Origin: Thaumasiovibrio occultus
GTDB taxonomy: Bacteria > Pseudomonadota > Gammaproteobacteria > Enterobacterales > Vibrionaceae
Direction of reading: 5' to 3'
Length of the DNA: 64,000 nt
NCBI GenBank assembly: GCA_019703815.1
Contig: AP023052.1
Location: 1,488,001-1,552,000, forward strand
Shown here: piece after piece, positions 1 through 64,000 of the stretch
Position numbering within the stretch: the first letter of the stretch is position 1
Layout: each line of letters begins with the position of its first letter
Program-made: the position numbers and the translations under genes
Notes under the pieces: generated by a model
Told to the model about the DNA's origin: nothing
The model's database searches: none
What the model saw: only the letters and a program-made list of their open reading frames with translations

Positions 1-186
1 CAGGGCCCAGAATAGACAGCCAAGAAACAACAGATGCGACAGTGCTTGTAACCAAAGCGGCACTGTGACGAAAGTGACGAAAACAAAGTCCATCACCAAC
101 GGATCAAAGTTGAAAGCAAACAGCACTGCCATACTGTGAATAAACGCGAGCGAAAAGACGATTATTTTAAGGCTTTTATTGAGCAT
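1..186 (-). CDS. Membrane protein, 3' part cut by window edge
   Basis: An open frame starts at an ATG at 186 and runs off the left edge without a stop, giving 62 residues. The product is strongly hydrophobic: a short basic start (MLNKSLK), then a stretch rich in V, F, L and A, a short polar spacer (NFDP), and a second hydrophobic stretch with W and L. It is therefore an integral membrane protein with at least two membrane segments. I do not recognise the family from this fragment. The LysE-type gene just upstream on the same strand ends at 208, so the two may be co-transcribed. Confidence 0.5.
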   Translation of the reverse strand, partial: MLNKSLKIIVFSLAFIHSMAVLFAFNFDPLVMDFVFVTFVTVPLWLQALSHLLFLGCLFWAL

Positions 187-207
187 TGACCGTTCCTTGG
201 TATTGAA

Positions 208-840
208 TTAGCGGTTTAACGACATCAGGGGATGAAATAATTCTTTTGCATAGTACGTGCCGCTGGCAATGGATACAACCAGCAGAAAGAGACCGGCGCA
301 AAAATGAAACACTGTGTGAAAGCGCTGTAGCGAATTGCAGCTGCAAAGCATGATGTAAAGTGATAATACTGCTAGATCTAAAACGATCCATATGAGCGAG
401 AGCACTAATACGCTTGAATTAAAATGTGGGGTTATATTAATAAACTGCGGGAACAGCGCGACAAAGAAAAGAATGTCTTTGGGGTTTGAAATGCCAACAA
501 GAAAGCCTTGCGTAAAGCGATTGAAGCTGAGGGGAGGTGTAGCAGGAGTTCCAATCGTTTGATGACGTAAACTGCTGACAGCACAAAAGCACAGGTATAT
601 CGCGCCCATGAGTCCTGCTAAATTGAGAAACGTTACAGGTAGGTTAAGTAAGCCAAGCAGTATCATACAAGCCAGTGCCATTAAATAAAGCGACGCGATA
701 TGCGTACCCAATAACACAGTAAAAGCGGCTTTACTGCCATGCTGTATTGCCGAAGAAATGATTAACCCGAACACCGGTCCTGGGGTCAGCAATAATAATA
801 GAACAGAGAACGTATAAGCGTAGAGTAGAGATATATTCAT
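208..840 (-). CDS. LysE/RhtB family amino-acid exporter
   Basis: The 210-residue length and five to six hydrophobic segments fit the LysE/RhtB family of inner-membrane exporters for amino acids and related metabolites. The family hallmark is seen near the N-terminus: LLLLTPGPVFGLIISSAIQHG, the TPGP...G region of RhtB-like proteins, followed by G.HIASL. A second typical motif, GFLVGISNPKDILFFVALFPQF, lies about residues 112-133. The gene is divergent from a LysR regulator with about 120 bp between the starts, a common arrangement in which the regulator controls the exporter. The substrate cannot be read from the sequence. Confidence 0.88.
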   Translation of the reverse strand: MNISLLYAYTFSVLLLLLTPGPVFGLIISSAIQHGSKAAFTVLLGTHIASLYLMALACMILLGLLNLPVTFLNLAGLMGAIYLCFCAVSSLRHQTIGTPATPPLSFNRFTQGFLVGISNPKDILFFVALFPQFINITPHFNSSVLVLSLIWIVLDLAVLSLYIMLCSCNSLQRFHTVFHFCAGLFLLVVSIASGTYYAKELFHPLMSLNR

Positions 841-962
841 AGTGTGATGTTATTTGGTGGGTTCCATTGGTATTGGCTAGAGATTATTTCTCAGCAAGGT
901 TGAGTTGAAAAACGGATAATACTCAGGCTAAATGTGATTAAAACTCACAATGGAATAGTGAT

Positions 963-1880
963 ATGAGCTTACCGCCGTTATATGCGTTGCGGGCGTTTGA
1001 ATCAGCGGTACGTACCGGCAGCTTTAGTAAAGCTGCGGCGCAATTAAATCTCACCCCTAGTGCTGTTAGCCGCCATGTCGCCACACTCGAAGCCTGGTTT
1101 GATTGCCAGCTCTTTGTGCGGCGAGGCCCAAAGGTTGAGGTCACGCAGCGAGGCCAGCTGTTAGCGAATCAATTGGACGTGGGGTTTCGCCAGATAGAGC
1201 ATGCGTGTCTGGCGTTGCAGCAGAATACGAAAGAGCTAAGATTAAAAGCGCCGTCGACCTTAACCATGCGCTGGTTACTCGACGCGTTGAACAGTTTTCG
1301 TGAGTCTCACTCAATGCCCGAAGTGTTAATTTCGAGCGTTTGGATGGATAAAGACAGCGTCGACTTTGCCAATGAGCCTTACGATTGCGCCATTTTGCTT
1401 GGTGATGGCAATTTTGGTGCGGGTACCGAGTCGGTGTTGTTGTTTCCTGAGTATCTGATCCCGGTTTGTGCGCCGGAGCATGTCGGACAGGCGCGGGTTG
1501 ATCTCAATGACTGTGAGCTGATCCACCCAACAGCCGATCGTCGAGATTGGCGACGGTGGCTAGCCGCGACCGATCAAGTGGGCTCATTAGATATAGCGCG
1601 GGGTAAGGTGTTCGATACTCTAGAGCAAGGAAATATTGCCGCAATCAGTGGCTATGGGATATCGATTGGCGATTTGTTGTTGAGTTTAGAGGCTATCGCG
1701 AGAGGAGTGCTTAAACTCCCGTTCTCACAAGGGGTCATAACCGGAGACGCCTACTATTTGGTATGGCCGACCGCGACCAGTTGCAAGAGCAACATTGAAC
1801 TACTACATCGTTGGCTGAACGACAGAGTGCCTGCCGACATCCCTGACGGCGTAACGATTTTACCTGCGTCTAGCTACTAA
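963..1880 (+). CDS. LysR family transcriptional regulator (GcvA-like)
   Basis: This 305-residue protein has the classic LysR layout: an N-terminal winged helix-turn-helix (about residues 4-63, with LPPLYALRAFESAVRTGSF, KAAAQLNLTPSAVSRHV and LEAWFDCQLFVRRG), then a linker helix and a periplasmic-binding-like effector domain. The opening 'PPLYALRAFE' and 'LTPSAVSRHV' resemble the GcvA/AmpR subgroup. It lies head to head with the LysE-type exporter gene, so that exporter is the most likely target, by inference from context. No distinct T-N11-A operator was fixed by eye in the 122-bp gap. Confidence 0.9.
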   Translation: MSLPPLYALRAFESAVRTGSFSKAAAQLNLTPSAVSRHVATLEAWFDCQLFVRRGPKVEVTQRGQLLANQLDVGFRQIEHACLALQQNTKELRLKAPSTLTMRWLLDALNSFRESHSMPEVLISSVWMDKDSVDFANEPYDCAILLGDGNFGAGTESVLLFPEYLIPVCAPEHVGQARVDLNDCELIHPTADRRDWRRWLAATDQVGSLDIARGKVFDTLEQGNIAAISGYGISIGDLLLSLEAIARGVLKLPFSQGVITGDAYYLVWPTATSCKSNIELLHRWLNDRVPADIPDGVTILPASSY

Positions 1881-1981
1881 AAATGGCTAGCTAGGTAAAT
1901 GGTACTGTACAGGCTAATTGTATTGGTACAGGTGGGTATTATCAGTTCAGGAAATAAAAACGATGCTCCGTGCGTTTTCGC

Positions 1982-2380
1982 TTACTGTGTTAACCAGTTT
2001 AGCGCCGAATCTCGGTCGGCGAACGATTGCATTTCACCACTGATAAACCAACTGCCAATTTGGGCAGCCATCGTTTGCCAGTTTTTATCCCCGTAGATCG
2101 CTACTTTATCGATGTTGAAATCCAGTGTGGCCCCGAGCTTAAAGTCATCCCATGCAGCGCGAAGTTCCCAGCCGGAAAACTCACTTATATCGACTAACAT
2201 TTTTATCTTCGCTGTATCAACAGCGCTCAAGGCGGAATCCAACAGTGGTGTCAGCGCAACATAATCTTGATGGGTGAGTTTGCCTTTTACCTTGAACGTC
2301 AAGATAAATTTGGCATCGATACGCTCTAATCCAATCGTAATACCGTGACCTTCTTTGCCTTGGGATACGTGACCGTTCAT
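1982..2380 (-). CDS. STAS/SpoIIAA-like protein
   Basis: A 132-residue cytosolic protein of the SpoIIAA-like (STAS/SEC14-like) family found in many proteobacteria. The pattern supports it: FILTFKVKGKLTHQDYVALTP, then KIKMLVDISEFSGWELRAAW, then DKVAIYGDKNWQTMAAQIG and a C-terminal FADRDSALNWL. I chose the ATG at 2380, not the upstream in-frame start near 2470, because it is preceded by a strong GAGGTGG ribosome-binding site with good spacing, and the extra 30 residues do not look like the family. The biochemical role of the family is not settled. Confidence 0.75.
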   Translation of the reverse strand: MNGHVSQGKEGHGITIGLERIDAKFILTFKVKGKLTHQDYVALTPLLDSALSAVDTAKIKMLVDISEFSGWELRAAWDDFKLGATLDFNIDKVAIYGDKNWQTMAAQIGSWFISGEMQSFADRDSALNWLTQ

Positions 2381-2587
2381 ATTTTCCACCTCGTTTGTCT
2401 GCGCGAAACACTGGAATAACTGTTTTAGCCTAGATGAACTTGCTGCGATCTGGTTGAAGTCAATCGTCAATTGTTGCGCGTTTTGCGCAGTGATTTGCTA
2501 GCTTGCTCCAAATCTGAAAGTTCAGGCTAGCTTTTGTCGAAGTGGTGCGTTGTAGTCAGACGTTGTATCGATCAATTCGGAACGATA

Positions 2588-3238
2588 ATGGAATACAAGA
2601 CGACAGGTTGTGCGCGGGCCGAACACCCAGAGTTTGTTCTGTGTGTCGACGACCCAACAGTGCCACAAGCGGATATAAAGCACATTATTCACTATCTCGA
2701 AAGTAGCGTGATGAAAGGGACGCGCTATTTTGAGGGTCAACATGTTCAAATCGGGTTTATGTTGTTAAAGGTCGCGAAAGACGGTGATTGCTTGCGTTTG
2801 TTTGAGCCCAAGTTGAAATCGATGCCGCTGGAGTTCATTAATTCCGTCTCCTTGACGCTGAAGTTTTTGCGCCAACAGTTGGATACGGTGCTGAGTGTTG
2901 AAGGGCAGCATACACCGGTATTTTGCTGGGTACAGGAGAGCATCATTATCAGTAAGAACGCGCTGTTATCGCAGGAAATCTGTTTAACGCGGGAAGAAAA
3001 GGAAGCGCACCATTCCGGCTGGTTTTTACGGGATATGAACGAGCAAGAGGTGTCTGACATCGAGCAGATGTCACTGTTTGACTTTGCTGGACGGCGACCT
3101 GATTTGGTCAAATACTTGGCCTTGCCTGTGGGTATGGATGTGATCACGCCCAAAGGGACGAGACCGCGGATCCTGCAGGGACAAATGTCTTGCAAAATTA
3201 TCGATGGATCCTATCTCGATAAGCTTTACACCAGATGA
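2588..3238 (+). CDS. Hypothetical protein with Imm33/DUF2185-like C-terminal region
   Basis: The reading frame can begin at TTG 2534, but the ATG at 2588 (216 residues) looks better: GGAAC lies upstream and the peptide then begins MEYKTTG. No signal peptide or membrane segment is seen. Residues about 125-200 contain IIISKNALLS, then LTREEKEAHHSGWFL, and finally RRPDLVKYLALPVG. This resembles the order of motifs in the Imm33/DUF2185 family (SK..L, REE, SGW, P.L..LL..P.G), many of which are predicted immunity proteins. No toxin gene is adjacent. The family assignment is tentative and the function unknown. Confidence 0.55.
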   Translation: MEYKTTGCARAEHPEFVLCVDDPTVPQADIKHIIHYLESSVMKGTRYFEGQHVQIGFMLLKVAKDGDCLRLFEPKLKSMPLEFINSVSLTLKFLRQQLDTVLSVEGQHTPVFCWVQESIIISKNALLSQEICLTREEKEAHHSGWFLRDMNEQEVSDIEQMSLFDFAGRRPDLVKYLALPVGMDVITPKGTRPRILQGQMSCKIIDGSYLDKLYTR

Positions 3239-3268
3239 GGTTGCTCGCGCATGCGGGCATAGAAGGGC

Positions 3269-3589
3269 TTAGTCTTGTGCTGTCAGCACCCGATAACGAA
3301 TAAAATAAAGCTGTGTCTGCGCAGGATAAATCCGGCGAATAATCCACTTTAGTAAAAACACAAACGGCAAGTTTTCTGCTTTGGCATGTTGGCGGTTAAG
3401 AGAATCAAATGTAACCGGTTCAACGGCCAAAATTTCGAGTTGGCAAATAAGTTCACCGTCTTCAAGCTGGCGCGCTTCGACACGTTGCCCCGCCACATAA
3501 TGGCTTTCCGATGCATCGCGCAATGTGGCCGTTTTATCTCCTGATTTCACTTGCTTTGCTAAACGCTTAAAAAAGGTCAGAGTTTCCAT
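3269..3589 (-). CDS. yqfB: YqfB-like N4-acetylcytidine amidohydrolase (ASCH domain)
   Basis: A 106-residue ASCH-domain protein very like E. coli YqfB, which hydrolyses N4-acetylcytidine to cytidine. The shared signature is GDKTATLRDASESHY near the N-terminus, followed by QLEDGELICQLEI, FDSLNRQHAKAENL and IRRIYPAQTQLYFI. Lys19 and Thr22 (chosen start) match the positions of the YqfB catalytic Lys and Thr. I chose the ATG at 3589 because GGTGGGA precedes it and the length then matches the family (103 residues in E. coli). A longer frame starts at 3613. Confidence 0.85.
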   Translation of the reverse strand: METLTFFKRLAKQVKSGDKTATLRDASESHYVAGQRVEARQLEDGELICQLEILAVEPVTFDSLNRQHAKAENLPFVFLLKWIIRRIYPAQTQLYFIRYRVLTAQD

Positions 3590-3732
3590 CAATCCCACCG
3601 GCTTGCGCCTCAACGCTTCAATACCAGAGCAGTGTGGCGATGTGACGTTTAGCGGGCAAATTATACCGCTCGGTTTGCGAACAAACGCATGTGCTGTGCG
3701 TTATTTTGGATAATGCAGATAACTTATCGGCT

Positions 3733-3760
3733 ACGTAAAAAGGCGAGCATTTCGCTCGCC
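3733..3760 (-). terminator. Rho-independent terminator of the PEBP gene
   Basis: A 7-bp GC-rich stem (GGCGAGC/GCTCGCC, 3742-3760) with a 5-nt loop is followed, on the minus strand, by TTTTT. It lies just past the stop of the PEBP-family gene at 3789. Confidence 0.75.
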
Positions 3761-3788
3761 AGTTAAATGGAGTGTTCACTGCTCGCGC

Positions 3789-4406
3789 TTAGTCTCTTTG
3801 ATATAAAGCTTCGATGGTGCTGCTGGCAATGGTGTGGGCGTTAATCATGTAGCCAGTCAGCGCGCCAGATGGATCGCTAGGAAGATCTAGCTTGTCGACC
3901 GATAATGCATGAACCGTGAACTGATAATGGTGAACGCCATTCCCTTTGGGTGGACACGCGCCGCCAAAGCCTTGGATGCCGTAGTCATTGACGATTTGCG
4001 TACTGCCGACAGGCATCCCCGCGCCATCAACAGTGCCTGCGCCAGATTGGAGTGTGTTGGTCGTTACGGGAATGTTCACCACTTGCCAGTGCCACCAACC
4101 GCTGCCTGTTGGTGCATCGGGATCGTATGCGGTGATCGCGAAGCTTTTGGTGTCGGCTGGCGCATTTTCCCAAGTGAGATGAGGTGAAAAGTCGTCACCG
4201 CTGCAGCCAAAACCATTGAACTCTTGCGCGCTGCTCATAAACTCACCTTGGGCAATATCGTGACTGCTTAGGGTAAATCCGTCAGCCAAACTTGGGCTCG
4301 CCCAAAGCAGGGCAAAGAGTGCGCCTGATGTCGCGAGTGCAGTTAACTTTGGTGATTTCGTTGTGACGAGAGTTGCCCGCTGTGACTTCGTACCGTGATT
4401 AAGCAT
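3789..4406 (-). CDS. YbhB/YbcL family PEBP-like protein, exported
   Basis: The 205-residue product has an N-terminal hydrophobic stretch ending ALLWASPSLA before DGFTL, which looks like a signal peptide with a long N-region, so a periplasmic location is likely. The mature part is a phosphatidylethanolamine-binding (Raf kinase inhibitor-like) domain: YDPDAPTGSGWWHWQVVNIP matches the DPDAP..HW ligand-site motif, and GIQGFGGACPPKGNGVHHY matches the second motif (GGPCPP..HRY). Bacterial members have no well-settled role. It reads alone on this strand, with its own terminator. Confidence 0.88.
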   Translation of the reverse strand: MLNHGTKSQRATLVTTKSPKLTALATSGALFALLWASPSLADGFTLSSHDIAQGEFMSSAQEFNGFGCSGDDFSPHLTWENAPADTKSFAITAYDPDAPTGSGWWHWQVVNIPVTTNTLQSGAGTVDGAGMPVGSTQIVNDYGIQGFGGACPPKGNGVHHYQFTVHALSVDKLDLPSDPSGALTGYMINAHTIASSTIEALYQRD

Positions 4407-4574
4407 AATTTCCCTCTGTGCTATTGCTTAAGTGAGAGCCTAGTTTACGGCTTCACAACACGGCAAATTAGCACCAAAGCCTTCACTTTTTCGCCCTGAA
4501 CCGTCACTTTGACTTCGTTGAATTGCTCGTTGAATCGCACAGTGCCAAGGTTATCGGTGCTCGGTATAGTGGGT

Positions 4575-5378
4575 TCAGATAAGCTGAGTTTTTCGCAGTG
4601 CACTGGGCGTTAGGCCAAAGTGGCGTTTAAACCTATCGGTGAAACGGGAAGGTGATTGATAGCCACATTTTTCGCTGATCGCGCCCATAGGGAGCCGAGT
4701 AGTTTGTAGTAAGTGCAATGCCAAACCGAGACGCGCGTTATCTTTGATCTCTTGTACGCTACTCGCTTCGAGCTTGAGTTTGCGGCGCAATGTGGATTCA
4801 CTCATCGCCAACGCTGAGCAGATCTGTTGGTTCGTCAGTTCAAACTGCTCTGCGGCGATGAACATATCGTGGATCTGATCGGTTAGACGAGGTGTTGCCA
4901 GTAAGCCTAAGATCTCGCCGTGGCCAAGTTCAGCCAATAAGGTGAGGAGTTCGCGCTTTCTTAGGGAGAGAATTGTCGGCGATGCCCAGAGTGACGCCTC
5001 AACAAACTGATGCAAACAGTGATTAAGCGTAGGGCAAGCGCGGCCAATATAGTGGTCGTTTTCGCTAACGGCGTTAACTTGCAAACCATCGAAATCCGCA
5101 TGTTCAAACTCAATCAACAAGGCCAAATAGTTGCTGTTAGCGGGGATATTACGCATGTTTATCGACGAGCTTGCGGGTAAGAAAATAAACTCACCAAACG
5201 GACAGGTGATCTTATCTTTGGGCCCCAAGGTCTTGCTACCGCTCAACACCATAATAAATAGCGGTTTGGCAATGGGTACATTGCGTAACACTTGCTCTTT
5301 TACCGAGGTGTAAACACTAAACGGCAGCGGGATATCGCGTGTTAACGCATGTTGGATTGAGTTGACGAGATGTTGCAT
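4575..5378 (-). CDS. AraC family transcriptional regulator
   Basis: A 267-residue regulator with an N-terminal cupin-like sensing region (about 1-130, including GPKDKITCPFGEFIFLPA) and a C-terminal double helix-turn-helix (about 165-262). The latter shows LTNQQICSALAMSESTLRRKL and MGAISEKCGYQSPSRFTDRFK followed by HFGLTPSALR, the standard AraC/XylS signature. It starts 18 bp after the small gene at 5397-5798 and probably shares its transcript. The target genes and ligand cannot be inferred. Confidence 0.9.
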   Translation of the reverse strand: MQHLVNSIQHALTRDIPLPFSVYTSVKEQVLRNVPIAKPLFIMVLSGSKTLGPKDKITCPFGEFIFLPASSSINMRNIPANSNYLALLIEFEHADFDGLQVNAVSENDHYIGRACPTLNHCLHQFVEASLWASPTILSLRKRELLTLLAELGHGEILGLLATPRLTDQIHDMFIAAEQFELTNQQICSALAMSESTLRRKLKLEASSVQEIKDNARLGLALHLLQTTRLPMGAISEKCGYQSPSRFTDRFKRHFGLTPSALRKTQLI

Positions 5379-5396
5379 ACCACTCCTTGGCTGCGG

Positions 5397-5798
5397 CTAG
5401 TCGCTGTTTGCTTGAGCATCTAAGAGTAAAACTAAATCTTGCACAGTTTCAATCGTTGCCACAGTCAAATTAGTGGTTGAAGCGTCGATACCAAGTGTAT
5501 TGGCGATATCACCATAAAGCTCTTCAAGATCGTCGGTATCCATCTGATATGTATCGTCAAAGCTATCAAACGCACTGACGGGAAAAGGGCGATTGAGCCA
5601 TTGCTGGGTTGCCTCAAATACCGCATTGATAACAGCAGGCGAAAGAGTTCTAGAGGGAGAATGCGTGGCGAGCTCTTCGGTAAAGCTTGATAGACTCGGC
5701 TTTCCCCGCTGATGAGCGATACGTTGTAACTTTCTATAGTGCCGCCAGACGACAATCGCGATCATTCCAGCGAGCGCAGCGATAAGATAAATAGGCAT
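5397..5798 (-). CDS. Hypothetical membrane-anchored protein with ACP-like C-terminus
   Basis: A 133-residue protein with one N-terminal membrane segment (about residues 3-18, YLIAALAGMIAIVVW) followed by basic residues, so the rest probably faces the cytoplasm. The C-terminal 50 residues (TDDLEELYGDIANTLGID..., ending ATIETVQDLVLLL) look like the last helices of an acyl-carrier-like fold, as in DUF1493 proteins. There is no DSL serine: Asp-Asp-Leu stands where the phosphopantetheine site would be. The resemblance is a pattern judgement only. It sits directly upstream of the AraC regulator. Confidence 0.55.
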   Translation of the reverse strand: MPIYLIAALAGMIAIVVWRHYRKLQRIAHQRGKPSLSSFTEELATHSPSRTLSPAVINAVFEATQQWLNRPFPVSAFDSFDDTYQMDTDDLEELYGDIANTLGIDASTTNLTVATIETVQDLVLLLDAQANSD

Positions 5799-6172
5799 GT
5801 GTCGGTGTTCGGTATCCTTTATCGGTTCTTAGTCGTAGCACAGGCTTAGTGCACTATAACTTTTTGGGTTTGTGCCAAATAAATAATCAAAACAACGCAT
5901 AATTTAAAAGTAACGGTTTCATACCCCAAAAGTTGATGTTGTGATTGTCGAGGTGAGGCTCGGAAAGTCGAAAGTCATCACGCGTTGAAATCTATTGTCG
6001 AGTTACTCTAATACACGATGGGTTTAAGCCAAGAGCAGTTTTTTTGCCACGAGCGATTTGCGCCAACTTGCTCGCAAAAGCGGGGCGAAAGATGATGAAA
6101 TTGTCATAGGCGGCGACCTAATAGCGTTCGATAAAGGCTATTTAACAATCACAAAGAAAGGATCAGAATCGA
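5799..6172. other. Intergenic region, nothing firm
   Basis: About 370 bp between a small hypothetical gene and the end of the RND operon. No convincing gene, hairpin terminator or operator was found. A stretch at about 6020-6240 reads openly on the plus strand but lacks a start codon and runs into the 3' end of the outer-membrane factor gene. Confidence 0.4.
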
Positions 6173-7666
6173 TTACTCTTCCGTTTTATCTTCAAGCCCT
6201 TCGATGCCCGAATACATGTCACTGGTGAGTGGCACGGGCACGTCGGTTTCGACCCAACCTGCGCCGAGTGCTTTATACAGGGTGACGATGTTGAGTTGGG
6301 CATTGAGCTCGGTTGAAATTAAGGTTTGTTGTGCGGTGTAGTAGGAGCGCTGAGAATCTAACACATTGAAGTAGTCATCAACCCCTTCACGAAACCGCAG
6401 CTCGGATAAGCGAAAGCTCTCTTGATAGGCATCGACCAGCATTTTCTGTCCAGCTATTTGATCGTCAAAGGTAGCCTGATTAATCAATGCGTCGGCCACT
6501 TCTTGAAACGCGGTTTGGATGGTTCGCTCGTAGTTATTGAGCGCGAGTTTTTGATCGGTAACGGCAATATCTAAACTCCGACCGCGTTCGCCACCGTCAA
6601 AAATCGGCAAGCTAATGGTCGGGATAAAACTCCACGCTCGGCTGCTGCCTGAAAACAGATCATCGAAATCCGTACTCGCCAAGCCACCCGTTGTCGTCAA
6701 AGCAATGGTAGGGAAATACGCCGCGCGCGCGGCGCCAATATTGGCATTGGCGGCAGCGAGTTGATATTCCGCTTGAAGTACATCGGGGCGGTTGATCAAC
6801 ACCGCAGAGGGTAAATCCGCAGCCAGCGCAGGAAAGGCTATGGGTGCGTCGCCGCTGGGCAGGAGCGCGTCAGAAAAGGGTGAGCCAACCAAAGTCTTAA
6901 GCGCATTGATGTCGACGTTTACTTGACTGGTAAAGCGCGCCACATCCACTTTAGCGGTGGCGACGGTGGTTTGGGCTTGCGCCAAATCTAACCCCGACGA
7001 TACGCCGTTCTCAAAACTAATATTGGTTAAACGCAAAGAGGCTTGCTGAGAATCGAAGGTTTCTTGCGCTAAGGCCAGCAAGCGCAGATCAGATTCGAGG
7101 GTGAGATAAGCTTGGATCACGTTCGCGATCAGGCTGATCTGTACATTGCGACGACCTTCGACGGTAGCGAGATAATTTTCCAATGCCTGTTGCTCTAAGC
7201 TGTAAATTCGACCCCAAAAATCAATCTCATAGTTGTTGAAGCCGACATTGAGGCTTTGCTGGCGCGAAATCGCCGAATTACCGTTATTGCTGTTTTCGGA
7301 GATACGCTGATTTTGGCTGCCCCCTTGGATCAAAATGTCGGGATAGCGGGTGCTGCGCTGCAATCCCAGTTGCGCTTCTGCCCGCACCACATTGTAAAGG
7401 GCTTCGCGTAAATCGCGGTTATTGGCAAGCGCCAGCTCAATCAGCTCGGCCAGCTTTTCATCGGTGACAAATTCACGCCAGTCACTGACCGAAGCAATGG
7501 TGGCGGGATCGGCCAGCGAATTCTGTGAAGCATGGATTTGGGGCCATTGATCTTCAACCGGCAAAGCGGGGCGCGAATAGGTGGGAATAAAATTAACGCA
7601 GCCAGACAACAGGCTTGTGATAACCAGCGCAGAGCCGAGTTGAGTGCGGGCGAAAAGGCGTGTCAT
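6173..7666 (-). CDS. NodT/OprM family efflux outer-membrane lipoprotein
   Basis: The 497-residue product has an N-terminal lipoprotein signal (ITSLLSGC lipobox, Cys at about 23), followed by the typical GP-like start '[14 protein letters not shown]'. Two repeats of the TolC/OprM type follow, with hallmarks [41 protein letters not shown] and [10 protein letters not shown]. It would form the trimeric channel of the efflux pump in the outer membrane. Its start overlaps the stop of the pump gene by 4 bp, so it is translationally coupled and last in the operon. Confidence 0.93.
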
Positions 7667-10600
7667 TGGCTCGACTCCTTGGCATCGTGGGGCGGGTTTT
7701 TATGCTCTTTACCACTGAAAATGCGCTCAACGACCACGAAAAATAGCGGCACAAAAATCACACCGAGCGCAGTGGCGGTGAGTACGCCTCCGACAACCCC
7801 GGTGCCGACGGCATTTTGTGCACCGGACCCGGCCCCTGAGCTGGTGGCAAGAGGGACGACGCCCATACCAAAGGCGAGGGAGGTCATTAAGATCGGCCGC
7901 AAGCGAATACGAGCAGCTTTAAGCGAAGCTTGGATCAGATCTTCGCCAGCTTCGTAGTAACTCTTGGCAAATTCGACAATCATAATGGCGTTTTTTGAGC
8001 CCAGTCCTATGGTGGTCAGCAGCCCGACTTGGAAATAGACATCGTTACTTAAGTGGAACAATTCGGTGGCGGTAACAGCGCCAAGAATGCCAAGTGGGAT
8101 GATCAGAATGACCGAGAACGGTACCGCCCAGTTTTCGTAGAGCGCCGCTAAACAAAGAAATACCACGAGGATCGACAACGCATAGAGAGCAGGGGCTTGT
8201 CCGCCGGAAATCCGCTCTTGGTAAGACATACCAGTCCATTCGATCCCCACATCAGGAGAAATTTCTTTCACTAGGCGTTCGATCTCCGCCATCGCTTCAC
8301 CGGTACTGATCCCTGCAGCGGGCTCACCCACAATTTGTACCGCAGATACGCCGTTATAACGCTCTAATCGCGGAGAGCCGTATTGCCATTCGCCTTGCGC
8401 GAACACCCGAAGTGAGACCATTTCCCCTTGGTTGTTACGCACTTTCCATTCCATGATGTCTTCAGGCGTCATGCGATACGGCGTGTAAGCTTGGGCATAG
8501 ACTTTTTTGATCCGCCCGCGATCGATAAAGTCATTGATATAAGTACTACCAAACGCAGTTCCTATGGTGGCGTTAATATCGTTGATAGAAACGCCAAGGG
8601 CGCGCGCTTTGAGTTGGTCGATGTTGATGTGATAGAGCGGAGTATCGCTTAAACCATTGGGTCGCACGTTCATCAATAACGGGCTTTGCGCTGCGGCACC
8701 AAGCAGCTCATTTTGGATGGCTAACAAGCGCTCATGGCCGACGCCGCTGCGATCTTGGAGGAAAAAATCAAAACCCGTGGCGTTACCAAGTTCCATAATG
8801 GGCGGCAGTGAGAAGGCATAGACAAACGCTTCGGAGATCTGGCTAAAGCTGCCCATCGCACGGCCAATGATCGCTCCCACATGGGCTTCTGGTGCCGTTC
8901 GCTCCTCCCAATCTTTGAGCTTAACGAACATCATCCCCGTGTTGGAGCCAGAGCCAGCAAAGCTAAACCCAGCCACCGCAAACACTGATTCCACATCTTT
9001 CGACTCTTGCTCAAGGAAATAGGATTCCGCTTGATTCAATACACCCACCGTTTGCTCTTGGGTTGAGCCGCTGGGCAATTGCACCATCGTCATCAATACC
9101 CCTTGGTCTTCATCGGGCAGGAAGCTCGAGGGCAGACGCAAGAACAGAAACGCCATCAAACCGATGATCGCCAGATACACCAGCATAAAACGCACTTGGC
9201 GTTTAGTAATGAATGCCACCGCACCTACATAGCCGTTAGTAAAGCGGGCGAAATTGCGGTTAAACCAGCCAGCAAAGCCTTTTTGTTTTTGCTCAGGATC
9301 GTGGCGAAGCAGGGAGATACACAAGGTTGGGGTTAAGATGATCGCCACCATTACAGACAACGCAACGGCCGTAACAATGGTGATTGAGAACTGACGATAA
9401 ATCGCACCGGTGGAGCCGGGGAAAAATGCCATCGGCACAAACACCGCACACAATACCATCCCGATCCCAATCAGGGCGCTGGTGATCTCGCCCATGGATT
9501 TGATGGTGGCCTGGCGAGGGTTTAAGTGCTCTTCTTCCATGATCCGCTCGACGTTTTCCACCACCACAATCGCATCATCCACCAGCAAGCCAATGGCGAG
9601 CACCAAGGCGAACATGGTCAAGGTGTTGATCGAGTAACCTAAGGTGAGCAAAACAGCGAATGTGCCCAAAATAACAATCGGTACCGCAATGGTGGGAATA
9701 AGCGTCGCGCGCAGATTTTGCAAAAACAGGTACATTACCAAGAAAACCAAAACGATGGCTTCGATGAGCGTTTTAACCACTTCTTCAATGGAGATCTTAA
9801 TAAACGGGGTGGTATCAAACGGATAAACCACTTTTAACCCCGGTGGGAAGAAGGGGGTTAACTCATCAATTTTCGCTCGCACTAAATCGGCCGTGTTTAA
9901 CGCGTTTTTACCTGTCGCGAGACTGATCGACAGGCCCGATGCGGGTTTTTGATTGTAAAACGACAAATTAGCGTAGGACGAGGCACCCAGCTCAACGGTG
10001 GCGACATCTTCAAGCAGCACTTGTGAGCCGTCGGTATCGACTTTAAGTAAGATGTTACGAAACTCATCGACGGTTTGTAGCCGCGATTGCGCGGTAATGG
10101 TGGCGGTCAATTGCGCTCCTTGAGCGGCGGGCGGACTGCCCATTTGCCCGGCGGACACCTGCGCGTTCTGCTCACGCACTGCGGCTATCACATCAGAAGG
10201 CATCAAGTTGTAACTTTCGAGCTTGTACGGATCGAGCCACAGGCGCATCGCGTATTCTGCGCCAAACAGTTGGGTTTGACCAACACCATCAAGGCGGCTG
10301 ATCGGGTCGAGAATATTGGTTGAAATATAATCGCCAATATCGACATCCGTCATGCTGCCGTCTTCAGATACAAAGCCCAGTACCATCAAAAAGGAGCTAC
10401 TGGCTTTTTCAACATACACCCCTTGGGTTTGCACTTCCGAAGGCAAGAGCGGTGTGGCGGCAGCGAGTTTGTTTTGCACCTGTACTTGCGCGATGTCGGG
10501 ATCGGTACCGGCATCGAACGTCAGGATAATCGCGACATTACCAAAAGCGTCCGAGGTTGACGAAAAGTAGAGTAGGTTATCGAGCCCAGTCATCTGTTGT

Positions 10601-10797
10601 TCGATGACTTGCGTGACTGAATCCTCGGCGGTTTTCGCTGATGCGCCCGGATAGTTGGTGGTGATTTGAATGGCCGGCGGTGCGATCGTTGGGTACTGGG
10701 CAATGGGCAACGAAATTAGAGCCAGAAGGCCTGCCAGCATCACCAGAATGGCTAGCACCCACGCGAAAACAGGGCGATTGATGAAAAAGAGTGCCAT
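7663..10797 (-). CDS. RND multidrug efflux pump, HAE1 family (AcrB/MexB-like)
   Basis: The 1044-residue length is typical for the AcrB/MexB class of proton-driven inner-membrane pumps. Seen are the N-terminal [17 protein letters not shown] start, the Pro/Ala-rich [11 protein letters not shown] segment, the transmembrane-4 DD pair ([18 protein letters not shown]) and the transmembrane-10 lysine ([15 protein letters not shown]), which together make the proton relay. Two large periplasmic loops lie between. The neighbouring genes supply its adaptor (9 bp upstream) and outer-membrane channel. No local repressor gene is present. Substrates cannot be read from sequence, but drugs, bile salts and detergents are usual for this class. 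Confidence 0.95.
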
Positions 10798-10806
10798 GTT
10801 TTCCCC

Positions 10807-12054
10807 TTAATTAGCCGCAGTAGTATCGGCAGCACCTTCGGAAGCCGGTTCCGAACTCGGCCCATTTGGTGACGTGGTCACATCGTAAGGTTTGGCGACC
10901 GGCATGTTCGGCCGCACAAACTGGGTGCCGGTGACTATCACGCGATCGCCCGCTTTTAATCCTTCGGTAACCAGCCATTGGTTATCCAGCATTTCGTCGG
11001 TCACCACCCGTTGTATGGAGGCGGTATTGTTTTCATCCAAAATCCAAACCTGAGCGTCGCCTTGTGGCGTTCGAGATACGGCTTTGGCTGGTACCAGTAA
11101 GGCGTTAGCCATAGTGCCCTTAGGAAGACGAGCGCGGACAAACATGCCGGGCAATAAGATTTGGTCTGGGTTGGGAAAAGACACGCGCAGTACAAAACTG
11201 CCGGTGGACTCACTGATACTGATATCGGAGAACAAAATACTGCCCAGCTGCGGATAGGTTGAACCGTCTTCAAGCGTTAACGAAATCCGGTTTAGTTCAT
11301 CTTTGTTTCTTGAATAGGTGCCATCGCTTAAGGCGCGGCGAAAGGCGAGTAGCTCGTTACTTGATGCGGTGAGATCGACATACATAGGATCGTAGGTTTG
11401 TACAGTGACCAAGGGCGTTGATTGATTGGCGGTAACCAACGCACCTTCAGTAATGTTAGAACGCCCAATTCGCCCGCTGATCGGTGAGGTGACTTGAGTG
11501 TAACTTAGGCTAATTTCAGCAGAGTCTACTGCGGCTTGGGCGGCCGTGACATCAGCCTGCGCTTGCTGAAAACTGGCCACTGTATCGTCGTAGTCTTGTC
11601 GTGACACAGCGTTTTGCGCGACGAGATTACGATAGCGTTTGGCTCGATTGCTGGCTGTCGCCAGATTTGCGCGGGCTCGGGCAAGCTCAGACTGGGCGCT
11701 GTCGAGCTGGACTTGAAATGGCTCTGGATCAATTTGGTATAGCGGCTGACCTTTGTTGATGATCGCCCCTTCTTTGAACAACTGCTTGGTGACGATACCG
11801 CCCACTTGGGGTCTAACTTCGGCTTTGAAAGATGCCAGTGTTCTGCCGGGCATGTTGGAAAACAGCTCAAGCGGCTCCGACTTGACTACGAGATAGCCGA
11901 TTGCAGGTGGAGGTGGCATGGCGGCGCTTGGCGGCGCGCTATCTTCACAGGCGGCGATGAAAAAAAGCGCAGGTAAAATGAGGGCGAAAATCTGCAAGTG
12001 AGTGACATGTCGTCGACGCTTATCCATCGGTAACCTTGTGAACATTGGGCGCAT
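10807..12054 (-). CDS. RND efflux periplasmic adaptor (AcrA/MexA-like lipoprotein)
   Basis: A 415-residue membrane-fusion protein. It has a lipoprotein signal (LFFIAAC, Cys at about 36), a lipoyl-half motif (VRPQVGGIVTKQLFKEGAIINKGQPLYQIDP), a long alpha-helical hairpin (LDSAQSELARARANLATA and on), the second lipoyl half (YTQVTSPISGRIGRSNITEGALV) and beta-barrel domains. The start at 12054 is preceded by AAGGAGAG, which supports it over the in-frame Met codons at 4 and 10. First gene of the efflux operon; the promoter should lie in 12055-12340, but no element there was convincing. Confidence 0.93.
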   Translation of the reverse strand: MRPMFTRLPMDKRRRHVTHLQIFALILPALFFIAACEDSAPPSAAMPPPPAIGYLVVKSEPLELFSNMPGRTLASFKAEVRPQVGGIVTKQLFKEGAIINKGQPLYQIDPEPFQVQLDSAQSELARARANLATASNRAKRYRNLVAQNAVSRQDYDDTVASFQQAQADVTAAQAAVDSAEISLSYTQVTSPISGRIGRSNITEGALVTANQSTPLVTVQTYDPMYVDLTASSNELLAFRRALSDGTYSRNKDELNRISLTLEDGSTYPQLGSILFSDISISESTGSFVLRVSFPNPDQILLPGMFVRARLPKGTMANALLVPAKAVSRTPQGDAQVWILDENNTASIQRVVTDEMLDNQWLVTEGLKAGDRVIVTGTQFVRPNMPVAKPYDVTTSPNGPSSEPASEGAADTTAAN

Positions 12055-12343
12055 AGCACTCTCCTTATTTTGGCAAAGTATAGACAGGCCAAAACCCTTG
12101 GTGCTTGATGCATCAATGAGACAGGTTGCTCAAATGCTGACGATCGTCTGGTTACGTGCCGTTCTTAAATGAGTTTATGCGCTTATTCTAAGAATGCGAG
12201 CCGATGCTGGGCGGATAACCTAATGATTAAAAACACCAATAGGTAGATGGGGAGCGGCTGTGATGGAGCGCCGTTGCGGTTTAAGTGTTGTAATGCAATG
12301 GATGAATAGAGCGAAGTAAGTTTAGATGGCGGGAAATACGAGT

Positions 12344-12931
12344 TTACTCCGTTTTAAGGTAGTAGTTGTAAGGCGCTTGCGCTTTAGGGTGAATATTACG
12401 GATGGCAATATATTTTGGCCAATCGTCACCGAGATATTTATTACTAATGTGTTCAGTGAAAAATATCAGCTGTAATACGGCGGCTGCGCAACAAAGCGAG
12501 TCTTGCTCTTCGCCAACCACCTCAAGCTGTGTGATCGTGCCGCGTTTATAATGTTGAACCAAGTGCATCATCAGCAAGCCCCCCGTGCCCATTTTCAAAT
12601 CATAAAGCGTTTGATTTCCTTGGGTTGGGCTATCGTATTGCAAGATGTTGTCGCCATCGTCGAGCCATAGCGAGTGGGACTGACGCAGATTAAAGTGGGT
12701 GAGGAGATCGCCAATGGGATCGTGGTAGCCATCCATCATTAACGTTGACAGAGCAGGACATAGCGCGCTAGCAATTCGATTGAACTCAGGGTGATCGTCG
12801 TAAGGATTTTCTGGGCAGTAAAGACCCGTTTGGCGATAGGCCCAGCTGTAAATGAACATAGGTAGGGCTTCTTCTATCCCTAATGTATGTCGCCACTGCT
12901 CGACCAAATTGATAGCTTCAGTTAATTGCAT
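12344..12931 (-). CDS. Hypothetical protein, 195 aa
   Basis: I do not recognise this family. The protein is soluble, with no signal peptide or membrane segment, and rich in aromatic residues. It opens with a helical stretch (AINLVEQWRHTLGIEEALP). Later features are a Cys pair in EQDSLCCAAAVLQ and an aromatic C-terminus (APYNYYLKTE). An ATG at 12931 is used; GGGAA lies upstream. It stands alone on the minus strand, between yjdF and the efflux operon, with about 290 bp on one side and 320 bp on the other. Confidence 0.6.
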   Translation of the reverse strand: MQLTEAINLVEQWRHTLGIEEALPMFIYSWAYRQTGLYCPENPYDDHPEFNRIASALCPALSTLMMDGYHDPIGDLLTHFNLRQSHSLWLDDGDNILQYDSPTQGNQTLYDLKMGTGGLLMMHLVQHYKRGTITQLEVVGEEQDSLCCAAAVLQLIFFTEHISNKYLGDDWPKYIAIRNIHPKAQAPYNYYLKTE

Positions 12932-13205
12932 ATCGCGATTCCCTTGCTGCTTTCGTCCTACGGGGTATACATAAATACCGACTTTTGGCGTTGGAGTAAA
13001 TACCTAACGGGAAAACGGCGTGCTATAACATAAATATCAATGGGTTACTGATTCAGCCGTCAATTATTAGGGCGTGGTGCCGAGACGATCTTTGTCACTA
13101 TCTATGATGTGTCACTATCTATAGTGTGTCACCCTGTAGACATGGTGAAAGCAGATATGAAGGCTAAACCAGGTATCAAGGTTAAACCAGATATGAAGGA
13201 GAAAG

Positions 13206-13231
13206 TATTTGGCTGCAAATACAGCCAAATA
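13206..13231. terminator. Perfect 10-bp hairpin downstream of yjdF
   Basis: TATTTGGCTG and its exact complement CAGCCAAATA flank a 6-nt loop. It lies 19-44 bp past the yjdF stop on the minus strand. There is no strong T tract on either side, so termination is possible but not certain. Confidence 0.45.
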
Positions 13232-13249
13232 TTTCACGAAGCTATTGTT

Positions 13250-13858
13250 TTAACCAACTCGTCTCTTAAGTTGGCGGTTGTGAAAATTAAGTTGGCGGTT
13301 GTGAAAAGCGGATAGCAACAACAATGAGCACACCGCCCCTAACAAAGCGAGCGCCATGTCGGATTGGGTATCCCACACATAGCCTTGGGTGCCTAAGAAG
13401 GCTTCTGCATCTTCACCGGTGGCTAGCGCAACCCACCATTCAATTAGTTCGTAAAACGCACTAAAGGCCAAGCAAATAGAGACAATAATGACGTTACGCC
13501 AAACGTCGCCATTGACCACGTTTTTGCGGATCAGAATTTCTCTTGCTAATAGTGCCGGAACAAAGCCTTGGAAAAAGTGACCCACTTTGTCGTAATTGTT
13601 TCGCTCGGCCCCAAATAAGCCATCAAATAGCGGCACTTCGGCATAGGTGTAATGCCCGCCGACCATCAATACGATGCAATGGGCAAGGATGAAAAAATAC
13701 AAGATTGGGGTCAGCCGAAAAGAGCGGTATGTCGCGACCACTAAAACAGCGCCGATAATGGCTGGTGCTACTTCTAAAAACCAGGTGAACTGATCTTTGG
13801 GGTTGATACCAGACCAAACTAAAACAAGGCTGAAAATGCCTAACCATAAATATTTGAT
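13250..13858 (-). CDS. yjdF: YjdF-like inner-membrane protein (DUF2238), apparent ATC start
   Basis: About 202 residues with five to six membrane segments. The DUF2238 hallmarks are clear: VWSGINPKDQFTWFLEVAP, then LMVGGHYTYAEVPLFD, NNYDKVGHFFQGFVPALLAR, FSAFYELIEWW and YVWDTQSDMALALLGA. Conserved similarity begins at the codon ATC at 13858, which is preceded at 7 nt by GGGAGG. The frame stays open upstream to 14068, but that part contains a palindromic repeat and has no family likeness, so it is probably untranslated. A 21-bp tandem duplication repeats seven residues (NRQL units) at the extreme C-terminus. The function of the family is unknown. Confidence 0.8.
   Translation of the reverse strand: MKYLWLGIFSLVLVWSGINPKDQFTWFLEVAPAIIGAVLVVATYRSFRLTPILYFFILAHCIVLMVGGHYTYAEVPLFDGLFGAERNNYDKVGHFFQGFVPALLAREILIRKNVVNGDVWRNVIIVSICLAFSAFYELIEWWVALATGEDAEAFLGTQGYVWDTQSDMALALLGAVCSLLLLSAFHNRQLNFHNRQLKRRVG
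13266..13307. repeat. Two perfect copies of a 21-bp tandem repeat
   Basis: The unit TTAAGTTGGCGGTTGTGAAAA plus one base phase occurs twice back to back (13266-13286, 13287-13307). It lies inside the 3' end of yjdF and keeps the frame, duplicating seven residues. Confidence 0.85.
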
Positions 13859-13893
13859 ACTCGATCCTCCCAACGAATTAATATTGCTACTTA

Positions 13894-13922
13894 TACCCAA
13901 GCACCTTGAAGTCACTTGGGTA
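13894..13922. repeat. Short palindromic repeat, Vibrio intergenic type
   Basis: TACCCAAG and CTTGGGTA flank a 13-nt centre containing CTTGAAG. From memory this resembles a small palindrome dispersed between genes in many Vibrio genomes. It lies just upstream of the yjdF ribosome-binding site, which argues that the longer yjdF frame is not coding here. Confidence 0.5.
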
Positions 13923-14068
13923 CAAATATCAGTGACACCGACTAAACCTGACAAGGCTCCATGCCAGCCTGCTAATGTTCGGCCTTGCTGGCTAATGGTT
14001 GCCCCTGCTGGGTAATGATCGACCCTGCTGATAGCGGGCAATGATACAACTAAAACGAATAAAACCAA

Positions 14069-14467
14069 TAATACGCTAGAGCCTAGCAGTTTACGTTGAA
14101 TTCTCGCCGTGATGCTGTGTTAAGCATTGTGTTAATTGACGAGATCTTCAGCCCTGCATCGTAAACTGAGCGAGAATTGAGATGATCATAACGCGGAAAT
14201 GTCATGGATTGATGAGGGTAGGGTTGGATTGGTTGATTTGGCAAGGTTGAAGGTATCGCTTTGCGCGCATCGCTTAGAAGGGTAAACACGCGATTTAGGG
14301 GTCATCACAAGGCAATTCAAACTTTGCCTGAATCGGGTAACAAATAATGCGTTAACCTCGCCACGTACCTTTGCTTTAGTCAGGGTTGACGGATGTTACC
14401 CGTTTGCGGCGCAACTATGCTAAAATCCGCGCAATTTTCTATAAGCAACGCATAGTCAGGAATCATT
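14069..14467. promoter_or_regulatory. Intergenic region with probable hrpA promoter
   Basis: About 400 bp. Near its right end TGCTAAAAT (14418-14426) has the form of an extended -10 element, about 40 bp before the hrpA start codon. No good -35 hexamer pairs with it. The rest holds no gene that I can support. Confidence 0.35.
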
Positions 14468-17400
14468 TTGAGCCATACGCCTGCCGATTCTGTTAAGAAC
14501 AACGAAAAAACACTCCAAGCAGCCTTGAAAGACTGCATGATCCGCGATCGTTTTCGTCTGCAAAAACGCATCCAAGGTGCTGCGCGCATTAAGAATGTGG
14601 AAGCCAAGCACAAGGTCTTTGATGAGATCGCGCTAGACATCGCCCGCTCGATGCACATTGCCCAGCTGCGCGAAACCAATCGCCCAACGGTCAGCTATCC
14701 CGAGTTGCTACCGGTTAGCCAAAAGAAAGACGATATCGCAGAGGCCATCGCCAACAACCAAGTGGTGATTGTCGCGGGTGAAACGGGCTCGGGTAAAACC
14801 ACTCAGCTGCCGAAGATCTGTTTAGAGCTGGGTCTGGGTAAGTACGGCACCATTGGTCATACGCAGCCTCGCCGTCTTGCCGCACGCTCGGTGGCGAACC
14901 GTATCGCTGAAGAGCTTGATACCGAGATGGGCGATACCGTTGGTTACAAAGTGCGATTTAACGATCAGGTGTCGGAAAACACCCAAGTTAAGTTGATGAC
15001 TGACGGTATTTTGCTGGCAGAAATCCAGCACGATCGCTTCTTGAATCAATACGACACCATCATTATCGATGAAGCGCACGAGCGCAGCCTGAACATCGAC
15101 TTTATCTTGGGCTACTTGCGTGAGCTATTGCCAAAGCGCCCGGATTTAAAAGTGATCATCACCTCGGCCACCATCGATCCTGAGCGTTTTTCTAATCACT
15201 TTAATAACGCGCCGATCATTGAAGTGTCTGGTCGTACTTATCCGGTGGAAACGCGCTACCGCCCCGTCAGTGAAGATGGCGATGATAGCGAGCGCGATCA
15301 ACTGCAAGCGATTTTCGATGCGGTTGATGAGCTGTGTGATGAAGGGCTGGGCGATATCCTGATCTTCATGAACGGCGAGCGCGAAATTCGCGATACCGCT
15401 GATGCGCTGAGCAAGCGTAATTTACGCGATACCGAAATCTTACCGCTGTATGCGCGTTTGTCGGCGTCTGAGCAAAACCGTGTGTTCCAATCCCACCGTG
15501 GTCGCCGCATTGTACTCGCCACCAACGTGGCAGAAACCTCGCTGACGGTGCCGGGCATTAAGTATGTGATTGACCCAGGTACGGCGCGGATTAGCCGTTA
15601 TAGCTACCGTACTAAGGTGCAACGCCTGCCAATCGAGCCGGTGTCTCAAGCGAGTGCGAATCAGCGTAAAGGTCGTTGTGGTCGTGTGCAGGAAGGGATC
15701 TGTATCCGCTTATACTCGGAGGAGGATTTCCTTTCTCGTCCTGAGTTTACCGATCCGGAAATTCTGCGCACCAACCTTGCGTCCGTTATCCTGCAAATGA
15801 CCGCGATTGGCTTGGGTGATATCCAAGCGTTCCCATTTGTTGAAGCGCCGGATAACCGCCATATTCAAGATGGCGTGCGTTTGCTGCAAGAGCTGGGCGC
15901 GATTAACGAACACGCCAAAGATCCGAAGAAGAAGCTAACGTCGCTGGGTCGTCAATTGGCACGTTTGCCGATTGATCCGCGTCTCGCTCGGATGGTGCTT
16001 GAAGCGCCAAAACACGGCGCGTTGAAAGAAGTGATGATTATCGCGGCGGCGTTGTCGATCCAAGATCCACGTGAGCGTCCGATGGAAAAACAACAAGCCT
16101 CGGATGAAAAGCATCGTCGTTTCCATGACAAAGAGTCGGATTTCAGCAGTTTCGTTAACTTGTGGGATTACGTGATCGAGCAGCAAAAAGCGCTGACGGG
16201 TAATCAGTTCCGCAAGCAGTGTAAGAAAGACTACCTTAACTACCTGCGCGTGCGTGAGTGGCAAGATGTACACTACCAAATTCGTCAGGTCGCGCGTGAG
16301 CTTGAACTGCGCAATAACGACGAACCTGCCAGCTACCAAGGTGTGCACACGGCGTTGCTCGCCGGCATGTTGTCGCACATCGGGATAAAAGATCAGGAAA
16401 AAAATGAGTATCACGGCGCGCGCAATGCCCGTTTCCATATTTTCCCATCGTCAGCGATTTTCAAAAAGCAGCCGAAATGGGTGATGGTGGCTGAGCTGGT
16501 TGAAACCTCGAAATTGTGGGGTCGTATTGGCGCAAAAATCCAGCCTGAATGGATTGAGCCTCTGGCGCAGCATTTGATCAAACGTAGCTACAGTGAACCG
16601 CACTGGGAGAAGAAATCTGCCGCCGTGCATGCGTTTGAAAAAATTACCTTGTACGGCATTCCAATCGTACCGAAGCGCAAAGTGAACTACGGCACGATCG
16701 ATCCAGCACTGTCGCGTGAGCTATTCATTCGCTCAGCCTTGGTGGAAGGCGATTGGGAAACCAAGCATTCGTTCTTTAAGCAAAACCAGAAACTGGTGCG
16801 TGAAGTCGAAGAGCTAGAGCATAAGTCACGTCGCCGCGATATCTTGGTTGATGATGAAGCGCTGTTTGCGTTTTACGATCAACGCATCGATTTAAAAGTG
16901 GTGTCGGGGCGTCACTTTGACAGCTGGTGGAAGAAAGAGCGTCACACTAACCCGGATTTGCTGAACTTTGAAAAAGAGATGCTGTTTCGGGGTGATGCTA
17001 GTCATGTAACCGATTTGGATTATCCGAACTTCTGGTTCCAAGGTGGATTGAAGCTCAAGTTGAGCTACCAGTTTGAGCCGGGTGAGGATAGTGACGGTGT
17101 CACCGTGCATGTGCCGTTGCCGATCCTTAACCAAGTGGAAATGGACGGGTTTGATTGGCAAATTCCGGGCTTGCGTCATGAGTTGGTGGTCGCCCTGATT
17201 AAGTCGCTGCCAAAACCGGTGCGTCGTCACTTTGTGCCGGCACCAAACTATGCCGATGCGGCGCTCAGTCGTTTAGAGCCCATGTCGATGCCGCTGTTAG
17301 ATGGCTTAGAAAGAGCGCTCAAGCAGATCACCGGGTTCAGCATTTTGCGTGAAGATTGGAATCTTGACGCGATCCCTGATCACCTTAAGGTGACGTTCCG

Positions 17401-18376
17401 CGTGGTTGACCATCGCAACCGCAAACTAAAAGAGAGCAAAGATCTCTACAGTCTGAAAGATGGCTTGAAAGAGAAAGTTCAAGAGACTTTGTCGCAAGTG
17501 GCCGATGACGACATTGAGCAGCAAGGTCTACGTCAGTGGAGCTTTGGTGAGTTGCCAGAGTGTTATCAGCAAAAACGCGGCGGCTTTGAAGTGAAAGCCT
17601 ATCCTGCGCTGGTGGATGACAAAGATTCGGTCAGCATTAAATTGTTCGAAACGCCGGAAGAGCAGAAAGTGGCAATGCAGCAAGGTCAACGTCGCTTGAT
17701 CTTGCTTAACGTGCCATCGCCAATTAAGTATCTACATGACAATTTGCCGAACAAATCTAAGCTCGGTTTGTACTTCAACCCGTACGGCAAAGTGCTGGAT
17801 TTGATTGATGACTGTATTGCTTGCGGTATTGATAAACTGCTGGAAACCCAAGGCGGCGTTGCGTGGAACCATGACGATTTTGACGCCCGCAAAGAGTACG
17901 TGCGTGCTGAGTTGGGTGATACCGTGGTGGAGATCGCCAAACAAGTCGAGGCGATTTTGACCACCGCTTTCCAAATCAACAAGAAGTTGAAAGGGAAAGT
18001 GGACTTGTCGATGGCGTTCGCGCTGTCTGATATCAAAGCGCAAATTGAAGGTCTGATCTTCCGTGGCTTTGCAACCGAATGTGGCTGGAAGCGTTTGCCT
18101 GATATTTTGCGTTATATGAGAGCAATTGAGCGCCGGATGGAGAAGTTACCTATCGATCCAACGCGCGATCGCGCCCACATGCTAAAAATCGACAACGTGG
18201 TGCAGGACTACAAAGAGTTGTTGAACAAGATCCCGAAAGGCCAACCGGTACCGGTGAAGGTGAAAGAGATCCGTTGGATGGTTGAAGAGTTGCGCGTCAG
18301 CTACTTTGCCCAGCAACTGGGAACGCCTTATCCGATTTCCGATAAGCGTATTAAGAACGCGATTGATGAATGCTAA
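14468..18376 (+). CDS. hrpA: ATP-dependent RNA helicase HrpA (DEAH box)
   Basis: A 1302-residue DEAH/RHA helicase, the length of E. coli HrpA. Motif I GETGSGKT lies at 104-111, DEAH at 201-204 within IIIDEAHERSLNIDFILGYL, SAT in VIITSATIDPERF, and the C-terminal motifs V and VI in ATNVAETSLTVPGIKYVID and QRKGRCGRVQEGIC. The ratchet, OB-fold and the long HrpA-specific C-terminal domain follow. In E. coli HrpA helps rescue stalled ribosomes and process mRNA. The start is TTG at 14468, with AGGAA 7 nt upstream. A terminator follows. Confidence 0.97.
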   Translation: MSHTPADSVKNNEKTLQAALKDCMIRDRFRLQKRIQGAARIKNVEAKHKVFDEIALDIARSMHIAQLRETNRPTVSYPELLPVSQKKDDIAEAIANNQVVIVAGETGSGKTTQLPKICLELGLGKYGTIGHTQPRRLAARSVANRIAEELDTEMGDTVGYKVRFNDQVSENTQVKLMTDGILLAEIQHDRFLNQYDTIIIDEAHERSLNIDFILGYLRELLPKRPDLKVIITSATIDPERFSNHFNNAPIIEVSGRTYPVETRYRPVSEDGDDSERDQLQAIFDAVDELCDEGLGDILIFMNGEREIRDTADALSKRNLRDTEILPLYARLSASEQNRVFQSHRGRRIVLATNVAETSLTVPGIKYVIDPGTARISRYSYRTKVQRLPIEPVSQASANQRKGRCGRVQEGICIRLYSEEDFLSRPEFTDPEILRTNLASVILQMTAIGLGDIQAFPFVEAPDNRHIQDGVRLLQELGAINEHAKDPKKKLTSLGRQLARLPIDPRLARMVLEAPKHGALKEVMIIAAALSIQDPRERPMEKQQASDEKHRRFHDKESDFSSFVNLWDYVIEQQKALTGNQFRKQCKKDYLNYLRVREWQDVHYQIRQVARELELRNNDEPASYQGVHTALLAGMLSHIGIKDQEKNEYHGARNARFHIFPSSAIFKKQPKWVMVAELVETSKLWGRIGAKIQPEWIEPLAQHLIKRSYSEPHWEKKSAAVHAFEKITLYGIPIVPKRKVNYGTIDPALSRELFIRSALVEGDWETKHSFFKQNQKLVREVEELEHKSRRRDILVDDEALFAFYDQRIDLKVVSGRHFDSWWKKERHTNPDLLNFEKEMLFRGDASHVTDLDYPNFWFQGGLKLKLSYQFEPGEDSDGVTVHVPLPILNQVEMDGFDWQIPGLRHELVVALIKSLPKPVRRHFVPAPNYADAALSRLEPMSMPLLDGLERALKQITGFSILREDWNLDAIPDHLKVTFRVVDHRNRKLKESKDLYSLKDGLKEKVQETLSQVADDDIEQQGLRQWSFGELPECYQQKRGGFEVKAYPALVDDKDSVSIKLFETPEEQKVAMQQGQRRLILLNVPSPIKYLHDNLPNKSKLGLYFNPYGKVLDLIDDCIACGIDKLLETQGGVAWNHDDFDARKEYVRAELGDTVVEIAKQVEAILTTAFQINKKLKGKVDLSMAFALSDIKAQIEGLIFRGFATECGWKRLPDILRYMRAIERRMEKLPIDPTRDRAHMLKIDNVVQDYKELLNKIPKGQPVPVKVKEIRWMVEELRVSYFAQQLGTPYPISDKRIKNAIDEC

Positions 18377-18410
18377 TTGGCTGAAACTGTAGCTCATACT
18401 GAAATGGATA

Positions 18411-18435
18411 AACCGCTCGCAAGGGCGGTTTTTTT
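18411..18435 (+). terminator. Rho-independent terminator of hrpA
   Basis: AACCGC and GCGGTT flank an 8-nt loop and run into seven Ts, 35 bp after the hrpA stop. Confidence 0.85.
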
Positions 18436-18559
18436 ATCCCTAAAGCACGAGAAAATTTAGGTTCTACTTTGAATGAGTATATTGCGGAGATCCATTTAGC
18501 TCAGGTTAGGCGAGGAAAGTGCATACTGGTATTAACGAGATAACCATGAGGGGATGGCG

Positions 18560-18805
18560 ATGATGAACTTAGAGACATTCACTGCGTTTTTCGGCTGGGC
18601 ATTGACCCTGAATATCGGCTTTTTGGCTTTTACTAGTTTGATGCTATTTGTGTTTCGCGATGGGATAGCAGAACTTCACAGTAAAATGACTGGCGTGCCG
18701 CGCACAGAGCTTAACGTGCTCTATTTCAAATACTTGAGCAATTACAAAATCGTGACATTGGCGTTTTTCCTCGTGCCGTATTTGGCGTTGAGGATCATAG
18801 CCTGA
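18560..18805 (+). CDS. DUF6868-like small membrane protein
   Basis: An 81-residue protein with two hydrophobic segments (about TAFFGWALTLNIGFLAFTSL and a C-terminal VTLAFFLVPYLAL) separated by a polar loop containing IAELHSKMTGVPRTEL. This layout and the 'FGWALTLNIG' and 'LHSKMTGV' motifs fit small proteins annotated as DUF6868 in marine gammaproteobacteria. GAGGGG lies upstream of three close ATG codons (18554, 18560, 18563). Spacing favours 18560 or 18563. Function unknown. It has its own terminator. Confidence 0.7.
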   Translation: MMNLETFTAFFGWALTLNIGFLAFTSLMLFVFRDGIAELHSKMTGVPRTELNVLYFKYLSNYKIVTLAFFLVPYLALRIIA

Positions 18806-18814
18806 GCTAAATAG

Positions 18815-18836
18815 AGCGCCCTAGGGCGTTTTTTTG
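18815..18836 (+). terminator. Rho-independent terminator
   Basis: CGCCC-TA-GGGCG followed by seven Ts, directly after the small DUF6868-like gene. Confidence 0.8.
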
Positions 18837-18972
18837 TGCCGTTCATAAGCGAAGCCATACGCGTCGTCGAAATATGAATCTTTGGATGGTGACCGTTGCC
18901 GTTCGCACTAAACCAACGAAGAAAAGCCCAAGGTATATACTATTAAAAGTATCATTAGCGATAGGTGGCACT

Positions 18973-19440
18973 ATGAATCAATGGAAAACTCTTCTTATGC
19001 TTCCGCTGGCGTGTTTCGCTCTGTATGGTTGTGCTAATAATCCGTACGGGGATTCGTATGGCGTGGCGGATACACGGACCATTCAAGAGGTGCGTTACGG
19101 TGTAATTTTGCAAGCTGAGCCGGTCACCATTGAAGGGGAAGGTCAAGCCATCGGCGCGTTAGCGGGTGCGGCAATTGGTGGTATTCTGGGCTCCAAAATC
19201 GGTGGCGGCTCGGGTTCTGATATCGCGGCGATCGGGGGTGGTGTGCTGGGTGGTTATGCCGGGACACAGGCGGCAGAGGGTATTACCCGCCGTAATGGTG
19301 TTAACCTCACGATCAAACTGGACGATACTGGCGAGACCATTGCCATTGTTCAAGAAGCCAACCCGAATATGATTTTCCAAGTGGGCCAGCGCGTACGCAT
19401 CAACATCGATGGCAGAACCGCAAGGGTGGTGCCAGAGTAA
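18973..19440 (+). CDS. Glycine-zipper lipoprotein (SlyB/Pcp-like)
   Basis: A 155-residue outer-membrane-type lipoprotein. The lipobox is LYGC (Cys at about 20), followed by NNPYGD. The middle (about 60-105) is a glycine-zipper 2TM domain: GQAIGALAGAAIGGILGSKI and IAAIGGGVLGGYAGTQA. The C-terminal beta part (VNLTIKLDDTGETIAIVQ, FQVGQRVRINI) is as in SlyB/PcpA proteins. The frame is open from 18874, but the ATG at 18973 has TAGGTGG upstream and places the signal peptide at the N-terminus. Family members are linked to envelope integrity. Confidence 0.88.
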   Translation: MNQWKTLLMLPLACFALYGCANNPYGDSYGVADTRTIQEVRYGVILQAEPVTIEGEGQAIGALAGAAIGGILGSKIGGGSGSDIAAIGGGVLGGYAGTQAAEGITRRNGVNLTIKLDDTGETIAIVQEANPNMIFQVGQRVRINIDGRTARVVPE

Positions 19441-19488
19441 TTTTCTGCAAGCAGAGCTAACTGCATAAATTAACCTCATAACTAAACC

Positions 19489-19515
19489 AAAGGCGCTGAT
19501 ATTCGCGCCTTTTCG
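19489..19515 (+). terminator. Rho-independent terminator
   Basis: AAGGCGC, a short loop and GCGCCTTTT, about 50 bp after the glycine-zipper lipoprotein gene. Confidence 0.7.
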
Positions 19516-19736
19516 TTGTTTACTATTTTGATGTCGTAAATTCATCACTACTTGTCCTAAGTTTCCCTGTTCAAACGGCTTTATTTTCCCGTCACAATTA
19601 ACGTTTAACCTTTGTCGCAATCCATTCTGTAACCGATGTAAATCGTTGCATTGCATACACTTAGCTTGCTTCGCGCCATATACTGGCGTTTTAGGTAGGT
19701 TGGAATAAAAGCCCTGTTGGGGCTAGGAGTGAGAAT

Positions 19737-20144
19737 ATGCGTGGAGCCGGCGGAAGTTCAGGCGGGACAGGGTCGTTTTTTATCGGTTTTATTATGATGT
19801 GCAGTGGCTTTTACATGCTACTGAATTCGATTACCGTGACGTCTAATTTTGGGATGGGATATCGACTTTACTCATTTAGTGCAATGGGATCGTCGTTCGG
19901 TATCACCACAGGTTTTGTCCTGGTGCCGTTTATTTTCGGGATCGGGTTTATTTTTTATAACAGCCGCAGTGTGATTGGCTGGTTGTTATCGATTGGCTCG
20001 ATTGCTGGCTTGATGTTTGGGGTGATCACCTCAGTGCGTATGTCGATGCGTACCATGACATCGTTTGAGCTGATCACTATTTTGGTGCTGGCGATCGGCG
20101 GATTGGGCTTGTTCTTACGCTCGTTAAGAAAAGTCGAAGGTTAA
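19737..20144 (+). CDS. Hypothetical membrane protein, 135 aa
   Basis: No family was recognised. A Gly/Ser-rich start (GAGGSSGGTGS) is followed by four hydrophobic segments: about 14-32, 57-76, 80-100 and 112-130. It is therefore an inner-membrane protein with short loops. GGCTAGGAGTG precedes the ATG at 19737, a good ribosome-binding site. The final segment (LITILVLAIGGLGLFLRSL) ends with a basic tail, which would place the C-terminus in the cytoplasm. Confidence 0.7.
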   Translation: MRGAGGSSGGTGSFFIGFIMMCSGFYMLLNSITVTSNFGMGYRLYSFSAMGSSFGITTGFVLVPFIFGIGFIFYNSRSVIGWLLSIGSIAGLMFGVITSVRMSMRTMTSFELITILVLAIGGLGLFLRSLRKVEG

Positions 20145-20237
20145 TACCGAGCTGCCGCCTTCATCGAGGGGCGGCAAGCCAGCGTCAAAGTCAGAAAGTC
20201 CCGGTAAATCAGAAGCGAAGTCATTGCGTAGCATGGG

Positions 20238-20266
20238 TTGGCACTCGAAAACACTTTGGTTAGAAT
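20238..20266 (+). promoter_or_regulatory. Sigma70-type promoter of ybaN
   Basis: TTGGCA (20238-20243) and TAGAAT (20261-20266) are separated by exactly 17 bp, each five of six matches to consensus. Transcription should begin near 20273. This also shows that the TTG at 20238 is a -35 element, not a start codon. Confidence 0.6.
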
Positions 20267-20300
20267 CTGTCAAAGTGCGCAATCATTGAGGTGTTGTATT

Positions 20301-20675
20301 ATCCGTTCGTTATCCCGACTTCTCTTGCTCATGGTGGGTTGTCTTAGTCTGATCCTAGGGGTAATTGGGATCTTCTTACCGGTATTACCGACCACACCTT
20401 TTGTGCTGCTAGCAAGCATCTGCTTTGCCAAAAGCAGCCCTCGTCTGGATCTCTGGCTACATCAACACCCTGTACTAGGCCCGATTATTTCAGACTGGGA
20501 AAACCACCGCATTATTCAACCTGCGATTAAGCGCAAAGCTTACTTTTTTATCGTGGTTAGCTTTTCATTGTCTATCTTTATGGCGCCGCAAGTTTGGCTC
20601 AAGGTGATGTTGGTGGTGATATTCGTTGTTCTAATCAGCTGGTTTTCGACGATCCCAACCAAAAAGGACGCCTGA
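20301..20675 (+). CDS. ybaN: YbaN-like inner-membrane protein (DUF454), apparent ATC/ATT start
   Basis: A DUF454 protein. Family motifs are GVIGIFLPVLPTTPFVLLAS, then CFAKSSPRLDLWLHQHPVLG and a charged KRKAYF loop, with three to four membrane segments. Alignment by eye to E. coli YbaN puts the N-terminus at the IIRSLSRLLLL stretch. No ATG, GTG or TTG in frame is there. The ribosome-binding site GAGGTG (20288-20293) points to ATC at 20301 (7 nt) or ATT at 20298. That gives 124-125 residues, the usual length. ATG 20331 would remove the first part of membrane helix 1 and has no ribosome-binding site. Confidence 0.75.
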   Translation: MRSLSRLLLLMVGCLSLILGVIGIFLPVLPTTPFVLLASICFAKSSPRLDLWLHQHPVLGPIISDWENHRIIQPAIKRKAYFFIVVSFSLSIFMAPQVWLKVMLVVIFVVLISWFSTIPTKKDA

Positions 20676-20687
20676 TGCGTCCTTTTT
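20661..20687. terminator. Bidirectional terminator overlapping the ybaN stop
   Basis: AAAAAGGACGC and its exact complement GCGTCCTTTTT flank a 5-nt loop that includes the stop codon. Poly-A and poly-T arms allow termination from both sides. Confidence 0.85.
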
Positions 20688-20704
20688 AATTTTCCAACCT
20701 TAAA

Positions 20705-20724
20705 CCACCTTCTTTAGAAGGTGG
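20705..20724. repeat. Left-end hairpin of the IS200-like element
   Basis: A perfect 9-bp stem with a TT loop. In this family the transposase recognises such subterminal hairpins as single-stranded DNA. Confidence 0.8.
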
Positions 20725-20809
20725 TGATCGTTCTTTTGGGCTTTGCCCGAAGGACGCTCATGTTCAATATGTCCTCGTTTGTAACCAGCAAATCAAGGAG
20801 ATAGAGAAC

Positions 20810-21256
20810 ATGAGCAGATATGAATCCGCCTCACATGTGTATTACAGATGCCAGTATCGTATAGTGTGGACTCCGAAGTATCGCCTAAAAATACTCAAGG
20901 GTAATTTAGGTAAGGAGTTATACAGAAGCATCTACGTTTACAGCAATATGAAGAAATGTAAGGTTGTAGAGCTGAACGTTCAAATCGACCATGTTCATTT
21001 GGTCGTGAGACTACCACCGAGCCTGAGTATTTCAAGCTATATGGGTTTTATTAAAGGCCGTACAGCGATTAGGTTATTCAATAAATTTCCGAATTTGAGA
21101 AAGAAAAAGCTTTGGGGTAACAAGTTCTGGCAGCGAGGTTACTTCGTTGATTCGGTAGGAATGAACGAGGAAATTATTCGCAGATATGTCAGGCATCAAG
21201 ATCGAGTGGGGAAGGAGGAAGAGGAGCGCCAAATGAAGCTAGGTATAGAGAATTAA
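20810..21256 (+). CDS. tnpA: IS200-type Y1 transposase TnpA
   Basis: A 148-residue single-strand transposase. The HUH metal-binding pair is at His61 and His63 (QIDHVHLVV) and the catalytic tyrosine at Tyr126 in EEIIRRYVRHQ. The opening YRCQYRIVWTPKYR and FWQRGYFVDSVG are typical of the family. The gene is intact and full length. AAGGAG lies before the ATG. Copies of this kind transpose by peel-and-paste through single-stranded circles. The Glu/Lys-rich tail (KEEEERQ) is charged. Confidence 0.95.
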   Translation: MSRYESASHVYYRCQYRIVWTPKYRLKILKGNLGKELYRSIYVYSNMKKCKVVELNVQIDHVHLVVRLPPSLSISSYMGFIKGRTAIRLFNKFPNLRKKKLWGNKFWQRGYFVDSVGMNEEIIRRYVRHQDRVGKEEEERQMKLGIEN

Positions 21257-21262
21257 CAGTGA

Positions 21263-21279
21263 GCCCCCTTATAGGGGGC
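21263..21279 (+). terminator. Hairpin after tnpA
   Basis: GCCCCCT-TAT-AGGGGGC directly downstream of the tnpA stop. There is no T tract. It may limit read-through or shape the element's right end. Confidence 0.5.
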
Positions 21280-21288
21280 CATTCAAAG

Positions 21289-21307
21289 CCACCTGCTTTG
21301 CAGGTGG
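21289..21307. repeat. Right-end hairpin of the IS200-like element
   Basis: CCACCTGC-TTT-GCAGGTGG, sharing its CCACCT/AGGTGG base with the left hairpin. Confidence 0.75.
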
Positions 21308-21354
21308 ATCTTTACTTTAAACCGCCGTTATTGTAGCGATGTCAGTTTCACGGA

Positions 21355-22635
21355 TCAGCGTTTGAAGGTGACTTCTTCCGTGTGCTCAAGCTCAATATGG
21401 GTTTGGGCCGGTTGGGTTATTGCAATCACTTTACCGCCACGCACCGAGTAACGCACCGGCACTTGACGACGCACTGCATCAAAGCCATTTTCCGCTGGTA
21501 ACACGATCAAGTTAGCAGGGCGACCCACTTCCAAACCGTATTTGTCACCGAGCGCCAACGCTTGGGCTGAGTTCTTGCTGATCAACGCAAGTGATTGGTT
21601 AATTTGTTCGTAGCCCATCACTTGGCACACATGCAGGCCCATGTGCAGCACTTGTAGCATATTCGCTGTACCGAGCGGATACCAAGGATCGAACACATCG
21701 TCATGGCCAAAACAAACATTGATGTTCGCTTCGAGCATCTCTTTTACTCGCGTCACACCGCGGCGTTTAGGATAGTCGTCGAAGCGGCCTTGCAGGTGGA
21801 TATTAACCAGCGGGTTTGCGACAAAACTAATGCCCGACATTTTTAGCAGACGGAACAGACGCGAAGCGTATGCGCCATTGTAGGAGTGCATCGCCGTGGT
21901 GTGACTTGCCGTTACCTTGTCACCCATTTCATATTTATGTGCCAAGGCGGCCAAGGTCTCGATAAAGCGTGATTGCTCATCGTCGATTTCATCACAGTGG
22001 ACATCAATTAAACGATCGTATTTACGCGCCAGTTCGAAGGCAAAGTGCAGTGATTCAACGCCATATTCGCGAGTGAACTCGAAATGCGGGATCGCACCAA
22101 TAACATCTGCGCCAAGCTTTACGGCTTCTTCCAGCAACTCTTTACCGTTAGGGAAGGAGAGAATGCCTTCTTGCGGGAACGCCACGATCTGAATGTCGAC
22201 CCAATCTTTCATCTCTTCTTTCACTTCTAGCATGGCTTTAAGCGCAACAAGGGTCGGATCTGAGACATCAACATGGGTACGAACATGTTGGATACCGTTG
22301 GCAATTTGCCACTTTAGCGTTTGTTTTGCGCGCGTTTTGACATCATCAATCGTGAGCATAGGTTTGCGCTCAGACCAACATTGGATGCCTTCAAATAAAG
22401 TGCCTGACAGGTTCCAGCGTGGCTCGCCGGCCGTTTGCGTGGCATCAAGGTGAACGTGCGGCTCACAAAACGGTGCGATCACCAAACCACCTTCGGCGTC
22501 GAGCGAATCACCTTGCCAGTCGGTCACGGCCTCGGCAGAAAACGCGGCGAATTGGCCTTGTTTGATCACTATGTTGTGGATCTGATCGCTACCTTCTAGG
22601 CGTGTGTTGGTGATCAGTAAATCTTTCATTTTCAT
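21355..22635 (-). CDS. codA: Cytosine deaminase CodA
   Basis: A 426-residue amidohydrolase that turns cytosine into uracil and ammonia. All metal and catalytic residues of E. coli CodA are present, shifted by one: His60/His62 (EPHVHLDA), His213 and Glu216 ([11 protein letters not shown]), His245 ([10 protein letters not shown]) and Asp312 ([14 protein letters not shown]). Its start is 3 bp after the codB stop, with GGAATG upstream, so the two form a codBA operon for cytosine salvage. Confidence 0.96.
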
Positions 22636-22638
22636 TCC

Positions 22639-23871
22639 TTAAGCAGTAGCAAGGCTGGGTTTGTTGAGCAATGGGTTGAGCGCGATGTAACTGAGCGCGC
22701 CACCGAGTACCGCATTAACAGGGACGATCCCCGGCAGGAAGTGACCGGCAGCAATACCCACCGCAACACCGATAATCGCCGCCCAGTTAACCGTTTTAAA
22801 TTGCGCTGTTTCAAACTGGGTGTAGCGCGCCTTATTGATTAGATAATCGGCAATCAAGATACCACCGATGGGTGGGATAGCGGCAGAAAGGAACGTTAGC
22901 CAGCCCACAAAGTTATTGTATAGCCACATCGCAAACAGGGTGCCAATCAAGCCGTTGGCCACCGCGAGGGGTTTACTTGGCAAGTGGGTGATGTTGGCAA
23001 AACCCAAGCCACTAGCATAAAGCGCATTGTTATTTGTGGTCCAGATATTCATGCCCAAAACCACAATCGCGGGAAGTAACAGCCCTTGGGCAAACATGAC
23101 CTCGGCAATATCCGCTTGTCCGGTGGCCATTGCGCCGAACGCGCCAAAGACGAACATCAGTGAGTTACCGATGAAAAAGGCGATCATGGTGACGATCACC
23201 GCATTGCGCGCGCTGTTGCCAAAACGCACGAAGTCGGCGGTTAGCGTACCGGCAGACACAAACGAGCCCACCACCAGCGCGAGCGCCGTCGTAAAGGGTA
23301 ATTGTTCAGTGGGGGTGATGGCCTTGAGTGCATCCCATCCGCCAACGCTTTGAGTTGTTTCAAATACCGAGTAACCGCCAAGAAGTGCGATGGCCGGAAC
23401 AGCGATAGTAGAGAGAACGGTAAGGGCAGAAATGCCGAAGTAGACGGTGGCGGTCATCAGTAGACCAGAGACAAGAATGAGAATGTTGGTATCAATACCG
23501 GTCGCTTTTTCAACCGGCACCGCGAACATGGCAACGCCAACACCGAACCATCCCACTTGTGTGCCGCCAAGCAGCGCTGAGGGCAGCCAAGAGCCTTTAG
23601 TACCAAAAGAGAAACGAGCAAGAAGGTGAGTAGAAAGGCCAGTTTTGGCGCCGATGTAGCCGAGGAAAGAAGTGTAGATACCGAGGAGAAGATTACCAAT
23701 GACAACAGCGAGAAGGAAGTCATCGAGGGAAAGACCAGTGTCGAGTGAACCACCGGTCCACATACTGGCTGAAAAGAAGGTCAATCCCAACATCACCATG
23801 GTCAGGGATCCGACGCTTTTTCGCGCTGAGTTTGGAACTGGTCCTAAGCTGTAATTGCTGTCGTTCGACAT
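22639..23871 (-). CDS. codB: Cytosine permease CodB
   Basis: A 410-residue NCS1-family transporter with about 12 membrane segments. Family features seen are GLTFFSASMWTGGSL near the N-terminus, LLGGTQVGWFGVGVAMFA in helix 3, and GWLTFLSAAIPPIGGILIADY in the C-terminal half. The start at 23871 (MSNDSN) was chosen over the Met two codons earlier, because GGGAG is then 6 nt upstream. It is the first gene of codBA and brings in cytosine with proton or sodium coupling. A PurR-type site lies upstream. Confidence 0.95.
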   Translation of the reverse strand: MSNDSNYSLGPVPNSARKSVGSLTMVMLGLTFFSASMWTGGSLDTGLSLDDFLLAVVIGNLLLGIYTSFLGYIGAKTGLSTHLLARFSFGTKGSWLPSALLGGTQVGWFGVGVAMFAVPVEKATGIDTNILILVSGLLMTATVYFGISALTVLSTIAVPAIALLGGYSVFETTQSVGGWDALKAITPTEQLPFTTALALVVGSFVSAGTLTADFVRFGNSARNAVIVTMIAFFIGNSLMFVFGAFGAMATGQADIAEVMFAQGLLLPAIVVLGMNIWTTNNNALYASGLGFANITHLPSKPLAVANGLIGTLFAMWLYNNFVGWLTFLSAAIPPIGGILIADYLINKARYTQFETAQFKTVNWAAIIGVAVGIAAGHFLPGIVPVNAVLGGALSYIALNPLLNKPSLATA

Positions 23872-24042
23872 TGGCATCTCCCGTAATCAATATGGTGGAT
23901 TTTAGTTAAACGGGCGGCATTCTATGGATTTTTAAGGCGAGATTAAGCTAAAAATGCGCAAAAGGAATCTTTATCTAAGGGTTGTAATTTAAGTCATTGA
24001 TAATTAGAAGAATAATAATTTGACCTTTAGGTTGGTCACGAA

Positions 24043-24058
24043 GTGGAAACGTTTGCGT
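24043..24058. promoter_or_regulatory. PurR-box-like operator upstream of codBA
   Basis: On the minus strand the sequence is ACGCAAACGTTTCCAC, close to the PurR consensus ACGCAAACGTTTTCGT. E. coli codBA is repressed by PurR, so the site fits the gene. A possible promoter (GTGACC, 16 bp, TATTAT) lies just downstream on the minus strand, giving a leader of about 140 bp. Confidence 0.6.
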
Positions 24059-24074
24059 CTTTTCAACAAGCACA

Positions 24075-24099
24075 AAAAGCTGGCATTAAGCCAGCTTTT
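24075..24099. terminator. Terminator of the 24114-24545 gene
   Basis: A perfect 10-bp stem AAAAGCTGGC/GCCAGCTTTT with a 5-nt loop. On the minus strand the stem runs into a T run. It separates this gene from codBA. Confidence 0.8.
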
Positions 24100-24113
24100 G
24101 GGGGAAAACAGGA

Positions 24114-24545
24114 TTAAGCAATAACGTTCTTAAACTTGCTCTTTTTACTCTTGAGATAGTCCACATCCGGTGGGAAATCTTTGTTCGATTTGGCGTGCTT
24201 CATCATGTCAAACACGGTGAACTCAGCCAGAATAGCGTATTGGTAACCGCTAAAGCCTTCTTGCTCAATTTGCAAGGTCGGGTCAAAGTAACGCTCGCCC
24301 TTGCGAATAATGGCGTGATCGACCGGTGGTTCTTCACAGCGATAGCCCAACACATAGCGTTCGCCTTTGCCGTAAATTACGTTCATGTAACTGTTATAAA
24401 AGCATTCGCCTTCTTTCGCTGTGCAGGCTTCTAGCGCATCGGCATCCATTGGCTCTACCGTCACAATGCGCATTTTGTCGCCGTGATAACCCAAGGCGGA
24501 GAGTTGTTGTCGGAATTCGGTTTCAGTCACAATTGTCGTCTTCAT
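24114..24545 (-). CDS. Hypothetical protein with Cys...His...Asp pattern
   Basis: A 143-residue soluble protein of no family I can name. Its core reads EGECFYNSYMNVIYGKGE, then YVLGYRCEEPPVDHAIIR and GERYFDPTLQ. A Cys followed by Asn/Ser, then 'DHA' and 'DPT' about 40 and 50 residues later, is the order of a papain- or transglutaminase-like catalytic triad seen in several small uncharacterised families. That is a pattern judgement; enzymatic activity is not shown. The ATG at 24545 is preferred over a TTG one codon earlier. It is a single gene with its own terminator. Confidence 0.65.
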   Translation of the reverse strand: MKTTIVTETEFRQQLSALGYHGDKMRIVTVEPMDADALEACTAKEGECFYNSYMNVIYGKGERYVLGYRCEEPPVDHAIIRKGERYFDPTLQIEQEGFSGYQYAILAEFTVFDMMKHAKSNKDFPPDVDYLKSKKSKFKNVIA

Positions 24546-24815
24546 CAATATTACCGGCGGGAAGTATAGCGAAACGCGGGGGCTCGCTCCAATAAAAATG
24601 CGGCTAAACGTCTTGAAGATAGTAAGAAATCGAAAATTGAACGATGTACACTAAATAACGAATTGGTTAACATTGCATCACGCCGAACAATTTTGCGTCA
24701 TGCCGTTTAAGCGCTGCTTTTTTTGAACGTAACGTCTGTTTGGCGCTTGGTGTGACTTAGCCAATGGCGAGAGCGGGGTTTGTCGTGCCATTTTGGTAGC
24801 AGTAAGGAGGTTTCA

Positions 24816-25778
24816 GTGAGCAAACGTGTCGTAACAACTCTTGTAACGTTAACCGTGGCAGCGATAGCAACGACCTCCTTGATGTCGTGCGTCGCCAAGA
24901 ATGATTACGATGACTTGTTCGGTGTGACCGTGCGACCGCCCGCAGAGCAATCGCCATCAGCGCGCGTTGTAACAACCGACAAACCGCTGAGAGTGGGTTT
25001 AGTATTTGGCGGCGGCGCAGCAAGGGGAGTGATGCATCTTGGCGTCATCAAAGCGCTCAATGAAGCCGGTATTGAAGCTGACGTTGTCGCGGGTACATCG
25101 GTCGGCTCGATAGCGGCTGTGTTGTACGTCAATAACCCTGACTATGCGCACCTTGAAGAGCTGATATTGGAGTTTTCCGATCGGGCGATCACTGATTTTA
25201 TTATTTCCGATCAGGGCCTGCTGCAAGGCAAGGCTTTGGCGGAATGGATCAACGACAATATCAACTACCGCGATTTGGCGGCGATGCCTAAACCAATTGC
25301 ATTGGTGGCGGCGAATGTGAACACCCACAAGGCCGTCATGTTTACCGGGGGCAATCCCGGTGAAGCGGCGCAAATTTCATCCAGCGTGCCGGGGGTCTTT
25401 GTACCGGCAACCTACAATGGTGACATGCTCATTGATGGCGGGATGCTCTCTAATGTGCCTGTGTATGCGGCGCGGCAATTAGGCGCAGACATTGTGATCG
25501 CGATTGATGTGATGTGCGGCCGCGCGCCGGCGGTTGAATCGAATGCGGTGTCCGCACTTGGCAGTGCGTTCTGGTTGCAAAACTGTGTCGAACCCAAAAG
25601 CGAAGTGGCGAATGCCGATGTGTTGATCTTGCCGATCCCGTCGAATCCAAGCTTAATTGACTTTGGCGATCAGGAAGTGCGCCGTCGCTCGATTACTGAC
25701 GGTTACAACGCCACGATGGCGAAAATGCCAGAGATCAAACAGCTGTTGTGTGAGCACGACACCAGCTATTGTGGCTAA
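24816..25778 (+). CDS. Patatin-like phospholipase lipoprotein (RssA-type)
   Basis: A 320-residue patatin-like serine hydrolase. The oxyanion loop GGGAARG (VFGGGAARGVMHLGVIKAL), the nucleophile elbow GTSVG and the DGG of the Ser-Asp dyad (MLIDGGMLSNVPV) are all present. The N-terminus is a lipoprotein signal ending LMSC (Cys25), so it is probably anchored in the envelope. The start is GTG 24816, with AAGGAGG 5 nt upstream; an in-frame TTG lies at 24780. The expected reaction is hydrolysis of acyl esters of lipids. It is a single transcription unit. Confidence 0.9.
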   Translation: MSKRVVTTLVTLTVAAIATTSLMSCVAKNDYDDLFGVTVRPPAEQSPSARVVTTDKPLRVGLVFGGGAARGVMHLGVIKALNEAGIEADVVAGTSVGSIAAVLYVNNPDYAHLEELILEFSDRAITDFIISDQGLLQGKALAEWINDNINYRDLAAMPKPIALVAANVNTHKAVMFTGGNPGEAAQISSSVPGVFVPATYNGDMLIDGGMLSNVPVYAARQLGADIVIAIDVMCGRAPAVESNAVSALGSAFWLQNCVEPKSEVANADVLILPIPSNPSLIDFGDQEVRRRSITDGYNATMAKMPEIKQLLCEHDTSYCG

Positions 25779-26300
25779 ATTATGGATGTCGGCGCACGAA
25801 GAGCGTCATCGCCAACTCATCGTAAATGCAATCTCAAATCCAGTCGCGCTTACGTCGCGATAGTCAGCTTGTGACACTCTGTGCGTTTTCCTTCTGGTAA
25901 CCCTTGTCTTCGCCGCGCTCTGTTGAGCTTCACCCGCATACTGCGACAACCGCGAGAAGTCTCGCGATGGGTATACACGCAGCCGTACTGATCTGCTGAT
26001 GTTGGCGATGTTCCAAAGAGGATTTCAATACCTTATAGGGATTGATTTGTGTGAAATTTGGCTAGGCACAGGCGTTGTTATTTAAATGGCTTTCAATTTG
26101 AGCCTTTGATTAATTTTTAGTCACGAAATAATAAGTGACATTGTTGCCATTTTACTGAGATGGTAGGACAAAATGATGGATTGTGTGGTGCTCTTTGTCC
26201 CATGAAAACGCGCAAAAAGAATAAATATGCGCTTGAGTATTTTCTGTTTATGACTTTCTGATTAGGTTTATTTTTCCATGCGAAATAAATGAGGAAAGTT
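25779..26300. other. Intergenic region upstream of the chitobiase gene
   Basis: About 520 bp. It contains a GC-rich hairpin (CGCGAGA-AG-TCTCGCG, about 25950-25966) that may end the patatin transcript, though without a T tract. The rest should hold the chitobiase promoter and control sites. I found no site close enough to a known consensus to name. Confidence 0.4.
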
Positions 26301-28892
26301 ATGAAATGGAAAGCGTCCGCACTAACCTTGGCCGTTGGTGCATTGTGTTCTTCTTCCGTATTTGCGTTATCACAACAAGAAATCAACCAGTTAGGTGAGA
26401 GTGTTGGGTTAACGTATACCGTCATCGACAACTCACAAGATGAGTGGCGCACTTACCGAGCCAAAATCACCCTCAACAACCAAGGCGCGCAAGCGTTACC
26501 GGCAACAGGGTGGTCGATTTGGTTCAGTCATATTCGTCAAATTCCTACCGTTTACAACGACCAATTTACTATCACCCATGTTAACGGTGACATGTTCAAA
26601 CTTGAGCCATCGAGCACGTTTAAGGGCTTAGAGGCAGGGCAGTCTCTGGATATCGAATTCGATGGTGGCGACTGGCAAGTCGCTAAAACCGACGTGATGC
26701 CGAACTGGTACTTTGTCTCAGAGCATGAAGGCGTGAGCGTGACTGCACTGATTGAGTCTACCAACAACCGCGCATCAGGCACAGTACCAGTGAAACCGGC
26801 GGAAGAGTTGCCGTTTGTGGCTGAGTTCACCACCGCAGAGCAGTGGAAGCGTTATAACTCAGCAAGCCTAGTTGATGCCTACGATCCGTTTACCGCTGAG
26901 CAGCGTTTTGAGCGTAATGCATCGCTCAGTGAGTTGGATAACTTGGTCGGTGTCGTGCCAGCGCCAGCGCAAATGACACTTGGCAGCGATAACCTCACCA
27001 TCGATACGGATTGGGTTGTGGTTTACGATGCGGGCTATGAAGATCAAGCCGCATACCTTGCCGCGCAACTTGGCCTAGAAGCTGTGTCTTGGGTGAAAGA
27101 TTCCGCCAAAACCATCAAAGTAGGTTGGGGTAAAGTCACCCTCGATAATGAGCAGAAGTGGACCGAAGCGTATCAACTGAACGTGAACCCGACCGATAGC
27201 ACGATTAAAGTGGCCGCATCTGATGCTGCGGGGGCATTCTATGCCGCACAAACGTTGTTGCAACTGGTTGATAACGGTACCGTTCCAGCGGTAGAGATTG
27301 TCGATGCGCCGCGTTTTGAATACCGTGGTTTCTCGCTAGATGCATCACGTAACTTCCGTGACAAAGAGACGATCCTACGTCTTCTTGATCAAATGGCGCG
27401 CTTTAAGCTAAACAAGCTGCACTTGCGTCTGGCTGATGATGAAGGCTGGCGAATTGAGATTGAATCACTACCTGAGCTGACAGAGATTGGCTCGCGTCGT
27501 TGTCACGATCCAGAAGAGCGTACCTGTTTACTGCCTTTCCTCGGCGCAGGCCCGAATGGTACTGCTGATTCGGATGGTTACTTCACCGCGAAAGATTACC
27601 GCGACATCTTAGCTTATGCAGATGCGCGTAACATTGAAGTGATCCCAGAGCTTGATATGCCAGGTCACGCCCACGCAGCAGTGAAAGCGATGGAAGCGCG
27701 TTACCACCGTCTAATGGCGGAGAACAAACCAGAGCTAGCACAAGAATTCTTGCTGACTGACTTTGAAGACAGATCGGAATACCTGTCGGTTCAGATGTTT
27801 ACCGATAACGCGATGAACGTCTGTATGGAATCGAGCTTTACCTTTGTCGATAAGGTCGTCAGCGAGCTCGTCGCGCTGCACCAAGGTGTGCAACCGCTGA
27901 AAACCTTCCACTTCGGTGGGGATGAAATTGCCGGTGCGTGGAAAGACTCACCAGCGTGTGCGGCGTTCTTTGCCAATAACGACAAAGGCATCACTGAGCC
28001 GGGTCAGCTAAGCCAATACTTTGTTGAGCGTATCGCTGAAATCACCAATAAACATGGCCTAGAGCTGGGCGGTTGGGAAGATGGCTTGATGCACGATGGT
28101 AAAGTTTACCCACGTGCTGCCATGGCAAACAACCAAGTCACCGGTAACGCGTGGCAAAATATTTGGGAATGGGGTGTGGGTGATCGCGCTTACAACCTTG
28201 CCAATAACGGCTTCAAAGTGATCTACAACCATGCGACACACTTCTACTTTGACCACCCGTATGAGCCAGATCCAAACGAGCGCGGCTACTACTGGGCACC
28301 GCGTTACACCGATACACGTAAGACATTTGGTTACATGCCAGATGATGTGTTCGCCAATGCTGACTTTACTCGCGCCGGTGTGCCGATCACTAAAGCTGAA
28401 GTGGTAGAAAAAGCGACGGCGAAAAGTCTAGAGCACCCTGAAAACGTCGCTGGTCTGCAAAGTTCACTATGGGCAGAAACCGTGCGTACTAGCGAGCAGT
28501 TTGAAGGCATGGTGTATCCACGTTTGATCGCGATGGCAGAGCGTGCGTGGCACACTGCTGCGTGGGAAGCGCATGATGCCCAAGGTAAAGTGGCGGATGA
28601 AGCGGCGCGTGATGCAGACTACAACCGTTTTGCCAACTTGCTAGGCCAGCAGTTATTTGCTGATTTGGAAGCCGAAGGCATTGATTTCAATCTGCCTGTT
28701 CCGGGCGCGAAAATCGTTGCAGGAACTTTGGACGCGAACTCCGCCTTCCCGGGTTTAACCATTGAGTATTCGAAAGACAATGGAACAAGCTGGCACGTGT
28801 TTGATGCTGCGAATAAGCCTGCAGTATCGGGTGAAGTGCTGGTGCGTACCGTATCAGGGCAGCGTTCAAGCCGCACTGCATCGGTGAAGTAA
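26301..28892 (+). CDS. chb: Chitobiase, GH20 beta-N-acetylhexosaminidase
   Basis: An 863-residue exported chitobiase that releases N-acetylglucosamine from chitin oligosaccharides. It has a signal peptide (cleavage after SSSVFA), an N-terminal CHB_HEX carbohydrate-binding domain (LTYTVIDNSQDEW, WSIWFSHI), a GH20b domain, the catalytic TIM barrel, and a C-terminal Ig-like CHB_HEX_C domain. The catalytic Asp541-Glu542 pair is in HFGGDEIAGAW, and EVIPELDMPGHAHA is another active-site strand. ATG 26301 follows GAGGAAAG; an ATG at 26289 overlaps that site. The length is close to Serratia and Vibrio chitobiases. It likely works in the outer membrane or periplasm. Confidence 0.95.
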   Translation: MKWKASALTLAVGALCSSSVFALSQQEINQLGESVGLTYTVIDNSQDEWRTYRAKITLNNQGAQALPATGWSIWFSHIRQIPTVYNDQFTITHVNGDMFKLEPSSTFKGLEAGQSLDIEFDGGDWQVAKTDVMPNWYFVSEHEGVSVTALIESTNNRASGTVPVKPAEELPFVAEFTTAEQWKRYNSASLVDAYDPFTAEQRFERNASLSELDNLVGVVPAPAQMTLGSDNLTIDTDWVVVYDAGYEDQAAYLAAQLGLEAVSWVKDSAKTIKVGWGKVTLDNEQKWTEAYQLNVNPTDSTIKVAASDAAGAFYAAQTLLQLVDNGTVPAVEIVDAPRFEYRGFSLDASRNFRDKETILRLLDQMARFKLNKLHLRLADDEGWRIEIESLPELTEIGSRRCHDPEERTCLLPFLGAGPNGTADSDGYFTAKDYRDILAYADARNIEVIPELDMPGHAHAAVKAMEARYHRLMAENKPELAQEFLLTDFEDRSEYLSVQMFTDNAMNVCMESSFTFVDKVVSELVALHQGVQPLKTFHFGGDEIAGAWKDSPACAAFFANNDKGITEPGQLSQYFVERIAEITNKHGLELGGWEDGLMHDGKVYPRAAMANNQVTGNAWQNIWEWGVGDRAYNLANNGFKVIYNHATHFYFDHPYEPDPNERGYYWAPRYTDTRKTFGYMPDDVFANADFTRAGVPITKAEVVEKATAKSLEHPENVAGLQSSLWAETVRTSEQFEGMVYPRLIAMAERAWHTAAWEAHDAQGKVADEAARDADYNRFANLLGQQLFADLEAEGIDFNLPVPGAKIVAGTLDANSAFPGLTIEYSKDNGTSWHVFDAANKPAVSGEVLVRTVSGQRSSRTASVK

Positions 28893-28927
28893 CTTTAGCG
28901 AAGTAACTTTGCTCATCCATTAACGAC

Positions 28928-28953
28928 AAAGCCCAGCAAATGCTGGGCTTTTT
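28928..28953 (+). terminator. Terminator of the chitobiase gene
   Basis: An 11-bp stem AAAGCCCAGCA/TGCTGGGCTTT with a 2-nt loop, followed by Ts. Confidence 0.9.
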
Positions 28954-29029
28954 ACCTGACGCTTCTAGTGCGTTATCTAAAGACTACATCGCCGAACTGA
29001 CTGTTTAGCGTCAGCAACGGCACGCGGTC

Positions 29030-29590
29030 CTACATGACGATGTTATCTGAATCGTTCGGTTTGTTTGGCCGCTTAAGATCATCAAACGTTGAGTCTTCTA
29101 CCGAGTGATTGTTTGAATTATCGTCTGGCTCGTTATCGTCAAAATAAGTCTGTTCACACACTTTATTGATTTTGTAGTTAAAGTACAAAATGGTGAAGAA
29201 GAACGTCCACGCGCCATGAAACCATTTATAATCGCCTTTCGGTACACGAAAGAGGAGATGCATTTTAGCTCTGGCGGTAAATACCCAAACGAAAATGAGC
29301 AGGGTAGTAATATTGGTAATGCCTGAATCAATGAGATCGTAGGGAGAGAAAACAGGAATATCGACAAAGAAATACGGCAAAATCATCAAGCCGCTGATAT
29401 AAAGCATCACTAATAGTGTTTGTGAAAAGCCAATCGACATTTGCTGTTTTTCAGGCAGTAGGGCATTCATAATCCGAGTTTGGCGCAGCATATAGTGCCC
29501 ACCATAGATACCAAGCGTGATGATGCTCAGAAAAAACAGTCGCCACGTGCTTTGATCTTTGAACAATTTAAATTTGTTAATGTCTGCCAC
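29030..29590 (-). CDS. Hypothetical membrane protein, DUF4234-like
   Basis: About 186 residues with four hydrophobic segments. The start WRLFFLSIITLGIYGGHYML followed by RQTRIMNALLPEKQ resembles the DUF4234/DUF898-type small membrane domains ('LGIY...W..R...MN'). The C-terminus is a soluble acidic tail rich in Asp and Asn (NEPDDNSNNHSVEDS). I used GTG 29590, with TAGGTAGGA upstream, because the upstream extension to 29662 (also GTG) does not look like the family. The start is uncertain. Function unknown. Confidence 0.6.
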   Translation of the reverse strand: MADINKFKLFKDQSTWRLFFLSIITLGIYGGHYMLRQTRIMNALLPEKQQMSIGFSQTLLVMLYISGLMILPYFFVDIPVFSPYDLIDSGITNITTLLIFVWVFTARAKMHLLFRVPKGDYKWFHGAWTFFFTILYFNYKINKVCEQTYFDDNEPDDNSNNHSVEDSTFDDLKRPNKPNDSDNIVM

Positions 29591-29752
29591 AATCCTACCT
29601 ATGAAATTTGAAACCAAACTGCAGTGTAGACGATGGCGGTATTGGGTGAAATCGACAAACACTCTTTGTCGTGATAGCTCTAAATAACAACATCTAATGA
29701 TAATCTGGTAAGTAAATTATCGCGAGTTACGTCACGCTTTTATTTCCTGGTG

Positions 29753-30268
29753 CTAGTTATCTCCGATGTGGTGGCAATCATCATCTAGGTGTTCACTGTT
29801 ACTCGTTACATCGATGTCAAGGTACTCATCAAAAAACTCGTCTGTTTCTAAAGTAGCATCAAGCGCTAATTTCGAGTCAACCACGTGGGCAAACAGATCG
29901 TCGCTTTCTTCAAGATCTTGGTTGTATAAAGGGTAGTAACGGACGCACTCGTTGAGTGCATCATTGCACGTTTCCGTGAGTGTATTTTCTTCGTCCCATC
30001 TTTCTTCGTCCAGTGCGCCGCTGGCAAAACTATCGTGCTCATCTGAGATATTGTCGTGATGATAACAGGGGTCATCACGCGTGGTATTGGAAGCGACAGG
30101 ATAAAAGAAATAGGGCTGCAAGCTATCGACATACACATATTTACGATAGAGCCGATGTTGGTGTTTGGTTTTGCGTAATACGAGTTCTTGGCGATTGGTT
30201 AGGAGAATGGTGCGGATCATAATGAAGACGAGGGTGGTGAAGAAGAGCGTGATAGCGATACTAATCAT
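29753..30268 (-). CDS. Hypothetical membrane-anchored acidic protein
   Basis: A 171-residue protein of no family I recognise. One N-terminal membrane helix (ISIAITLFFTTLVFIMIRTI) is followed by a short basic region (TNRQELVLRKTKHQHRLYRK), so the tail probably faces the cytoplasm. The tail is extremely acidic, full of Asp/Glu and His clusters (CYHHDN, DEFFDEYLDIDV, DDDCHHIGDN). The composition suggests a disordered or metal-binding tail, but nothing shows this directly. The neighbour at 29030-29590 also has an acidic tail; they read in the same direction 160 bp apart. Confidence 0.55.
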   Translation of the reverse strand: MISIAITLFFTTLVFIMIRTILLTNRQELVLRKTKHQHRLYRKYVYVDSLQPYFFYPVASNTTRDDPCYHHDNISDEHDSFASGALDEERWDEENTLTETCNDALNECVRYYPLYNQDLEESDDLFAHVVDSKLALDATLETDEFFDEYLDIDVTSNSEHLDDDCHHIGDN

Positions 30269-30349
30269 GAAACAACCCCATTGTTTTCTTTGAGCCTAGC
30301 CTGTCGCTACCATAGGGTTAAACTAATTTCATAGGGTGTTGAAATTGAG

Positions 30350-30655
30350 ATGATTGTATTAAAACGGACGCTGCACTGTGTGGTTTCATTGGGTGGGATG
30401 CTGCTTATCGCTCTGTTCACGGGTAATCAATACCGTTGGATGCAAGAGATGGACACATCGTTGGAAACGCTACCGGTAGATAACAATATGCCTGTCAAGC
30501 TGGCGCTGGCAACATGCGTATTGTTGTTGGTCGTTGGGCTCAATGGTTATCGTTTTGCGATCGGTGGCAATCATAGTGATCGTGTCGTTGCCGGGGGATT
30601 AATAGTCTTAGTGCTGGTGACTTATTTCTACGACGTAGTGCTTTATTTGCTCTGA
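30350..30655 (+). CDS. Hypothetical small membrane protein, 101 aa
   Basis: Three hydrophobic segments (about 8-24, 49-65 and 79-99) make this an integral membrane protein. There is a polar loop with RWMQEMDTSLETLP between the first two. I do not recognise it. It is divergent from the acidic protein gene at 30268, 80 bp away. The ATG at 30350 has only a weak upstream GAG. Confidence 0.5.
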   Translation: MIVLKRTLHCVVSLGGMLLIALFTGNQYRWMQEMDTSLETLPVDNNMPVKLALATCVLLLVVGLNGYRFAIGGNHSDRVVAGGLIVLVLVTYFYDVVLYLL

Positions 30656-30807
30656 CGCTGTTTTCAGCTGTCAGTTGCCGCCGTGTTCCTTCAGAGTGAG
30701 TTTCTGCACGCTATTCAGTTAATTCGGTGCGGATACGCTAACACAACGCTGGCCTAAGGCGAGCAGGAGACGGGGAAGCACACGTCATCCTGCTCAATAA
30801 CGAGACA

Positions 30808-32160
30808 CTATAGGTAGCGTTTCTCGGCGCAACGCGCAAGACCGGCAGTGACCGAGCCAAAGAAATCACCGCTGACCAAGGCTATGCCTGGCAAGCGAGT
30901 TTCGATTAATGATCGCAGCATCGGCGAGCGCGCGCTACCGCCCGTCACGTAAACCAGATCTGGCGTAACACCCGATTGGGCCACCGCGTCATCGATGAGT
31001 CCTGAAATCTTCTCACTGCTAGCGGCAATGGCCGTCGCAAATTCGGCGTGATCACAACTGATATCCAGTACTTCTTCACACAACAAAATCTGCTCTTTCA
31101 CGCTGTCTTGGCTAGATAGGGCGATTTTCATTAGCTCTGCGCCGCGCACGAGCTGGTGGCCCAAACGGTTATTGTAAACCTCAAGTAAACGGCGCAGTTT
31201 TTCAGGCTGTTTGGCGTCACGGATCAGCTCCTGCAGCGCTTTACGGTTCGCCATGGCATAGAAGTCCCCTTGCGCCGCGACATTGTTAATCGCTACCGGA
31301 TTCCAGAACTGGCTGATCGGCAGCGGCAAGCCGCTTTTTAGGCTGTCGTCTTTGCCGAACAGTGGCGTAATCTGTTGAAACGCAACGTTGATATCAAGAT
31401 CGTTTCCGCCAATACGATAACCGGTGTGAGCGAGAAAATCTTGGCTACGATCCGATTTCGCGGCATGAGAAGGACCCATCAGTAGCATCGAGCAGTCAGT
31501 GGTACCACCACCAATGTCGACCACCAGCACGCGCTTTTCTTCTGTCAGTGTGGCTTCAAAATCGATCCCCGCCGCCACTGGTTCGAACTCAAAGCTGATC
31601 GATTTAAAACCGGCGCGTGTTGCGGCGTTAGTCAGAATATCGACCGCTTGTTGGTTGGCCTCATCGCCCCCAGTACCTTGGAAGTTCACTGGGCGGCCGA
31701 CAACGGCGTGTTCAATGGTTTGTTGGATATTGTGCTCGGCGGTCGTTTTGATATTGAGCATCATGGCGCACACCAGATCTTCAAAAAAGCTGATCTGCAT
31801 ATCGCGCAGCCCAGACGCGCCAAGGAAAGACTTCGGGCTTTTCACGAAGTAGTGCTCTTCGGGATCACTCAGGTATTGCTTAAGTGCTTTATCGCCAAAC
31901 AAAATATCGCTCGGCGCGACATCAATACCTTCTTCGCGGTTAAAGCGAATCGCGTTACGCAGCAGCTGTTGGCCGACGTCGTCTTTGGGTTGAATGTCAT
32001 GGCAACGAAACAGTGCTTCAGACACCGCCTCACGGGTTGGCGCACACACCGTCGAAGGAATTAATGTTCGGCCGTCTTCAAGCGGAACATGGGCAGGTTT
32101 CCCGTCTTTCATGTAGGCCACTGAGCAGTTTGCTGTGCCGTAATCAAACCCAATATACAT
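30808..32160 (-). CDS. yegD: YegD-like Hsp70-family chaperone
   Basis: A 450-residue member of the YegD branch of the Hsp70 (DnaK) family, made of the actin-like ATPase domain without the usual substrate-binding domain. It shows phosphate loop 1 (IGFDYGTANCSVAYM), phosphate loop 2 (RVLVVDIGGGTTDCSML) and the adenosine motif (PDLVYVTGGSARSPMLRSLI). The length matches E. coli YegD (450). Its cellular clients are unknown. It stands alone, divergent from dbpA with a 330-bp gap. Confidence 0.93.
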   Translation of the reverse strand: MYIGFDYGTANCSVAYMKDGKPAHVPLEDGRTLIPSTVCAPTREAVSEALFRCHDIQPKDDVGQQLLRNAIRFNREEGIDVAPSDILFGDKALKQYLSDPEEHYFVKSPKSFLGASGLRDMQISFFEDLVCAMMLNIKTTAEHNIQQTIEHAVVGRPVNFQGTGGDEANQQAVDILTNAATRAGFKSISFEFEPVAAGIDFEATLTEEKRVLVVDIGGGTTDCSMLLMGPSHAAKSDRSQDFLAHTGYRIGGNDLDINVAFQQITPLFGKDDSLKSGLPLPISQFWNPVAINNVAAQGDFYAMANRKALQELIRDAKQPEKLRRLLEVYNNRLGHQLVRGAELMKIALSSQDSVKEQILLCEEVLDISCDHAEFATAIAASSEKISGLIDDAVAQSGVTPDLVYVTGGSARSPMLRSLIETRLPGIALVSGDFFGSVTAGLARCAEKRYL

Positions 32161-32494
32161 CGTCTTCCTCTTGGTCTGCGTGCTGCGAAAGGGGCGCTAT
32201 TCTACGGAGTTCTAGTGTGATTTCAATCCAGCCGACATCAAGATTGTGCAATTTTGTGTAAAGGGGAATTGCAGCGAGAAACCATTGCAACCTGAGACTG
32301 ACAACATTGGCTTACTTTCTGAAATCTAAGCGGCCTTTATCGATTTTAGTTCTCTTTAGTGCTCGGTTGAGTGCGCAACTACGAGGTGAGATAGCCGTTG
32401 TCTTAACGACAGTGACTTAGTGAGTGAGCGGTGCTACACTCCGCGCCAATTTGAGCAAATCGGCTCACAGATTTCATTTATATAGGACGCTGTC
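32161..32494. other. Divergent intergenic region, yegD-dbpA
   Basis: About 330 bp that must hold promoters for both genes. No operator or structured RNA was recognised. AGGA at about 32484 is the dbpA ribosome-binding site. Confidence 0.4.
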
Positions 32495-33874
32495 TTGAAC
32501 ACGCTATTTTCATCTCTACCACTGCGCGCTGAGTTGCTGCAGAACCTTTCATCACTTGAATACAACACCATGACGCCAATTCAGGCGCAATCACTGCCTG
32601 TGATGCTAGAAGGTAAAGATGTGATTGGCCAAGGCAAGACTGGCTCGGGTAAAACGGCGGCGTTTGGTTTAACGCTATTGCACAACCTGAACGTGGAGCG
32701 CTTTCGCGTGCAAGCGTTGGTACTGTGCCCAACGCGTGAGTTGGCTGACCAAGTCGCGAAAGAGATCCGCAAACTGGCGCGTACTATCCACAATATCAAA
32801 GTATTGACCTTGTGCGGTGGTGTGCCATTCGGTCCGCAAATTGGTTCACTAGAGCACGGCGCGCACATTATTGTTGGTACGCCGGGTCGTATTCATGATC
32901 ACCTAGAAAAAGGCCGTTTGGATTTGAGCGAGCTAAATACCTTGGTGCTGGATGAAGCGGATCGCATGTTGGAAATGGGTTTCCAAGCGGCGATTGATGC
33001 GGTACTAGAGCACACGCCTGCGAGCCGTCAAACCTTGCTATTCAGTGCGACTTATCCAAAAGAGATCGAGAAGATCGCGCAGAAAATCATGCGTGCGCCA
33101 ACCAAAGTGGAAGTGGCAGAGCAACACGATGCGTCGGCGATCCGTGAAATTTTCTATCAAGTTGATAGCCATCAGGCGCGCCTGAATGCAGTGAAAGATC
33201 TGCTACTAGAATTCCAACCAAAATCGTGTGTGATTTTCTGTAATACCAAAGCGGAAACGGTTGATATTGCGGATGCGCTGCATGACGACGGCTTTAGCGT
33301 TATCGAAATCAATGGCGATCTTGAACAACGTGATCGTGACCAAACGCTGGTACGCTTTGCTAACAAGAGTGTTTCTATCCTTGTCGCGACCGACGTAGCG
33401 GCGCGCGGTTTGGATATCGATGAGCTTGATATGGTTATTAACTATCAGCTGTCGCACGATCCGGAAGTGCACGTACACCGCATTGGTCGTACCGGCCGCG
33501 CGGGGAGCTCTGGTGTGGCATGTAGCCTGATCACCGATAAAGATGCTCATAAGATCATTGCGCTGGAAGATTACACCAATCGTCAATACGACACGGTAGC
33601 ACTACCAACCCCTGCGGCGAGCAAGCAACCTGTGATGCCGACGATGGCGACTCTGCGTATCGATGGTGGTAAAAAGCAGAAGGTGCGTCCGGGTGATATT
33701 CTTGGCGCGTTAACGGGTGAGAATGGCATTCAGGGTAGCCAAGTGGGTAAGATCCACATGTTCGATTTCTGCGCTTACGTGGCCGTTGAAAAATCGGTCG
33801 TGAAAGCGGCGCTGCGCAAGATGGAAAAAGGCAAGATCAAAGGTCGCTCGTTCCGTGTGTGGCAAGTACGCTAA
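32495..33874 (+). CDS. dbpA: ATP-dependent RNA helicase DbpA
   Basis: A 459-residue DEAD-box helicase that acts on 23S rRNA helix 92 during large-subunit assembly. Seen are the Q motif region, motif I GQGKTGSGKTAAFG, PTRELADQ, DEAD in LVLDEADRMLEMGF, SAT in LLFSATYPKE, and motif VI HRIGRTGRAG. The C-terminal DbpA RNA-binding domain follows: RPGDILGALTGENGI and then KIHMFDFCAYVAV, ending GRSFRVWQVR. The start is TTG 32495, with AGGA 8 nt upstream; the N-terminus then lines up with E. coli DbpA. Confidence 0.96.
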   Translation: MNTLFSSLPLRAELLQNLSSLEYNTMTPIQAQSLPVMLEGKDVIGQGKTGSGKTAAFGLTLLHNLNVERFRVQALVLCPTRELADQVAKEIRKLARTIHNIKVLTLCGGVPFGPQIGSLEHGAHIIVGTPGRIHDHLEKGRLDLSELNTLVLDEADRMLEMGFQAAIDAVLEHTPASRQTLLFSATYPKEIEKIAQKIMRAPTKVEVAEQHDASAIREIFYQVDSHQARLNAVKDLLLEFQPKSCVIFCNTKAETVDIADALHDDGFSVIEINGDLEQRDRDQTLVRFANKSVSILVATDVAARGLDIDELDMVINYQLSHDPEVHVHRIGRTGRAGSSGVACSLITDKDAHKIIALEDYTNRQYDTVALPTPAASKQPVMPTMATLRIDGGKKQKVRPGDILGALTGENGIQGSQVGKIHMFDFCAYVAVEKSVVKAALRKMEKGKIKGRSFRVWQVR

Positions 33875-34042
33875 ACCACGCGGTTGGCGTCACCGGTGTC
33901 ACCGTTAACTTTTTCCGTAGTACCGTAACCTTGCACCGTAACCTAGTATCTGTCGATCAGCATCGATTGGTGCATTAACTAGCACTCGCCGCTACTGGCG
34001 ATAGATGCAACGCGCAATAGCCGCGTTAGTGGTAAACCCTAG

Positions 34043-34076
34043 AGGTAGATTACACAAATCGGTGTGATCTACCTTT
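34043..34076. terminator. Long hairpin, probable dbpA terminator
   Basis: AGGTAGATTACAC pairs with GTGTGATCTACCT (one G-T pair) around a 6-nt loop and is followed by TTTC. It lies 170 bp past dbpA and 95 bp before the next gene. Confidence 0.55.
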
Positions 34077-34170
34077 CTCGTTTTTAGCGGTACTGTTTAT
34101 AGCAGTATTGTTTTAGCAGTATCGTTGTTTGCGGTTATCTATCGCTTTGTATTTTAATTAGGATTTTGCA

Positions 34171-34815
34171 GTGTCACTTAATCATCTCTCTGCTCGCTCT
34201 GTTGTGGTGCTCGACTTTGAAACCACCGGTTTGTCACCTAACCAAGGGGATCGCGCGATCGAAATTGGTGCGGTTAAGCTGGTGGATGGGGAAGTCGTTG
34301 ATCGCTTTCAAGCGTTGATGAATCCGGGTTTTCGCGTCAGCAGTTTTATTGAAAGTTATACAGGGATCACCAATAAGATGCTGGTGGAGGCAGCCAGTTG
34401 CGAGCAGGTGATGGCTGAGTTCGCGGCGTTTATCCGTGGTTGTAATTTGGTGGCACACAATGCGTCGTTCGACCAGCGTTTTCTTGATGGTGAATTAGCG
34501 CGTTTAAGCCCAGCAGAGCGCGCGGGTTACACTGGTCAGTTTGCGTGCTCACTACTGGTTTCCCGTCGTTTATCGCAAGAAGCAAGCTCGCATAAGTTGG
34601 GCGATCTCGTTCGCTACCATGGTATTGCCAACGATGGCGTATTTCACCGCGCGTTAGCCGATGCAGAGGTGACGGCGTCACTGTGGTTGTTGCAAGTTGA
34701 GATACTGGCAGCAAAAGGGATCGCAAATCCAAGTTTTGAGCAAATGGTGAAAGTCGGCAAAACCCCGAAAGGCAAAATCAACGAATTGCTCACCAAGCTG
34801 GCGCGCGCGTCTTAA
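34171..34815 (+). CDS. DnaQ-like 3'-5' exonuclease (DEDDh)
   Basis: A 214-residue exonuclease-domain protein. Exo I motif is [12 protein letters not shown] (Asp and Glu), Exo II is [19 protein letters not shown], and Exo III is [14 protein letters not shown] with the His-x4-Asp spacing. This is the DEDDh type found in DNA polymerase III epsilon and PolC-like proteins. The protein is shorter than DnaQ and lacks an obvious polymerase-binding tail, so it is probably a stand-alone nuclease. The start is GTG 34171, preceded by AGGA. Confidence 0.9.
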
Positions 34816-35031
34816 TTGAGTGTGTTCTAGCTTTGAAACAAATCCGCCGTCGTGTCTCATTATTGCGCATTGGTTGAGTTACTTATTCTATCTCTATGAT
34901 TTTATTGCCAACTCAGGCAGGCTTAGCTTTACTTATCGGCCACTTGCTAGAAAGCGGCAAGTATAAAAATCGATAGGTATCAGAAGCCACTCGGCAAAAG
35001 CGATAATCAACAACAGGGATAGGTTGCACCA

Positions 35032-35448
35032 ATGGCAAAGAAGACCGTAAATATCGTCGTAAGTCTCTTAATCGTGCTTTTGGTGCCAATAGGCTTCGCG
35101 CGATATTTATTCTGGGAGCCTTCGGGCTTTACTAAGGACTCGTGGATTTATTGGTTAAAAGTCCCATCGGATCTGCAGACCATCAGTGATTTTTCCCCAA
35201 TCGAGACACCGACTTATCTTATTCGCAATGCAGATGGTACAAAGAATAGTGTTCTAGTGACGGACTACCTTTCTACAACAAGGGATATGGACGTATTTGA
35301 TAAGCTAGAATCCCCAGAGTGGGAGTGCGGGTTCTTAAAATGCGAGGGTGGTGTTGTATGTATGAAAGAGCAAGGCGTTTATCGGATCAATGTGATGGCG
35401 AAAACCGCAGATGAGAAGACGCAAATCCATGTGTCCTACGAGTGGTAG
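35032..35448 (+). CDS. Hypothetical membrane-anchored protein, 138 aa
   Basis: Not recognised. A basic start (MAKKTVN) and one hydrophobic helix (IVVSLLIVLLVPIGFARYLF) anchor it, and the rest is probably periplasmic. The C-terminal half contains three Cys residues (WECGFLKCEGGVVCMKE) that could form disulfides, and ends in beta-like strands (TQIHVSYEW). AGGGATAGG precedes the ATG. It has a bidirectional terminator and no operon partner. Confidence 0.6.
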   Translation: MAKKTVNIVVSLLIVLLVPIGFARYLFWEPSGFTKDSWIYWLKVPSDLQTISDFSPIETPTYLIRNADGTKNSVLVTDYLSTTRDMDVFDKLESPEWECGFLKCEGGVVCMKEQGVYRINVMAKTADEKTQIHVSYEW

Positions 35449-35532
35449 CAGTCTTTGCGATAAACCGACTTTGCTGAGCTATTCGCTACGGTTTGCCTGC
35501 CTGTTATCGCCGATACTCACGACCTGTCAGCA

Positions 35533-35558
35533 AAAACGCCGCTAGAAAGCGGCGTTTT
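35533..35558. terminator. Bidirectional terminator
   Basis: AAAACGCCGC and GCGGCGTTTT form a perfect 10-bp stem between two convergent genes (35032-35448 plus strand, 35615-36229 minus strand). Confidence 0.85.
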
Positions 35559-35614
35559 CCGTAGAAATAGTACCCAGACATCGAACATACCACCCGCAAT
35601 TAGATTAATCCTAG

Positions 35615-36229
35615 TTACATTGTCACGCCAAACACCTGTGTCCAGTAGGTGCCGTAGCGCCCGGCAGGGTTCTGCACGATAGATGCGCCCATCTGAACAA
35701 AGACTTCATTCATGATGTTAAGGCAATGGCCTTCGCTACTCATCCAATCGGCCATCACTTCTTCCACGCTTACTTGCCCTGCGGCGACGTTTTCGCCAAT
35801 CGCCATCCACGGATAGTTGGTTCGATCCACCCGATCGCTCAAGGTGCTGCCATCAGAGCTGGTGTGGCTCATAAAATCGCCTTGCGCCATATCAAACGAT
35901 TGGCTGTACGCCGCTTTTGCTAAGTTGCCATTCCATTCGAGTGGCGGTACCGCTGGCATTCGTGTGTTACCGCAGATCTGAGCGCGGGCTCGCGTACGGT
36001 TTACCGCTGCTAACATGGCTGAGGCAAACTCACTCGGTGCAGGGTGTCGAATCGCAGCGTCGCGCGTGGGCACATTCGATGATGGACGAGAAGGCGCACG
36101 GTTAGTATCGGGCATTGGGTTGGCGTTCTTTTGATAGCCCTGACTGGCGGGATAGTCGAGGGCGTTAAATGGGGTGGTGCTGCAACCCACAAGGGCGATG
36201 AAAGCAAAGCTAAGCATGGCGCTACGCAT
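35615..36229 (-). CDS. CAP-domain (SCP-like) lipoprotein
   Basis: A 204-residue lipoprotein. The lipobox is ALVGC (Cys16) after a short signal, followed by a Pro/Ser/Arg-rich linker. The CAP domain starts at about residue 65: MLAAVNRTRARAQICG, then LEWNGNLAKAAYSQSFDMA, then MSHTSSDGSTLSDRV and IGENVAAGQVSVEEVMADWM, ending YWTQVFG. The GEN and W-S-x-GH motifs are as in bacterial SCP/YkwD proteins. The family role is unclear; surface or envelope association is likely. AAGGAG lies before the ATG. Confidence 0.9.
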   Translation of the reverse strand: MRSAMLSFAFIALVGCSTTPFNALDYPASQGYQKNANPMPDTNRAPSRPSSNVPTRDAAIRHPAPSEFASAMLAAVNRTRARAQICGNTRMPAVPPLEWNGNLAKAAYSQSFDMAQGDFMSHTSSDGSTLSDRVDRTNYPWMAIGENVAAGQVSVEEVMADWMSSEGHCLNIMNEVFVQMGASIVQNPAGRYGTYWTQVFGVTM

Positions 36230-36642
36230 GGATACTCCTTCATGCTGATCAGGTCAAAATTGGCGCTGGCATTGGTTTTAGTTCGCGATTTTCAGCTTTT
36301 TTTGCCGATTTGAATGGGTTATTCACGCTGGCCGATAACCTTTCAATCTGGCCGACAGCTTATCAAGCTTGGGGTCACAACATCGGTTAACAGCTAAATG
36401 CGACCTACATTTTGAGTGTAGCGATTCAGTGCTTGTCTTTTCTTATAGTGCGCACTTGTCTTATCACTGCTGAGTTGTCTCGAAACTTAGAAGTCACGGA
36501 TTGACCCAAGCCTGCAATAACGCTGGGAGATAGTTCGCAACTCCATTTTGTCTGTCGTTCCATTCTTCATCACGCACTTGGGCTTATGTTATTTATATCA
36601 ATAGTGAAGAGTTGGCTGCGCGTGAGCAGCATGGGCAGATGT
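36230..36642. other. Intergenic region, no clear content
   Basis: About 410 bp between divergent genes. It contains imperfect direct repeats (CTGGCCGATAA and CTGGCCGACAG near 36328 and 36350; CTTGTCTT twice near 36433 and 36450). No promoter or operator could be named. The in-frame ATG at 36586 upstream of the next gene lies within this region. Confidence 0.35.
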
Positions 36643-37389
36643 ATGGACGAAGAGCAGACGATTGATGTGGCATTGCGCGGGCGCGTGGGTGAATTATCGG
36701 CGCAGGTGAATCAACGCATGGTACAAACGTGGCAACGGCTATTTCCCGCTAAGATATTGCTCGCTTGGGCGATGGCAGCGGTGATTGGTTTTGCGCTACT
36801 GACAACGAATTATGGCTTTGTCGGTTTTTTGTTGATCTTCCTCCCTTTCACACTTGGATTGCCGCTCGGCATGCTTTGGCTCACCACTGCGACCTTGGCA
36901 TTGATGCTATTCGCTACCAATGTTGAGGCGCGCTTCCTAGGCTTGGCAGGGTTTGTATTGCTGGTATTGCCACTCTCTGCTCAATTGGCGCTTCACGATA
37001 CCTATTTTTATGCCAGTTTGGGTGTCTCGGCAGTGGCGATGTCTTATGTGCTGTTTCACGGCGCTATCATTATTTGCGCTTGGGTGATCAGTAAGCGGTT
37101 TGAACATGCCCTTGAGAAGTCTCTTTCGCTGTTTTGCGCGGGTGCCATCGGGTTATTTATCGCTGTTATGGTTGAAGCGTTTTATCCATTTGCCAAAACC
37201 GTTATCGAACCAGAAGGCATAGATTGCTTTACGACGACGTCTTATTTCCAAAGAACGCAGCAGGTGACGGAGCGAGAGGAGTGTCTGGTTTCGTTCATTT
37301 ATCAAGACGAATCGCACAGCCTTTATTTAGACAATGATCTTGAGCCGATCACGGTTCGCCATGGATTTTTTGATCACTTTTATAACTAA
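36643..37389 (+). CDS. Unrecognised membrane protein, VRHG-family paralogue 1
   Basis: A 248-residue protein with about five membrane segments between residues 35 and 175 and a soluble C-terminal domain of about 70 residues. It shares its C-terminus with the genes at 37410 and 41678: FYPFAKTVIE, then a Cys, a second Cys 18 residues later (REECLVSF), then IYQDESHSLYLDND and VRHGFFDHF. The start at 36643 puts RLFPAK at the same depth as WLWPAK in paralogue 3. A start at 36586 is also possible. The two Cys residues could form a disulfide if the tail is periplasmic. I know of no function. Confidence 0.6.
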   Translation: MDEEQTIDVALRGRVGELSAQVNQRMVQTWQRLFPAKILLAWAMAAVIGFALLTTNYGFVGFLLIFLPFTLGLPLGMLWLTTATLALMLFATNVEARFLGLAGFVLLVLPLSAQLALHDTYFYASLGVSAVAMSYVLFHGAIIICAWVISKRFEHALEKSLSLFCAGAIGLFIAVMVEAFYPFAKTVIEPEGIDCFTTTSYFQRTQQVTEREECLVSFIYQDESHSLYLDNDLEPITVRHGFFDHFYN

Positions 37390-37409
37390 TCGGTTTATCA
37401 GAGGAAGAT

Positions 37410-37961
37410 ATGTCAGACACTTCGGTGCAATCCCGCCAACCTGCTAACAGGCTGTTCTTGCTGGCAACCTTGATTATGCTTTTGGGCGTGTTTCCCTTGC
37501 TCTATTTTGCGTTACGAGATACGGCAATACTTGCAAGGTTAAAGTCCAACGAGCAGTTTTTCGCGCTTTGTTTGCTGTTTATCGTGCTTCAAGCCGTGTG
37601 GCTTGGCGCAGGAAAAATTGCCAAGGCACGGTCGGTTGCAAATAAACGCTCGACAACAGGGTTGAAGCTATTGCTATCGGCGGTAATCCTGATTGGGGCA
37701 GTGCTGCTTGTTGAGCTGTTTTATCCGTACCCAACCACGGTGATTATGAATGTGGCGCATTATTGCGTGGATAGCAAAGCGCTTCATCATGACGCTCGTC
37801 AAACCCGAGCCAATCGGGAGCGAAATCAGACTCACTGCTTTGCGAAATTTGATTATCAAGACGAACAATACAAGTTATTTTTACGTGGCGAGGGTGAGGG
37901 TGTTGCAGTGCGCCATGGGTTATTAGACCATTTTGCGTTGGTTGAAAGCGCTGCTAAATAA
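37410..37961 (+). CDS. Unrecognised membrane protein, VRHG-family paralogue 2
   Basis: A 183-residue protein that starts 20 bp after paralogue 1, with GAGGAAG before its ATG, so the two are an operon. It has fewer membrane segments (about three: near 14-33, 48-66 and 87-105). The family C-terminus follows: ELFYPYPTTVIM, a Cys, 23 residues, a second Cys (THCFAKFDYQDEQYKLFL) and VAVRHGLLDHF. It looks like a shortened version of the family that has lost part of the membrane domain. Function unknown. Confidence 0.65.
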   Translation: MSDTSVQSRQPANRLFLLATLIMLLGVFPLLYFALRDTAILARLKSNEQFFALCLLFIVLQAVWLGAGKIAKARSVANKRSTTGLKLLLSAVILIGAVLLVELFYPYPTTVIMNVAHYCVDSKALHHDARQTRANRERNQTHCFAKFDYQDEQYKLFLRGEGEGVAVRHGLLDHFALVESAAK

Positions 37962-38047
37962 AGCGCTGCAAATAAAGCGCCGTAAATAAAGTACGGAGAA
38001 ATAGCGAACCAATATTCCCAGCTTGCTTCGAACAACGAGGCGAAAAC

Positions 38048-38077
38048 AAAAAGCCAAGAATGATTTCTTGGCTTTTT
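38048..38077. terminator. Bidirectional terminator
   Basis: AAAAAGCCAAGAA and TTCTTGGCTTTTT form a perfect 13-bp stem with a 4-nt loop, between convergent genes. Confidence 0.9.
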
Positions 38078-38108
38078 GTCTGTCGAACTAGTGCAGTGCA
38101 GCTGGACT

Positions 38109-39206
38109 TTAGTTCAGCACTTCGTAGCGGTAAACGATATTGCCGCTTCCAAGATCTTCATTTTTTCCAAGATTGCTGATCACTTGCACTTTGTAGTACT
38201 GGAACACGCTCGCGCCAGTTTCTTCTTTCAGCAGGTATGTTGTAAACGTAGGCCACATTTTGTGTCCACCGCCAACGCCATATTGCAGCGCACCGTAGTT
38301 ACCCGGAGTGGTCATTGGGCCCACAGCGGAATCTGCAAAGTACATGTAAACGCGTCCAGGTTCACGAGAAGGTGTAGGGTCGGTAACATTGTAGGCGTTT
38401 TGCGAATCTGACAGATAGCCCACAGCGCCTCTGCCAGAGCCAGAGATCCCGCCATTAACTTGAATGTTATAACTACGGCCTGCGGCTTCAATGCTAATAT
38501 CCCAAGCATCACTCGCTGTCACGATGGCGTTAGTATCTAAGTCATAGTAAATGCGAGTAGAGAAATCTAAATCGACAGACGTAATCTGTGGATTATATTG
38601 CCCGGCATTTTTATCCCACAATTCGGATTTAACCGTCACTACTTTGCCAGTGAGTGTCGCGACATTCAGTCGGCTGTAAGTGTCACCATCCGCATGACGG
38701 ATTAAAAAGCCATTGCCTAAAAGCGCGCCACGAACCGTGTGGGTCGCGAAATCGTAATCAACCCAATCCAGCATATCGATTTGAGTTTTTAGTGAATCGA
38801 CTTCAAAGTCGGTACAGCTATCTTTAGTCACGGCATTAAAGTTAGCGATGGTATTGGTTTGATTAAGTTTTTCGAATTCAGCTTGGACAGGTGCGCTCCC
38901 GTTGAAGAGCGCATCATATTGGTGGGCAATACAGCCACTCACGTTACCAGAACCAGAAAGACCGCCGTTAACTGAAAAGCCAACGCGCTTTTGGTATGAC
39001 ACATGCCATGCGTCGCTGTTTTCGATGGCTCCGGTATTGAGGCTCATTTTCGCTTGCGCCCCAGATGAAGCATCAATAAGTACTTCAGCAGCATTGGCAG
39101 AAAGTGTTGGGGTTTGCGTCCCTGAGTCGTCCGAGTCACTACCGCCACAACCAACAAGAATGGCACTGGTGAGTGCAAGCGAAGCTGCGAGTTTAAAGTG
39201 AGTCAT
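38109..39206 (-). CDS. HmuY-family heme-binding-type lipoprotein with two domains
   Basis: A 365-residue lipoprotein (LVGC lipobox, Cys20, then GGSDSDDSG). The HmuY-type core appears twice. In the N-terminal half, SDAWHVSYQKRVGFSVNGG is followed by LSGSGNVSG. In the C-terminal half, RIYYDLDTNAIV is followed by SDAWDISIEAAGRSYNIQVN and GGISGSGRGAVG. HmuY of Porphyromonas is a surface hemophore that hands heme to the receptor HmuR. Here a TonB-dependent receptor gene lies 23 bp upstream, so the same pairing is likely. Heme ligands cannot be assigned with confidence. Confidence 0.8.
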   Translation of the reverse strand: MTHFKLAASLALTSAILVGCGGSDSDDSGTQTPTLSANAAEVLIDASSGAQAKMSLNTGAIENSDAWHVSYQKRVGFSVNGGLSGSGNVSGCIAHQYDALFNGSAPVQAEFEKLNQTNTIANFNAVTKDSCTDFEVDSLKTQIDMLDWVDYDFATHTVRGALLGNGFLIRHADGDTYSRLNVATLTGKVVTVKSELWDKNAGQYNPQITSVDLDFSTRIYYDLDTNAIVTASDAWDISIEAAGRSYNIQVNGGISGSGRGAVGYLSDSQNAYNVTDPTPSREPGRVYMYFADSAVGPMTTPGNYGALQYGVGGGHKMWPTFTTYLLKEETGASVFQYYKVQVISNLGKNEDLGSGNIVYRYEVLN

Positions 39207-39229
39207 ATAAAGAAGTCCTTTTCTGTCAG

Positions 39230-41197
39230 TTAGTAGTCGTAGGTGAGGCCGAGGTAGACGTAACGTCCTTTTGATGGACGGTAATCATTACCGGCTTGGG
39301 CGTAGTCTTGTACCGTGTCGGTGAGGTTATCCACCCCGCCAAAAATCTTAATTTGATCGGTGAGCCAGGTATTCACTTTAAGATCAAAGACCGAGTGGCT
39401 CGGTGAGACGAGATCGTTATCGCTATTGGCGAAAGATTTCGACTCAAAACGGCCATAAAGCGATACATCAGTGTTAAGCGCATCAAGGTGGTAATTGACG
39501 TTGAACTTAAACTGGTGCTGCGGCAGTTTGACAATCGAATTACCGCTTTCTTTGTCTTCGGCATCTAAATAGCTATAGCCGGCAAATCCACTCCAGTTAC
39601 CCACTTTCGTCAGGTTGAGCTGCAGATCGGCACCTTGTGAGAAGGTCTCGGCTTGGTTTTGATAGCGGAAGATCATGATGCCTTGCTGAACACCTTCAAA
39701 GTCTGTGGTGATCAGGTTTTCTGTGTCGTTACGATAGAGATTGATATCGAACAGGAGACCATCAGCAAGCTTGGCATCAACGCCAAACTGGATGCTGGTG
39801 GAGGTTTCTGGATCAAGCTCGGGGTTACCTAGCACCATGTAGCCGTTGGCACTGTGATCGAAGATGTAATAACGCTCTTTCAGATCAGGCACACGATAAC
39901 CTGTACCGGCACCTGCGCGGATCTTCACATCGTATTCGTCAAGGCTTTCTGGGGTGTACATCAGGTTAATTTTGGGAGAGAAATGGCCACCAAAATCGGA
40001 ATCGTGTTGTACTCGGAAACTCGGCAGTACTTCTAGGCGATCGGTGAGGAAGATATCGTCTTGGATATAGAACTCGAGATTTTCCTGCGTGGGTTTGTCT
40101 GGGTTAATTTCGGAGACACCGCGGTTACGCTGAGTAAGGTATGAGCGATTTGCGACGAGCCCCGTGGTGATCAGGTGATTGTCACCCATGGGAATATCGA
40201 ATTGCATTTCCCCTTTGGTGAAACCCATTTCGGTTTCACGATGGTTTTCCGTTCGATTGTTACTGATGATGCTCTGGCGCGTCTCGTTCTCAAACACTTC
40301 CGAAATGACGTAAGTGGTTAGATAAATCTCATCAGTCAGCGGGCCAACGTAGTTAACATTGAGGTTCGCTCGGTTAGCCGTTTCCGCTTTGTTCTTGAGG
40401 ATATAATCGATGCTTTGCCCCGCGCTGGCGTAGTTTTGGTTGATATCTTCGTTGTAATAGGTCGGGGTAACGCGCAGGCGGCCACCATTCGCAAATTCAT
40501 AACCAAGGGTTAGGCTGTAGTTCGCTTTGCTACCGCGAGGGTTAGTAAAGCCAGGAACTTCGTCAGTCAGATCTGTGCCACCTAACTCGCGATGATCAGT
40601 GGCAAACTGGACATAGGCATCACCAAAACGTTTGTGGGTGACCAGTTGGAGATGTCCATCGTTGGGAATGCTATCTGCTACATCTTGTTCGCCGTAACTA
40701 CCACCATCGGCAGTGACTTTAAACCCAAATGGGGAAGTGGGGTTCTCCGTAATGATGTTAATAACGCCGCCCATCGCCTCACTGCCATAGAGCGCTGATA
40801 CCGCACCACGTACGATTTCAATTTGCTTGATGTTTAACACGCCAAGCTGACTTAGATCGACGCGCGATCCTGTCGAGGCAGAGACCGGCATACCATCAAC
40901 TAGGATCAATACCCGTTCGCCATCAAAGCCCTGCATCGAGACTTCGTCGCCGGTTTTGCCGTGGATAGGTCGCAGTGTTACGCCCGGAATATTCTCTAGT
41001 GCTTCGCTCAGATCACGCGCATGAGACTGCTCCAGATCTTGCGCCGTGATGACCTCAGTTCGTACCGGTGTGTCCATCAAACTGCGCTGAGTACGGGTGC
41101 CAGTGACGACCATAATGCCGTCGTCAGCGATGGCGGGGAGACCAAATTGAGCGCCAAGCGCTGCGGTAACGAGCAAATGCAGGGTATGTTTACGCAC
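39230..41197 (-). CDS. TonB-dependent outer-membrane receptor, HmuR-like
   Basis: A 655-residue receptor with a signal peptide (cleavage after LPAIA) and a probable TonB box (IMVVTGTR). The plug domain shows LSEALENIPGVTLRP, GFDGERVLILVDGMPV and SALYGSEAMGGVINIIT, and a 22-strand barrel ends in the aromatic LGLTYDY. Heme-receptor motifs are recognisable: YRVP at 434-437 in the FRAP position and NPEL at 458-461, with a His (IFDHSANGY) between them. With the HmuY-type gene downstream this points to heme or hemoprotein uptake. A Fur-box-like site lies upstream. BtuB- or FepA-like substrates cannot be ruled out. Confidence 0.85.
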   Translation of the reverse strand: MRKHTLHLLVTAALGAQFGLPAIADDGIMVVTGTRTQRSLMDTPVRTEVITAQDLEQSHARDLSEALENIPGVTLRPIHGKTGDEVSMQGFDGERVLILVDGMPVSASTGSRVDLSQLGVLNIKQIEIVRGAVSALYGSEAMGGVINIITENPTSPFGFKVTADGGSYGEQDVADSIPNDGHLQLVTHKRFGDAYVQFATDHRELGGTDLTDEVPGFTNPRGSKANYSLTLGYEFANGGRLRVTPTYYNEDINQNYASAGQSIDYILKNKAETANRANLNVNYVGPLTDEIYLTTYVISEVFENETRQSIISNNRTENHRETEMGFTKGEMQFDIPMGDNHLITTGLVANRSYLTQRNRGVSEINPDKPTQENLEFYIQDDIFLTDRLEVLPSFRVQHDSDFGGHFSPKINLMYTPESLDEYDVKIRAGAGTGYRVPDLKERYYIFDHSANGYMVLGNPELDPETSTSIQFGVDAKLADGLLFDINLYRNDTENLITTDFEGVQQGIMIFRYQNQAETFSQGADLQLNLTKVGNWSGFAGYSYLDAEDKESGNSIVKLPQHQFKFNVNYHLDALNTDVSLYGRFESKSFANSDNDLVSPSHSVFDLKVNTWLTDQIKIFGGVDNLTDTVQDYAQAGNDYRPSKGRYVYLGLTYDY

Positions 41198-41237
41198 CTT
41201 TTACCTACTTATATACATCCATGTAAATTTAGAATGC

Positions 41238-41256
41238 GAATGTTAATGATAATTGG
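41238..41256. promoter_or_regulatory. Fur-box-like site upstream of the HmuR-like receptor
   Basis: GAATGTTAATGATAATTGG fits the AT-rich Fur consensus GATAATGATAATCATTATC, best in its AATGATAAT core. It is about 40 bp upstream of the receptor start, as expected for iron repression. Confidence 0.6.
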
Positions 41257-41424
41257 TTTCACTTGCAAATGTGTGGCTAGATCATTTTGTAATAAATCAT
41301 TTTCGGCGTATGGCGAACTGAGAATAAGATTTCTTATGGTTAAAAGGTATATTTTGTGGCGTTTTTTATGGGTGATTTCGCTGTTGTTTTTGCCATACCG
41401 CTAACTGTGCGCGAGGCGGAAAAA

Positions 41425-41463
41425 GAAGAAAGAAGAAAGAAGAAAGAAGAAAGAAGAAAGAAA
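41425..41463. repeat. Heptanucleotide tandem repeat (AAGAAAG)
   Basis: G residues alternate at spacings of 3 and 4 from 41425 to 41460, giving about 5.5 perfect copies of a 7-bp unit. It lies between the divergent HmuR-like receptor gene and VRHG paralogue 3. The region around it holds no gene that I can support. Confidence 0.85.
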
Positions 41464-41677
41464 CATTGCCGCAGCTTAAGTGTTATTTACAAGCTTCTGG
41501 GGAGATATAACTGCGATACATCTCTAAGGGAAAGGCGTGTACGAATGAATTCCGCGCGTCCGGCTTTAGACACACTGATAAAGATAATAATATTGGCGCA
41601 AAATATGATTAAACGCGCTCATTATCCGGACACTGTGGCGTGTATTAAGTTGGAAAAGCAGTAATAGGTAAGTTGTG

Positions 41678-42442
41678 ATGGATCATCCCAAAAGTTCATT
41701 AAAAGGTGCGGTAGGGTTTTATACCTATGAATTCAATGTCTGGGTATACGCCATACTAAAATGGTTGTGGCCAGCGAAATGGCTGGTTGTATGGTTGGTC
41801 GGCTCACTGATGACTAAATTATTGCTCGCAGACTCCGGCCCGAGTGCGATTATTTTAGCGATTAACATGCCGCTTTTTATTGCGATGTCTTTGCTGGTTG
41901 TATGGCTCTGTGTTGGTGGTGTTTTAGAAATACTCTTTGCCAAAGAAGAGGGAAAAAAGCAAAAAGCGGCGGTGTTTTTTGTGATCGGGCTATGTCCATT
42001 ATTGGTTCTGTCGGTGGGGCGAGATACCTATTTTATCGCTGATCAATCTTCGCAGATCCGGCTACTCTCGTACGTCGCCATGATAGTTGGTGTGATGTTG
42101 GGTGTGCCGATACTATTTAGTCGCTTAAATTTGAAGATATCTTCGCGACAGCTGACCCGCTGCTTTCTATTCAGTGCCGCGTTCATGTTTGGTCTATTGA
42201 TGAGCGAGACGTATTTTCCGTATCCAGAAACGCGGATTTCAGAAGGGATAAAATCGCATTGTCACAATACCACGATCGAATCTCGTCGTGGCGGTATTGG
42301 TGGGCGAACAGAAACGTACGACATCGAAGAGTGCTTAACGGTGTTTCACTATAACGGTCAGGAAGAAATGCTTTACCTTCGTGGCTATGGTAATGATGTG
42401 GTGATCCGCCATGGTTTGTTTGATTATTACCGAAGAGGGTAA
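41678..42442 (+). CDS. Unrecognised membrane protein, VRHG-family paralogue 3
   Basis: A 254-residue protein with about five membrane segments (near 32-50, 60-85, 97-115, 125-145 and 160-178). The family C-terminus is SETYFPYPETRIS, a Cys, 23 residues, a second Cys in DIEECLTVFHYNG, then LYLRGYGNDV and VIRHGLFDYY. It is nearest in size to paralogue 1, with WLWPAK before the first helix. ATG 41678 follows AGGTAAG; GTG one codon earlier is possible. It is separated from its paralogues by the receptor and HmuY genes. Function unknown. Confidence 0.65.
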   Translation: MDHPKSSLKGAVGFYTYEFNVWVYAILKWLWPAKWLVVWLVGSLMTKLLLADSGPSAIILAINMPLFIAMSLLVVWLCVGGVLEILFAKEEGKKQKAAVFFVIGLCPLLVLSVGRDTYFIADQSSQIRLLSYVAMIVGVMLGVPILFSRLNLKISSRQLTRCFLFSAAFMFGLLMSETYFPYPETRISEGIKSHCHNTTIESRRGGIGGRTETYDIEECLTVFHYNGQEEMLYLRGYGNDVVIRHGLFDYYRRG

Positions 42443-42519
42443 ACTCGCGATGATGCGAGCGTAACGCATCGCTGGAAAGTGCATTTCGAAATATGTGAAT
42501 GAGCGATCAACGGATTAAG

Positions 42520-42550
42520 AAAAAGGGTTGGCAAAATGCCAACCCTTTTT
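42520..42550. terminator. Bidirectional terminator
   Basis: AAAAAGGGTTGGC and GCCAACCCTTTTT form a perfect 13-bp stem with a 5-nt loop, between paralogue 3 and the convergent reductase gene. Confidence 0.9.
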
Positions 42551-42581
42551 TCTGTCTAAGTTTAGTTTTTTAGATCAAAGC

Positions 42582-43229
42582 TCAGTAACTGCGCTCTACG
42601 CGTGGGTCAACACATTGGAAAATCTCACCAACGCTGTTGTCATCGTTAAGTAGCTGTGCCACCAAACGCGCGACTTCGCTACGGTGGATCACGCCGTGGA
42701 CTTCGATACCCTGTGTCAGCTCGCCGTTACCGGTGATCGGGCCGTTGATCAGGCCGCCTGGGCGGAGAATAGTAAAATCTAGGCCACTGCTGACTAACCA
42801 CGCTTCCGCTAGAGACTTTTCGCGTACTGCAAAGCCAAAGCCTTGGCGCGCACGCTCAGACAGGAATTGCCATGAATCGCCACAACCCAGTGATGTTACC
42901 AGTAAGAAGCGTTTGATCGCATTCGCTTCAAGCGCATCAATTAAATAACGGTGACCCGTGTAATCAACAGGTACGTCAGCGCCGAAGCTGCCCATGGTTG
43001 AGATAATCCATGCATCTTTTGGCAGTTGAGCAACAGTAGCTTCGACGCTGGCTTTGTCGGTCGCATCGCAAGCGAACACTTGTTGGCAGCAAGCCAGTGT
43101 TTCTTCTGATTTGCTTGGGTTACGAGAAATACCAATCACTTGGTAGCCGTTTTCGCTGAAATGTTGTGCCACAGCAAGACCTAGGCCGCTGCCAGCGCCC
43201 CATACTGCAACAGTTTGTTGATTACTCAT
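42582..43229 (-). CDS. NAD(P)-binding SDR-like reductase
   Basis: A 215-residue Rossmann-fold protein of the atypical short-chain dehydrogenase type (NmrA/BLVRB-like). The dinucleotide loop is VAVWGAGSGLGLAVAQHF with a following GISRNPSK, which suggests NADPH. Later motifs are FLLVTSLGCGDSW and SGLDFTILRPGGLINGP, as in flavin/biliverdin-IX-beta reductases and related proteins. There is no YxxxK pair. It ends 122 bp before hutD in the same direction, with AAGGAGCG before its ATG. A role in reducing a heme breakdown product is possible but is inference only. Confidence 0.75.
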   Translation of the reverse strand: MSNQQTVAVWGAGSGLGLAVAQHFSENGYQVIGISRNPSKSEETLACCQQVFACDATDKASVEATVAQLPKDAWIISTMGSFGADVPVDYTGHRYLIDALEANAIKRFLLVTSLGCGDSWQFLSERARQGFGFAVREKSLAEAWLVSSGLDFTILRPGGLINGPITGNGELTQGIEVHGVIHRSEVARLVAQLLNDDNSVGEIFQCVDPRVERSY

Positions 43230-43349
43230 ATTCGCTCCTTGGCAATTCCTTCGTTTGCGGCTTTTGTGTGGTGGGCTTTCAACGGCGGAGTTGCAAATCT
43301 TGTGATGAAAATCGCTAGCGCACAGTGCTTGGCGCTAGCAAAAAGGGAA

Positions 43350-44117
43350 TTAACTGACGATCACCGGATAGCCGTGAACAGGGTGAGGGATCACTGTAAC
43401 TTGCCACTGATAGACTTGTTCGATCAGCTCAGGCGTTAGCACGTCATCAGGTTTACCGTCTGCGACGATGTGACCTTGGTTTAGCATGATCACGCGGTCG
43501 CCATACTGCGCCGCTAAGTTGAGATCGTGAATAACCGCCACCACAGCAGCGCCGTTTTTCGCCATCTCTTTAGCCAGGCCCAGCGTTTTGTGTTGATGGC
43601 CAAGATCGAGCGCAGAGGTAGGTTCGTCGAGCAGCAGTGCTTGTTGCTCACCAGCTTGCGAGATCTGCGTCAGCACACGCGCAAGGTGTACACGTTGCTT
43701 TTCACCGCCAGAGAGCGAAGGAAACAGGCGATCTTCCAAGTGAGTGACATCGGTTTGCGCCATTTTCTGCGCGGCGATCTCTTCAATCTCTTTTTGTGAC
43801 GCGGCTAGGTTCAACCCGCCGAGTTCAACCACTTCTTTGGCGGTAAATGCAAAGGTCAGATTACTGTGTTGTGGCAACACGCCCAGATGTTTCGCCAGTT
43901 GCGCCGGTTTCCAATCTGCCAGTGCTTTACCAAAGTAAGCAACATCGCCTTTGGTTTTCCATTCGCGGCTGATCAGTTTGAGCAAGCTACTTTTACCTGT
44001 GCCGTTCGGCCCAAGCAAAATGGTAAATTCACCGGCTTTAATACTGGACGACACGTCATCCAGAATGCACTTAGTGCCCAGCGTCAGATTGAGGTTATCG
44101 AAGCTGATCGCACTCAT
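43350..44117 (-). CDS. hutD: Heme ABC transporter ATPase HutD
   Basis: A 255-residue ABC ATPase of the HmuV/FecE type. Walker A is GPNGTGKS at 36-43, the signature LSGGEKQR at 135-142, Walker B LLLDEP at 161-166 and the switch His in AVIHDLNLAAQYGDR. It powers heme import through HutC from the periplasm. Its start overlaps the hutC stop by 4 bp, so it is translationally coupled and is the last gene of the tonB1-exbB1-exbD1-hutBCD operon. Confidence 0.95.
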   Translation of the reverse strand: MSAISFDNLNLTLGTKCILDDVSSSIKAGEFTILLGPNGTGKSSLLKLISREWKTKGDVAYFGKALADWKPAQLAKHLGVLPQHSNLTFAFTAKEVVELGGLNLAASQKEIEEIAAQKMAQTDVTHLEDRLFPSLSGGEKQRVHLARVLTQISQAGEQQALLLDEPTSALDLGHQHKTLGLAKEMAKNGAAVVAVIHDLNLAAQYGDRVIMLNQGHIVADGKPDDVLTPELIEQVYQWQVTVIPHPVHGYPVIVS

Positions 44118-45157
44118 GCTAGTCGTCCTTTTTGTTGGATCAAAAGCCAGATAAAGAAAGGTGAACCCAATAGGGCTGTCACAATACCAACCGGCATATC
44201 CAGCGGTGCGACAATGGTTCGCGCGATCATATCGGCAACCAGCAGCAACAGTGCGCCAAGGATTGTGGCGAGCGGGATCAAACGGCGGTGATTTGGGCCG
44301 CAGATCATTCGTCCGACATGGGGAACGATCAGACCGATAAAGCCAATCATACCGGCCAGTGACACGGTCACACCGACACCTGCGGCGGTGAGCAAAATCA
44401 ACCGACGTTTCAGGGTTTGTACATCAATCCCCATGTGGTTGGCTTCGGCTTCACCTAACAGCAAGGCGTTGAGTTTGTCGGCATCGCGATAAAACAGCGC
44501 AAATAGAATGGTGAGCGCGATAAAGCCCAGAATGATGCCGTTCCAATCAGCACCAGCCAGCGAGCCCATGCTCCACAGCGACAGATCGCGTAGCGCTTGA
44601 TCGTCAGCAAAATAGTTCATTAGACCAAGACCGGCACCGGCAAGGGCACTGATCGCTACGCCAGCCAGTAGCATCATCGCTACAGAGGTGCCGTTAGCAC
44701 TGGTTCCGAGTTTGTAGACCAAGATCGTGGTCAGTGCCCCGCCAAGGAAAGCGAACATAGGCACAGTGCCGAACAGGAGCAAAATAGGGTAGCTAGCCGC
44801 GAGCGAGCCAAACAGAACAATGGCCATTGCCGCTCCAAGCGATGCACCGGCAGAGACACCAATAATGCCCGGATCGGCCAGCGGGTTACGAAACAGCCCT
44901 TGCATCACCGTACCGCACATCGCGAGCATACCGCCGACAGCGATACACAGTAGGGTGCGCGGTAAGCGAACCTGTTGGATCACCATCAGCACATGCTTAG
45001 GGAGATCAGTCTCACCGGGCAGCAGCGCGCGCAGGCTATCAAAGAACCCGATATCCATCGGGCCCAAGGTGATAGAGCTGACCACCGCAAGGTAGAGCGC
45101 AAACATTCCGCCTGCTAATACAGCACCTAACGACAAGCGGGAGGATTGATTACTCAT
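44114..45157 (-). CDS. hutC: Heme ABC transporter permease HutC
   Basis: A 347-residue FecCD-family permease with about nine to ten membrane segments. Family motifs seen are LPRTLLCIAVGGMLAMCGTV, FRNPLADPGIIGVSAGASLG and IGFIGLIVPHVGRMICGPNH, with a typical C-terminal MPVGIVTALLGSPFFIWLL. It would form the inner-membrane channel for heme together with HutD. Its ATG overlaps the TAA stop of hutB (TAATG). Confidence 0.95.
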   Translation of the reverse strand: MSNQSSRLSLGAVLAGGMFALYLAVVSSITLGPMDIGFFDSLRALLPGETDLPKHVLMVIQQVRLPRTLLCIAVGGMLAMCGTVMQGLFRNPLADPGIIGVSAGASLGAAMAIVLFGSLAASYPILLLFGTVPMFAFLGGALTTILVYKLGTSANGTSVAMMLLAGVAISALAGAGLGLMNYFADDQALRDLSLWSMGSLAGADWNGIILGFIALTILFALFYRDADKLNALLLGEAEANHMGIDVQTLKRRLILLTAAGVGVTVSLAGMIGFIGLIVPHVGRMICGPNHRRLIPLATILGALLLLVADMIARTIVAPLDMPVGIVTALLGSPFFIWLLIQQKGRLA

Positions 45158-46017
45158 TACTGCGCGCTACCTGCTTGAAACGTATTGTGTAAGGTTTCGG
45201 CGAGCTCGAGGCTTTGCAGGCCAAAGCCACCGATAATGGCAGTGCCTGGGATCTTAATTAGATTGTGATTTTGACCCGCTGGCGTGGCGGCAAGCAGGGG
45301 CATCTTCTCGAGAATACCGTCAAATCCACCCATGCTGTCCCAGTTACGCTCTGAAACTAGGATGTAGTCAGGTTGCAACTCAAGGATCGCTTCAAGTGAC
45401 ATTGGCTTGTACGACTCAAATTGTTCAGCCGTCGGGTTAACCGCGCCCGCTAATTCGATAACCGCTTCTACTGGCGTGTTTTTGCCTGCCACCGTCATAG
45501 GACGACCTTCCGCCATCATCACGAAAATCACGCTTGGCGCGTTGTCGAGGGTTTGGTTTTCTAACACATCAAGGCGTGCGTTGACCTTGTCTTTTAGCGC
45601 AGGCGCATTGGCTTCTGAGCCGGTTAGCTTCGCGACTTGATCGATTCGAGTGTTCAAGTCCGCACGATCGATACCCGTAGTGACGATTTCGATATCGACA
45701 CCGGCATTAGTCAGGGTGGAAATGGTGGTCTCTGGGCCCATTTCAGACGAGCCAATCAGCATGTCTGGCGCCAGCGCCATCAGACCTTCCGCCGACAGCT
45801 GACGGTGATAGCCCACTTGCGGGATGTCAGTGCCTTCAACGAAATGACGACTGGTTAAATCAACCGCAACCAAGGTGTCTTCGGCGCCCAACGCGTAAAC
45901 CAATTCAGTGACAGTAGAGCCAGCACTGATGATGCGAGGCTCTTTGTTATCAGCTTGTGCTGATGCGCCAAACGAGAGAGAGAGCATCAGCGCAGTAGTA
46001 AGGATTGATTTCTTCAT
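45157..46017 (-). CDS. hutB: Periplasmic heme-binding protein HutB
   Basis: A 286-residue substrate-binding protein with a Sec signal peptide (cleavage near FGASA). It has the hemin-binding (HmuT/HutB) pattern: RIISAGSTVTELVYALGAED, then VDLTSRHF, PQVGYHRQLSAEGLMALAPD and LILVSERNWDSMGGF-like stretches. Tyr and His residues in VGYHRQ are in the position of the HmuT-type heme ligands. It hands heme to HutCD. Its ATG overlaps the exbD1 stop (TAATG). Confidence 0.95.
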   Translation of the reverse strand: MKKSILTTALMLSLSFGASAQADNKEPRIISAGSTVTELVYALGAEDTLVAVDLTSRHFVEGTDIPQVGYHRQLSAEGLMALAPDMLIGSSEMGPETTISTLTNAGVDIEIVTTGIDRADLNTRIDQVAKLTGSEANAPALKDKVNARLDVLENQTLDNAPSVIFVMMAEGRPMTVAGKNTPVEAVIELAGAVNPTAEQFESYKPMSLEAILELQPDYILVSERNWDSMGGFDGILEKMPLLAATPAGQNHNLIKIPGTAIIGGFGLQSLELAETLHNTFQAGSAQ

Positions 46018-46436
46018 TAGTTCGATTCTTCCATAATAATTTGTGTTTGACTCAAGTTATGCTTTTGCATAAATGCCAGCATACGCATCATTTGTTCGAC
46101 ATTGGCTTGCTTGTCAGCGCCCAAAATAACCGGGTGATCTGGGTGCTCTTCAATCTTTAACAGCAAATCATGGGCAAACATTTCCCAATCAGAATAAGAC
46201 TTCCCGTTGATCGCCCATTGGGGATCGCTTGCGAGGATATTAATCGCAATCACATCTTGCTCGACGCTCTCGAGCACTTGTTGTTCTTCGGTTTGCGGCA
46301 CATCAATTTCCAGCGTTTGGATGTTGATACTGGCCGTGAGCAGCAGGAACACCATCACAATAAAAATGATATCGAGCAGCGGTGTCAGGTCGGGTTTGAA
46401 GTCAAACTGCTGACCAGGCTTTTGTGAGGTGATCAT
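46017..46436 (-). CDS. exbD: ExbD1, TonB energy-transducing protein
   Basis: A 139-residue ExbD. The single membrane helix DLTPLLDIIFIVMVFLLLTA carries the essential Asp (Asp22). A periplasmic domain follows (WAINGKSYSDWEMFAHDLLL, VILGADKQANVEQMMRML). The frame is open to 46475, but ATG 46436 overlaps the exbB1 stop in the standard ATGA manner and gives the usual length. With ExbB1 it uses the proton gradient to power TonB1. Confidence 0.95.
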   Translation of the reverse strand: MITSQKPGQQFDFKPDLTPLLDIIFIVMVFLLLTASINIQTLEIDVPQTEEQQVLESVEQDVIAINILASDPQWAINGKSYSDWEMFAHDLLLKIEEHPDHPVILGADKQANVEQMMRMLAFMQKHNLSQTQIIMEESN

Positions 46437-47125
46437 GCGGCACACTTCTCTTGTTTTTCGCAATGCTCTACGCAAGGTGATGGGCAGTGTGGCTTGTCGA
46501 TAGAAACGCCTTCAAGGTACAAGTTGCAATGGTTGAGGGTGTATTCGATTTTCGCGATCACTTTTTCAGACCACACCGCAAAGAGTTGTGAACAAGTAAT
46601 GGCAGGAAGCGCAATGATCAGGCCTGCGGCGGTGGTTGCCATGGCAAGGCCAAGACCGTCAGCCAGATCAGATGGTGTCACTGAACCCGTGGTTTGGGCG
46701 ATGCCTTCAAACATCTCAATAAGACCCAAAACGGTACCCAGCAGACCCAATAGCGGGCTGATCACACCGATGATATTCAGGATGCGCAGGCCAGATACAA
46801 AACGGCCACGTTGGGTGTGAAGCCAAATAGAAACCGCTTCTTCGCGAAGTTGCTTTGGAAAGTGGCGATGGTTAAACAGCATGGCAACGCCGCGAGAAAG
46901 AGGAGAGCGATTCTTCTGATGCTTTTCAGCAAACGCAGACAATTGATTTTGGTCGGCCACATCAAGCTCGTACAGCTCAGACAAAATAGCGCGGCCATGA
47001 AAACGACTATTGAGCAGGATGTAAACCAGACGCTCGAGGATGATCATTAGGGTGATCAGTGATAGCGCGGTTAGCGGCCAACTCATCACGCCTAGTTGCG
47101 CGTGGATTGAAGAAAAAACACTCAT
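46433..47125 (-). CDS. exbB: ExbB1, TonB energy-transducing protein
   Basis: A 230-residue MotA/TolQ/ExbB proton-channel protein. It has three membrane segments: the N-terminal MSWPLTALSLITLMIILERL, the middle IIGVISPLLGLLGTVLGLIE and the third with LGLAMATTAAGLIIALPAIT. A long cytoplasmic loop lies between the first two, and the C-terminus is Cys-rich (CPSPCVEHCEKQEKC), which is unusual and could bind metal. It lies between tonB1 and exbD1 and belongs to the same operon. Confidence 0.95.
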   Translation of the reverse strand: MSVFSSIHAQLGVMSWPLTALSLITLMIILERLVYILLNSRFHGRAILSELYELDVADQNQLSAFAEKHQKNRSPLSRGVAMLFNHRHFPKQLREEAVSIWLHTQRGRFVSGLRILNIIGVISPLLGLLGTVLGLIEMFEGIAQTTGSVTPSDLADGLGLAMATTAAGLIIALPAITCSQLFAVWSEKVIAKIEYTLNHCNLYLEGVSIDKPHCPSPCVEHCEKQEKCAA

Positions 47126-47251
47126 AATTACGACTCTCGGTATTCGTTAAAATTAGAATTTGTTGCAGTCTGCTGCTGCGTATCTTTCAACATACGGGCG
47201 TGTTGGTTATTGCCTGTGTATGTTGAGGCTCATGTTTTAAAGCCGATGTGA

Positions 47252-48043
47252 TTAATTAAGTTGAAAACGGACTGGCACTTTTACGCGGTAGGCAATCGCC
47301 GCCCCGTTTTCATACACTTTTGATAGACGCCACTTCGCCACATCTTTTAACGCCGCTTCATCCAGCACGGAGTGGCCTGATGATTCAATAATTTTCAGTG
47401 ATGTTTGACGAGCGTTCGCATCTAAACCAATTTCAAGCCACACCGTGCCTTCTAGGCCGCGTCGACGAGCGATACGCGGATAATTAACTGGGCCTGGGCG
47501 CACAGAGAACGTTGGGTTCTGTACCAATTTCGGTGTGGTTGGTTGAGCAAAGCTCACTGGCTCGTTCGTCGCTTCAGCTGGCTGCTCAACCGCTTCTGCA
47601 ACCTCGGTCTGCTTGGGTTCTTCCGGCGTCTGCTCTTCTCGCTTAGGCTCTTCTCGCTGAGGTTGTTCAATCGCAGGCTCTGGCTGTTTGACGATAGGCT
47701 CAGGTTCGCGAACAGGTGGTGGTGTGACCGGACGAGGTTTTGGCTCAACAGGTTTGGGTTGCTCAACCACTGGCTGAGGTACAGGTTTCGGTGTTTGAAC
47801 AATTGGTTCGGGTGGCGGCGGAGGCGGTGTCTCTTTAACCGGTGCGGCCACTTCTTCGATAGGCTCAGCGACAACCTCAGTTTTGGGTGCAGGCGGTTGC
47901 ACCGACACGAAGCTGATGCTGAGACTTTGGCCCGAATCTTCGCTCACCGAACCGATAGTGACTTCCGGCTTGGAAACTGAAAACGCCAAGTTATGGATGA
48001 GTAGGGAAGCAGCCCCGAATGCGATGTAACGACGAAAATTCAT
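47252..48043 (-). CDS. tonB: TonB1
   Basis: A 263-residue TonB. The N-terminal anchor (YIAFGAASLLIHNLAFS) includes the SxxxH-like motif needed for ExbB/ExbD contact. A long Pro/Glu/Lys-rich spacer follows (about 60-165, with PPPPPPEP and VEPKPRPVTPP), then the C-terminal domain from about 185: NYPRIARRRGLEGTVWLEIG to YRVKVPVRFQLN. It spans the periplasm to energise outer-membrane heme receptors. It is the first gene of the operon ending in hutD and is divergent from hutW across a Fur-type region. Confidence 0.96.
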   Translation of the reverse strand: MNFRRYIAFGAASLLIHNLAFSVSKPEVTIGSVSEDSGQSLSISFVSVQPPAPKTEVVAEPIEEVAAPVKETPPPPPPEPIVQTPKPVPQPVVEQPKPVEPKPRPVTPPPVREPEPIVKQPEPAIEQPQREEPKREEQTPEEPKQTEVAEAVEQPAEATNEPVSFAQPTTPKLVQNPTFSVRPGPVNYPRIARRRGLEGTVWLEIGLDANARQTSLKIIESSGHSVLDEAALKDVAKWRLSKVYENGAAIAYRVKVPVRFQLN

Positions 48044-48104
48044 TTCCAGAAAAGTGGGTTATGTGTCTATTTTCGCTCATTATGCACGGATTAAAAATAA
48101 GATC

Positions 48105-48123
48105 AATTATCAATTGCATTATC
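48105..48123. promoter_or_regulatory. Fur-box-like site between tonB1 and hutW
   Basis: AATTATCAATTGCATTATC is an imperfect palindrome (reverse GATAATGCAATTGATAATT) that fits the Fur consensus. It lies about 60 bp before tonB1 and 80 bp before hutW, so it could repress both directions. The V. cholerae counterparts are iron- and Fur-controlled. Confidence 0.65.
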
Positions 48124-48205
48124 ACTTTCAATTCGTATTATGGAATAACTCACTGATACTTAATGTAATCACAGTGTAAAAATTTTAGAACTACGTATAA
48201 GAAGT

Positions 48206-49561
48206 ATGATGGATTTAGATAATGTCGAGCTAGTTGGGCAGTCCACGCCTGACCCACTACGTTTTGCGTTCCCACGCAAAGCAATGGCTCATGCAGGCGG
48301 TAAAGTGCAGCCTGTTCCGCCGCCAATGGTTCAACAAAGCTTAGAGCAAGCATTTAGCGTCGCACCAGAGTCATCTGGCTCGCGTTGTCTATACGTACAC
48401 ATTCCGTTTTGCCGTGTGCGTTGTACCTACTGTAATTTCTTCCAATATGCGTCAAGTAAAGATCTGATCGCGGCTTATTTTGCGGCGTTGACGACCGAGC
48501 TAAAGCGCAAAGCTGCGCAACCTTGGACGCAAGCTGCGCCGTTCCAAGCGGTTTATATCGGTGGTGGTACGCCAACTGATCTCAACGCTGAGCAATTGAA
48601 AGCGCTCGGCACTATGATCCGTGAGCTGTTCCCATTAACGCCTGATTGTGAGCTGACCCTAGAAGGTCGTATCAACAAATTCAGCAATGAGAAGTTTGAG
48701 AGTGCGCTGGAAGGCGGCTTCAACCGTTTCTCTTTCGGTGTGCAAAGCTTTGATACCAAAGTTCGTCGCGCGGCTAAGCGTCTTGATGATGGCGATGTGG
48801 TTAAAAAACGCATTCAAGAATTGGTGGCTTACAACAGTGCGCCAATCGTGATCGACTTGCTGTTCGGCTTGCCGCACCAAACGCTAGAAGTGTGGGAGCA
48901 AGATCTAGAAGGCTACCTAGAATCTGGCGCGCATGGTGTCGACTTATACCAACTTATTGATATGCAAGGCCTACCAATGCACAAAATGGTAGAGCAGGGC
49001 AAATTGCCGCATCCAGCGGACACCCCAACGAAAGCGTCTATGTTCGAGCGCGGCGTCCAGTTTATGGCGCAGCACCATCAACGTCGTTTGAGCTGTAACC
49101 ACTGGGCCCGCGATAACCGTGAGCGCAGTATCTACAACAGCTTGGCGAAAACAACGGCAGAAGTATTGCCTGTTGGCGCGGGTGCGGGCGGTAACGTATC
49201 AGGTTTCCAAATGATGCATACCCGTAACATGGATGACTACATCAAAGCGATTCAAGCGGGTGAGTACCCGGTACCTATGATGATGCGTGCCGATAGCATG
49301 AGCCCAATCAATAGCCATGTAAAATCAGCATTTGACCGTGGCGTGCTATCGCGTAGTGGTTTAGACATGGCGTGTCAATCGATTGGGTTTAATGCGGGTT
49401 CGTCGCTTTTCGATGCACTGATGCCTCTATTCAAAGCGTGGGAAAAGAACGGCCTAGTGGCGGTCAATAATGATTACCTGACCCTGACGTTGGCGGGTGA
49501 GTTCTGGAATGTGACCTTGTCACAAAATACCATCAAAACCATCGCCACGCTTAACGCGTAA
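48206..49561 (+). CDS. hutW: HutW, radical SAM heme-utilisation protein
   Basis: A 451-residue HemN-like radical SAM protein. The iron-sulfur cluster motif CxxxCxxC is Cys69, Cys73 and Cys76 (HIPFCRVRCTYCNF), followed by the SAM-binding YIGGGTPTDL and TLEGRINKFS. It belongs to the HutW/ChuW group, which opens the heme ring without oxygen using SAM. The first gene of hutWXZ, divergent from tonB1. Two adjacent ATG codons start the frame, so the start could be one codon later. Confidence 0.95.
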   Translation: MMDLDNVELVGQSTPDPLRFAFPRKAMAHAGGKVQPVPPPMVQQSLEQAFSVAPESSGSRCLYVHIPFCRVRCTYCNFFQYASSKDLIAAYFAALTTELKRKAAQPWTQAAPFQAVYIGGGTPTDLNAEQLKALGTMIRELFPLTPDCELTLEGRINKFSNEKFESALEGGFNRFSFGVQSFDTKVRRAAKRLDDGDVVKKRIQELVAYNSAPIVIDLLFGLPHQTLEVWEQDLEGYLESGAHGVDLYQLIDMQGLPMHKMVEQGKLPHPADTPTKASMFERGVQFMAQHHQRRLSCNHWARDNRERSIYNSLAKTTAEVLPVGAGAGGNVSGFQMMHTRNMDDYIKAIQAGEYPVPMMMRADSMSPINSHVKSAFDRGVLSRSGLDMACQSIGFNAGSSLFDALMPLFKAWEKNGLVAVNNDYLTLTLAGEFWNVTLSQNTIKTIATLNA

Positions 49562-49643
49562 CAAGCCGCGTAATACCGAATTCAGTTAACAATAAATAAC
49601 TAAAGGAGCGAATAGATATCGCTCCTATTTTAAGGAGAAAGCC

Positions 49644-50159
49644 ATGTACACCACTTGTACATTTGACGAAGCCAAGCAGAAAGTAGCGGCATTGCTTGCA
49701 GAGCAACCGGGCCTAACGGTGACCGATCTTGCGGAAAAAGCTGACCTAACGGAAGCTGAGGCATGTCTAGCGCTACCAGAAGAACTTGTTCACGTTACTG
49801 ACGGTAAGCACGCAGAAGCGATTTGTACTCAGCTAACTACTTGGGGTCCTGTAACCACAATCGTTAACTCTTTTGGTTCAATTTTTGAAGTAAAAGCGCC
49901 ATTTCCAAAAGGCAAAACGAATCATGGTTACTACAACCTACTAAGCCGTGAAGGTTTAAATGGTCACCTACGTCTTGATCTGATCACCCACATCGGTTTC
50001 GTTAGCAAAATGTTCCACGGTATGGAAACCCACCACATTGCGTTCTTTAATGGTGAAGGTAACTGTGTATTCCGCGTTTACCTAGGTCGTGACAAAGCAC
50101 GTAACCTACTACCAGAACAAGTTGAACTATACCAAGCAATGAAGAAGGAATTCGTATAA
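49644..50159 (+). CDS. hutX: HutX, cytoplasmic heme carrier
   Basis: A 171-residue HutX/HuvX (ChuX-like) protein. Family features are the N-terminal helical part (LLAEQPGLTVTDLAEKADL) and the central sheet with WGPVTTIVNSFGSIFEVKAP, GKTNHGYYNLLS and HLRLDLITHIGFVSKMFHG. In V. cholerae HutX binds heme and passes it to HutZ. TAAGGAGAAAG lies before the ATG. The hutZ start codon overlaps its stop (TAATG), so the two are translationally coupled. Confidence 0.95.
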   Translation: MYTTCTFDEAKQKVAALLAEQPGLTVTDLAEKADLTEAEACLALPEELVHVTDGKHAEAICTQLTTWGPVTTIVNSFGSIFEVKAPFPKGKTNHGYYNLLSREGLNGHLRLDLITHIGFVSKMFHGMETHHIAFFNGEGNCVFRVYLGRDKARNLLPEQVELYQAMKKEFV

Positions 50160-50695
50160 TGGACGTTAAACAAGAGCGCCTACAATCACGCCTTGTGCCG
50201 GAAATGCAAGAGTTCCGCGACAAATGCCAAACACTGCAACTTGCCACTATTGGTAAAGACGGTTTGCCAACCGCAAGCTATGCACCATTTGCTTTTACCG
50301 AAGCGGGTTTCTTTATTTTGATCAGTGATATCGCAACACATGGTCAAAACCTAATTCATAACAAAGCCTTGTCAATCATGATGATTGAAGACGAAAGCAG
50401 CGCAAAACACATTTATGCGCGTCGTCGTCTGTCATTTGAAACCGCAGCAACCCAAGTAGAGCGTGATTCTGCGCGCTGGGTTGAGGGCGTTGAAGCGCTA
50501 CAAGCGCGTTTCGGTGAGATCATCGACAACCTAAGCAACCTTGGTGACTTCCGTCTGTATCTGCTAGAGCCAGAAAAAGGTCGTTACGTGAAGGGCTTCG
50601 GTCAAGCATTTGACGTCAGTGGTTTCGATATGGTGGACATTATTCACCTGAACGAAGGCCATGTGCAGCGTCAAAAAGAAGAAAACGCTAAGTAA
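50159..50695 (+). CDS. hutZ: HutZ, heme-degrading enzyme
   Basis: A 178-residue HutZ/HugZ family protein with a split-barrel flavin-reductase-like fold (TLQLATIGKDGLPTASYAPF, ARRRLSFETAA, FGEIIDNLSNLGDFRLYLLEP). The C-terminal loop has two His residues (163 and 168, IIHLNEGHVQ); one should be the proximal heme ligand, which is His170 in V. cholerae HutZ. It breaks the heme ring with oxygen and a reductant, releasing iron. It acts downstream of HutX in the cytoplasm. Confidence 0.95.
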   Translation: MDVKQERLQSRLVPEMQEFRDKCQTLQLATIGKDGLPTASYAPFAFTEAGFFILISDIATHGQNLIHNKALSIMMIEDESSAKHIYARRRLSFETAATQVERDSARWVEGVEALQARFGEIIDNLSNLGDFRLYLLEPEKGRYVKGFGQAFDVSGFDMVDIIHLNEGHVQRQKEENAK

Positions 50696-50802
50696 TTAAC
50701 GCGTCGCGTTAATTAACGTCATATAACCTGTTCTTTGTCGTTGTTTTTAACTCTCTGGCTATTATGAGTTTTCAAAGATTAATTTAGAGAGCAGGTTATT
50801 TA

Positions 50803-50820
50803 TCGTACTAGAAAGTACGA
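50803..50820. promoter_or_regulatory. Palindrome upstream of the second heme receptor
   Basis: TCGTACT and AGTACGA flank a 4-nt AGAA centre, a perfect 7-bp inverted repeat 74 bp before the receptor start. It is too AT-poor to be a Fur box and could be an operator. A wider inverted repeat (ATAACCTG at about 50723, CAGGTTAT at about 50792) encloses the region before it. Confidence 0.4.
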
Positions 50821-50893
50821 AGCATATTAAATAAACCATAACACTGTGAGCACGGTGGGAAAGGATTCGTTTCTCTTAAGTCTGGAAAATAAA

Positions 50894-53026
50894 ATGAAAG
50901 TTTCGAAGATTGCATTATTTGTTGGTCTGGCATGCTCGCCTTGGGCGAGTGCTAATGAAGTATACACTTTTGATGAAGTTGTAGTATCAGCAACCCGCAC
51001 AGAACAAGAAGTCAAAGATGTGGCAGCTTCGGTGGCAACGGTGAGCAGTGAAGAAATTGCGAACGGTATGTCACAAAACTTGCAACAAGCTTTAAAAAGT
51101 GAGCCGGGTGTTACTATGGAAGGTCAGGGCCGTTATGGTCTTTCGGGCTTCAACATTCGTGGCCGTGAAGAAAACTACGTTAAAGTCATGGTGGATGGCG
51201 TTGAGCAAGCGGGGAGTTACAACCCGGGCGCAGACGTGATGCGCAAAACCCAAAACATGGTTGAAGTCGATACCCTGACCGGTATTGAAGTCAACAAAGG
51301 CCCAATCTCTAGCCTATACGGTTCAGATGCATTGGCTGGTGCGGTTATTATGCGCACCTACAACCCAGAAGATTTCCTTGAAGACGGCGACTCGAGCTAC
51401 GCGAGCCTAAAAGGCGGCTACGCCAGTGTCGACGAAAGCATTAAAACTACAGTCACCCTCGCCAATCGCGCCGGCGATCTCGAATCTTTGTTTATTTACA
51501 CCTTGCGAGATGGCCACGAAACCAGCACTCACGGTAGCGGTGCCGACATCAACGGTCGTGACCGTGGTCAAGCCGATCCGTTTGATATTCGCCAAGACAA
51601 CTTCTTGGGTAAGTTGTACTACCAAGTAAACGATGCGCACCGTATTGGTTTCACCGCAGAGATCTTTAACCGCGAAGCAAAAGGCGATCTTCTTCATAAC
51701 GAAGGTTATGAGATGATGCCGGGTTACCTTTACACCCAAAACCGTGGTGAAGATGAAGATCAGCGTCAACGTTACAGCGTTGAGCATGAATGGTTGGCGT
51801 ACAACCGTGCCTTTGATGAGCTGAAATGGCAACTCGCGCTGCAGCGCAGTTTCTCTAACCACGACACTTACGATCACACGCCAACTAACGGTTACCGTAA
51901 TCGTCAACGTAATGGCTCTGACGAATCAACCCAGTTTGATTTACAAATGGTGAAGCTGCTTGAAGCGGCAAATAGCTACCATGAGATCACTTACGGCACG
52001 GCATACCGTAACAACCGTTTTGAGCTTGATTACAACAACATCATGTTCAAAGACGGCTCCGTTGTTGGCGCAAACCCAGAAGTGCCAAACGCAGAGTCGG
52101 ATACGTGGGGCATTTACATTCAAGACCAAGGTTTCTACATGGATGAAAACCTAGTAGTAACCTTGGGTCTGCGCTACGACAACTTTACCGCCGCACCGGA
52201 TCAAGGTAGCCACGACTATCCTGACAACGAAAACGATGCGCTGACGGGTCGTCTGGGTGCCGTATACCATTGGAACGACAGCCTAAGCACGTACGCGACT
52301 ATTGCTCAAGGCTTCAAATCGCCAACGTTGAAAGACTTGTACTACTTCTACAACCACGGTGCCGAGTTTAGAGCGAACCCGAACCTGAAAGCAGAAGAGA
52401 GCTTGGCGTACGAAATTGGTTCGCGCTTCGGTAACCAATTAGTGAAAGTAGAAACGTCGGCGTTCTACAACGATTACTCTAACTTCATTAAAGACGTGAA
52501 ATTGGGCACCAATGCTGATGGTAAAGATGTCTGGACCAAGCAGAACGTGGCGAATGCGTACATTTGGGGCTTGGAGCTAAGCTCTGAATTCAATCTTGCT
52601 GCGATTGCAAATGCACCGCAAGGCACTTACGCTGATTTGTCTCTGGCGTATGCGCAAGGTGAAGACCGTGATAATGGCGAAGCGATCAACAGTGTTGCTC
52701 CGCTAAAAGCATACGCTGCACTAGGTTACGACGCGCCAAACGGTAAGATGGGCGGTCGTTTGTCATTGGAAGCGGTGGCCGGTAAAGAGGGCAATGATTG
52801 GGCCGATGAGGTGAACATCAAAGCGCCAGGTTATGCCGTAACTGACATTACTGTGTATTACCGTCCGGTTACCGACCTAACCCTGCGAGCAGGTGTGTTT
52901 AACGTGTTTGATACTAAGTACTGGCACTACTCTGATCTTGATGGCGTAGAGGCTGATGATCTCGGTATTGATCGCCGCTCTCAACCTGGTCGTAACTGGG
53001 GTGTCGAGTTCGAATACCAATACTAA
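50894..53026 (+). CDS. TonB-dependent heme/hemoglobin receptor (HutR/HutA-type)
   Basis: A 710-residue receptor with a signal peptide (cleavage after SPWASA) and a TonB box near FDEVVVSATRTEQ. The plug shows LQQALKSEPGVTMEGQ, FNIRGREENYVKVMVDGVEQ and SSLYGSDALAGAV. The heme-receptor motifs are FKSP at 474-477 (FRAP position) and NPNL at 495-498, with a His between them (YNHGAEF). The barrel ends in the aromatic FEYQY. The frame opens at 50846, but ATG 50894 begins a proper signal peptide. It lies downstream of hutWXZ in the same direction, 200 bp away. Confidence 0.93.
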   Translation: MKVSKIALFVGLACSPWASANEVYTFDEVVVSATRTEQEVKDVAASVATVSSEEIANGMSQNLQQALKSEPGVTMEGQGRYGLSGFNIRGREENYVKVMVDGVEQAGSYNPGADVMRKTQNMVEVDTLTGIEVNKGPISSLYGSDALAGAVIMRTYNPEDFLEDGDSSYASLKGGYASVDESIKTTVTLANRAGDLESLFIYTLRDGHETSTHGSGADINGRDRGQADPFDIRQDNFLGKLYYQVNDAHRIGFTAEIFNREAKGDLLHNEGYEMMPGYLYTQNRGEDEDQRQRYSVEHEWLAYNRAFDELKWQLALQRSFSNHDTYDHTPTNGYRNRQRNGSDESTQFDLQMVKLLEAANSYHEITYGTAYRNNRFELDYNNIMFKDGSVVGANPEVPNAESDTWGIYIQDQGFYMDENLVVTLGLRYDNFTAAPDQGSHDYPDNENDALTGRLGAVYHWNDSLSTYATIAQGFKSPTLKDLYYFYNHGAEFRANPNLKAEESLAYEIGSRFGNQLVKVETSAFYNDYSNFIKDVKLGTNADGKDVWTKQNVANAYIWGLELSSEFNLAAIANAPQGTYADLSLAYAQGEDRDNGEAINSVAPLKAYAALGYDAPNGKMGGRLSLEAVAGKEGNDWADEVNIKAPGYAVTDITVYYRPVTDLTLRAGVFNVFDTKYWHYSDLDGVEADDLGIDRRSQPGRNWGVEFEYQY

Positions 53027-53107
53027 GGTGCTGAACCTTAGCCGATAAAATCAACGTAGACGTTATAAGACGTTGCGCTGACTAAGGCGATGTAACGTAT
53101 ATAAATT

Positions 53108-53155
53108 AAGCCCTCGCGCGATCTTTGCGAAAGCATTGCGCGGAGGGCTTGTTGC
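53108..53155 (+). terminator. Hairpin after the heme receptor gene
   Basis: AAGCCCTC and GAGGGCTT (53108-53150) enclose a GC-rich inner stem, with TTTT a few bases downstream. It ends the receptor transcript and separates it from the ABC gene. Confidence 0.6.
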
Positions 53156-53321
53156 GTTTTCTCTGTCCCTTTCTGGGCGGGCGCGAACGTTGAAAGTTCG
53201 TTAACCGCTCAAACCACGGCGCTATTATTGTTAAATCAGCATTAGAAACCGTCGAAGGGTGTAGAGACAACATAATAAAAACAAAGTGACATAAAAGTCA
53301 TTTAGACACGAGGAAAAGTAA

Positions 53322-55121
53322 GTGAGCGAAGTGCGCCTAACGTCATTGTCAGCACGCTGGATATTTCAGCAGGCAATGAAACAGAAGAAACGTTTGGTTA
53401 TCGCCAATGTGATTGCGGTTTTGGCAACCTTGATCAGCGTGCCGATCCCGCTGTTGCTGCCATTAATGGTGGATGAAGTGTTGCTTGAAAAGCCCGCTGG
53501 CGGCGTCGCGGCGATGAACACGATATTGCCGCAAGCATGGCAAACCCCAACGGCGTACATTGTGTTTGCGTTGGTGATGATCATCTTGATGCGCGCGTCG
53601 AGCCAAGCTTTAAACATTATTCAAAGCCGCCAATTTACCTTGGTATCGAAGTCGCTCACTTGTCTGATTCGCCAACAATTACTCGACAAATTGGGCCGCG
53701 TCAGCATGCGCCAATATGAAGAAAAGGGCAGTGGCGGCATTACTTCGCATCTGGTAACGGATGTTGAAACCATTGATAAATTCGTTGGTGATACCCTAAG
53801 CCGCTTTGTGGTTGGGATCTTAACCGTGATCGGTACTGCCGCGATTTTGCTGTGGCTTGATTGGCGTTTAGGTCTGTTTATTTTGCTGCTTAACCCAGTC
53901 ATTGTGTACCTCTCCAAGAAACTCGGGCAACGAGTTAAACATCTTAAAAAGCAAGAAAACCAATCATTTGAACGCTTTCAACAACGCTTGGTAGAAACCT
54001 TAGAAGGCTTGTATCAACTGCGAGCAGCTAACCGCGAGAAAGACTACCTTGCCTCGCTTAAAGACGACGCCGAAGGCATTCGCCATGACGCTGACAAATA
54101 CGCGTGGCAATCGGAAGCGGCCAATCGTATGTCGTTTTTGATGTTCCTGATCGGCTTTGAGATCTTCCGTGCTGTAGCCATGATCATGGTGCTGTTTAGC
54201 GATCTGTCTATCGGCCAGATTTTCGCAGTGTTCGGTTACCTCTGGTACATGTTAGGCCCAGTGCAAGAACTGTTGGGCATTCAATATGCGTGGTTTAGTG
54301 CATCGGCCGCGATCAATCGCCTCAACGGCTTGTTAGGCTTGGAAGAAGAGCATCGCCCAGCGCCGACTGTGAACCCATTTAACGACGCGCGCTCAGTCGA
54401 TGTCGAATTTAAAGATTTGGTCTTTTCTTACGATAACGAGCGTAACGTTCTGAACGGGTTGAACCTACATATTCCCGCAGGCAAGCGCGTGGCCTTGGTT
54501 GGTTCATCTGGCGGCGGTAAGTCGACGCTGATCCAGCTCTTGATGGGGATCTACCGCAAGGGCAGTGGCGACATTTTGGTAAACGGTGAAACCATTGAGG
54601 CAGTGAGCTACGAGTCGTTGCGTGATCGCATGGCGGTGGTATTGCAACAACCGATCATCTTTAACGATTCTCTGCGTCAAAACCTCACATTAGGTGATGA
54701 ACGCTACAGTGATGAACAACTTTGGCAGGCGCTAGAAGTGGCGCAGTTGTCGGATGTGACCTCGAAACTCTCAGACGGGCTGGAATCACAACTGGGAAGA
54801 CAAGGCGTACGTCTATCGGGCGGGCAGCGTCAGCGCTTGGCGATTGCGCGCATGATCTTAACCGATCCTGAAATCGTGATCCTCGATGAAGCAACATCAG
54901 CGCTGGACACTGCGACAGAAGCGGCGCTACATGATGCACTGCAGCGTTTCTTGGCCAACCGAACTACGTTGATCGTCGCGCACCGACTGTCAGCGGTGAA
55001 ACAGGCCGATCTGATCTACGTTCTGGAAGATGGCGTGGTGACGCAAAGCGGGCATCACTCCGAGCTGGTCAATGCGCCAGGCCTGTACCAAACGCTGTAC
55101 GGTAATTTGCAAGCGAGTTAA
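53322..55121 (+). CDS. ABC exporter, fused permease and ATPase
   Basis: A 599-residue half-transporter. About six membrane segments fill residues 20-300 and an ATPase domain follows, with Walker A GSSGGGKST at 394-402, Q-loop VVLQQPIIFND, signature LSGGQRQR at 498-505, Walker B IVILDEATSALD and the switch HRLS. This is the MsbA-like type-IV exporter layout, usually a homodimer. The start is GTG 53322, with GAGGAAA upstream. It lies between the heme receptor and the TtpC operon. The substrate is unknown; export of heme, peptides or lipids is possible. Confidence 0.9.
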   Translation: MSEVRLTSLSARWIFQQAMKQKKRLVIANVIAVLATLISVPIPLLLPLMVDEVLLEKPAGGVAAMNTILPQAWQTPTAYIVFALVMIILMRASSQALNIIQSRQFTLVSKSLTCLIRQQLLDKLGRVSMRQYEEKGSGGITSHLVTDVETIDKFVGDTLSRFVVGILTVIGTAAILLWLDWRLGLFILLLNPVIVYLSKKLGQRVKHLKKQENQSFERFQQRLVETLEGLYQLRAANREKDYLASLKDDAEGIRHDADKYAWQSEAANRMSFLMFLIGFEIFRAVAMIMVLFSDLSIGQIFAVFGYLWYMLGPVQELLGIQYAWFSASAAINRLNGLLGLEEEHRPAPTVNPFNDARSVDVEFKDLVFSYDNERNVLNGLNLHIPAGKRVALVGSSGGGKSTLIQLLMGIYRKGSGDILVNGETIEAVSYESLRDRMAVVLQQPIIFNDSLRQNLTLGDERYSDEQLWQALEVAQLSDVTSKLSDGLESQLGRQGVRLSGGQRQRLAIARMILTDPEIVILDEATSALDTATEAALHDALQRFLANRTTLIVAHRLSAVKQADLIYVLEDGVVTQSGHHSELVNAPGLYQTLYGNLQAS

Positions 55122-55233
55122 TTACCGGTTTATAAGTAAGTTAAAATTTGGCGGCAGATCTGGTAGATTTCGACCAGGATCCACTTAATTGATGTAATGG
55201 CTGTAAAAGTTGTAAATGCCACTTCTAATGAGA

Positions 55234-55252
55234 CATATTATCATTTACATTT
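55234..55252. promoter_or_regulatory. Fur-box-like site upstream of the TtpC operon
   Basis: ATATTATCATTTACATTTG, reverse AAATGTAAATGATAATAT, fits the AATGATAAT Fur core. It lies about 50 bp before the DUF3450 start at 55300 and inside the longer open frame, which supports the later start. Confidence 0.55.
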
Positions 55253-55299
55253 GTGCATCACTTAATATCTCACGACCTGTCAGAGACGACACAGATATC

Positions 55300-56106
55300 A
55301 TGACCGCCAAATTACATATAGTGGCAGCCTCCATCATGGGGTTGGCCACCGCTCTGTCTGCAACATCACTTTCTGCAGCCAGCCTCGATTCGGCGCAACG
55401 CGTCGAAGCCACTAATCAGCAAGAGGGTATCGTTACCCAACAGCGCATCGATGTCAGTGCCGAAAATGCACTGGATTTCCGCGCTGATATTGTTCGCTTA
55501 GAACAAGAGATTGCTGAACTCACTATTTACCGCGATCATCTCCAAACGCTTACCGAAGATCAGGCACTTGAGCTAACTAACATCGACCAACAACTGGTTG
55601 AAGTGAAAGAAACTCGCCGTGGCATCGTGCCCTTGATGTACAACATGCTAGCTGAATTGAAAGATCATATTAACGCTGACCGTCCAATTCAGCGCAGCCA
55701 ACGTTTAGCTCGGGTCGAACGTCTTGAGCAAATGATGGGTCAGTCTGATATTGCCGAAGGTGAGAAGTTCCGCCGTTTACTTGAAGCGTGGCAAATTGAA
55801 ATGGATTACGGCATCAAGTTGGGCGCTTATCGTGACAATGTCACCATTGATGGTGTTGAGCGTGAAGCCGAACTGGTCAATTTAGGTCGTGCGGTATTAG
55901 TTGCGCGTAGCGCAGACAAAGCCAATTACTGGAGCTGGAACGACAGCGCAAAAGATTGGCAGGCCATCGACAGTGCGGATATTCCCGACATCGAACTTGC
56001 CTTTGCACTCAGCCAAAAAGCGACAACGCCAGCCATTCTAAACTTGCCGGTATCACTGTCAGCCAATGTCGAGACACCCAATAGCACTATCGAGGGGGCG
56101 CAGTAA
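55300..56106 (+). CDS. DUF3450 protein of the TtpC/TonB2-type operon
   Basis: A 268-residue exported protein. A signal peptide (cleavage near SLSA) is followed by a long coiled-coil (about 35-110, FRADIVRLEQEIAELTIYRD) and a C-terminal domain with MGQSDIAEGEKFRRLLEAWQ and YWSWNDSAKDW. This is the DUF3450 pattern of the first gene in Vibrio ttpC-exbB-exbD-tonB clusters. Its precise role is unknown; a link with TtpC in the periplasm is likely. The ATG at 55300 was chosen because the earlier in-frame ATG at 55216 lies upstream of a Fur-like site. Confidence 0.85.
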   Translation: MTAKLHIVAASIMGLATALSATSLSAASLDSAQRVEATNQQEGIVTQQRIDVSAENALDFRADIVRLEQEIAELTIYRDHLQTLTEDQALELTNIDQQLVEVKETRRGIVPLMYNMLAELKDHINADRPIQRSQRLARVERLEQMMGQSDIAEGEKFRRLLEAWQIEMDYGIKLGAYRDNVTIDGVEREAELVNLGRAVLVARSADKANYWSWNDSAKDWQAIDSADIPDIELAFALSQKATTPAILNLPVSLSANVETPNSTIEGAQ

Positions 56107-57443
56107 TGAAGACGAAATCTCTACTTATTTCCGGCTCGATCTTACTGAGCGCATTGTCTTTGCCGTCGTACGCCTTGGTTGATGCTACGCAAACGGCATT
56201 AGCGCAAGAGCGCGAAGTCAACCAAGAGCGCATCGCCGAATTCAGTGCAGAAGAATTAGCATTGAAACAACGTCGTGACGCGTTAGCGGCACAAAAAGCG
56301 GCGCTTGATGCGGAAATTGAAGCGCTTTCAACGACCTTTGGCGAAAATGAAATTCAAATTGCCGAGCAGCAAAAACTGTTGGATTTGGAATCCGGTAGTT
56401 TAGGCGAGCTGTTCGGTATTGTACGTCAAACCGCAAAAGAACTAGACGCGACGTTGTCACAATCTGTTGTCTTTGCCGATCAACCCGCGCAGTTAGACAA
56501 CCTCAATACCATTGTCGAAGCCAACGCGCTGCCAACCATTGCTGAGCTCAATGCACTATGGCAAACCATGGTGATTCATGCCAAGAACAGTGGCACCGCA
56601 GCTGCTATTACTGTTCCCGTAGTTGATGGCAACGGTGTTATTCATGATCAAACCGTAGTTCGCATTGGTGACTTGGGCCTTCTGGGCGAGCAAGGCTACT
56701 TGAGCTGGGATGGTACATCAGCACGTTACTATGGAAAACAACCGGCTGACTTACCGTCGCTTAACGAAGCAAAATCACTAGGTGACGGCGTCACATTTAT
56801 GCCACTAGACCCTAGTCGTGGCGACATCATTGCCCGTCTTGCCGACAACCCAAGCCTGTTGCAACGTATAGCGCAAGGTGGCTTCGTCGGTAAAGTAATC
56901 ATTGCGCTGTTGTTGATTGGTTTAGGTATCGCGCTTTATCGTGGTTTCCAACTGTTTACATTGAGCGGTCGTATTTCTAAGCAGCTCAAAACCCCAGATA
57001 CGCCAAATGATAACAACCCGCTAGGCCGCATTCTTAATGTTTATCAGGAAGAGCGCTTCCACAGTACCGAAGCGTTAGAGTTGCGTTTACTTGAGCAAGT
57101 GTTGGATGAGCAGCAAGGCTTGGAGCAAGGCTTGTCGATGATCAAACTGTTGGCAGCGATGGCGCCGATGCTAGGTCTGCTGGGTACGGTGACGGGTATG
57201 ATTGAAACCTTCCAAGTGATCACCCAATACGGCAATGGCGATCCAACCATTATGGCGGGCGGTATCTCGATGGCGTTGATCACCACGGTCTTGGGCTTGG
57301 TGGCAGCAATGCCGCTACTACTCGCGCATAACCTGTTGAGTACCAAAGTTGATAACCTGCGTAATCTGCTTGAGAAGCAAGGGATTGGCCTAGTTGCTCA
57401 GCGTGCAGAAATGGGTAATTCCAAGGAGCGAGTAGCAGCCTAA
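56106..57443 (+). CDS. ttpC: TtpC, TonB2-system ExbB-like protein
   Basis: A 445-residue protein with a signal peptide (LSLPSYA), a periplasmic coiled-coil (about 30-85), a periplasmic domain (including GYLSWDGTSARYYG) and a C-terminal MotA/TolQ/ExbB proton-channel domain. Membrane segments lie about 268-288 (VIIALLLIGLGIALYRGF), 350-372 (AMAPMLGLLGTVTGMIETF) and 390-412. TtpC is a part of the Vibrio TonB2/TonB3 systems, needed for siderophore or heme transport. Its start overlaps the previous stop, and its stop overlaps exbB (TAATG). Confidence 0.93.
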   Translation: MKTKSLLISGSILLSALSLPSYALVDATQTALAQEREVNQERIAEFSAEELALKQRRDALAAQKAALDAEIEALSTTFGENEIQIAEQQKLLDLESGSLGELFGIVRQTAKELDATLSQSVVFADQPAQLDNLNTIVEANALPTIAELNALWQTMVIHAKNSGTAAAITVPVVDGNGVIHDQTVVRIGDLGLLGEQGYLSWDGTSARYYGKQPADLPSLNEAKSLGDGVTFMPLDPSRGDIIARLADNPSLLQRIAQGGFVGKVIIALLLIGLGIALYRGFQLFTLSGRISKQLKTPDTPNDNNPLGRILNVYQEERFHSTEALELRLLEQVLDEQQGLEQGLSMIKLLAAMAPMLGLLGTVTGMIETFQVITQYGNGDPTIMAGGISMALITTVLGLVAAMPLLLAHNLLSTKVDNLRNLLEKQGIGLVAQRAEMGNSKERVAA

Positions 57444-58000
57444 TGGTCGACGTATCTTTACTGACAGCCGGCTTTGGCGATGGATGGTGGCTGCGGATCA
57501 GCCACTTTATGACGCAAGGCGGTCAGGTTCTCTGGCTGTTAGCAGTGGTCGTTCTGTTTATGTGGGTATTAATCATCGAGCGCATTAGCTACTTGCGCTT
57601 TACTTGGCCTGCGTCGCGCCAAGGGATCATTTCCCAGTGGCGCGCAAGAGGCGAGTTTGAAAGCTGGTATGCCCATGCCGTCAAGTCTAGTTTGCTCAAC
57701 AAGGCCCATTACCAACTGCACTTCAATTTGAACATGATTAAGTTGTTGGTTTCGATTTGTCCGATGATAGGTTTGCTCGGTACGGTTACCGGAATGATTT
57801 CGGTGTTCGATATTATGTCGAGTGCGGGTAATGGCGATCCTAAGCTGATGGCGACGGGGATCTCAATGGCGACTTTGCCAACGATGGCCGGTATGGTCGC
57901 AGCTATCACCGGTATGTTCGTCCATGCGCGTTTGCAAAAAGCCTGTGACAACCGTGAAGCAACAATGGAAAAATTATTAAGGAATCAAGGATGCGCCTAA
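57443..58000 (+). CDS. exbB: ExbB of the TtpC-dependent TonB system
   Basis: A 185-residue ExbB with three membrane segments (VLWLLAVVVLFMWVLIIERI; SICPMIGLLGTVTGMISVFD; TLPTMAGMVAAITGMFVHA). It is clearly shorter than ExbB1 and lacks its Cys-rich tail, which fits the second system. It would form the proton channel with ExbD. The last 10 bp overlap exbD. Confidence 0.95.
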   Translation: MVDVSLLTAGFGDGWWLRISHFMTQGGQVLWLLAVVVLFMWVLIIERISYLRFTWPASRQGIISQWRARGEFESWYAHAVKSSLLNKAHYQLHFNLNMIKLLVSICPMIGLLGTVTGMISVFDIMSSAGNGDPKLMATGISMATLPTMAGMVAAITGMFVHARLQKACDNREATMEKLLRNQGCA

Positions 58001-58395
58001 ATCGTCCTCGTCGTCAGCGTGAAGAAGCGCAGGTGGATCTGACCTCCATGCTCGATATCGTCTTTATCATGTTGATTTTCTTCATTGTCACCAGTTCATT
58101 TGTTAATGAATCGGGTATTGATGTTAATCGACCACAAGCGTCTAACGCGGTGAGTCAAAAAGAAGCCGGTATCTTTGTCGCGGTCACGGCTAACAACGAA
58201 ATCTACATTGATAAGCGTTTAATCGACCAAGAGCGCATTCAGCCGACATTGGAGCGCTTGCTGTTGGATAAACCTGAAACTGCGTTAGTGATACAGGCTG
58301 ATGAAGACGCGTCAAGCGGCACAGTAGTGCGGGTGATGGATGCAGCGCAAAGCGCGGGGATCACCCAAATCGCCTTGGCGGCGGAGCAGCCGTAA
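57991..58395 (+). CDS. exbD: ExbD of the TtpC-dependent TonB system
   Basis: A 134-residue ExbD with a basic cytoplasmic start (MRLNRPRRQREE) and a membrane helix containing the essential Asp22 (VDLTSMLDIVFIMLIFFIVT). A periplasmic domain follows (NEIYIDKRLIDQERIQPTLE, ALVIQADEDASSGTVVRVMD). It overlaps exbB by 10 bp and touches tonB without a gap. Confidence 0.95.
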   Translation: MRLNRPRRQREEAQVDLTSMLDIVFIMLIFFIVTSSFVNESGIDVNRPQASNAVSQKEAGIFVAVTANNEIYIDKRLIDQERIQPTLERLLLDKPETALVIQADEDASSGTVVRVMDAAQSAGITQIALAAEQP

Positions 58396-59070
58396 ATGCG
58401 TCGAGTGTTTTTCGCTATTGGTTTAGGCCTGTTGATGACGACCGCGCTGTTCACGCTAATGGCGTGGATGGTCAATCCAGTCAGTGACAAGGTAACAGAT
58501 AAGCGCGCGCCGTTGAGCTTTGATATGTTGATGACGGAAAAAGAAGAAACCGCGCAGCGTCGCCAGCGCACGTTGCCTGAGCCTCCGCCACCACCAGAGC
58601 CCGAGCCGCCCGCGCCACAACCCGAAATGCCACGTGCAGCAGCGGCGGTTAGCAGCCAACCCGTGACACCAGTGCTTGATTTAGCCGTCGCGGTAAACCA
58701 AGTTAATATCGCGGTACCTTCTTTGGGCCAATACAGTGTTGAACAGCCGGTTGAAGTGGCAGCCGTCGCAGCAGCGCCCGTAACAGGCACGGGCGATCAA
58801 GATGTGATGCCAATTTCTCGTGTTGAACCGCGTTATCCTGCGCGCGCATTGCGTCAAGGGATCACCGGTTACGTGCAGCTAAGCTTCACTATTGATGCAT
58901 CCGGTAGCCCAACCGATATCAACGTAGTTTCTGCAGAGCCTGCGCGGGTGTTTAATCGCGAGGCTATTCGTGCGTTGAGTCGTTGGCGTTATCAGCCGAT
59001 GGTAGTGAACGGTGAGGCCGTGGCACAACCCGGTCGTCGTGTCACGATTGAGTTCCAATTAGCAGAATAA
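58396..59070 (+). CDS. tonB: TonB of the TtpC-dependent system (TonB2/TonB3-type)
   Basis: A 224-residue TonB with an N-terminal anchor (FFAIGLGLLMTTALFTLMAW), a short Pro-rich stretch (LPEPPPPPEPEPPAPQPEMP) and a C-terminal domain from about 130 (ISRVEPRYPARALRQGITGY, ending VTIEFQLAE). It is shorter than TonB1 and its periplasmic spacer much shorter. Vibrio TonB2 proteins are about 206 residues. I cannot decide between TonB2 and TonB3 without alignment. Starts directly after the exbD stop. Confidence 0.93.
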   Translation: MRRVFFAIGLGLLMTTALFTLMAWMVNPVSDKVTDKRAPLSFDMLMTEKEETAQRRQRTLPEPPPPPEPEPPAPQPEMPRAAAAVSSQPVTPVLDLAVAVNQVNIAVPSLGQYSVEQPVEVAAVAAAPVTGTGDQDVMPISRVEPRYPARALRQGITGYVQLSFTIDASGSPTDINVVSAEPARVFNREAIRALSRWRYQPMVVNGEAVAQPGRRVTIEFQLAE

Positions 59071-59089
59071 GGCAGTGGATAGGATCAAG

Positions 59090-60334
59090 ATGAAAATACA
59101 ACCTTGGCTTTTTGCTGTTACTTTATTGCTAGCCCAACCTTTTATGGCATCGCAGGCTGGTGCGGTCGAATTATCGCAAGGCGCAGCGGCCAAAGTGCAA
59201 CGTGCGCAAGAGCTTTATAACAATGGAAATATGCAAGGGGCGATTCAAAGCTTAAGTGGGTTTGAATCCTCACGTCCTTCCGATACCGCTTATGTAAATC
59301 GCATGCTAGGCATTTTTCATTGGCAAGCGGGTAACGGCAGTGCCGCGATCAAGCATCTTAAACTGTCGTTAGATAGTGATGCGCTGCCGGCCGAGCTTAA
59401 TCTTCCAACCCGCCAAATGTTGGCCGATTTTTACTTAACCGAAGGCCAGTACCGTTCGGCGTTAACTTATTACTATCCGTTGACCCGTGGTTATGGTCAG
59501 CAAAGCAAACGCCGTGAAGTGTGGTGGCGTATTGCCCAAAGTCATTATCAGTTAGAAGAGTGGGCAAAAACCATTGATGGACTGGCTGGTTTTGAGTCCA
59601 ACGGCGGCAAGATGACGGTAAACCATTACCGTATGCGTTTAGGCTCGCAATTGAATTTACAGCGCTGGAAAGGGGCAACCCAAACGTTGGAAAAACTGAT
59701 TGCTCTGGAGCCAAGAGAAGTGAAATGGTTCCAACACTTAGCCAATTTGCAGCTGCGCACCGACAACCCGCGCGCGGCAATGGAAACCTTGGCTATTGCT
59801 CATCACAACCGTCTGGGTTTAACGCATCAAGATCTCAACACGCTGGTGCAGCTCTATGCGAATCAAGGTTTACCGGATCGCGCCGCCCGTTTGTATACCG
59901 ATTTGAATCCCACCACGGCGAAAGAGTTTGCCAAGCTTGCTAACTACTGGCAGCTTGCCAAGGAGTGGGATAACGCCATCGCGGCATTAAAGCGTGCGGT
60001 TGAGGGCGATAATCAATACCGCTTGCGCTTGGCACAGTTGCAATTGCAGCAGCAGTATTATGAGGCGGCATTGGCGAACCTGAATCTTGTCAGTGGCGGC
60101 GGTGATGCGATAGTGCTATGTAAAATACAAGCTAACTATCAATTGGAACGTTACAGTGTCGCGCTTTCATTGGCACAACAGGCGTATGCACAAACCTCAT
60201 CATCGGCGTTTGAATCTTGGGTTAACTTCCTGCAAAGCAAGATCGACAGTATTAAGGCTCGCGAAGCAGACGATGCTGAGTTAGCTTTGGCAAGCGACAA
60301 TATCGATAACGCACAAGTGGCACCGGTTGATTGA
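59090..60334 (+). CDS. TPR protein of the TtpC/TonB operon
   Basis: A 414-residue exported protein. A signal peptide (cleavage near ASQAGA) is followed by a chain of TPR-like helical repeats: ELYNNGNMQGAIQSLSGFES, then NRMLGIFHWQAGNGSAAIKH and WRIAQSHYQLEEWAKTIDGL, later FAKLANYWQLAKEWDNAIAA. In V. cholerae a gene of this type (VC1543) closes the same operon. A scaffold role for periplasmic complexes is a fair inference. ATG 59090 is preferred over an in-frame GTG at 59075 because AGGA then lies 6 nt upstream. A terminator follows. Confidence 0.88.
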   Translation: MKIQPWLFAVTLLLAQPFMASQAGAVELSQGAAAKVQRAQELYNNGNMQGAIQSLSGFESSRPSDTAYVNRMLGIFHWQAGNGSAAIKHLKLSLDSDALPAELNLPTRQMLADFYLTEGQYRSALTYYYPLTRGYGQQSKRREVWWRIAQSHYQLEEWAKTIDGLAGFESNGGKMTVNHYRMRLGSQLNLQRWKGATQTLEKLIALEPREVKWFQHLANLQLRTDNPRAAMETLAIAHHNRLGLTHQDLNTLVQLYANQGLPDRAARLYTDLNPTTAKEFAKLANYWQLAKEWDNAIAALKRAVEGDNQYRLRLAQLQLQQQYYEAALANLNLVSGGGDAIVLCKIQANYQLERYSVALSLAQQAYAQTSSSAFESWVNFLQSKIDSIKAREADDAELALASDNIDNAQVAPVD

Positions 60335-60376
60335 TCGGCTACGTCACGAGATAGTTGATTAACACCCCGTAAGATG

Positions 60377-60401
60377 AAAAGGCGCTTTATGCGCCTTTTT
60401 T
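60377..60401 (+). terminator. Terminator of the TtpC/TonB operon
   Basis: AAAAGGCGC and GCGCCTTTTTT flank a 5-nt loop, about 45 bp after the TPR gene. Confidence 0.9.
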
Positions 60402-60585
60402 GATGCTGACGCTAGCACTCTTTTCTAGGGCTAGGCTCAAAATACGAATGAATGGTTCGTCTCATTCGAGATGTTTTTCACTATTTTCCAATGATAGAAA
60501 TGTCATTACATTTTAGGGGTGTTTGAACTGCATCGGTTCACATATACTCAAAATGCAAAATTGATAATAACAAGGAGAAAGTGGA

Positions 60586-61110
60586 ATGAAGATAGTCGCA
60601 TTTGGTGCCTCAACAAGCCGTCAATCTATCAACAAGCAACTCGCGAGCTATGCGGCAAGTCTAGTGCCGTCGGCAGAGGTAGAAGTGTTGGATTTGAACG
60701 ATTTTGATGTGCCCTTATTTAGCCAAGACAAAGAAGCCGAGATTGGTCAGCCTGATGCCGCAAAAGCGTTCCTGGCAAAACTCGATGAAGCAGATGCGTT
60801 GGTGATTTCATTTGCTGAGCATAATGGTTCGTACAGTGCCGCATACAAAAATCTTTTTGACTGGGCATCGCGGATCCGTCAAAAAGTCTACCAAGACAAA
60901 TCGGTGGTATTGCTCTCTACCTCGCCTGGCCCTGGCGGTGCGAAAACAGTGCTAGCTGCAGCAGCGGGCTCTGCGCCGTATTTTGGTGCGGACGTGAAGT
61001 CAACGCTATCTATTCCTTCGTTTTACGATAACTTTAACGTAGAGCAGGGTAAGTTGAGTGATCCTGAATTAGAGCAAGCGTTATTAACGGCCGTCGCGGC
61101 GCTAGTGTAA
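60586..61110 (+). CDS. NADPH-dependent FMN reductase-like flavoprotein
   Basis: A 174-residue flavodoxin-like protein of the FMN_red family. The FMN phosphate loop is GASTSRQSINKQLA; the typical PEYNGS motif is EHNGSYSAAYKNLFDWASR, and VVLLSTSPGPGGA is the third flavin loop. Such proteins reduce flavins, quinones or azo compounds with NAD(P)H. AAGGAGAAAG precedes the ATG. It is separated from the TonB operon by a terminator and is probably transcribed alone. Confidence 0.88.
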   Translation: MKIVAFGASTSRQSINKQLASYAASLVPSAEVEVLDLNDFDVPLFSQDKEAEIGQPDAAKAFLAKLDEADALVISFAEHNGSYSAAYKNLFDWASRIRQKVYQDKSVVLLSTSPGPGGAKTVLAAAAGSAPYFGADVKSTLSIPSFYDNFNVEQGKLSDPELEQALLTAVAALV

Positions 61111-61228
61111 TCTTGATGTATCGATACCTAATAATGAGTATTGGGTGTCGTTTGATACTAAATACATCAGTACGGCACTCTTTAATTCATTTCCAAACCC
61201 AAAGAAAGCAAGGAGGCGTTTCGCCGTT

Positions 61229-61831
61229 ATGACAACGCGCCATTTCTATTTGTTACGCCACGGTTTACCTGAGGGCGCGCAATGCCTCAGAGGTAAAACG
61301 GACTTTGCACTGACATCGCAAGGTTTCGCCCAAATGCAGGCTGCCATTTCGAGTGGACTGGCAATTGATGCTATTTATACCTCGCCGTTAATGCGCTGCA
61401 CAACGTTCGCGATGGCGTTAGCAAAGCAGCGTGGTTGTCCTTTAGAAACGCTTGATAGTTTAGCTGAAATGGACTTTGGTGATTGGGATGGCATGGCGTT
61501 TGATGAGCTATATGAACAGTTTCCTGATGAGTTAGAGCGATTCTGGCGCGATCCGTGGGGAACCACTCCGCCAAATGGAGAGAAGTTATCTGATTTTGAC
61601 CTAAGAGTAGCAAATACTTGGCGCACTATAACTAATTCAAGTGATGCAGAAAATACCCTTATCGTAACTCACTCAGGGTTTATCAAACAATTGCTAAGAC
61701 AACTCCTACAAATGCCAAAAAACGCATTGTACCTTCAACGCATAAGCTTAAATTACGCCGCAAAAATCCATATCAGTGTCTTTACCGACGAACACGGGAA
61801 AACATGGCCAACTATCCAATGGTCATCCTAG
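61229..61831 (+). CDS. cobC: CobC-like histidine phosphatase (alpha-ribazole phosphatase)
   Basis: A 200-residue histidine phosphatase. The catalytic motif is LLRHGLPEG, with a second conserved His in LIVTHSGFIKQLLRQLL and the Glu in LAEMDFGDWDGMAFDELYEQ. This CobC/PhoE-like pattern with cobT and cobS just downstream points to removal of phosphate from alpha-ribazole 5'-phosphate in cobalamin assembly. The frame opens at 61145, but ATG 61229 places the motif at the usual distance. AAGGAGG lies 12 nt before it, a little far. Confidence 0.8.
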   Translation: MTTRHFYLLRHGLPEGAQCLRGKTDFALTSQGFAQMQAAISSGLAIDAIYTSPLMRCTTFAMALAKQRGCPLETLDSLAEMDFGDWDGMAFDELYEQFPDELERFWRDPWGTTPPNGEKLSDFDLRVANTWRTITNSSDAENTLIVTHSGFIKQLLRQLLQMPKNALYLQRISLNYAAKIHISVFTDEHGKTWPTIQWSS

Positions 61832-62211
61832 ATTCTTTTGTGAACCCGAATGAATAAATTCTTAAAAAGAATGCATGAGTGTTCGTTTATGTAAATGAAC
61901 GAAAAATTGCAATTCAGACGCGTCGCGCCTCACAACTGCACGTTTTTTCTGCAATTAACGTTCATAAATCGCACCTAATCGCGCATAGTATGGAAAAGTT
62001 TAATGATGTGTTTGTGAAAACGTATCAGACCCACAATAAAAAATAACAAATTCCGAACGTGGTAAAAGCCCCATAGTGGCGACACCACAACGTTAATATC
62101 ACCCGCATTTTTCTGGGTGAGTCAGTTTAGCATCGCGAAATATTGAGAATAAGATCTTACCTAGGAGTTGGAGGATCTTACACGCTGCTAGCTTGCACTA
62201 AGGACGCAACC
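61832..62211. other. Intergenic region before cobT
   Basis: About 380 bp. A hairpin (CACCCG-catttttC-TGGGTG, about 62100-62120) and a direct repeat GATCTTAC (62153 and 62174) are seen. I found no B12-box (AGCCAGGAGACC-type), so no cobalamin riboswitch could be supported. The frame open from 62143 lies in this leader and has no CobT likeness. Confidence 0.4.
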
Positions 62212-63255
62212 ATGTTTCAGATCACCGCACCAGATATGGCGCGAGCGGATTTCATCCAACGAAAAATTGATAGTAAAACCAAGCCTCAAGGATCGCTCGG
62301 CAAGTTAGAATCCGTTGCTTGGCAACTTGCGTTGTTACAGCAGACTGAAACGATTTCGGTAACTAACCCTCATATTCTGACATTCGCGGGTGATCATGGT
62401 ATTAGCCGTCATGGATTAAGCATTGCTCCTAGCGAAGTCACCACCCAAATGGTGAATAATTTTTTAACGGGCGGCGCAGCCATTAACTGTTTTTGCCGGA
62501 CCAATAATGTCAATTTAAGTGTGATTGACGCAGGAACAAAGCTTGAAGCTGAAGACCATCCTGATTTGATTAAACAACGTTTAGGCAATGGCACGTTAGA
62601 TTTTACCGAGCAACCGGCGATGTCGATTCAAACTGTCCTTAAAGGTTTAGGTCTTGGTGCTCAGCAGGCTGTACGCGTTCACCAGACTGGTTGTAATGTG
62701 ATTGGCTTTGGCGAAATGGGGATCTGTAACTCTTCAAGCGCGGCCGCTCTAATGGCGGCGACGTTGAAAATACCCGCGTCAGAGTGTGTGGGCTATGGTA
62801 CGGGGATCTCGCCGGATCAATTACGTAAGAAAACAGCGCTGATCCAAGTCGCGCTTGATATTCACCAGTCACGTTTAACCTCACCGTTATCGATCTTGTC
62901 GGTATTTGGCGGGTTTGAAATCGTGCAAATGGTGGGGGGAATGTTAAAAGCGGCTGAGCTGCAAATGACCATACTGGTTGATGGCTTTATTACCACCGCC
63001 GCCGCGTTAATGGCGTACGAGCTTTATCCTGAAGTGCTTCATTATTTTATCTTTTGTCATCAGTCAGAAGAGCAAGGACATCGCTTGATGTTAGAGCACC
63101 TAAAAGCGGATCCTATTTTGCATCTTGATTTACGCTTAGGCGAGGGAACGGGTGCGGCGTTGGCTGTTCCGCTATTGCGCGCCGCGTGTGAATTCTACAA
63201 TACCATGGCGACGTTTGATCAAGCCGGCGTTGAACCGGTTAACGGCGACACTTAA
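62212..63255 (+). CDS. cobT: CobT, nicotinate-nucleotide:DMB phosphoribosyltransferase
   Basis: A 347-residue CobT, which makes alpha-ribazole phosphate from dimethylbenzimidazole and nicotinate mononucleotide. Motifs are KTKPQGSLGKLE, TFAGDHGISRHGLS, FLTGGAAINCF, FGEMGICNSSSAAALMAATL and ILVDGFITTAAALMA. The catalytic Glu of the family is the third last Glu region (LRLGEGTGAALA). ATG 62212 follows AAGGA and begins MFQITAPD. The frame opens at 62143, but that part looks untranslated. Overlaps cobS by one base. Confidence 0.95.
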   Translation: MFQITAPDMARADFIQRKIDSKTKPQGSLGKLESVAWQLALLQQTETISVTNPHILTFAGDHGISRHGLSIAPSEVTTQMVNNFLTGGAAINCFCRTNNVNLSVIDAGTKLEAEDHPDLIKQRLGNGTLDFTEQPAMSIQTVLKGLGLGAQQAVRVHQTGCNVIGFGEMGICNSSSAAALMAATLKIPASECVGYGTGISPDQLRKKTALIQVALDIHQSRLTSPLSILSVFGGFEIVQMVGGMLKAAELQMTILVDGFITTAAALMAYELYPEVLHYFIFCHQSEEQGHRLMLEHLKADPILHLDLRLGEGTGAALAVPLLRAACEFYNTMATFDQAGVEPVNGDT

Positions 63256-64000
63256 TGTCACCGTTTCGTCAACAGCTTCATGTTCAGCGAGAGCTATTCT
63301 TGATTGCTCTCGCTTTTTTTACCCGCATCCCAATTCCAGCAAGCGTCGGCTACTCCAAAGAAAAACTCAATCAAGCCAATCGGTATTTCGGTTTGGTTGG
63401 AGTCGTTGTCGGCGTGATCAGCGCGGTGATTTTCTATTTGCTTGGCATGTTATTTCCGTCGACATTTTCTGTCGCTGGGGCGATGGTCGCGAGCTTATTG
63501 CTGACAGGCGCTTTTCACGAAGATGGCTTGGCTGATGTCTTTGATGGTTTTGGTGGCGGTTGGACTGTCGAGCAAAAACTTAACATCATGAAAGATTCGC
63601 GCCTCGGAACGTATGGGGCAGCGGCACTTTTCATGACGCTGGGAATGAAGTGGTGTCTCTTAGTAGCCATTGCCGACATCAGTATGATGCTCTGTGTACT
63701 CAGCTTAATTGCAGTGCATTGTACTAGCCGGATCGTCGCGGCAAGCTTAATTTTTAGTTACTCTTACGTGCAAGCCGATACCTTAAGTAAGGTTAAGCCG
63801 CTGGCGAACCAGCAATCACGCCAAGATCTATGCATTTTGCTGCTTTCTGGCGCGCCCTTGTTGCTGCTATTGCCGCTCTCAAGTGCCATCTGGTTAACGC
63901 TCGTTTTAATACTTTGTCGACAAGCATGTGGAATATGGTTCCAACGCCAACTTGGCGGCTACACCGGTGACTGTTTGGGGGCTACGCAGCAGGTCAGCGA
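63255..64000 (+). CDS. cobS: CobS, cobalamin-5-phosphate synthase (3' end missing)
   Basis: The frame from ATG 63255 stays open to the window end (248 residues seen). After FLIALAFFTRIPIPA comes the family core: LLTGAFHEDGLADVFDGFGG, then the KLNIMKDSRLGTYGAAAL motif; these carry the conserved acidic metal ligands. Several membrane segments follow, and GGYTGDCLGATQQ is near the edge. It joins adenosylcobinamide-GDP with alpha-ribazole in the membrane. Its start overlaps the cobT stop (TAATG), so it is coupled. The C-terminus lies outside the window. Confidence 0.95.
   Translation, partial: MSPFRQQLHVQRELFLIALAFFTRIPIPASVGYSKEKLNQANRYFGLVGVVVGVISAVIFYLLGMLFPSTFSVAGAMVASLLLTGAFHEDGLADVFDGFGGGWTVEQKLNIMKDSRLGTYGAAALFMTLGMKWCLLVAIADISMMLCVLSLIAVHCTSRIVAASLIFSYSYVQADTLSKVKPLANQQSRQDLCILLLSGAPLLLLLPLSSAIWLTLVLILCRQACGIWFQRQLGGYTGDCLGATQQVS

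Follow-up and report, generated by a model that had tools for sequence, protein, structure and literature searches.

A hut-tonB1 heme-uptake block beside the TonB2 operon in Thaumasiovibrio occultus

The DNA analysed here (the window) is a stretch of 64,000 nucleotides of contig AP023052.1 of Thaumasiovibrio occultus, in which a hut heme-uptake block and a TonB2 operon lie side by side (Table 1). In Vibrio cholerae, the tonB1-hut and the ttpC-tonB2 clusters are located on different chromosomes. A preliminary description of the window had placed TonB1/HutBCD, HutWXZ, a heme receptor and the TtpC system next to each other, and all genes named there were confirmed as open reading frames. The extent assigned to the block was correct with respect to these genes, but its leftmost gene, adjoining hutD, encodes an SDR-type oxidoreductase, a gene present at 3 of 67 other hut loci, and the heme region, judged by family matches, extends farther left, to a putative second receptor and a HmuY-like lipoprotein (38109-41197). 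For the latter, no PDB sequence match was found up to an E value of 1; among the 67 other hut stretches such a lipoprotein occurs once, in genome G269, where it is likewise adjoined by a receptor.

Table 1 Features of the hut-TonB2 region (positions within the window)
Feature	Position	Strand	Description and evidence
HmuY-like lipoprotein	38109-39206	-	PF14064 29.0 bits (cut-off 27), over a short stretch only
Second heme-type receptor	39230-41197	-	TIGR01785 197 bits, below cut-off (317)
SDR-type oxidoreductase	42582-43229	-	PF13460 112 bits
hutD	43350-44117	-	ATPase; NCBIfam PRK13548 327 bits (cut-off 261)
hutC	44114-45157	-	Permease; NCBIfam BtuC as best match (253 bits, below BtuC cut-off)
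hutB	45157-46017	-	Periplasmic heme carrier; Peripla_BP_2 129 bits (cut-off 27.5)
exbD1	46017-46475	-	TonB1 system; TolQ/TolR/ExbB/ExbD match below cut-off
exbB1	46433-47125	-	TonB1 system; TolQ/TolR/ExbB/ExbD match below cut-off
tonB1	47252-48043	-	Pfam TonB_C 70.3 bits (cut-off 24.6)
Conserved 20-base element GATCAATTATCAATTGCATT	48101-48120	.	Fur-box-like; divergent tonB1/hutW promoter
hutW	48206-49561	+	Radical-SAM heme enzyme; TIGR04107 567 bits, above cut-off
hutX	49644-50159	+	Heme carrier; TIGR04108 182 bits, above cut-off
hutZ	50159-50695	+	HutZ; TIGR04110 263 bits, above cut-off
Heme/hemoglobin receptor, TonB-dependent	50846-53026	+	TIGR01786 448 bits (cut-off 324); TIGR01785 388 bits (cut-off 317)
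ABC exporter, MsbA-like	53322-55121	+	Pfam ABC_membrane, ABC_tran; NCBIfam MsbA as best match (358 bits, below cut-off)
Candidate Fur-type site before ttpB	55224-55248	.	Two overlapping 13/19 consensus matches
ttpB (DUF3450)	about 55300-56106	+	PF11932 216 bits; start inferred at 55300, open frame from 55216
ttpC	56106-57443	+	MotA_ExbB domain; TonB2 side of trees
exbB2	57443-58000	+	PF01618 79.5 bits
exbD2	57991-58395	+	PF02472 105.3 bits
tonB2	58396-59070	+	TonB_C 78.8 bits
ttpD	59075-60334	+	TPR protein; TPR families

Within the hut block, the three proteins of the heme degradation set, HutW, HutX and HutZ, all pass curated NCBIfam cut-offs. ExbB1, ExbD1 and HutC, whose best matches remain below such cut-offs, were named from these matches in combination with gene position and counterparts in other hut loci, and HutB and HutC were placed in trees with their equivalents from such loci. 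A tonB, an exbB and an exbD gene adjoin hutBCD, which is the arrangement by which a TonB1 system was recognised. The sequence SLLIH in the N-terminus of TonB1 conforms to the motif SxxxH, and the receptor downstream of hutZ carries NPNL with a histidine ahead of it. The ABC exporter gene is a frequent neighbour of hut blocks, with a counterpart of at least 60% identity at 24 of the 67 other hut loci, and here it forms the joint between the hut block and the TonB2 operon. Pfam cut-offs are passed by both TonB proteins and by the products of ttpB, ttpC, exbB2 and exbD2.

Both halves of the region have candidate regulatory sites. The best match to GATCAATTATCAATTGCATT upstream of hutW is identical at 23 of 68 hut loci and agrees in at least 17 of 20 bases at 55 of them (window included; counts without shuffled control), and we infer that Fur binds to this element. 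The site before ttpB is weak, since 67 of 1500 segments of 170 bases, drawn from the window at random, also scored at least 13; a 13/19 site is present at the same place in the sister species (G005, the only other sampled genome of the genus). A consensus scan of the window yielded 18 sites scoring at least 13, mononucleotide shuffles giving about 5.5 on one strand. Fur sites predicted by consensus score are thus weak, and more weight is given to the putative element conserved between genomes. Promoter and terminator scans gave no excess over the shuffled level.

The second system comprises ttpB-ttpC-exbB2-exbD2-tonB2-ttpD in a single run, the order of the six-gene Vibrio TonB2 system (TtpB2, TtpC2, ExbB2, ExbD2, TonB2, TtpD2) and of the V. 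vulnificus tonB2 operon, with ttpD last, as given in PMC6957404. The V. vulnificus TonB3 system shares this operon plan; according to the same paper, however, its operon is headed by a receptor gene. With the exception of two broken frames, in G083 and G047, the TtpC matches listed form two classes by identity to TtpC of the window, 47-59% (TonB2) and 32-40% (TonB3). In a tree of 41 rows these classes are split with support of 100/98, and in a quick tree of 29 rows, which includes an anchor and omits 4 of the 13 TonB3-type rows, with an SH-aLRT of 100; the window lies on the TonB2 side in both, outside the TonB3 clade. The TonB3 class is anchored by an exact match to a V. vulnificus ttpB3 primer about 1 kb before ttpC of G194 and G198, the two of 34 genomes searched in which this site was found, and at the G194 locus a receptor match lies ahead of ttpB3. 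Because a tree with this anchor groups TtpC of the window with the TonB2 class, the second system of the window is classified phylogenetically as TonB2, not TonB3. The TonB3-type system considered in the preliminary description is refuted by these trees together with the ABC exporter gene directly preceding ttpB; the similar six-gene layout and the receptor gene farther upstream, from which the ABC gene separates the operon, speak for it but leave it next to no probability. A search of the rest of the window's own genome (G000), a check proposed at the outset, revealed no second full-length ttpC match.

The sister species has two hut copies. In the first (C1), the order is hutWXZ-ABC-ttpB-ttpC-exbB2-exbD2-tonB2-ttpD, and tonB1-exbB1-exbD1 are missing; the second (C2) retains TonB1, and its hut locus contains genes 86 and 71% identical to exbB1 and exbD1 of the window, respectively. 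The C1 joint is located at the same chromosomal site as that of the window, with matching genes on both sides; between these flanks, many window genes have no match in the G005 stretch. TtpC of the two species are sisters (95/94) in the 41-row tree, a pairing that is not starred in the 29-row quick tree. A misassembly between 53.0 and 55.3 kb, raised as a concern earlier, found nothing in its favour and is extremely unlikely, since the sister repeats the ABC-ttpB joint at this site, the more so as the receptor-ABC joint recurs in G005 C2, G014, G271 and others and the window's genome was assembled in 2 contigs.

The hut half of the region represents a common layout of the family. As in the Vibrio hut-tonB1 locus, hutBCD stand with tonB1-exbB1-exbD1, hutWXZ are divergent and share the promoter element, and a receptor and an ABC exporter often follow hutZ; the window differs in the TonB2 operon directly after and in the SDR, second receptor and lipoprotein genes before. 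Unlike the Vibrio TonB2 locus, it has an adjoining hut block; HutD-like ABC ATPase matches of 25-35% identity occur in the vicinity of some other TonB2 loci. The joint itself is rare. Of 190 genomes of the family, two, which both belong to the window's genus, have HutW and TtpC no more than 10 kb apart; in 127 of the 190 the two are on different contigs (drafts included; the match lists are complete for genomes with HutW). HutW was found in at least 8 of 13 sampled genera, and in none of these other than the window's genus does TtpC lie so close to it. Among the 67 other hut loci, a single one, that of the sister, has ttpC in view. The order is accordingly not a common one among these genomes, and of the two explanations offered beforehand, a rearranged and an ancestral order, these counts favour the former. 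An order ancestral for the family and broken elsewhere would agree with neither cluster having a fixed place across the family; it is nevertheless highly improbable, given a joint confined to one genus and several genomes of another genus in which TonB2 lies near hrpA with HutW far away or on another contig. A search of open-licence papers found nothing on hut-TonB2 linkage, TonB1 loss or a hut-linked exporter. The novelty is a rearrangement at the genus level, the parts themselves being well known.

The gene content, the identity of the TonB2 operon, the fact that the joint is rare and its recurrence at this site in the sister species are observed. Most probably, a common hut-tonB1 heme-uptake block was brought beside the genome's single TonB2 operon and joined to it via the hut-linked ABC exporter gene. 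It is likely, though not proved, that the hut block was the incomer and that the TonB2 operon, in the vicinity of hrpA, lies by an old chromosomal neighbourhood. Among 79 few-contig genomes, each represented by its best TonB2-type TtpC (weaker second copies omitted), 34 have this TtpC and hrpA on the same contig; the distance is at most 150 kb in 16 of them and larger in the other 18, so the argument is statistical. HutW lies within this distance of hrpA in 6 of 26 genomes (the HutW of G079 is a distant match, 38%).

A whole-genome search of G000 revealed two TonB_C proteins, both encoded in this block, and 12 Plug matches, of which 11 are above the cut-off; these 11 receptors seemingly rely on the block described here. 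TonB1 is missing at 6 of 65 hut loci, the C1 copy of the sister included, a proportion which is not a random rate, as the loci included purposely chosen relatives of G263. In the whole-genome TonB count, which covers 11 genomes (G034, G273 and G230 lie outside it), the single TonB_C protein of G269 is encoded at the TonB2 locus and the two of G263 at the TonB2 and TonB3-type loci; judged by these counts, both seem to be devoid of TonB1. It is conceivable that the joint was selected as TonB2 took over heme uptake, a co-expressed TonB2 rendering TonB1 dispensable and the window being an intermediate with two systems. The TonB1-less, TonB2-linked hut copy of the sister, the other loci without TonB1, and the retention of hutBCD and hutWXZ in G269 and G263 are consistent with this explanation. 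We nevertheless consider it unlikely, as TonB1 loss does not require linkage, ttpC being out of view at five of the six loci without TonB1, and TonB1 is kept both in the second hut copy of the sister and in the window.

A point against the proposed joining of a hut block to the TonB2 operon is that the gene trees of the hut half disagree with simple descent. The hut proteins of G000 are closer to those of the C2 copy than to those of C1, the copy that shares the chromosomal site of the window, and AU tests rejected a pairing of G000 with G005C1 (p 0.023) as well as of G005C1 with G005C2 (p 0.014), while a group of all three without G269 was borderline (p 0.0499); long branches in the concatenated hut tree may affect these results. 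Because trees and tests contradict simple descent, the linkage may have had one origin followed by replacement of hut genes, or two origins. One possible scenario, which we hold tentatively, is a genus ancestor with two diverged hut lineages, one of them beside TonB2, the hut genes of the window having later been replaced by the TonB1-bearing type seen in C2. The concatenated tree, the AU tests, the presence of both types in G005 and the shared site speak for it; against it, G005C1 and G005C2 have long terminal branches, which could mislead the tree, and the position of G269 within the same clade brings transfer between genera into play. The ABC gene shows no recombination breakpoint either: a chimera, part C2-like and part C1-like, was considered and rejected, as informative sites (48 versus 45) are mixed along its length.

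With respect to function, by analogy with known relatives, low iron would be expected to lift Fur repression at the divergent hut promoter and also at a separate promoter before ttpB. Heme would then be drawn through outer-membrane receptors by TonB1 or TonB2, each energised by its own ExbB/ExbD and the latter acting with TtpB, TtpC and TtpD, handed to HutB and subsequently HutCD, and degraded by HutW with HutX and HutZ. The proposal that linkage lets heme receptors draw on both TonB proteins is unnecessary: HupA and HvtA of V. vulnificus each function with TonB1 or TonB2 from separate loci, as reported in PMC6813434. Since either TonB probably serves the heme receptors of the window's genome as well, linkage should affect inheritance and co-regulation and not the choice of TonB by a receptor.

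The locus thus represents a natural strain in which all TonB found is encoded at one place, and its sister species has one hut copy with TonB1 and another with TonB2. TonB1 is stated to be present in every member of the Vibrionaceae (PMC6957404), a universality which the apparently TonB1-less genomes G269 and G263 call into question. Should TonB2 have been recruited into the heme locus of this genus as a dedicated heme energiser, the window being a stage toward TonB1 loss, which we regard as doubtful, such loss would seemingly have occurred more than once in a family for which TonB1 is described as invariably present. Together with G000 and G005, the TonB1-less genomes make TonB2-only heme uptake in nature a testable matter.

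The two TonB systems and the heme genes that the preliminary description had placed in one block are indeed found side by side (see table). The window lies on the 3.14-Mb contig 1, at bases 1488001-1552000, in a two-contig genome of 4.50 Mb. HutW, HutX, HutZ, HutD, and the heme receptor pass curated NCBIfam cut-offs, and both TonBs, TtpB, TtpC, ExbB2, and ExbD2 pass those of Pfam; ExbB1, ExbD1, and HutC were named from below-cut-off matches together with their position and matching genes in other hut loci.

Features of the window in and around the block (window positions)
Feature	Position	Strand	Remarks
RND efflux genes, including outer-membrane channel and adaptor	6173-12054	-	translations, by eye
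hrpA	14468-18376		some 25 kb to the left of hutD
Small membrane proteins (three)	36586-37389, 37410-37961, 41675-42442		similar C-terminal end, RHG.FD. or RHGLLD (by eye)
HmuY-like lipoprotein and adjacent heme-type receptor	38109-41197		PF14064, 29.0 bits vs cut-off 27
SDR-type oxidoreductase	42582-43229		beside hut block
hutDCB, exbD1, exbB1, tonB1	within 43350-60334	-	open frames
20-base element	48101-48120		divergent hut promoter, upstream of hutW
hutW, hutX, hutZ, heme receptor	within 43350-60334	+	open frames
MsbA-like ABC exporter	53322-55121	+	open frame
ttpB, ttpC, exbB2, exbD2, tonB2, ttpD	within 43350-60334, after ABC exporter	+	open frames

The layout was examined in 67 other hut loci from 66 genomes. 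In 65 of them hutBCD adjoins hutWXZ, the ABC exporter gene is present at at least 60% identity in 24, and a receptor at at least 40% identity in 23; the hut half with the ABC gene is therefore a common layout of the family, and its joint to TonB2 is not. HutW was present in 193 of 296 genomes searched, and TtpC was located in all of these except G145, G151, and G244, which were dropped from the distance count. The two genes start within 10 kb of each other in 2/190 genomes, within 30 kb in 3/190, and lie on the same contig in 63/190, figures to be read with the reservation that draft assemblies may conceal linkage and that in five genomes both genes are near a contig start. An order shared by many genomes, which would make the layout ordinary, was thus not found. 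The two closest cases are T. occultus and its sister species (G005), the two members of the genus in the sample; in the third, G225 (L040-L041), 19.6 kb separate TonB2 from hut, and the interval holds genes that by eye resemble an ABC uptake set for zinc or manganese.

The sister species carries two hut loci. That on its contig C2 reads SDR-hutDCB-exbD1-exbB1-tonB1-hutWXZ-receptor-ABC, with TonB2 absent from this stretch; that on C1 reads hutDCB-hutWXZ-ABC-ttpB-ttpC-exbB2-exbD2-tonB2-ttpD, lacking TonB1 and the receptor. The C1 site is that of the window, since flanking genes match on both sides, in inverted orientation and with unmatched stretches between. Both doubtful junctions of the window recur independently in this genome, strong evidence against misassembly. 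In the TtpC tree the two species pair as sisters (95/94; pairing not starred in the quick tree). The joint is genuine, a rearrangement of known parts specific to this genus, and of modest interest.

The second system is TonB2, and the proposal of a TonB3-type system is refuted by the trees. Among the family matches listed, and with broken frames in G083 and G047 set aside, identities to the window's TtpC fall into two classes, 47-59% and 32-40%, which split in the trees (support 100/98; SH-aLRT 100 in the quick tree), the window lying in the first. According to PMC6957404, the V. vulnificus TtpCs of TonB2 and of TonB3 share 37%, and a receptor gene heads the TonB3 operon. The ttpB3 primer printed there matches exactly in 2/34 genomes searched (G194 and G198), about 1 kb upstream of second-class TtpC. 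A receptor match precedes ttpB3 at this locus in G194; none was seen at the TonB2 locus of the same genome.

As to the route by which the halves met, the hut proteins give no simple answer. Trees of HutW, HutC, HutB, and HutZ group the window, both copies of the sister species, and genome G269 with starred support, and the ABC tree does so unstarred (83/66). In the concatenated hut-protein tree, which may be affected by long branches, the C1 copy branches first; AU tests reject its pairing with the window (p 0.023) or with the C2 copy (p 0.014), find a group of the three that leaves out G269 borderline (p 0.0499), and do not reject a window-G269 grouping (p 0.22). No recombination point was found along the window's ABC gene. 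Unlike its hut proteins, the TtpC of G269 is not near those of the genus, so that its hut locus may have been transferred from one genus to another. The best TonB2-type TtpC lies within 150 kb of hrpA in 16/34 genomes with both on one contig, and HutW in 6/26, both counts including the two genus members; this leans towards hut, rather than TonB2, as the incomer, without amounting to proof.

A whole-genome search of T. occultus detected two proteins with a TonB C-terminal domain, both inside the block, and twelve Plug-domain receptors, 11 of them above cut-off; the receptors of the cell therefore appear to depend on this block. No second ttpC cluster was found in this genome, where the search returned one full-length match and three partial ones, two of the latter being exbB2 and exbB1 of the block. 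As in known relatives, heme would pass from the receptor via TonB with ExbB/ExbD to HutB, HutCD, and HutW with HutX and HutZ. Linkage had been suggested to let heme receptors draw on both systems; this is not required, since V. vulnificus HupA and HvtA each work with TonB1 or TonB2 (PMC6813434). Linkage may rather alter co-inheritance and co-expression. The 20-base hut promoter element is identical in 23/68 hut loci, across genera, including four of the six that lack TonB1, and at least 17 of its 20 bases are kept in 55/68, a conservation that is striking for a Fur-type site. By eye, its core resembles a Fur site given for hvtA of V. vulnificus in PMC6813434. A candidate Fur-like site precedes ttpB in both genus members, with a weak score reached by 67/1500 random pieces.

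The ABC exporter, a frequent hutWXZ neighbour, is apparently uncharacterised; export of heme or porphyrin is one conceivable role. The receptor beside the HmuY-like lipoprotein carries GYRVPDLKERYY and NPEL. In G269 the two genes again lie next to the hut block, with the lipoprotein 53% identical, and the lipoprotein occurs in none of the other hut stretches among the 67 examined. The three small membrane proteins, the last without a Pfam match, look like paralogues around this pair.

TonB1 is stated in PMC6957404 to occur in every member of the Vibrionaceae, always with hutBCD. Six of the 65 hut loci examined (G005 C1, G269, G263, G034, G273, and G230) lack exbB1 and its neighbours next to hutW, and tonB1 and exbD1 are missing from these layouts as well; the loci were partly chosen, and the count gives no rate. 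In G034 (L142, 10909-12102) a transposase-like frame of 397 aa was seen by eye between hutW and hutB, the expected place of tonB1. G269 has a single TonB C-terminal domain protein, at its TonB2 locus, and G263 has two, at a TonB2 and a TonB3-type locus; both genomes seem to be without TonB1 anywhere. TonB1 seems not to be universal in the Vibrionaceae, and its apparent absence from some members, a by-product of this analysis, is perhaps of more interest than the rearrangement itself.
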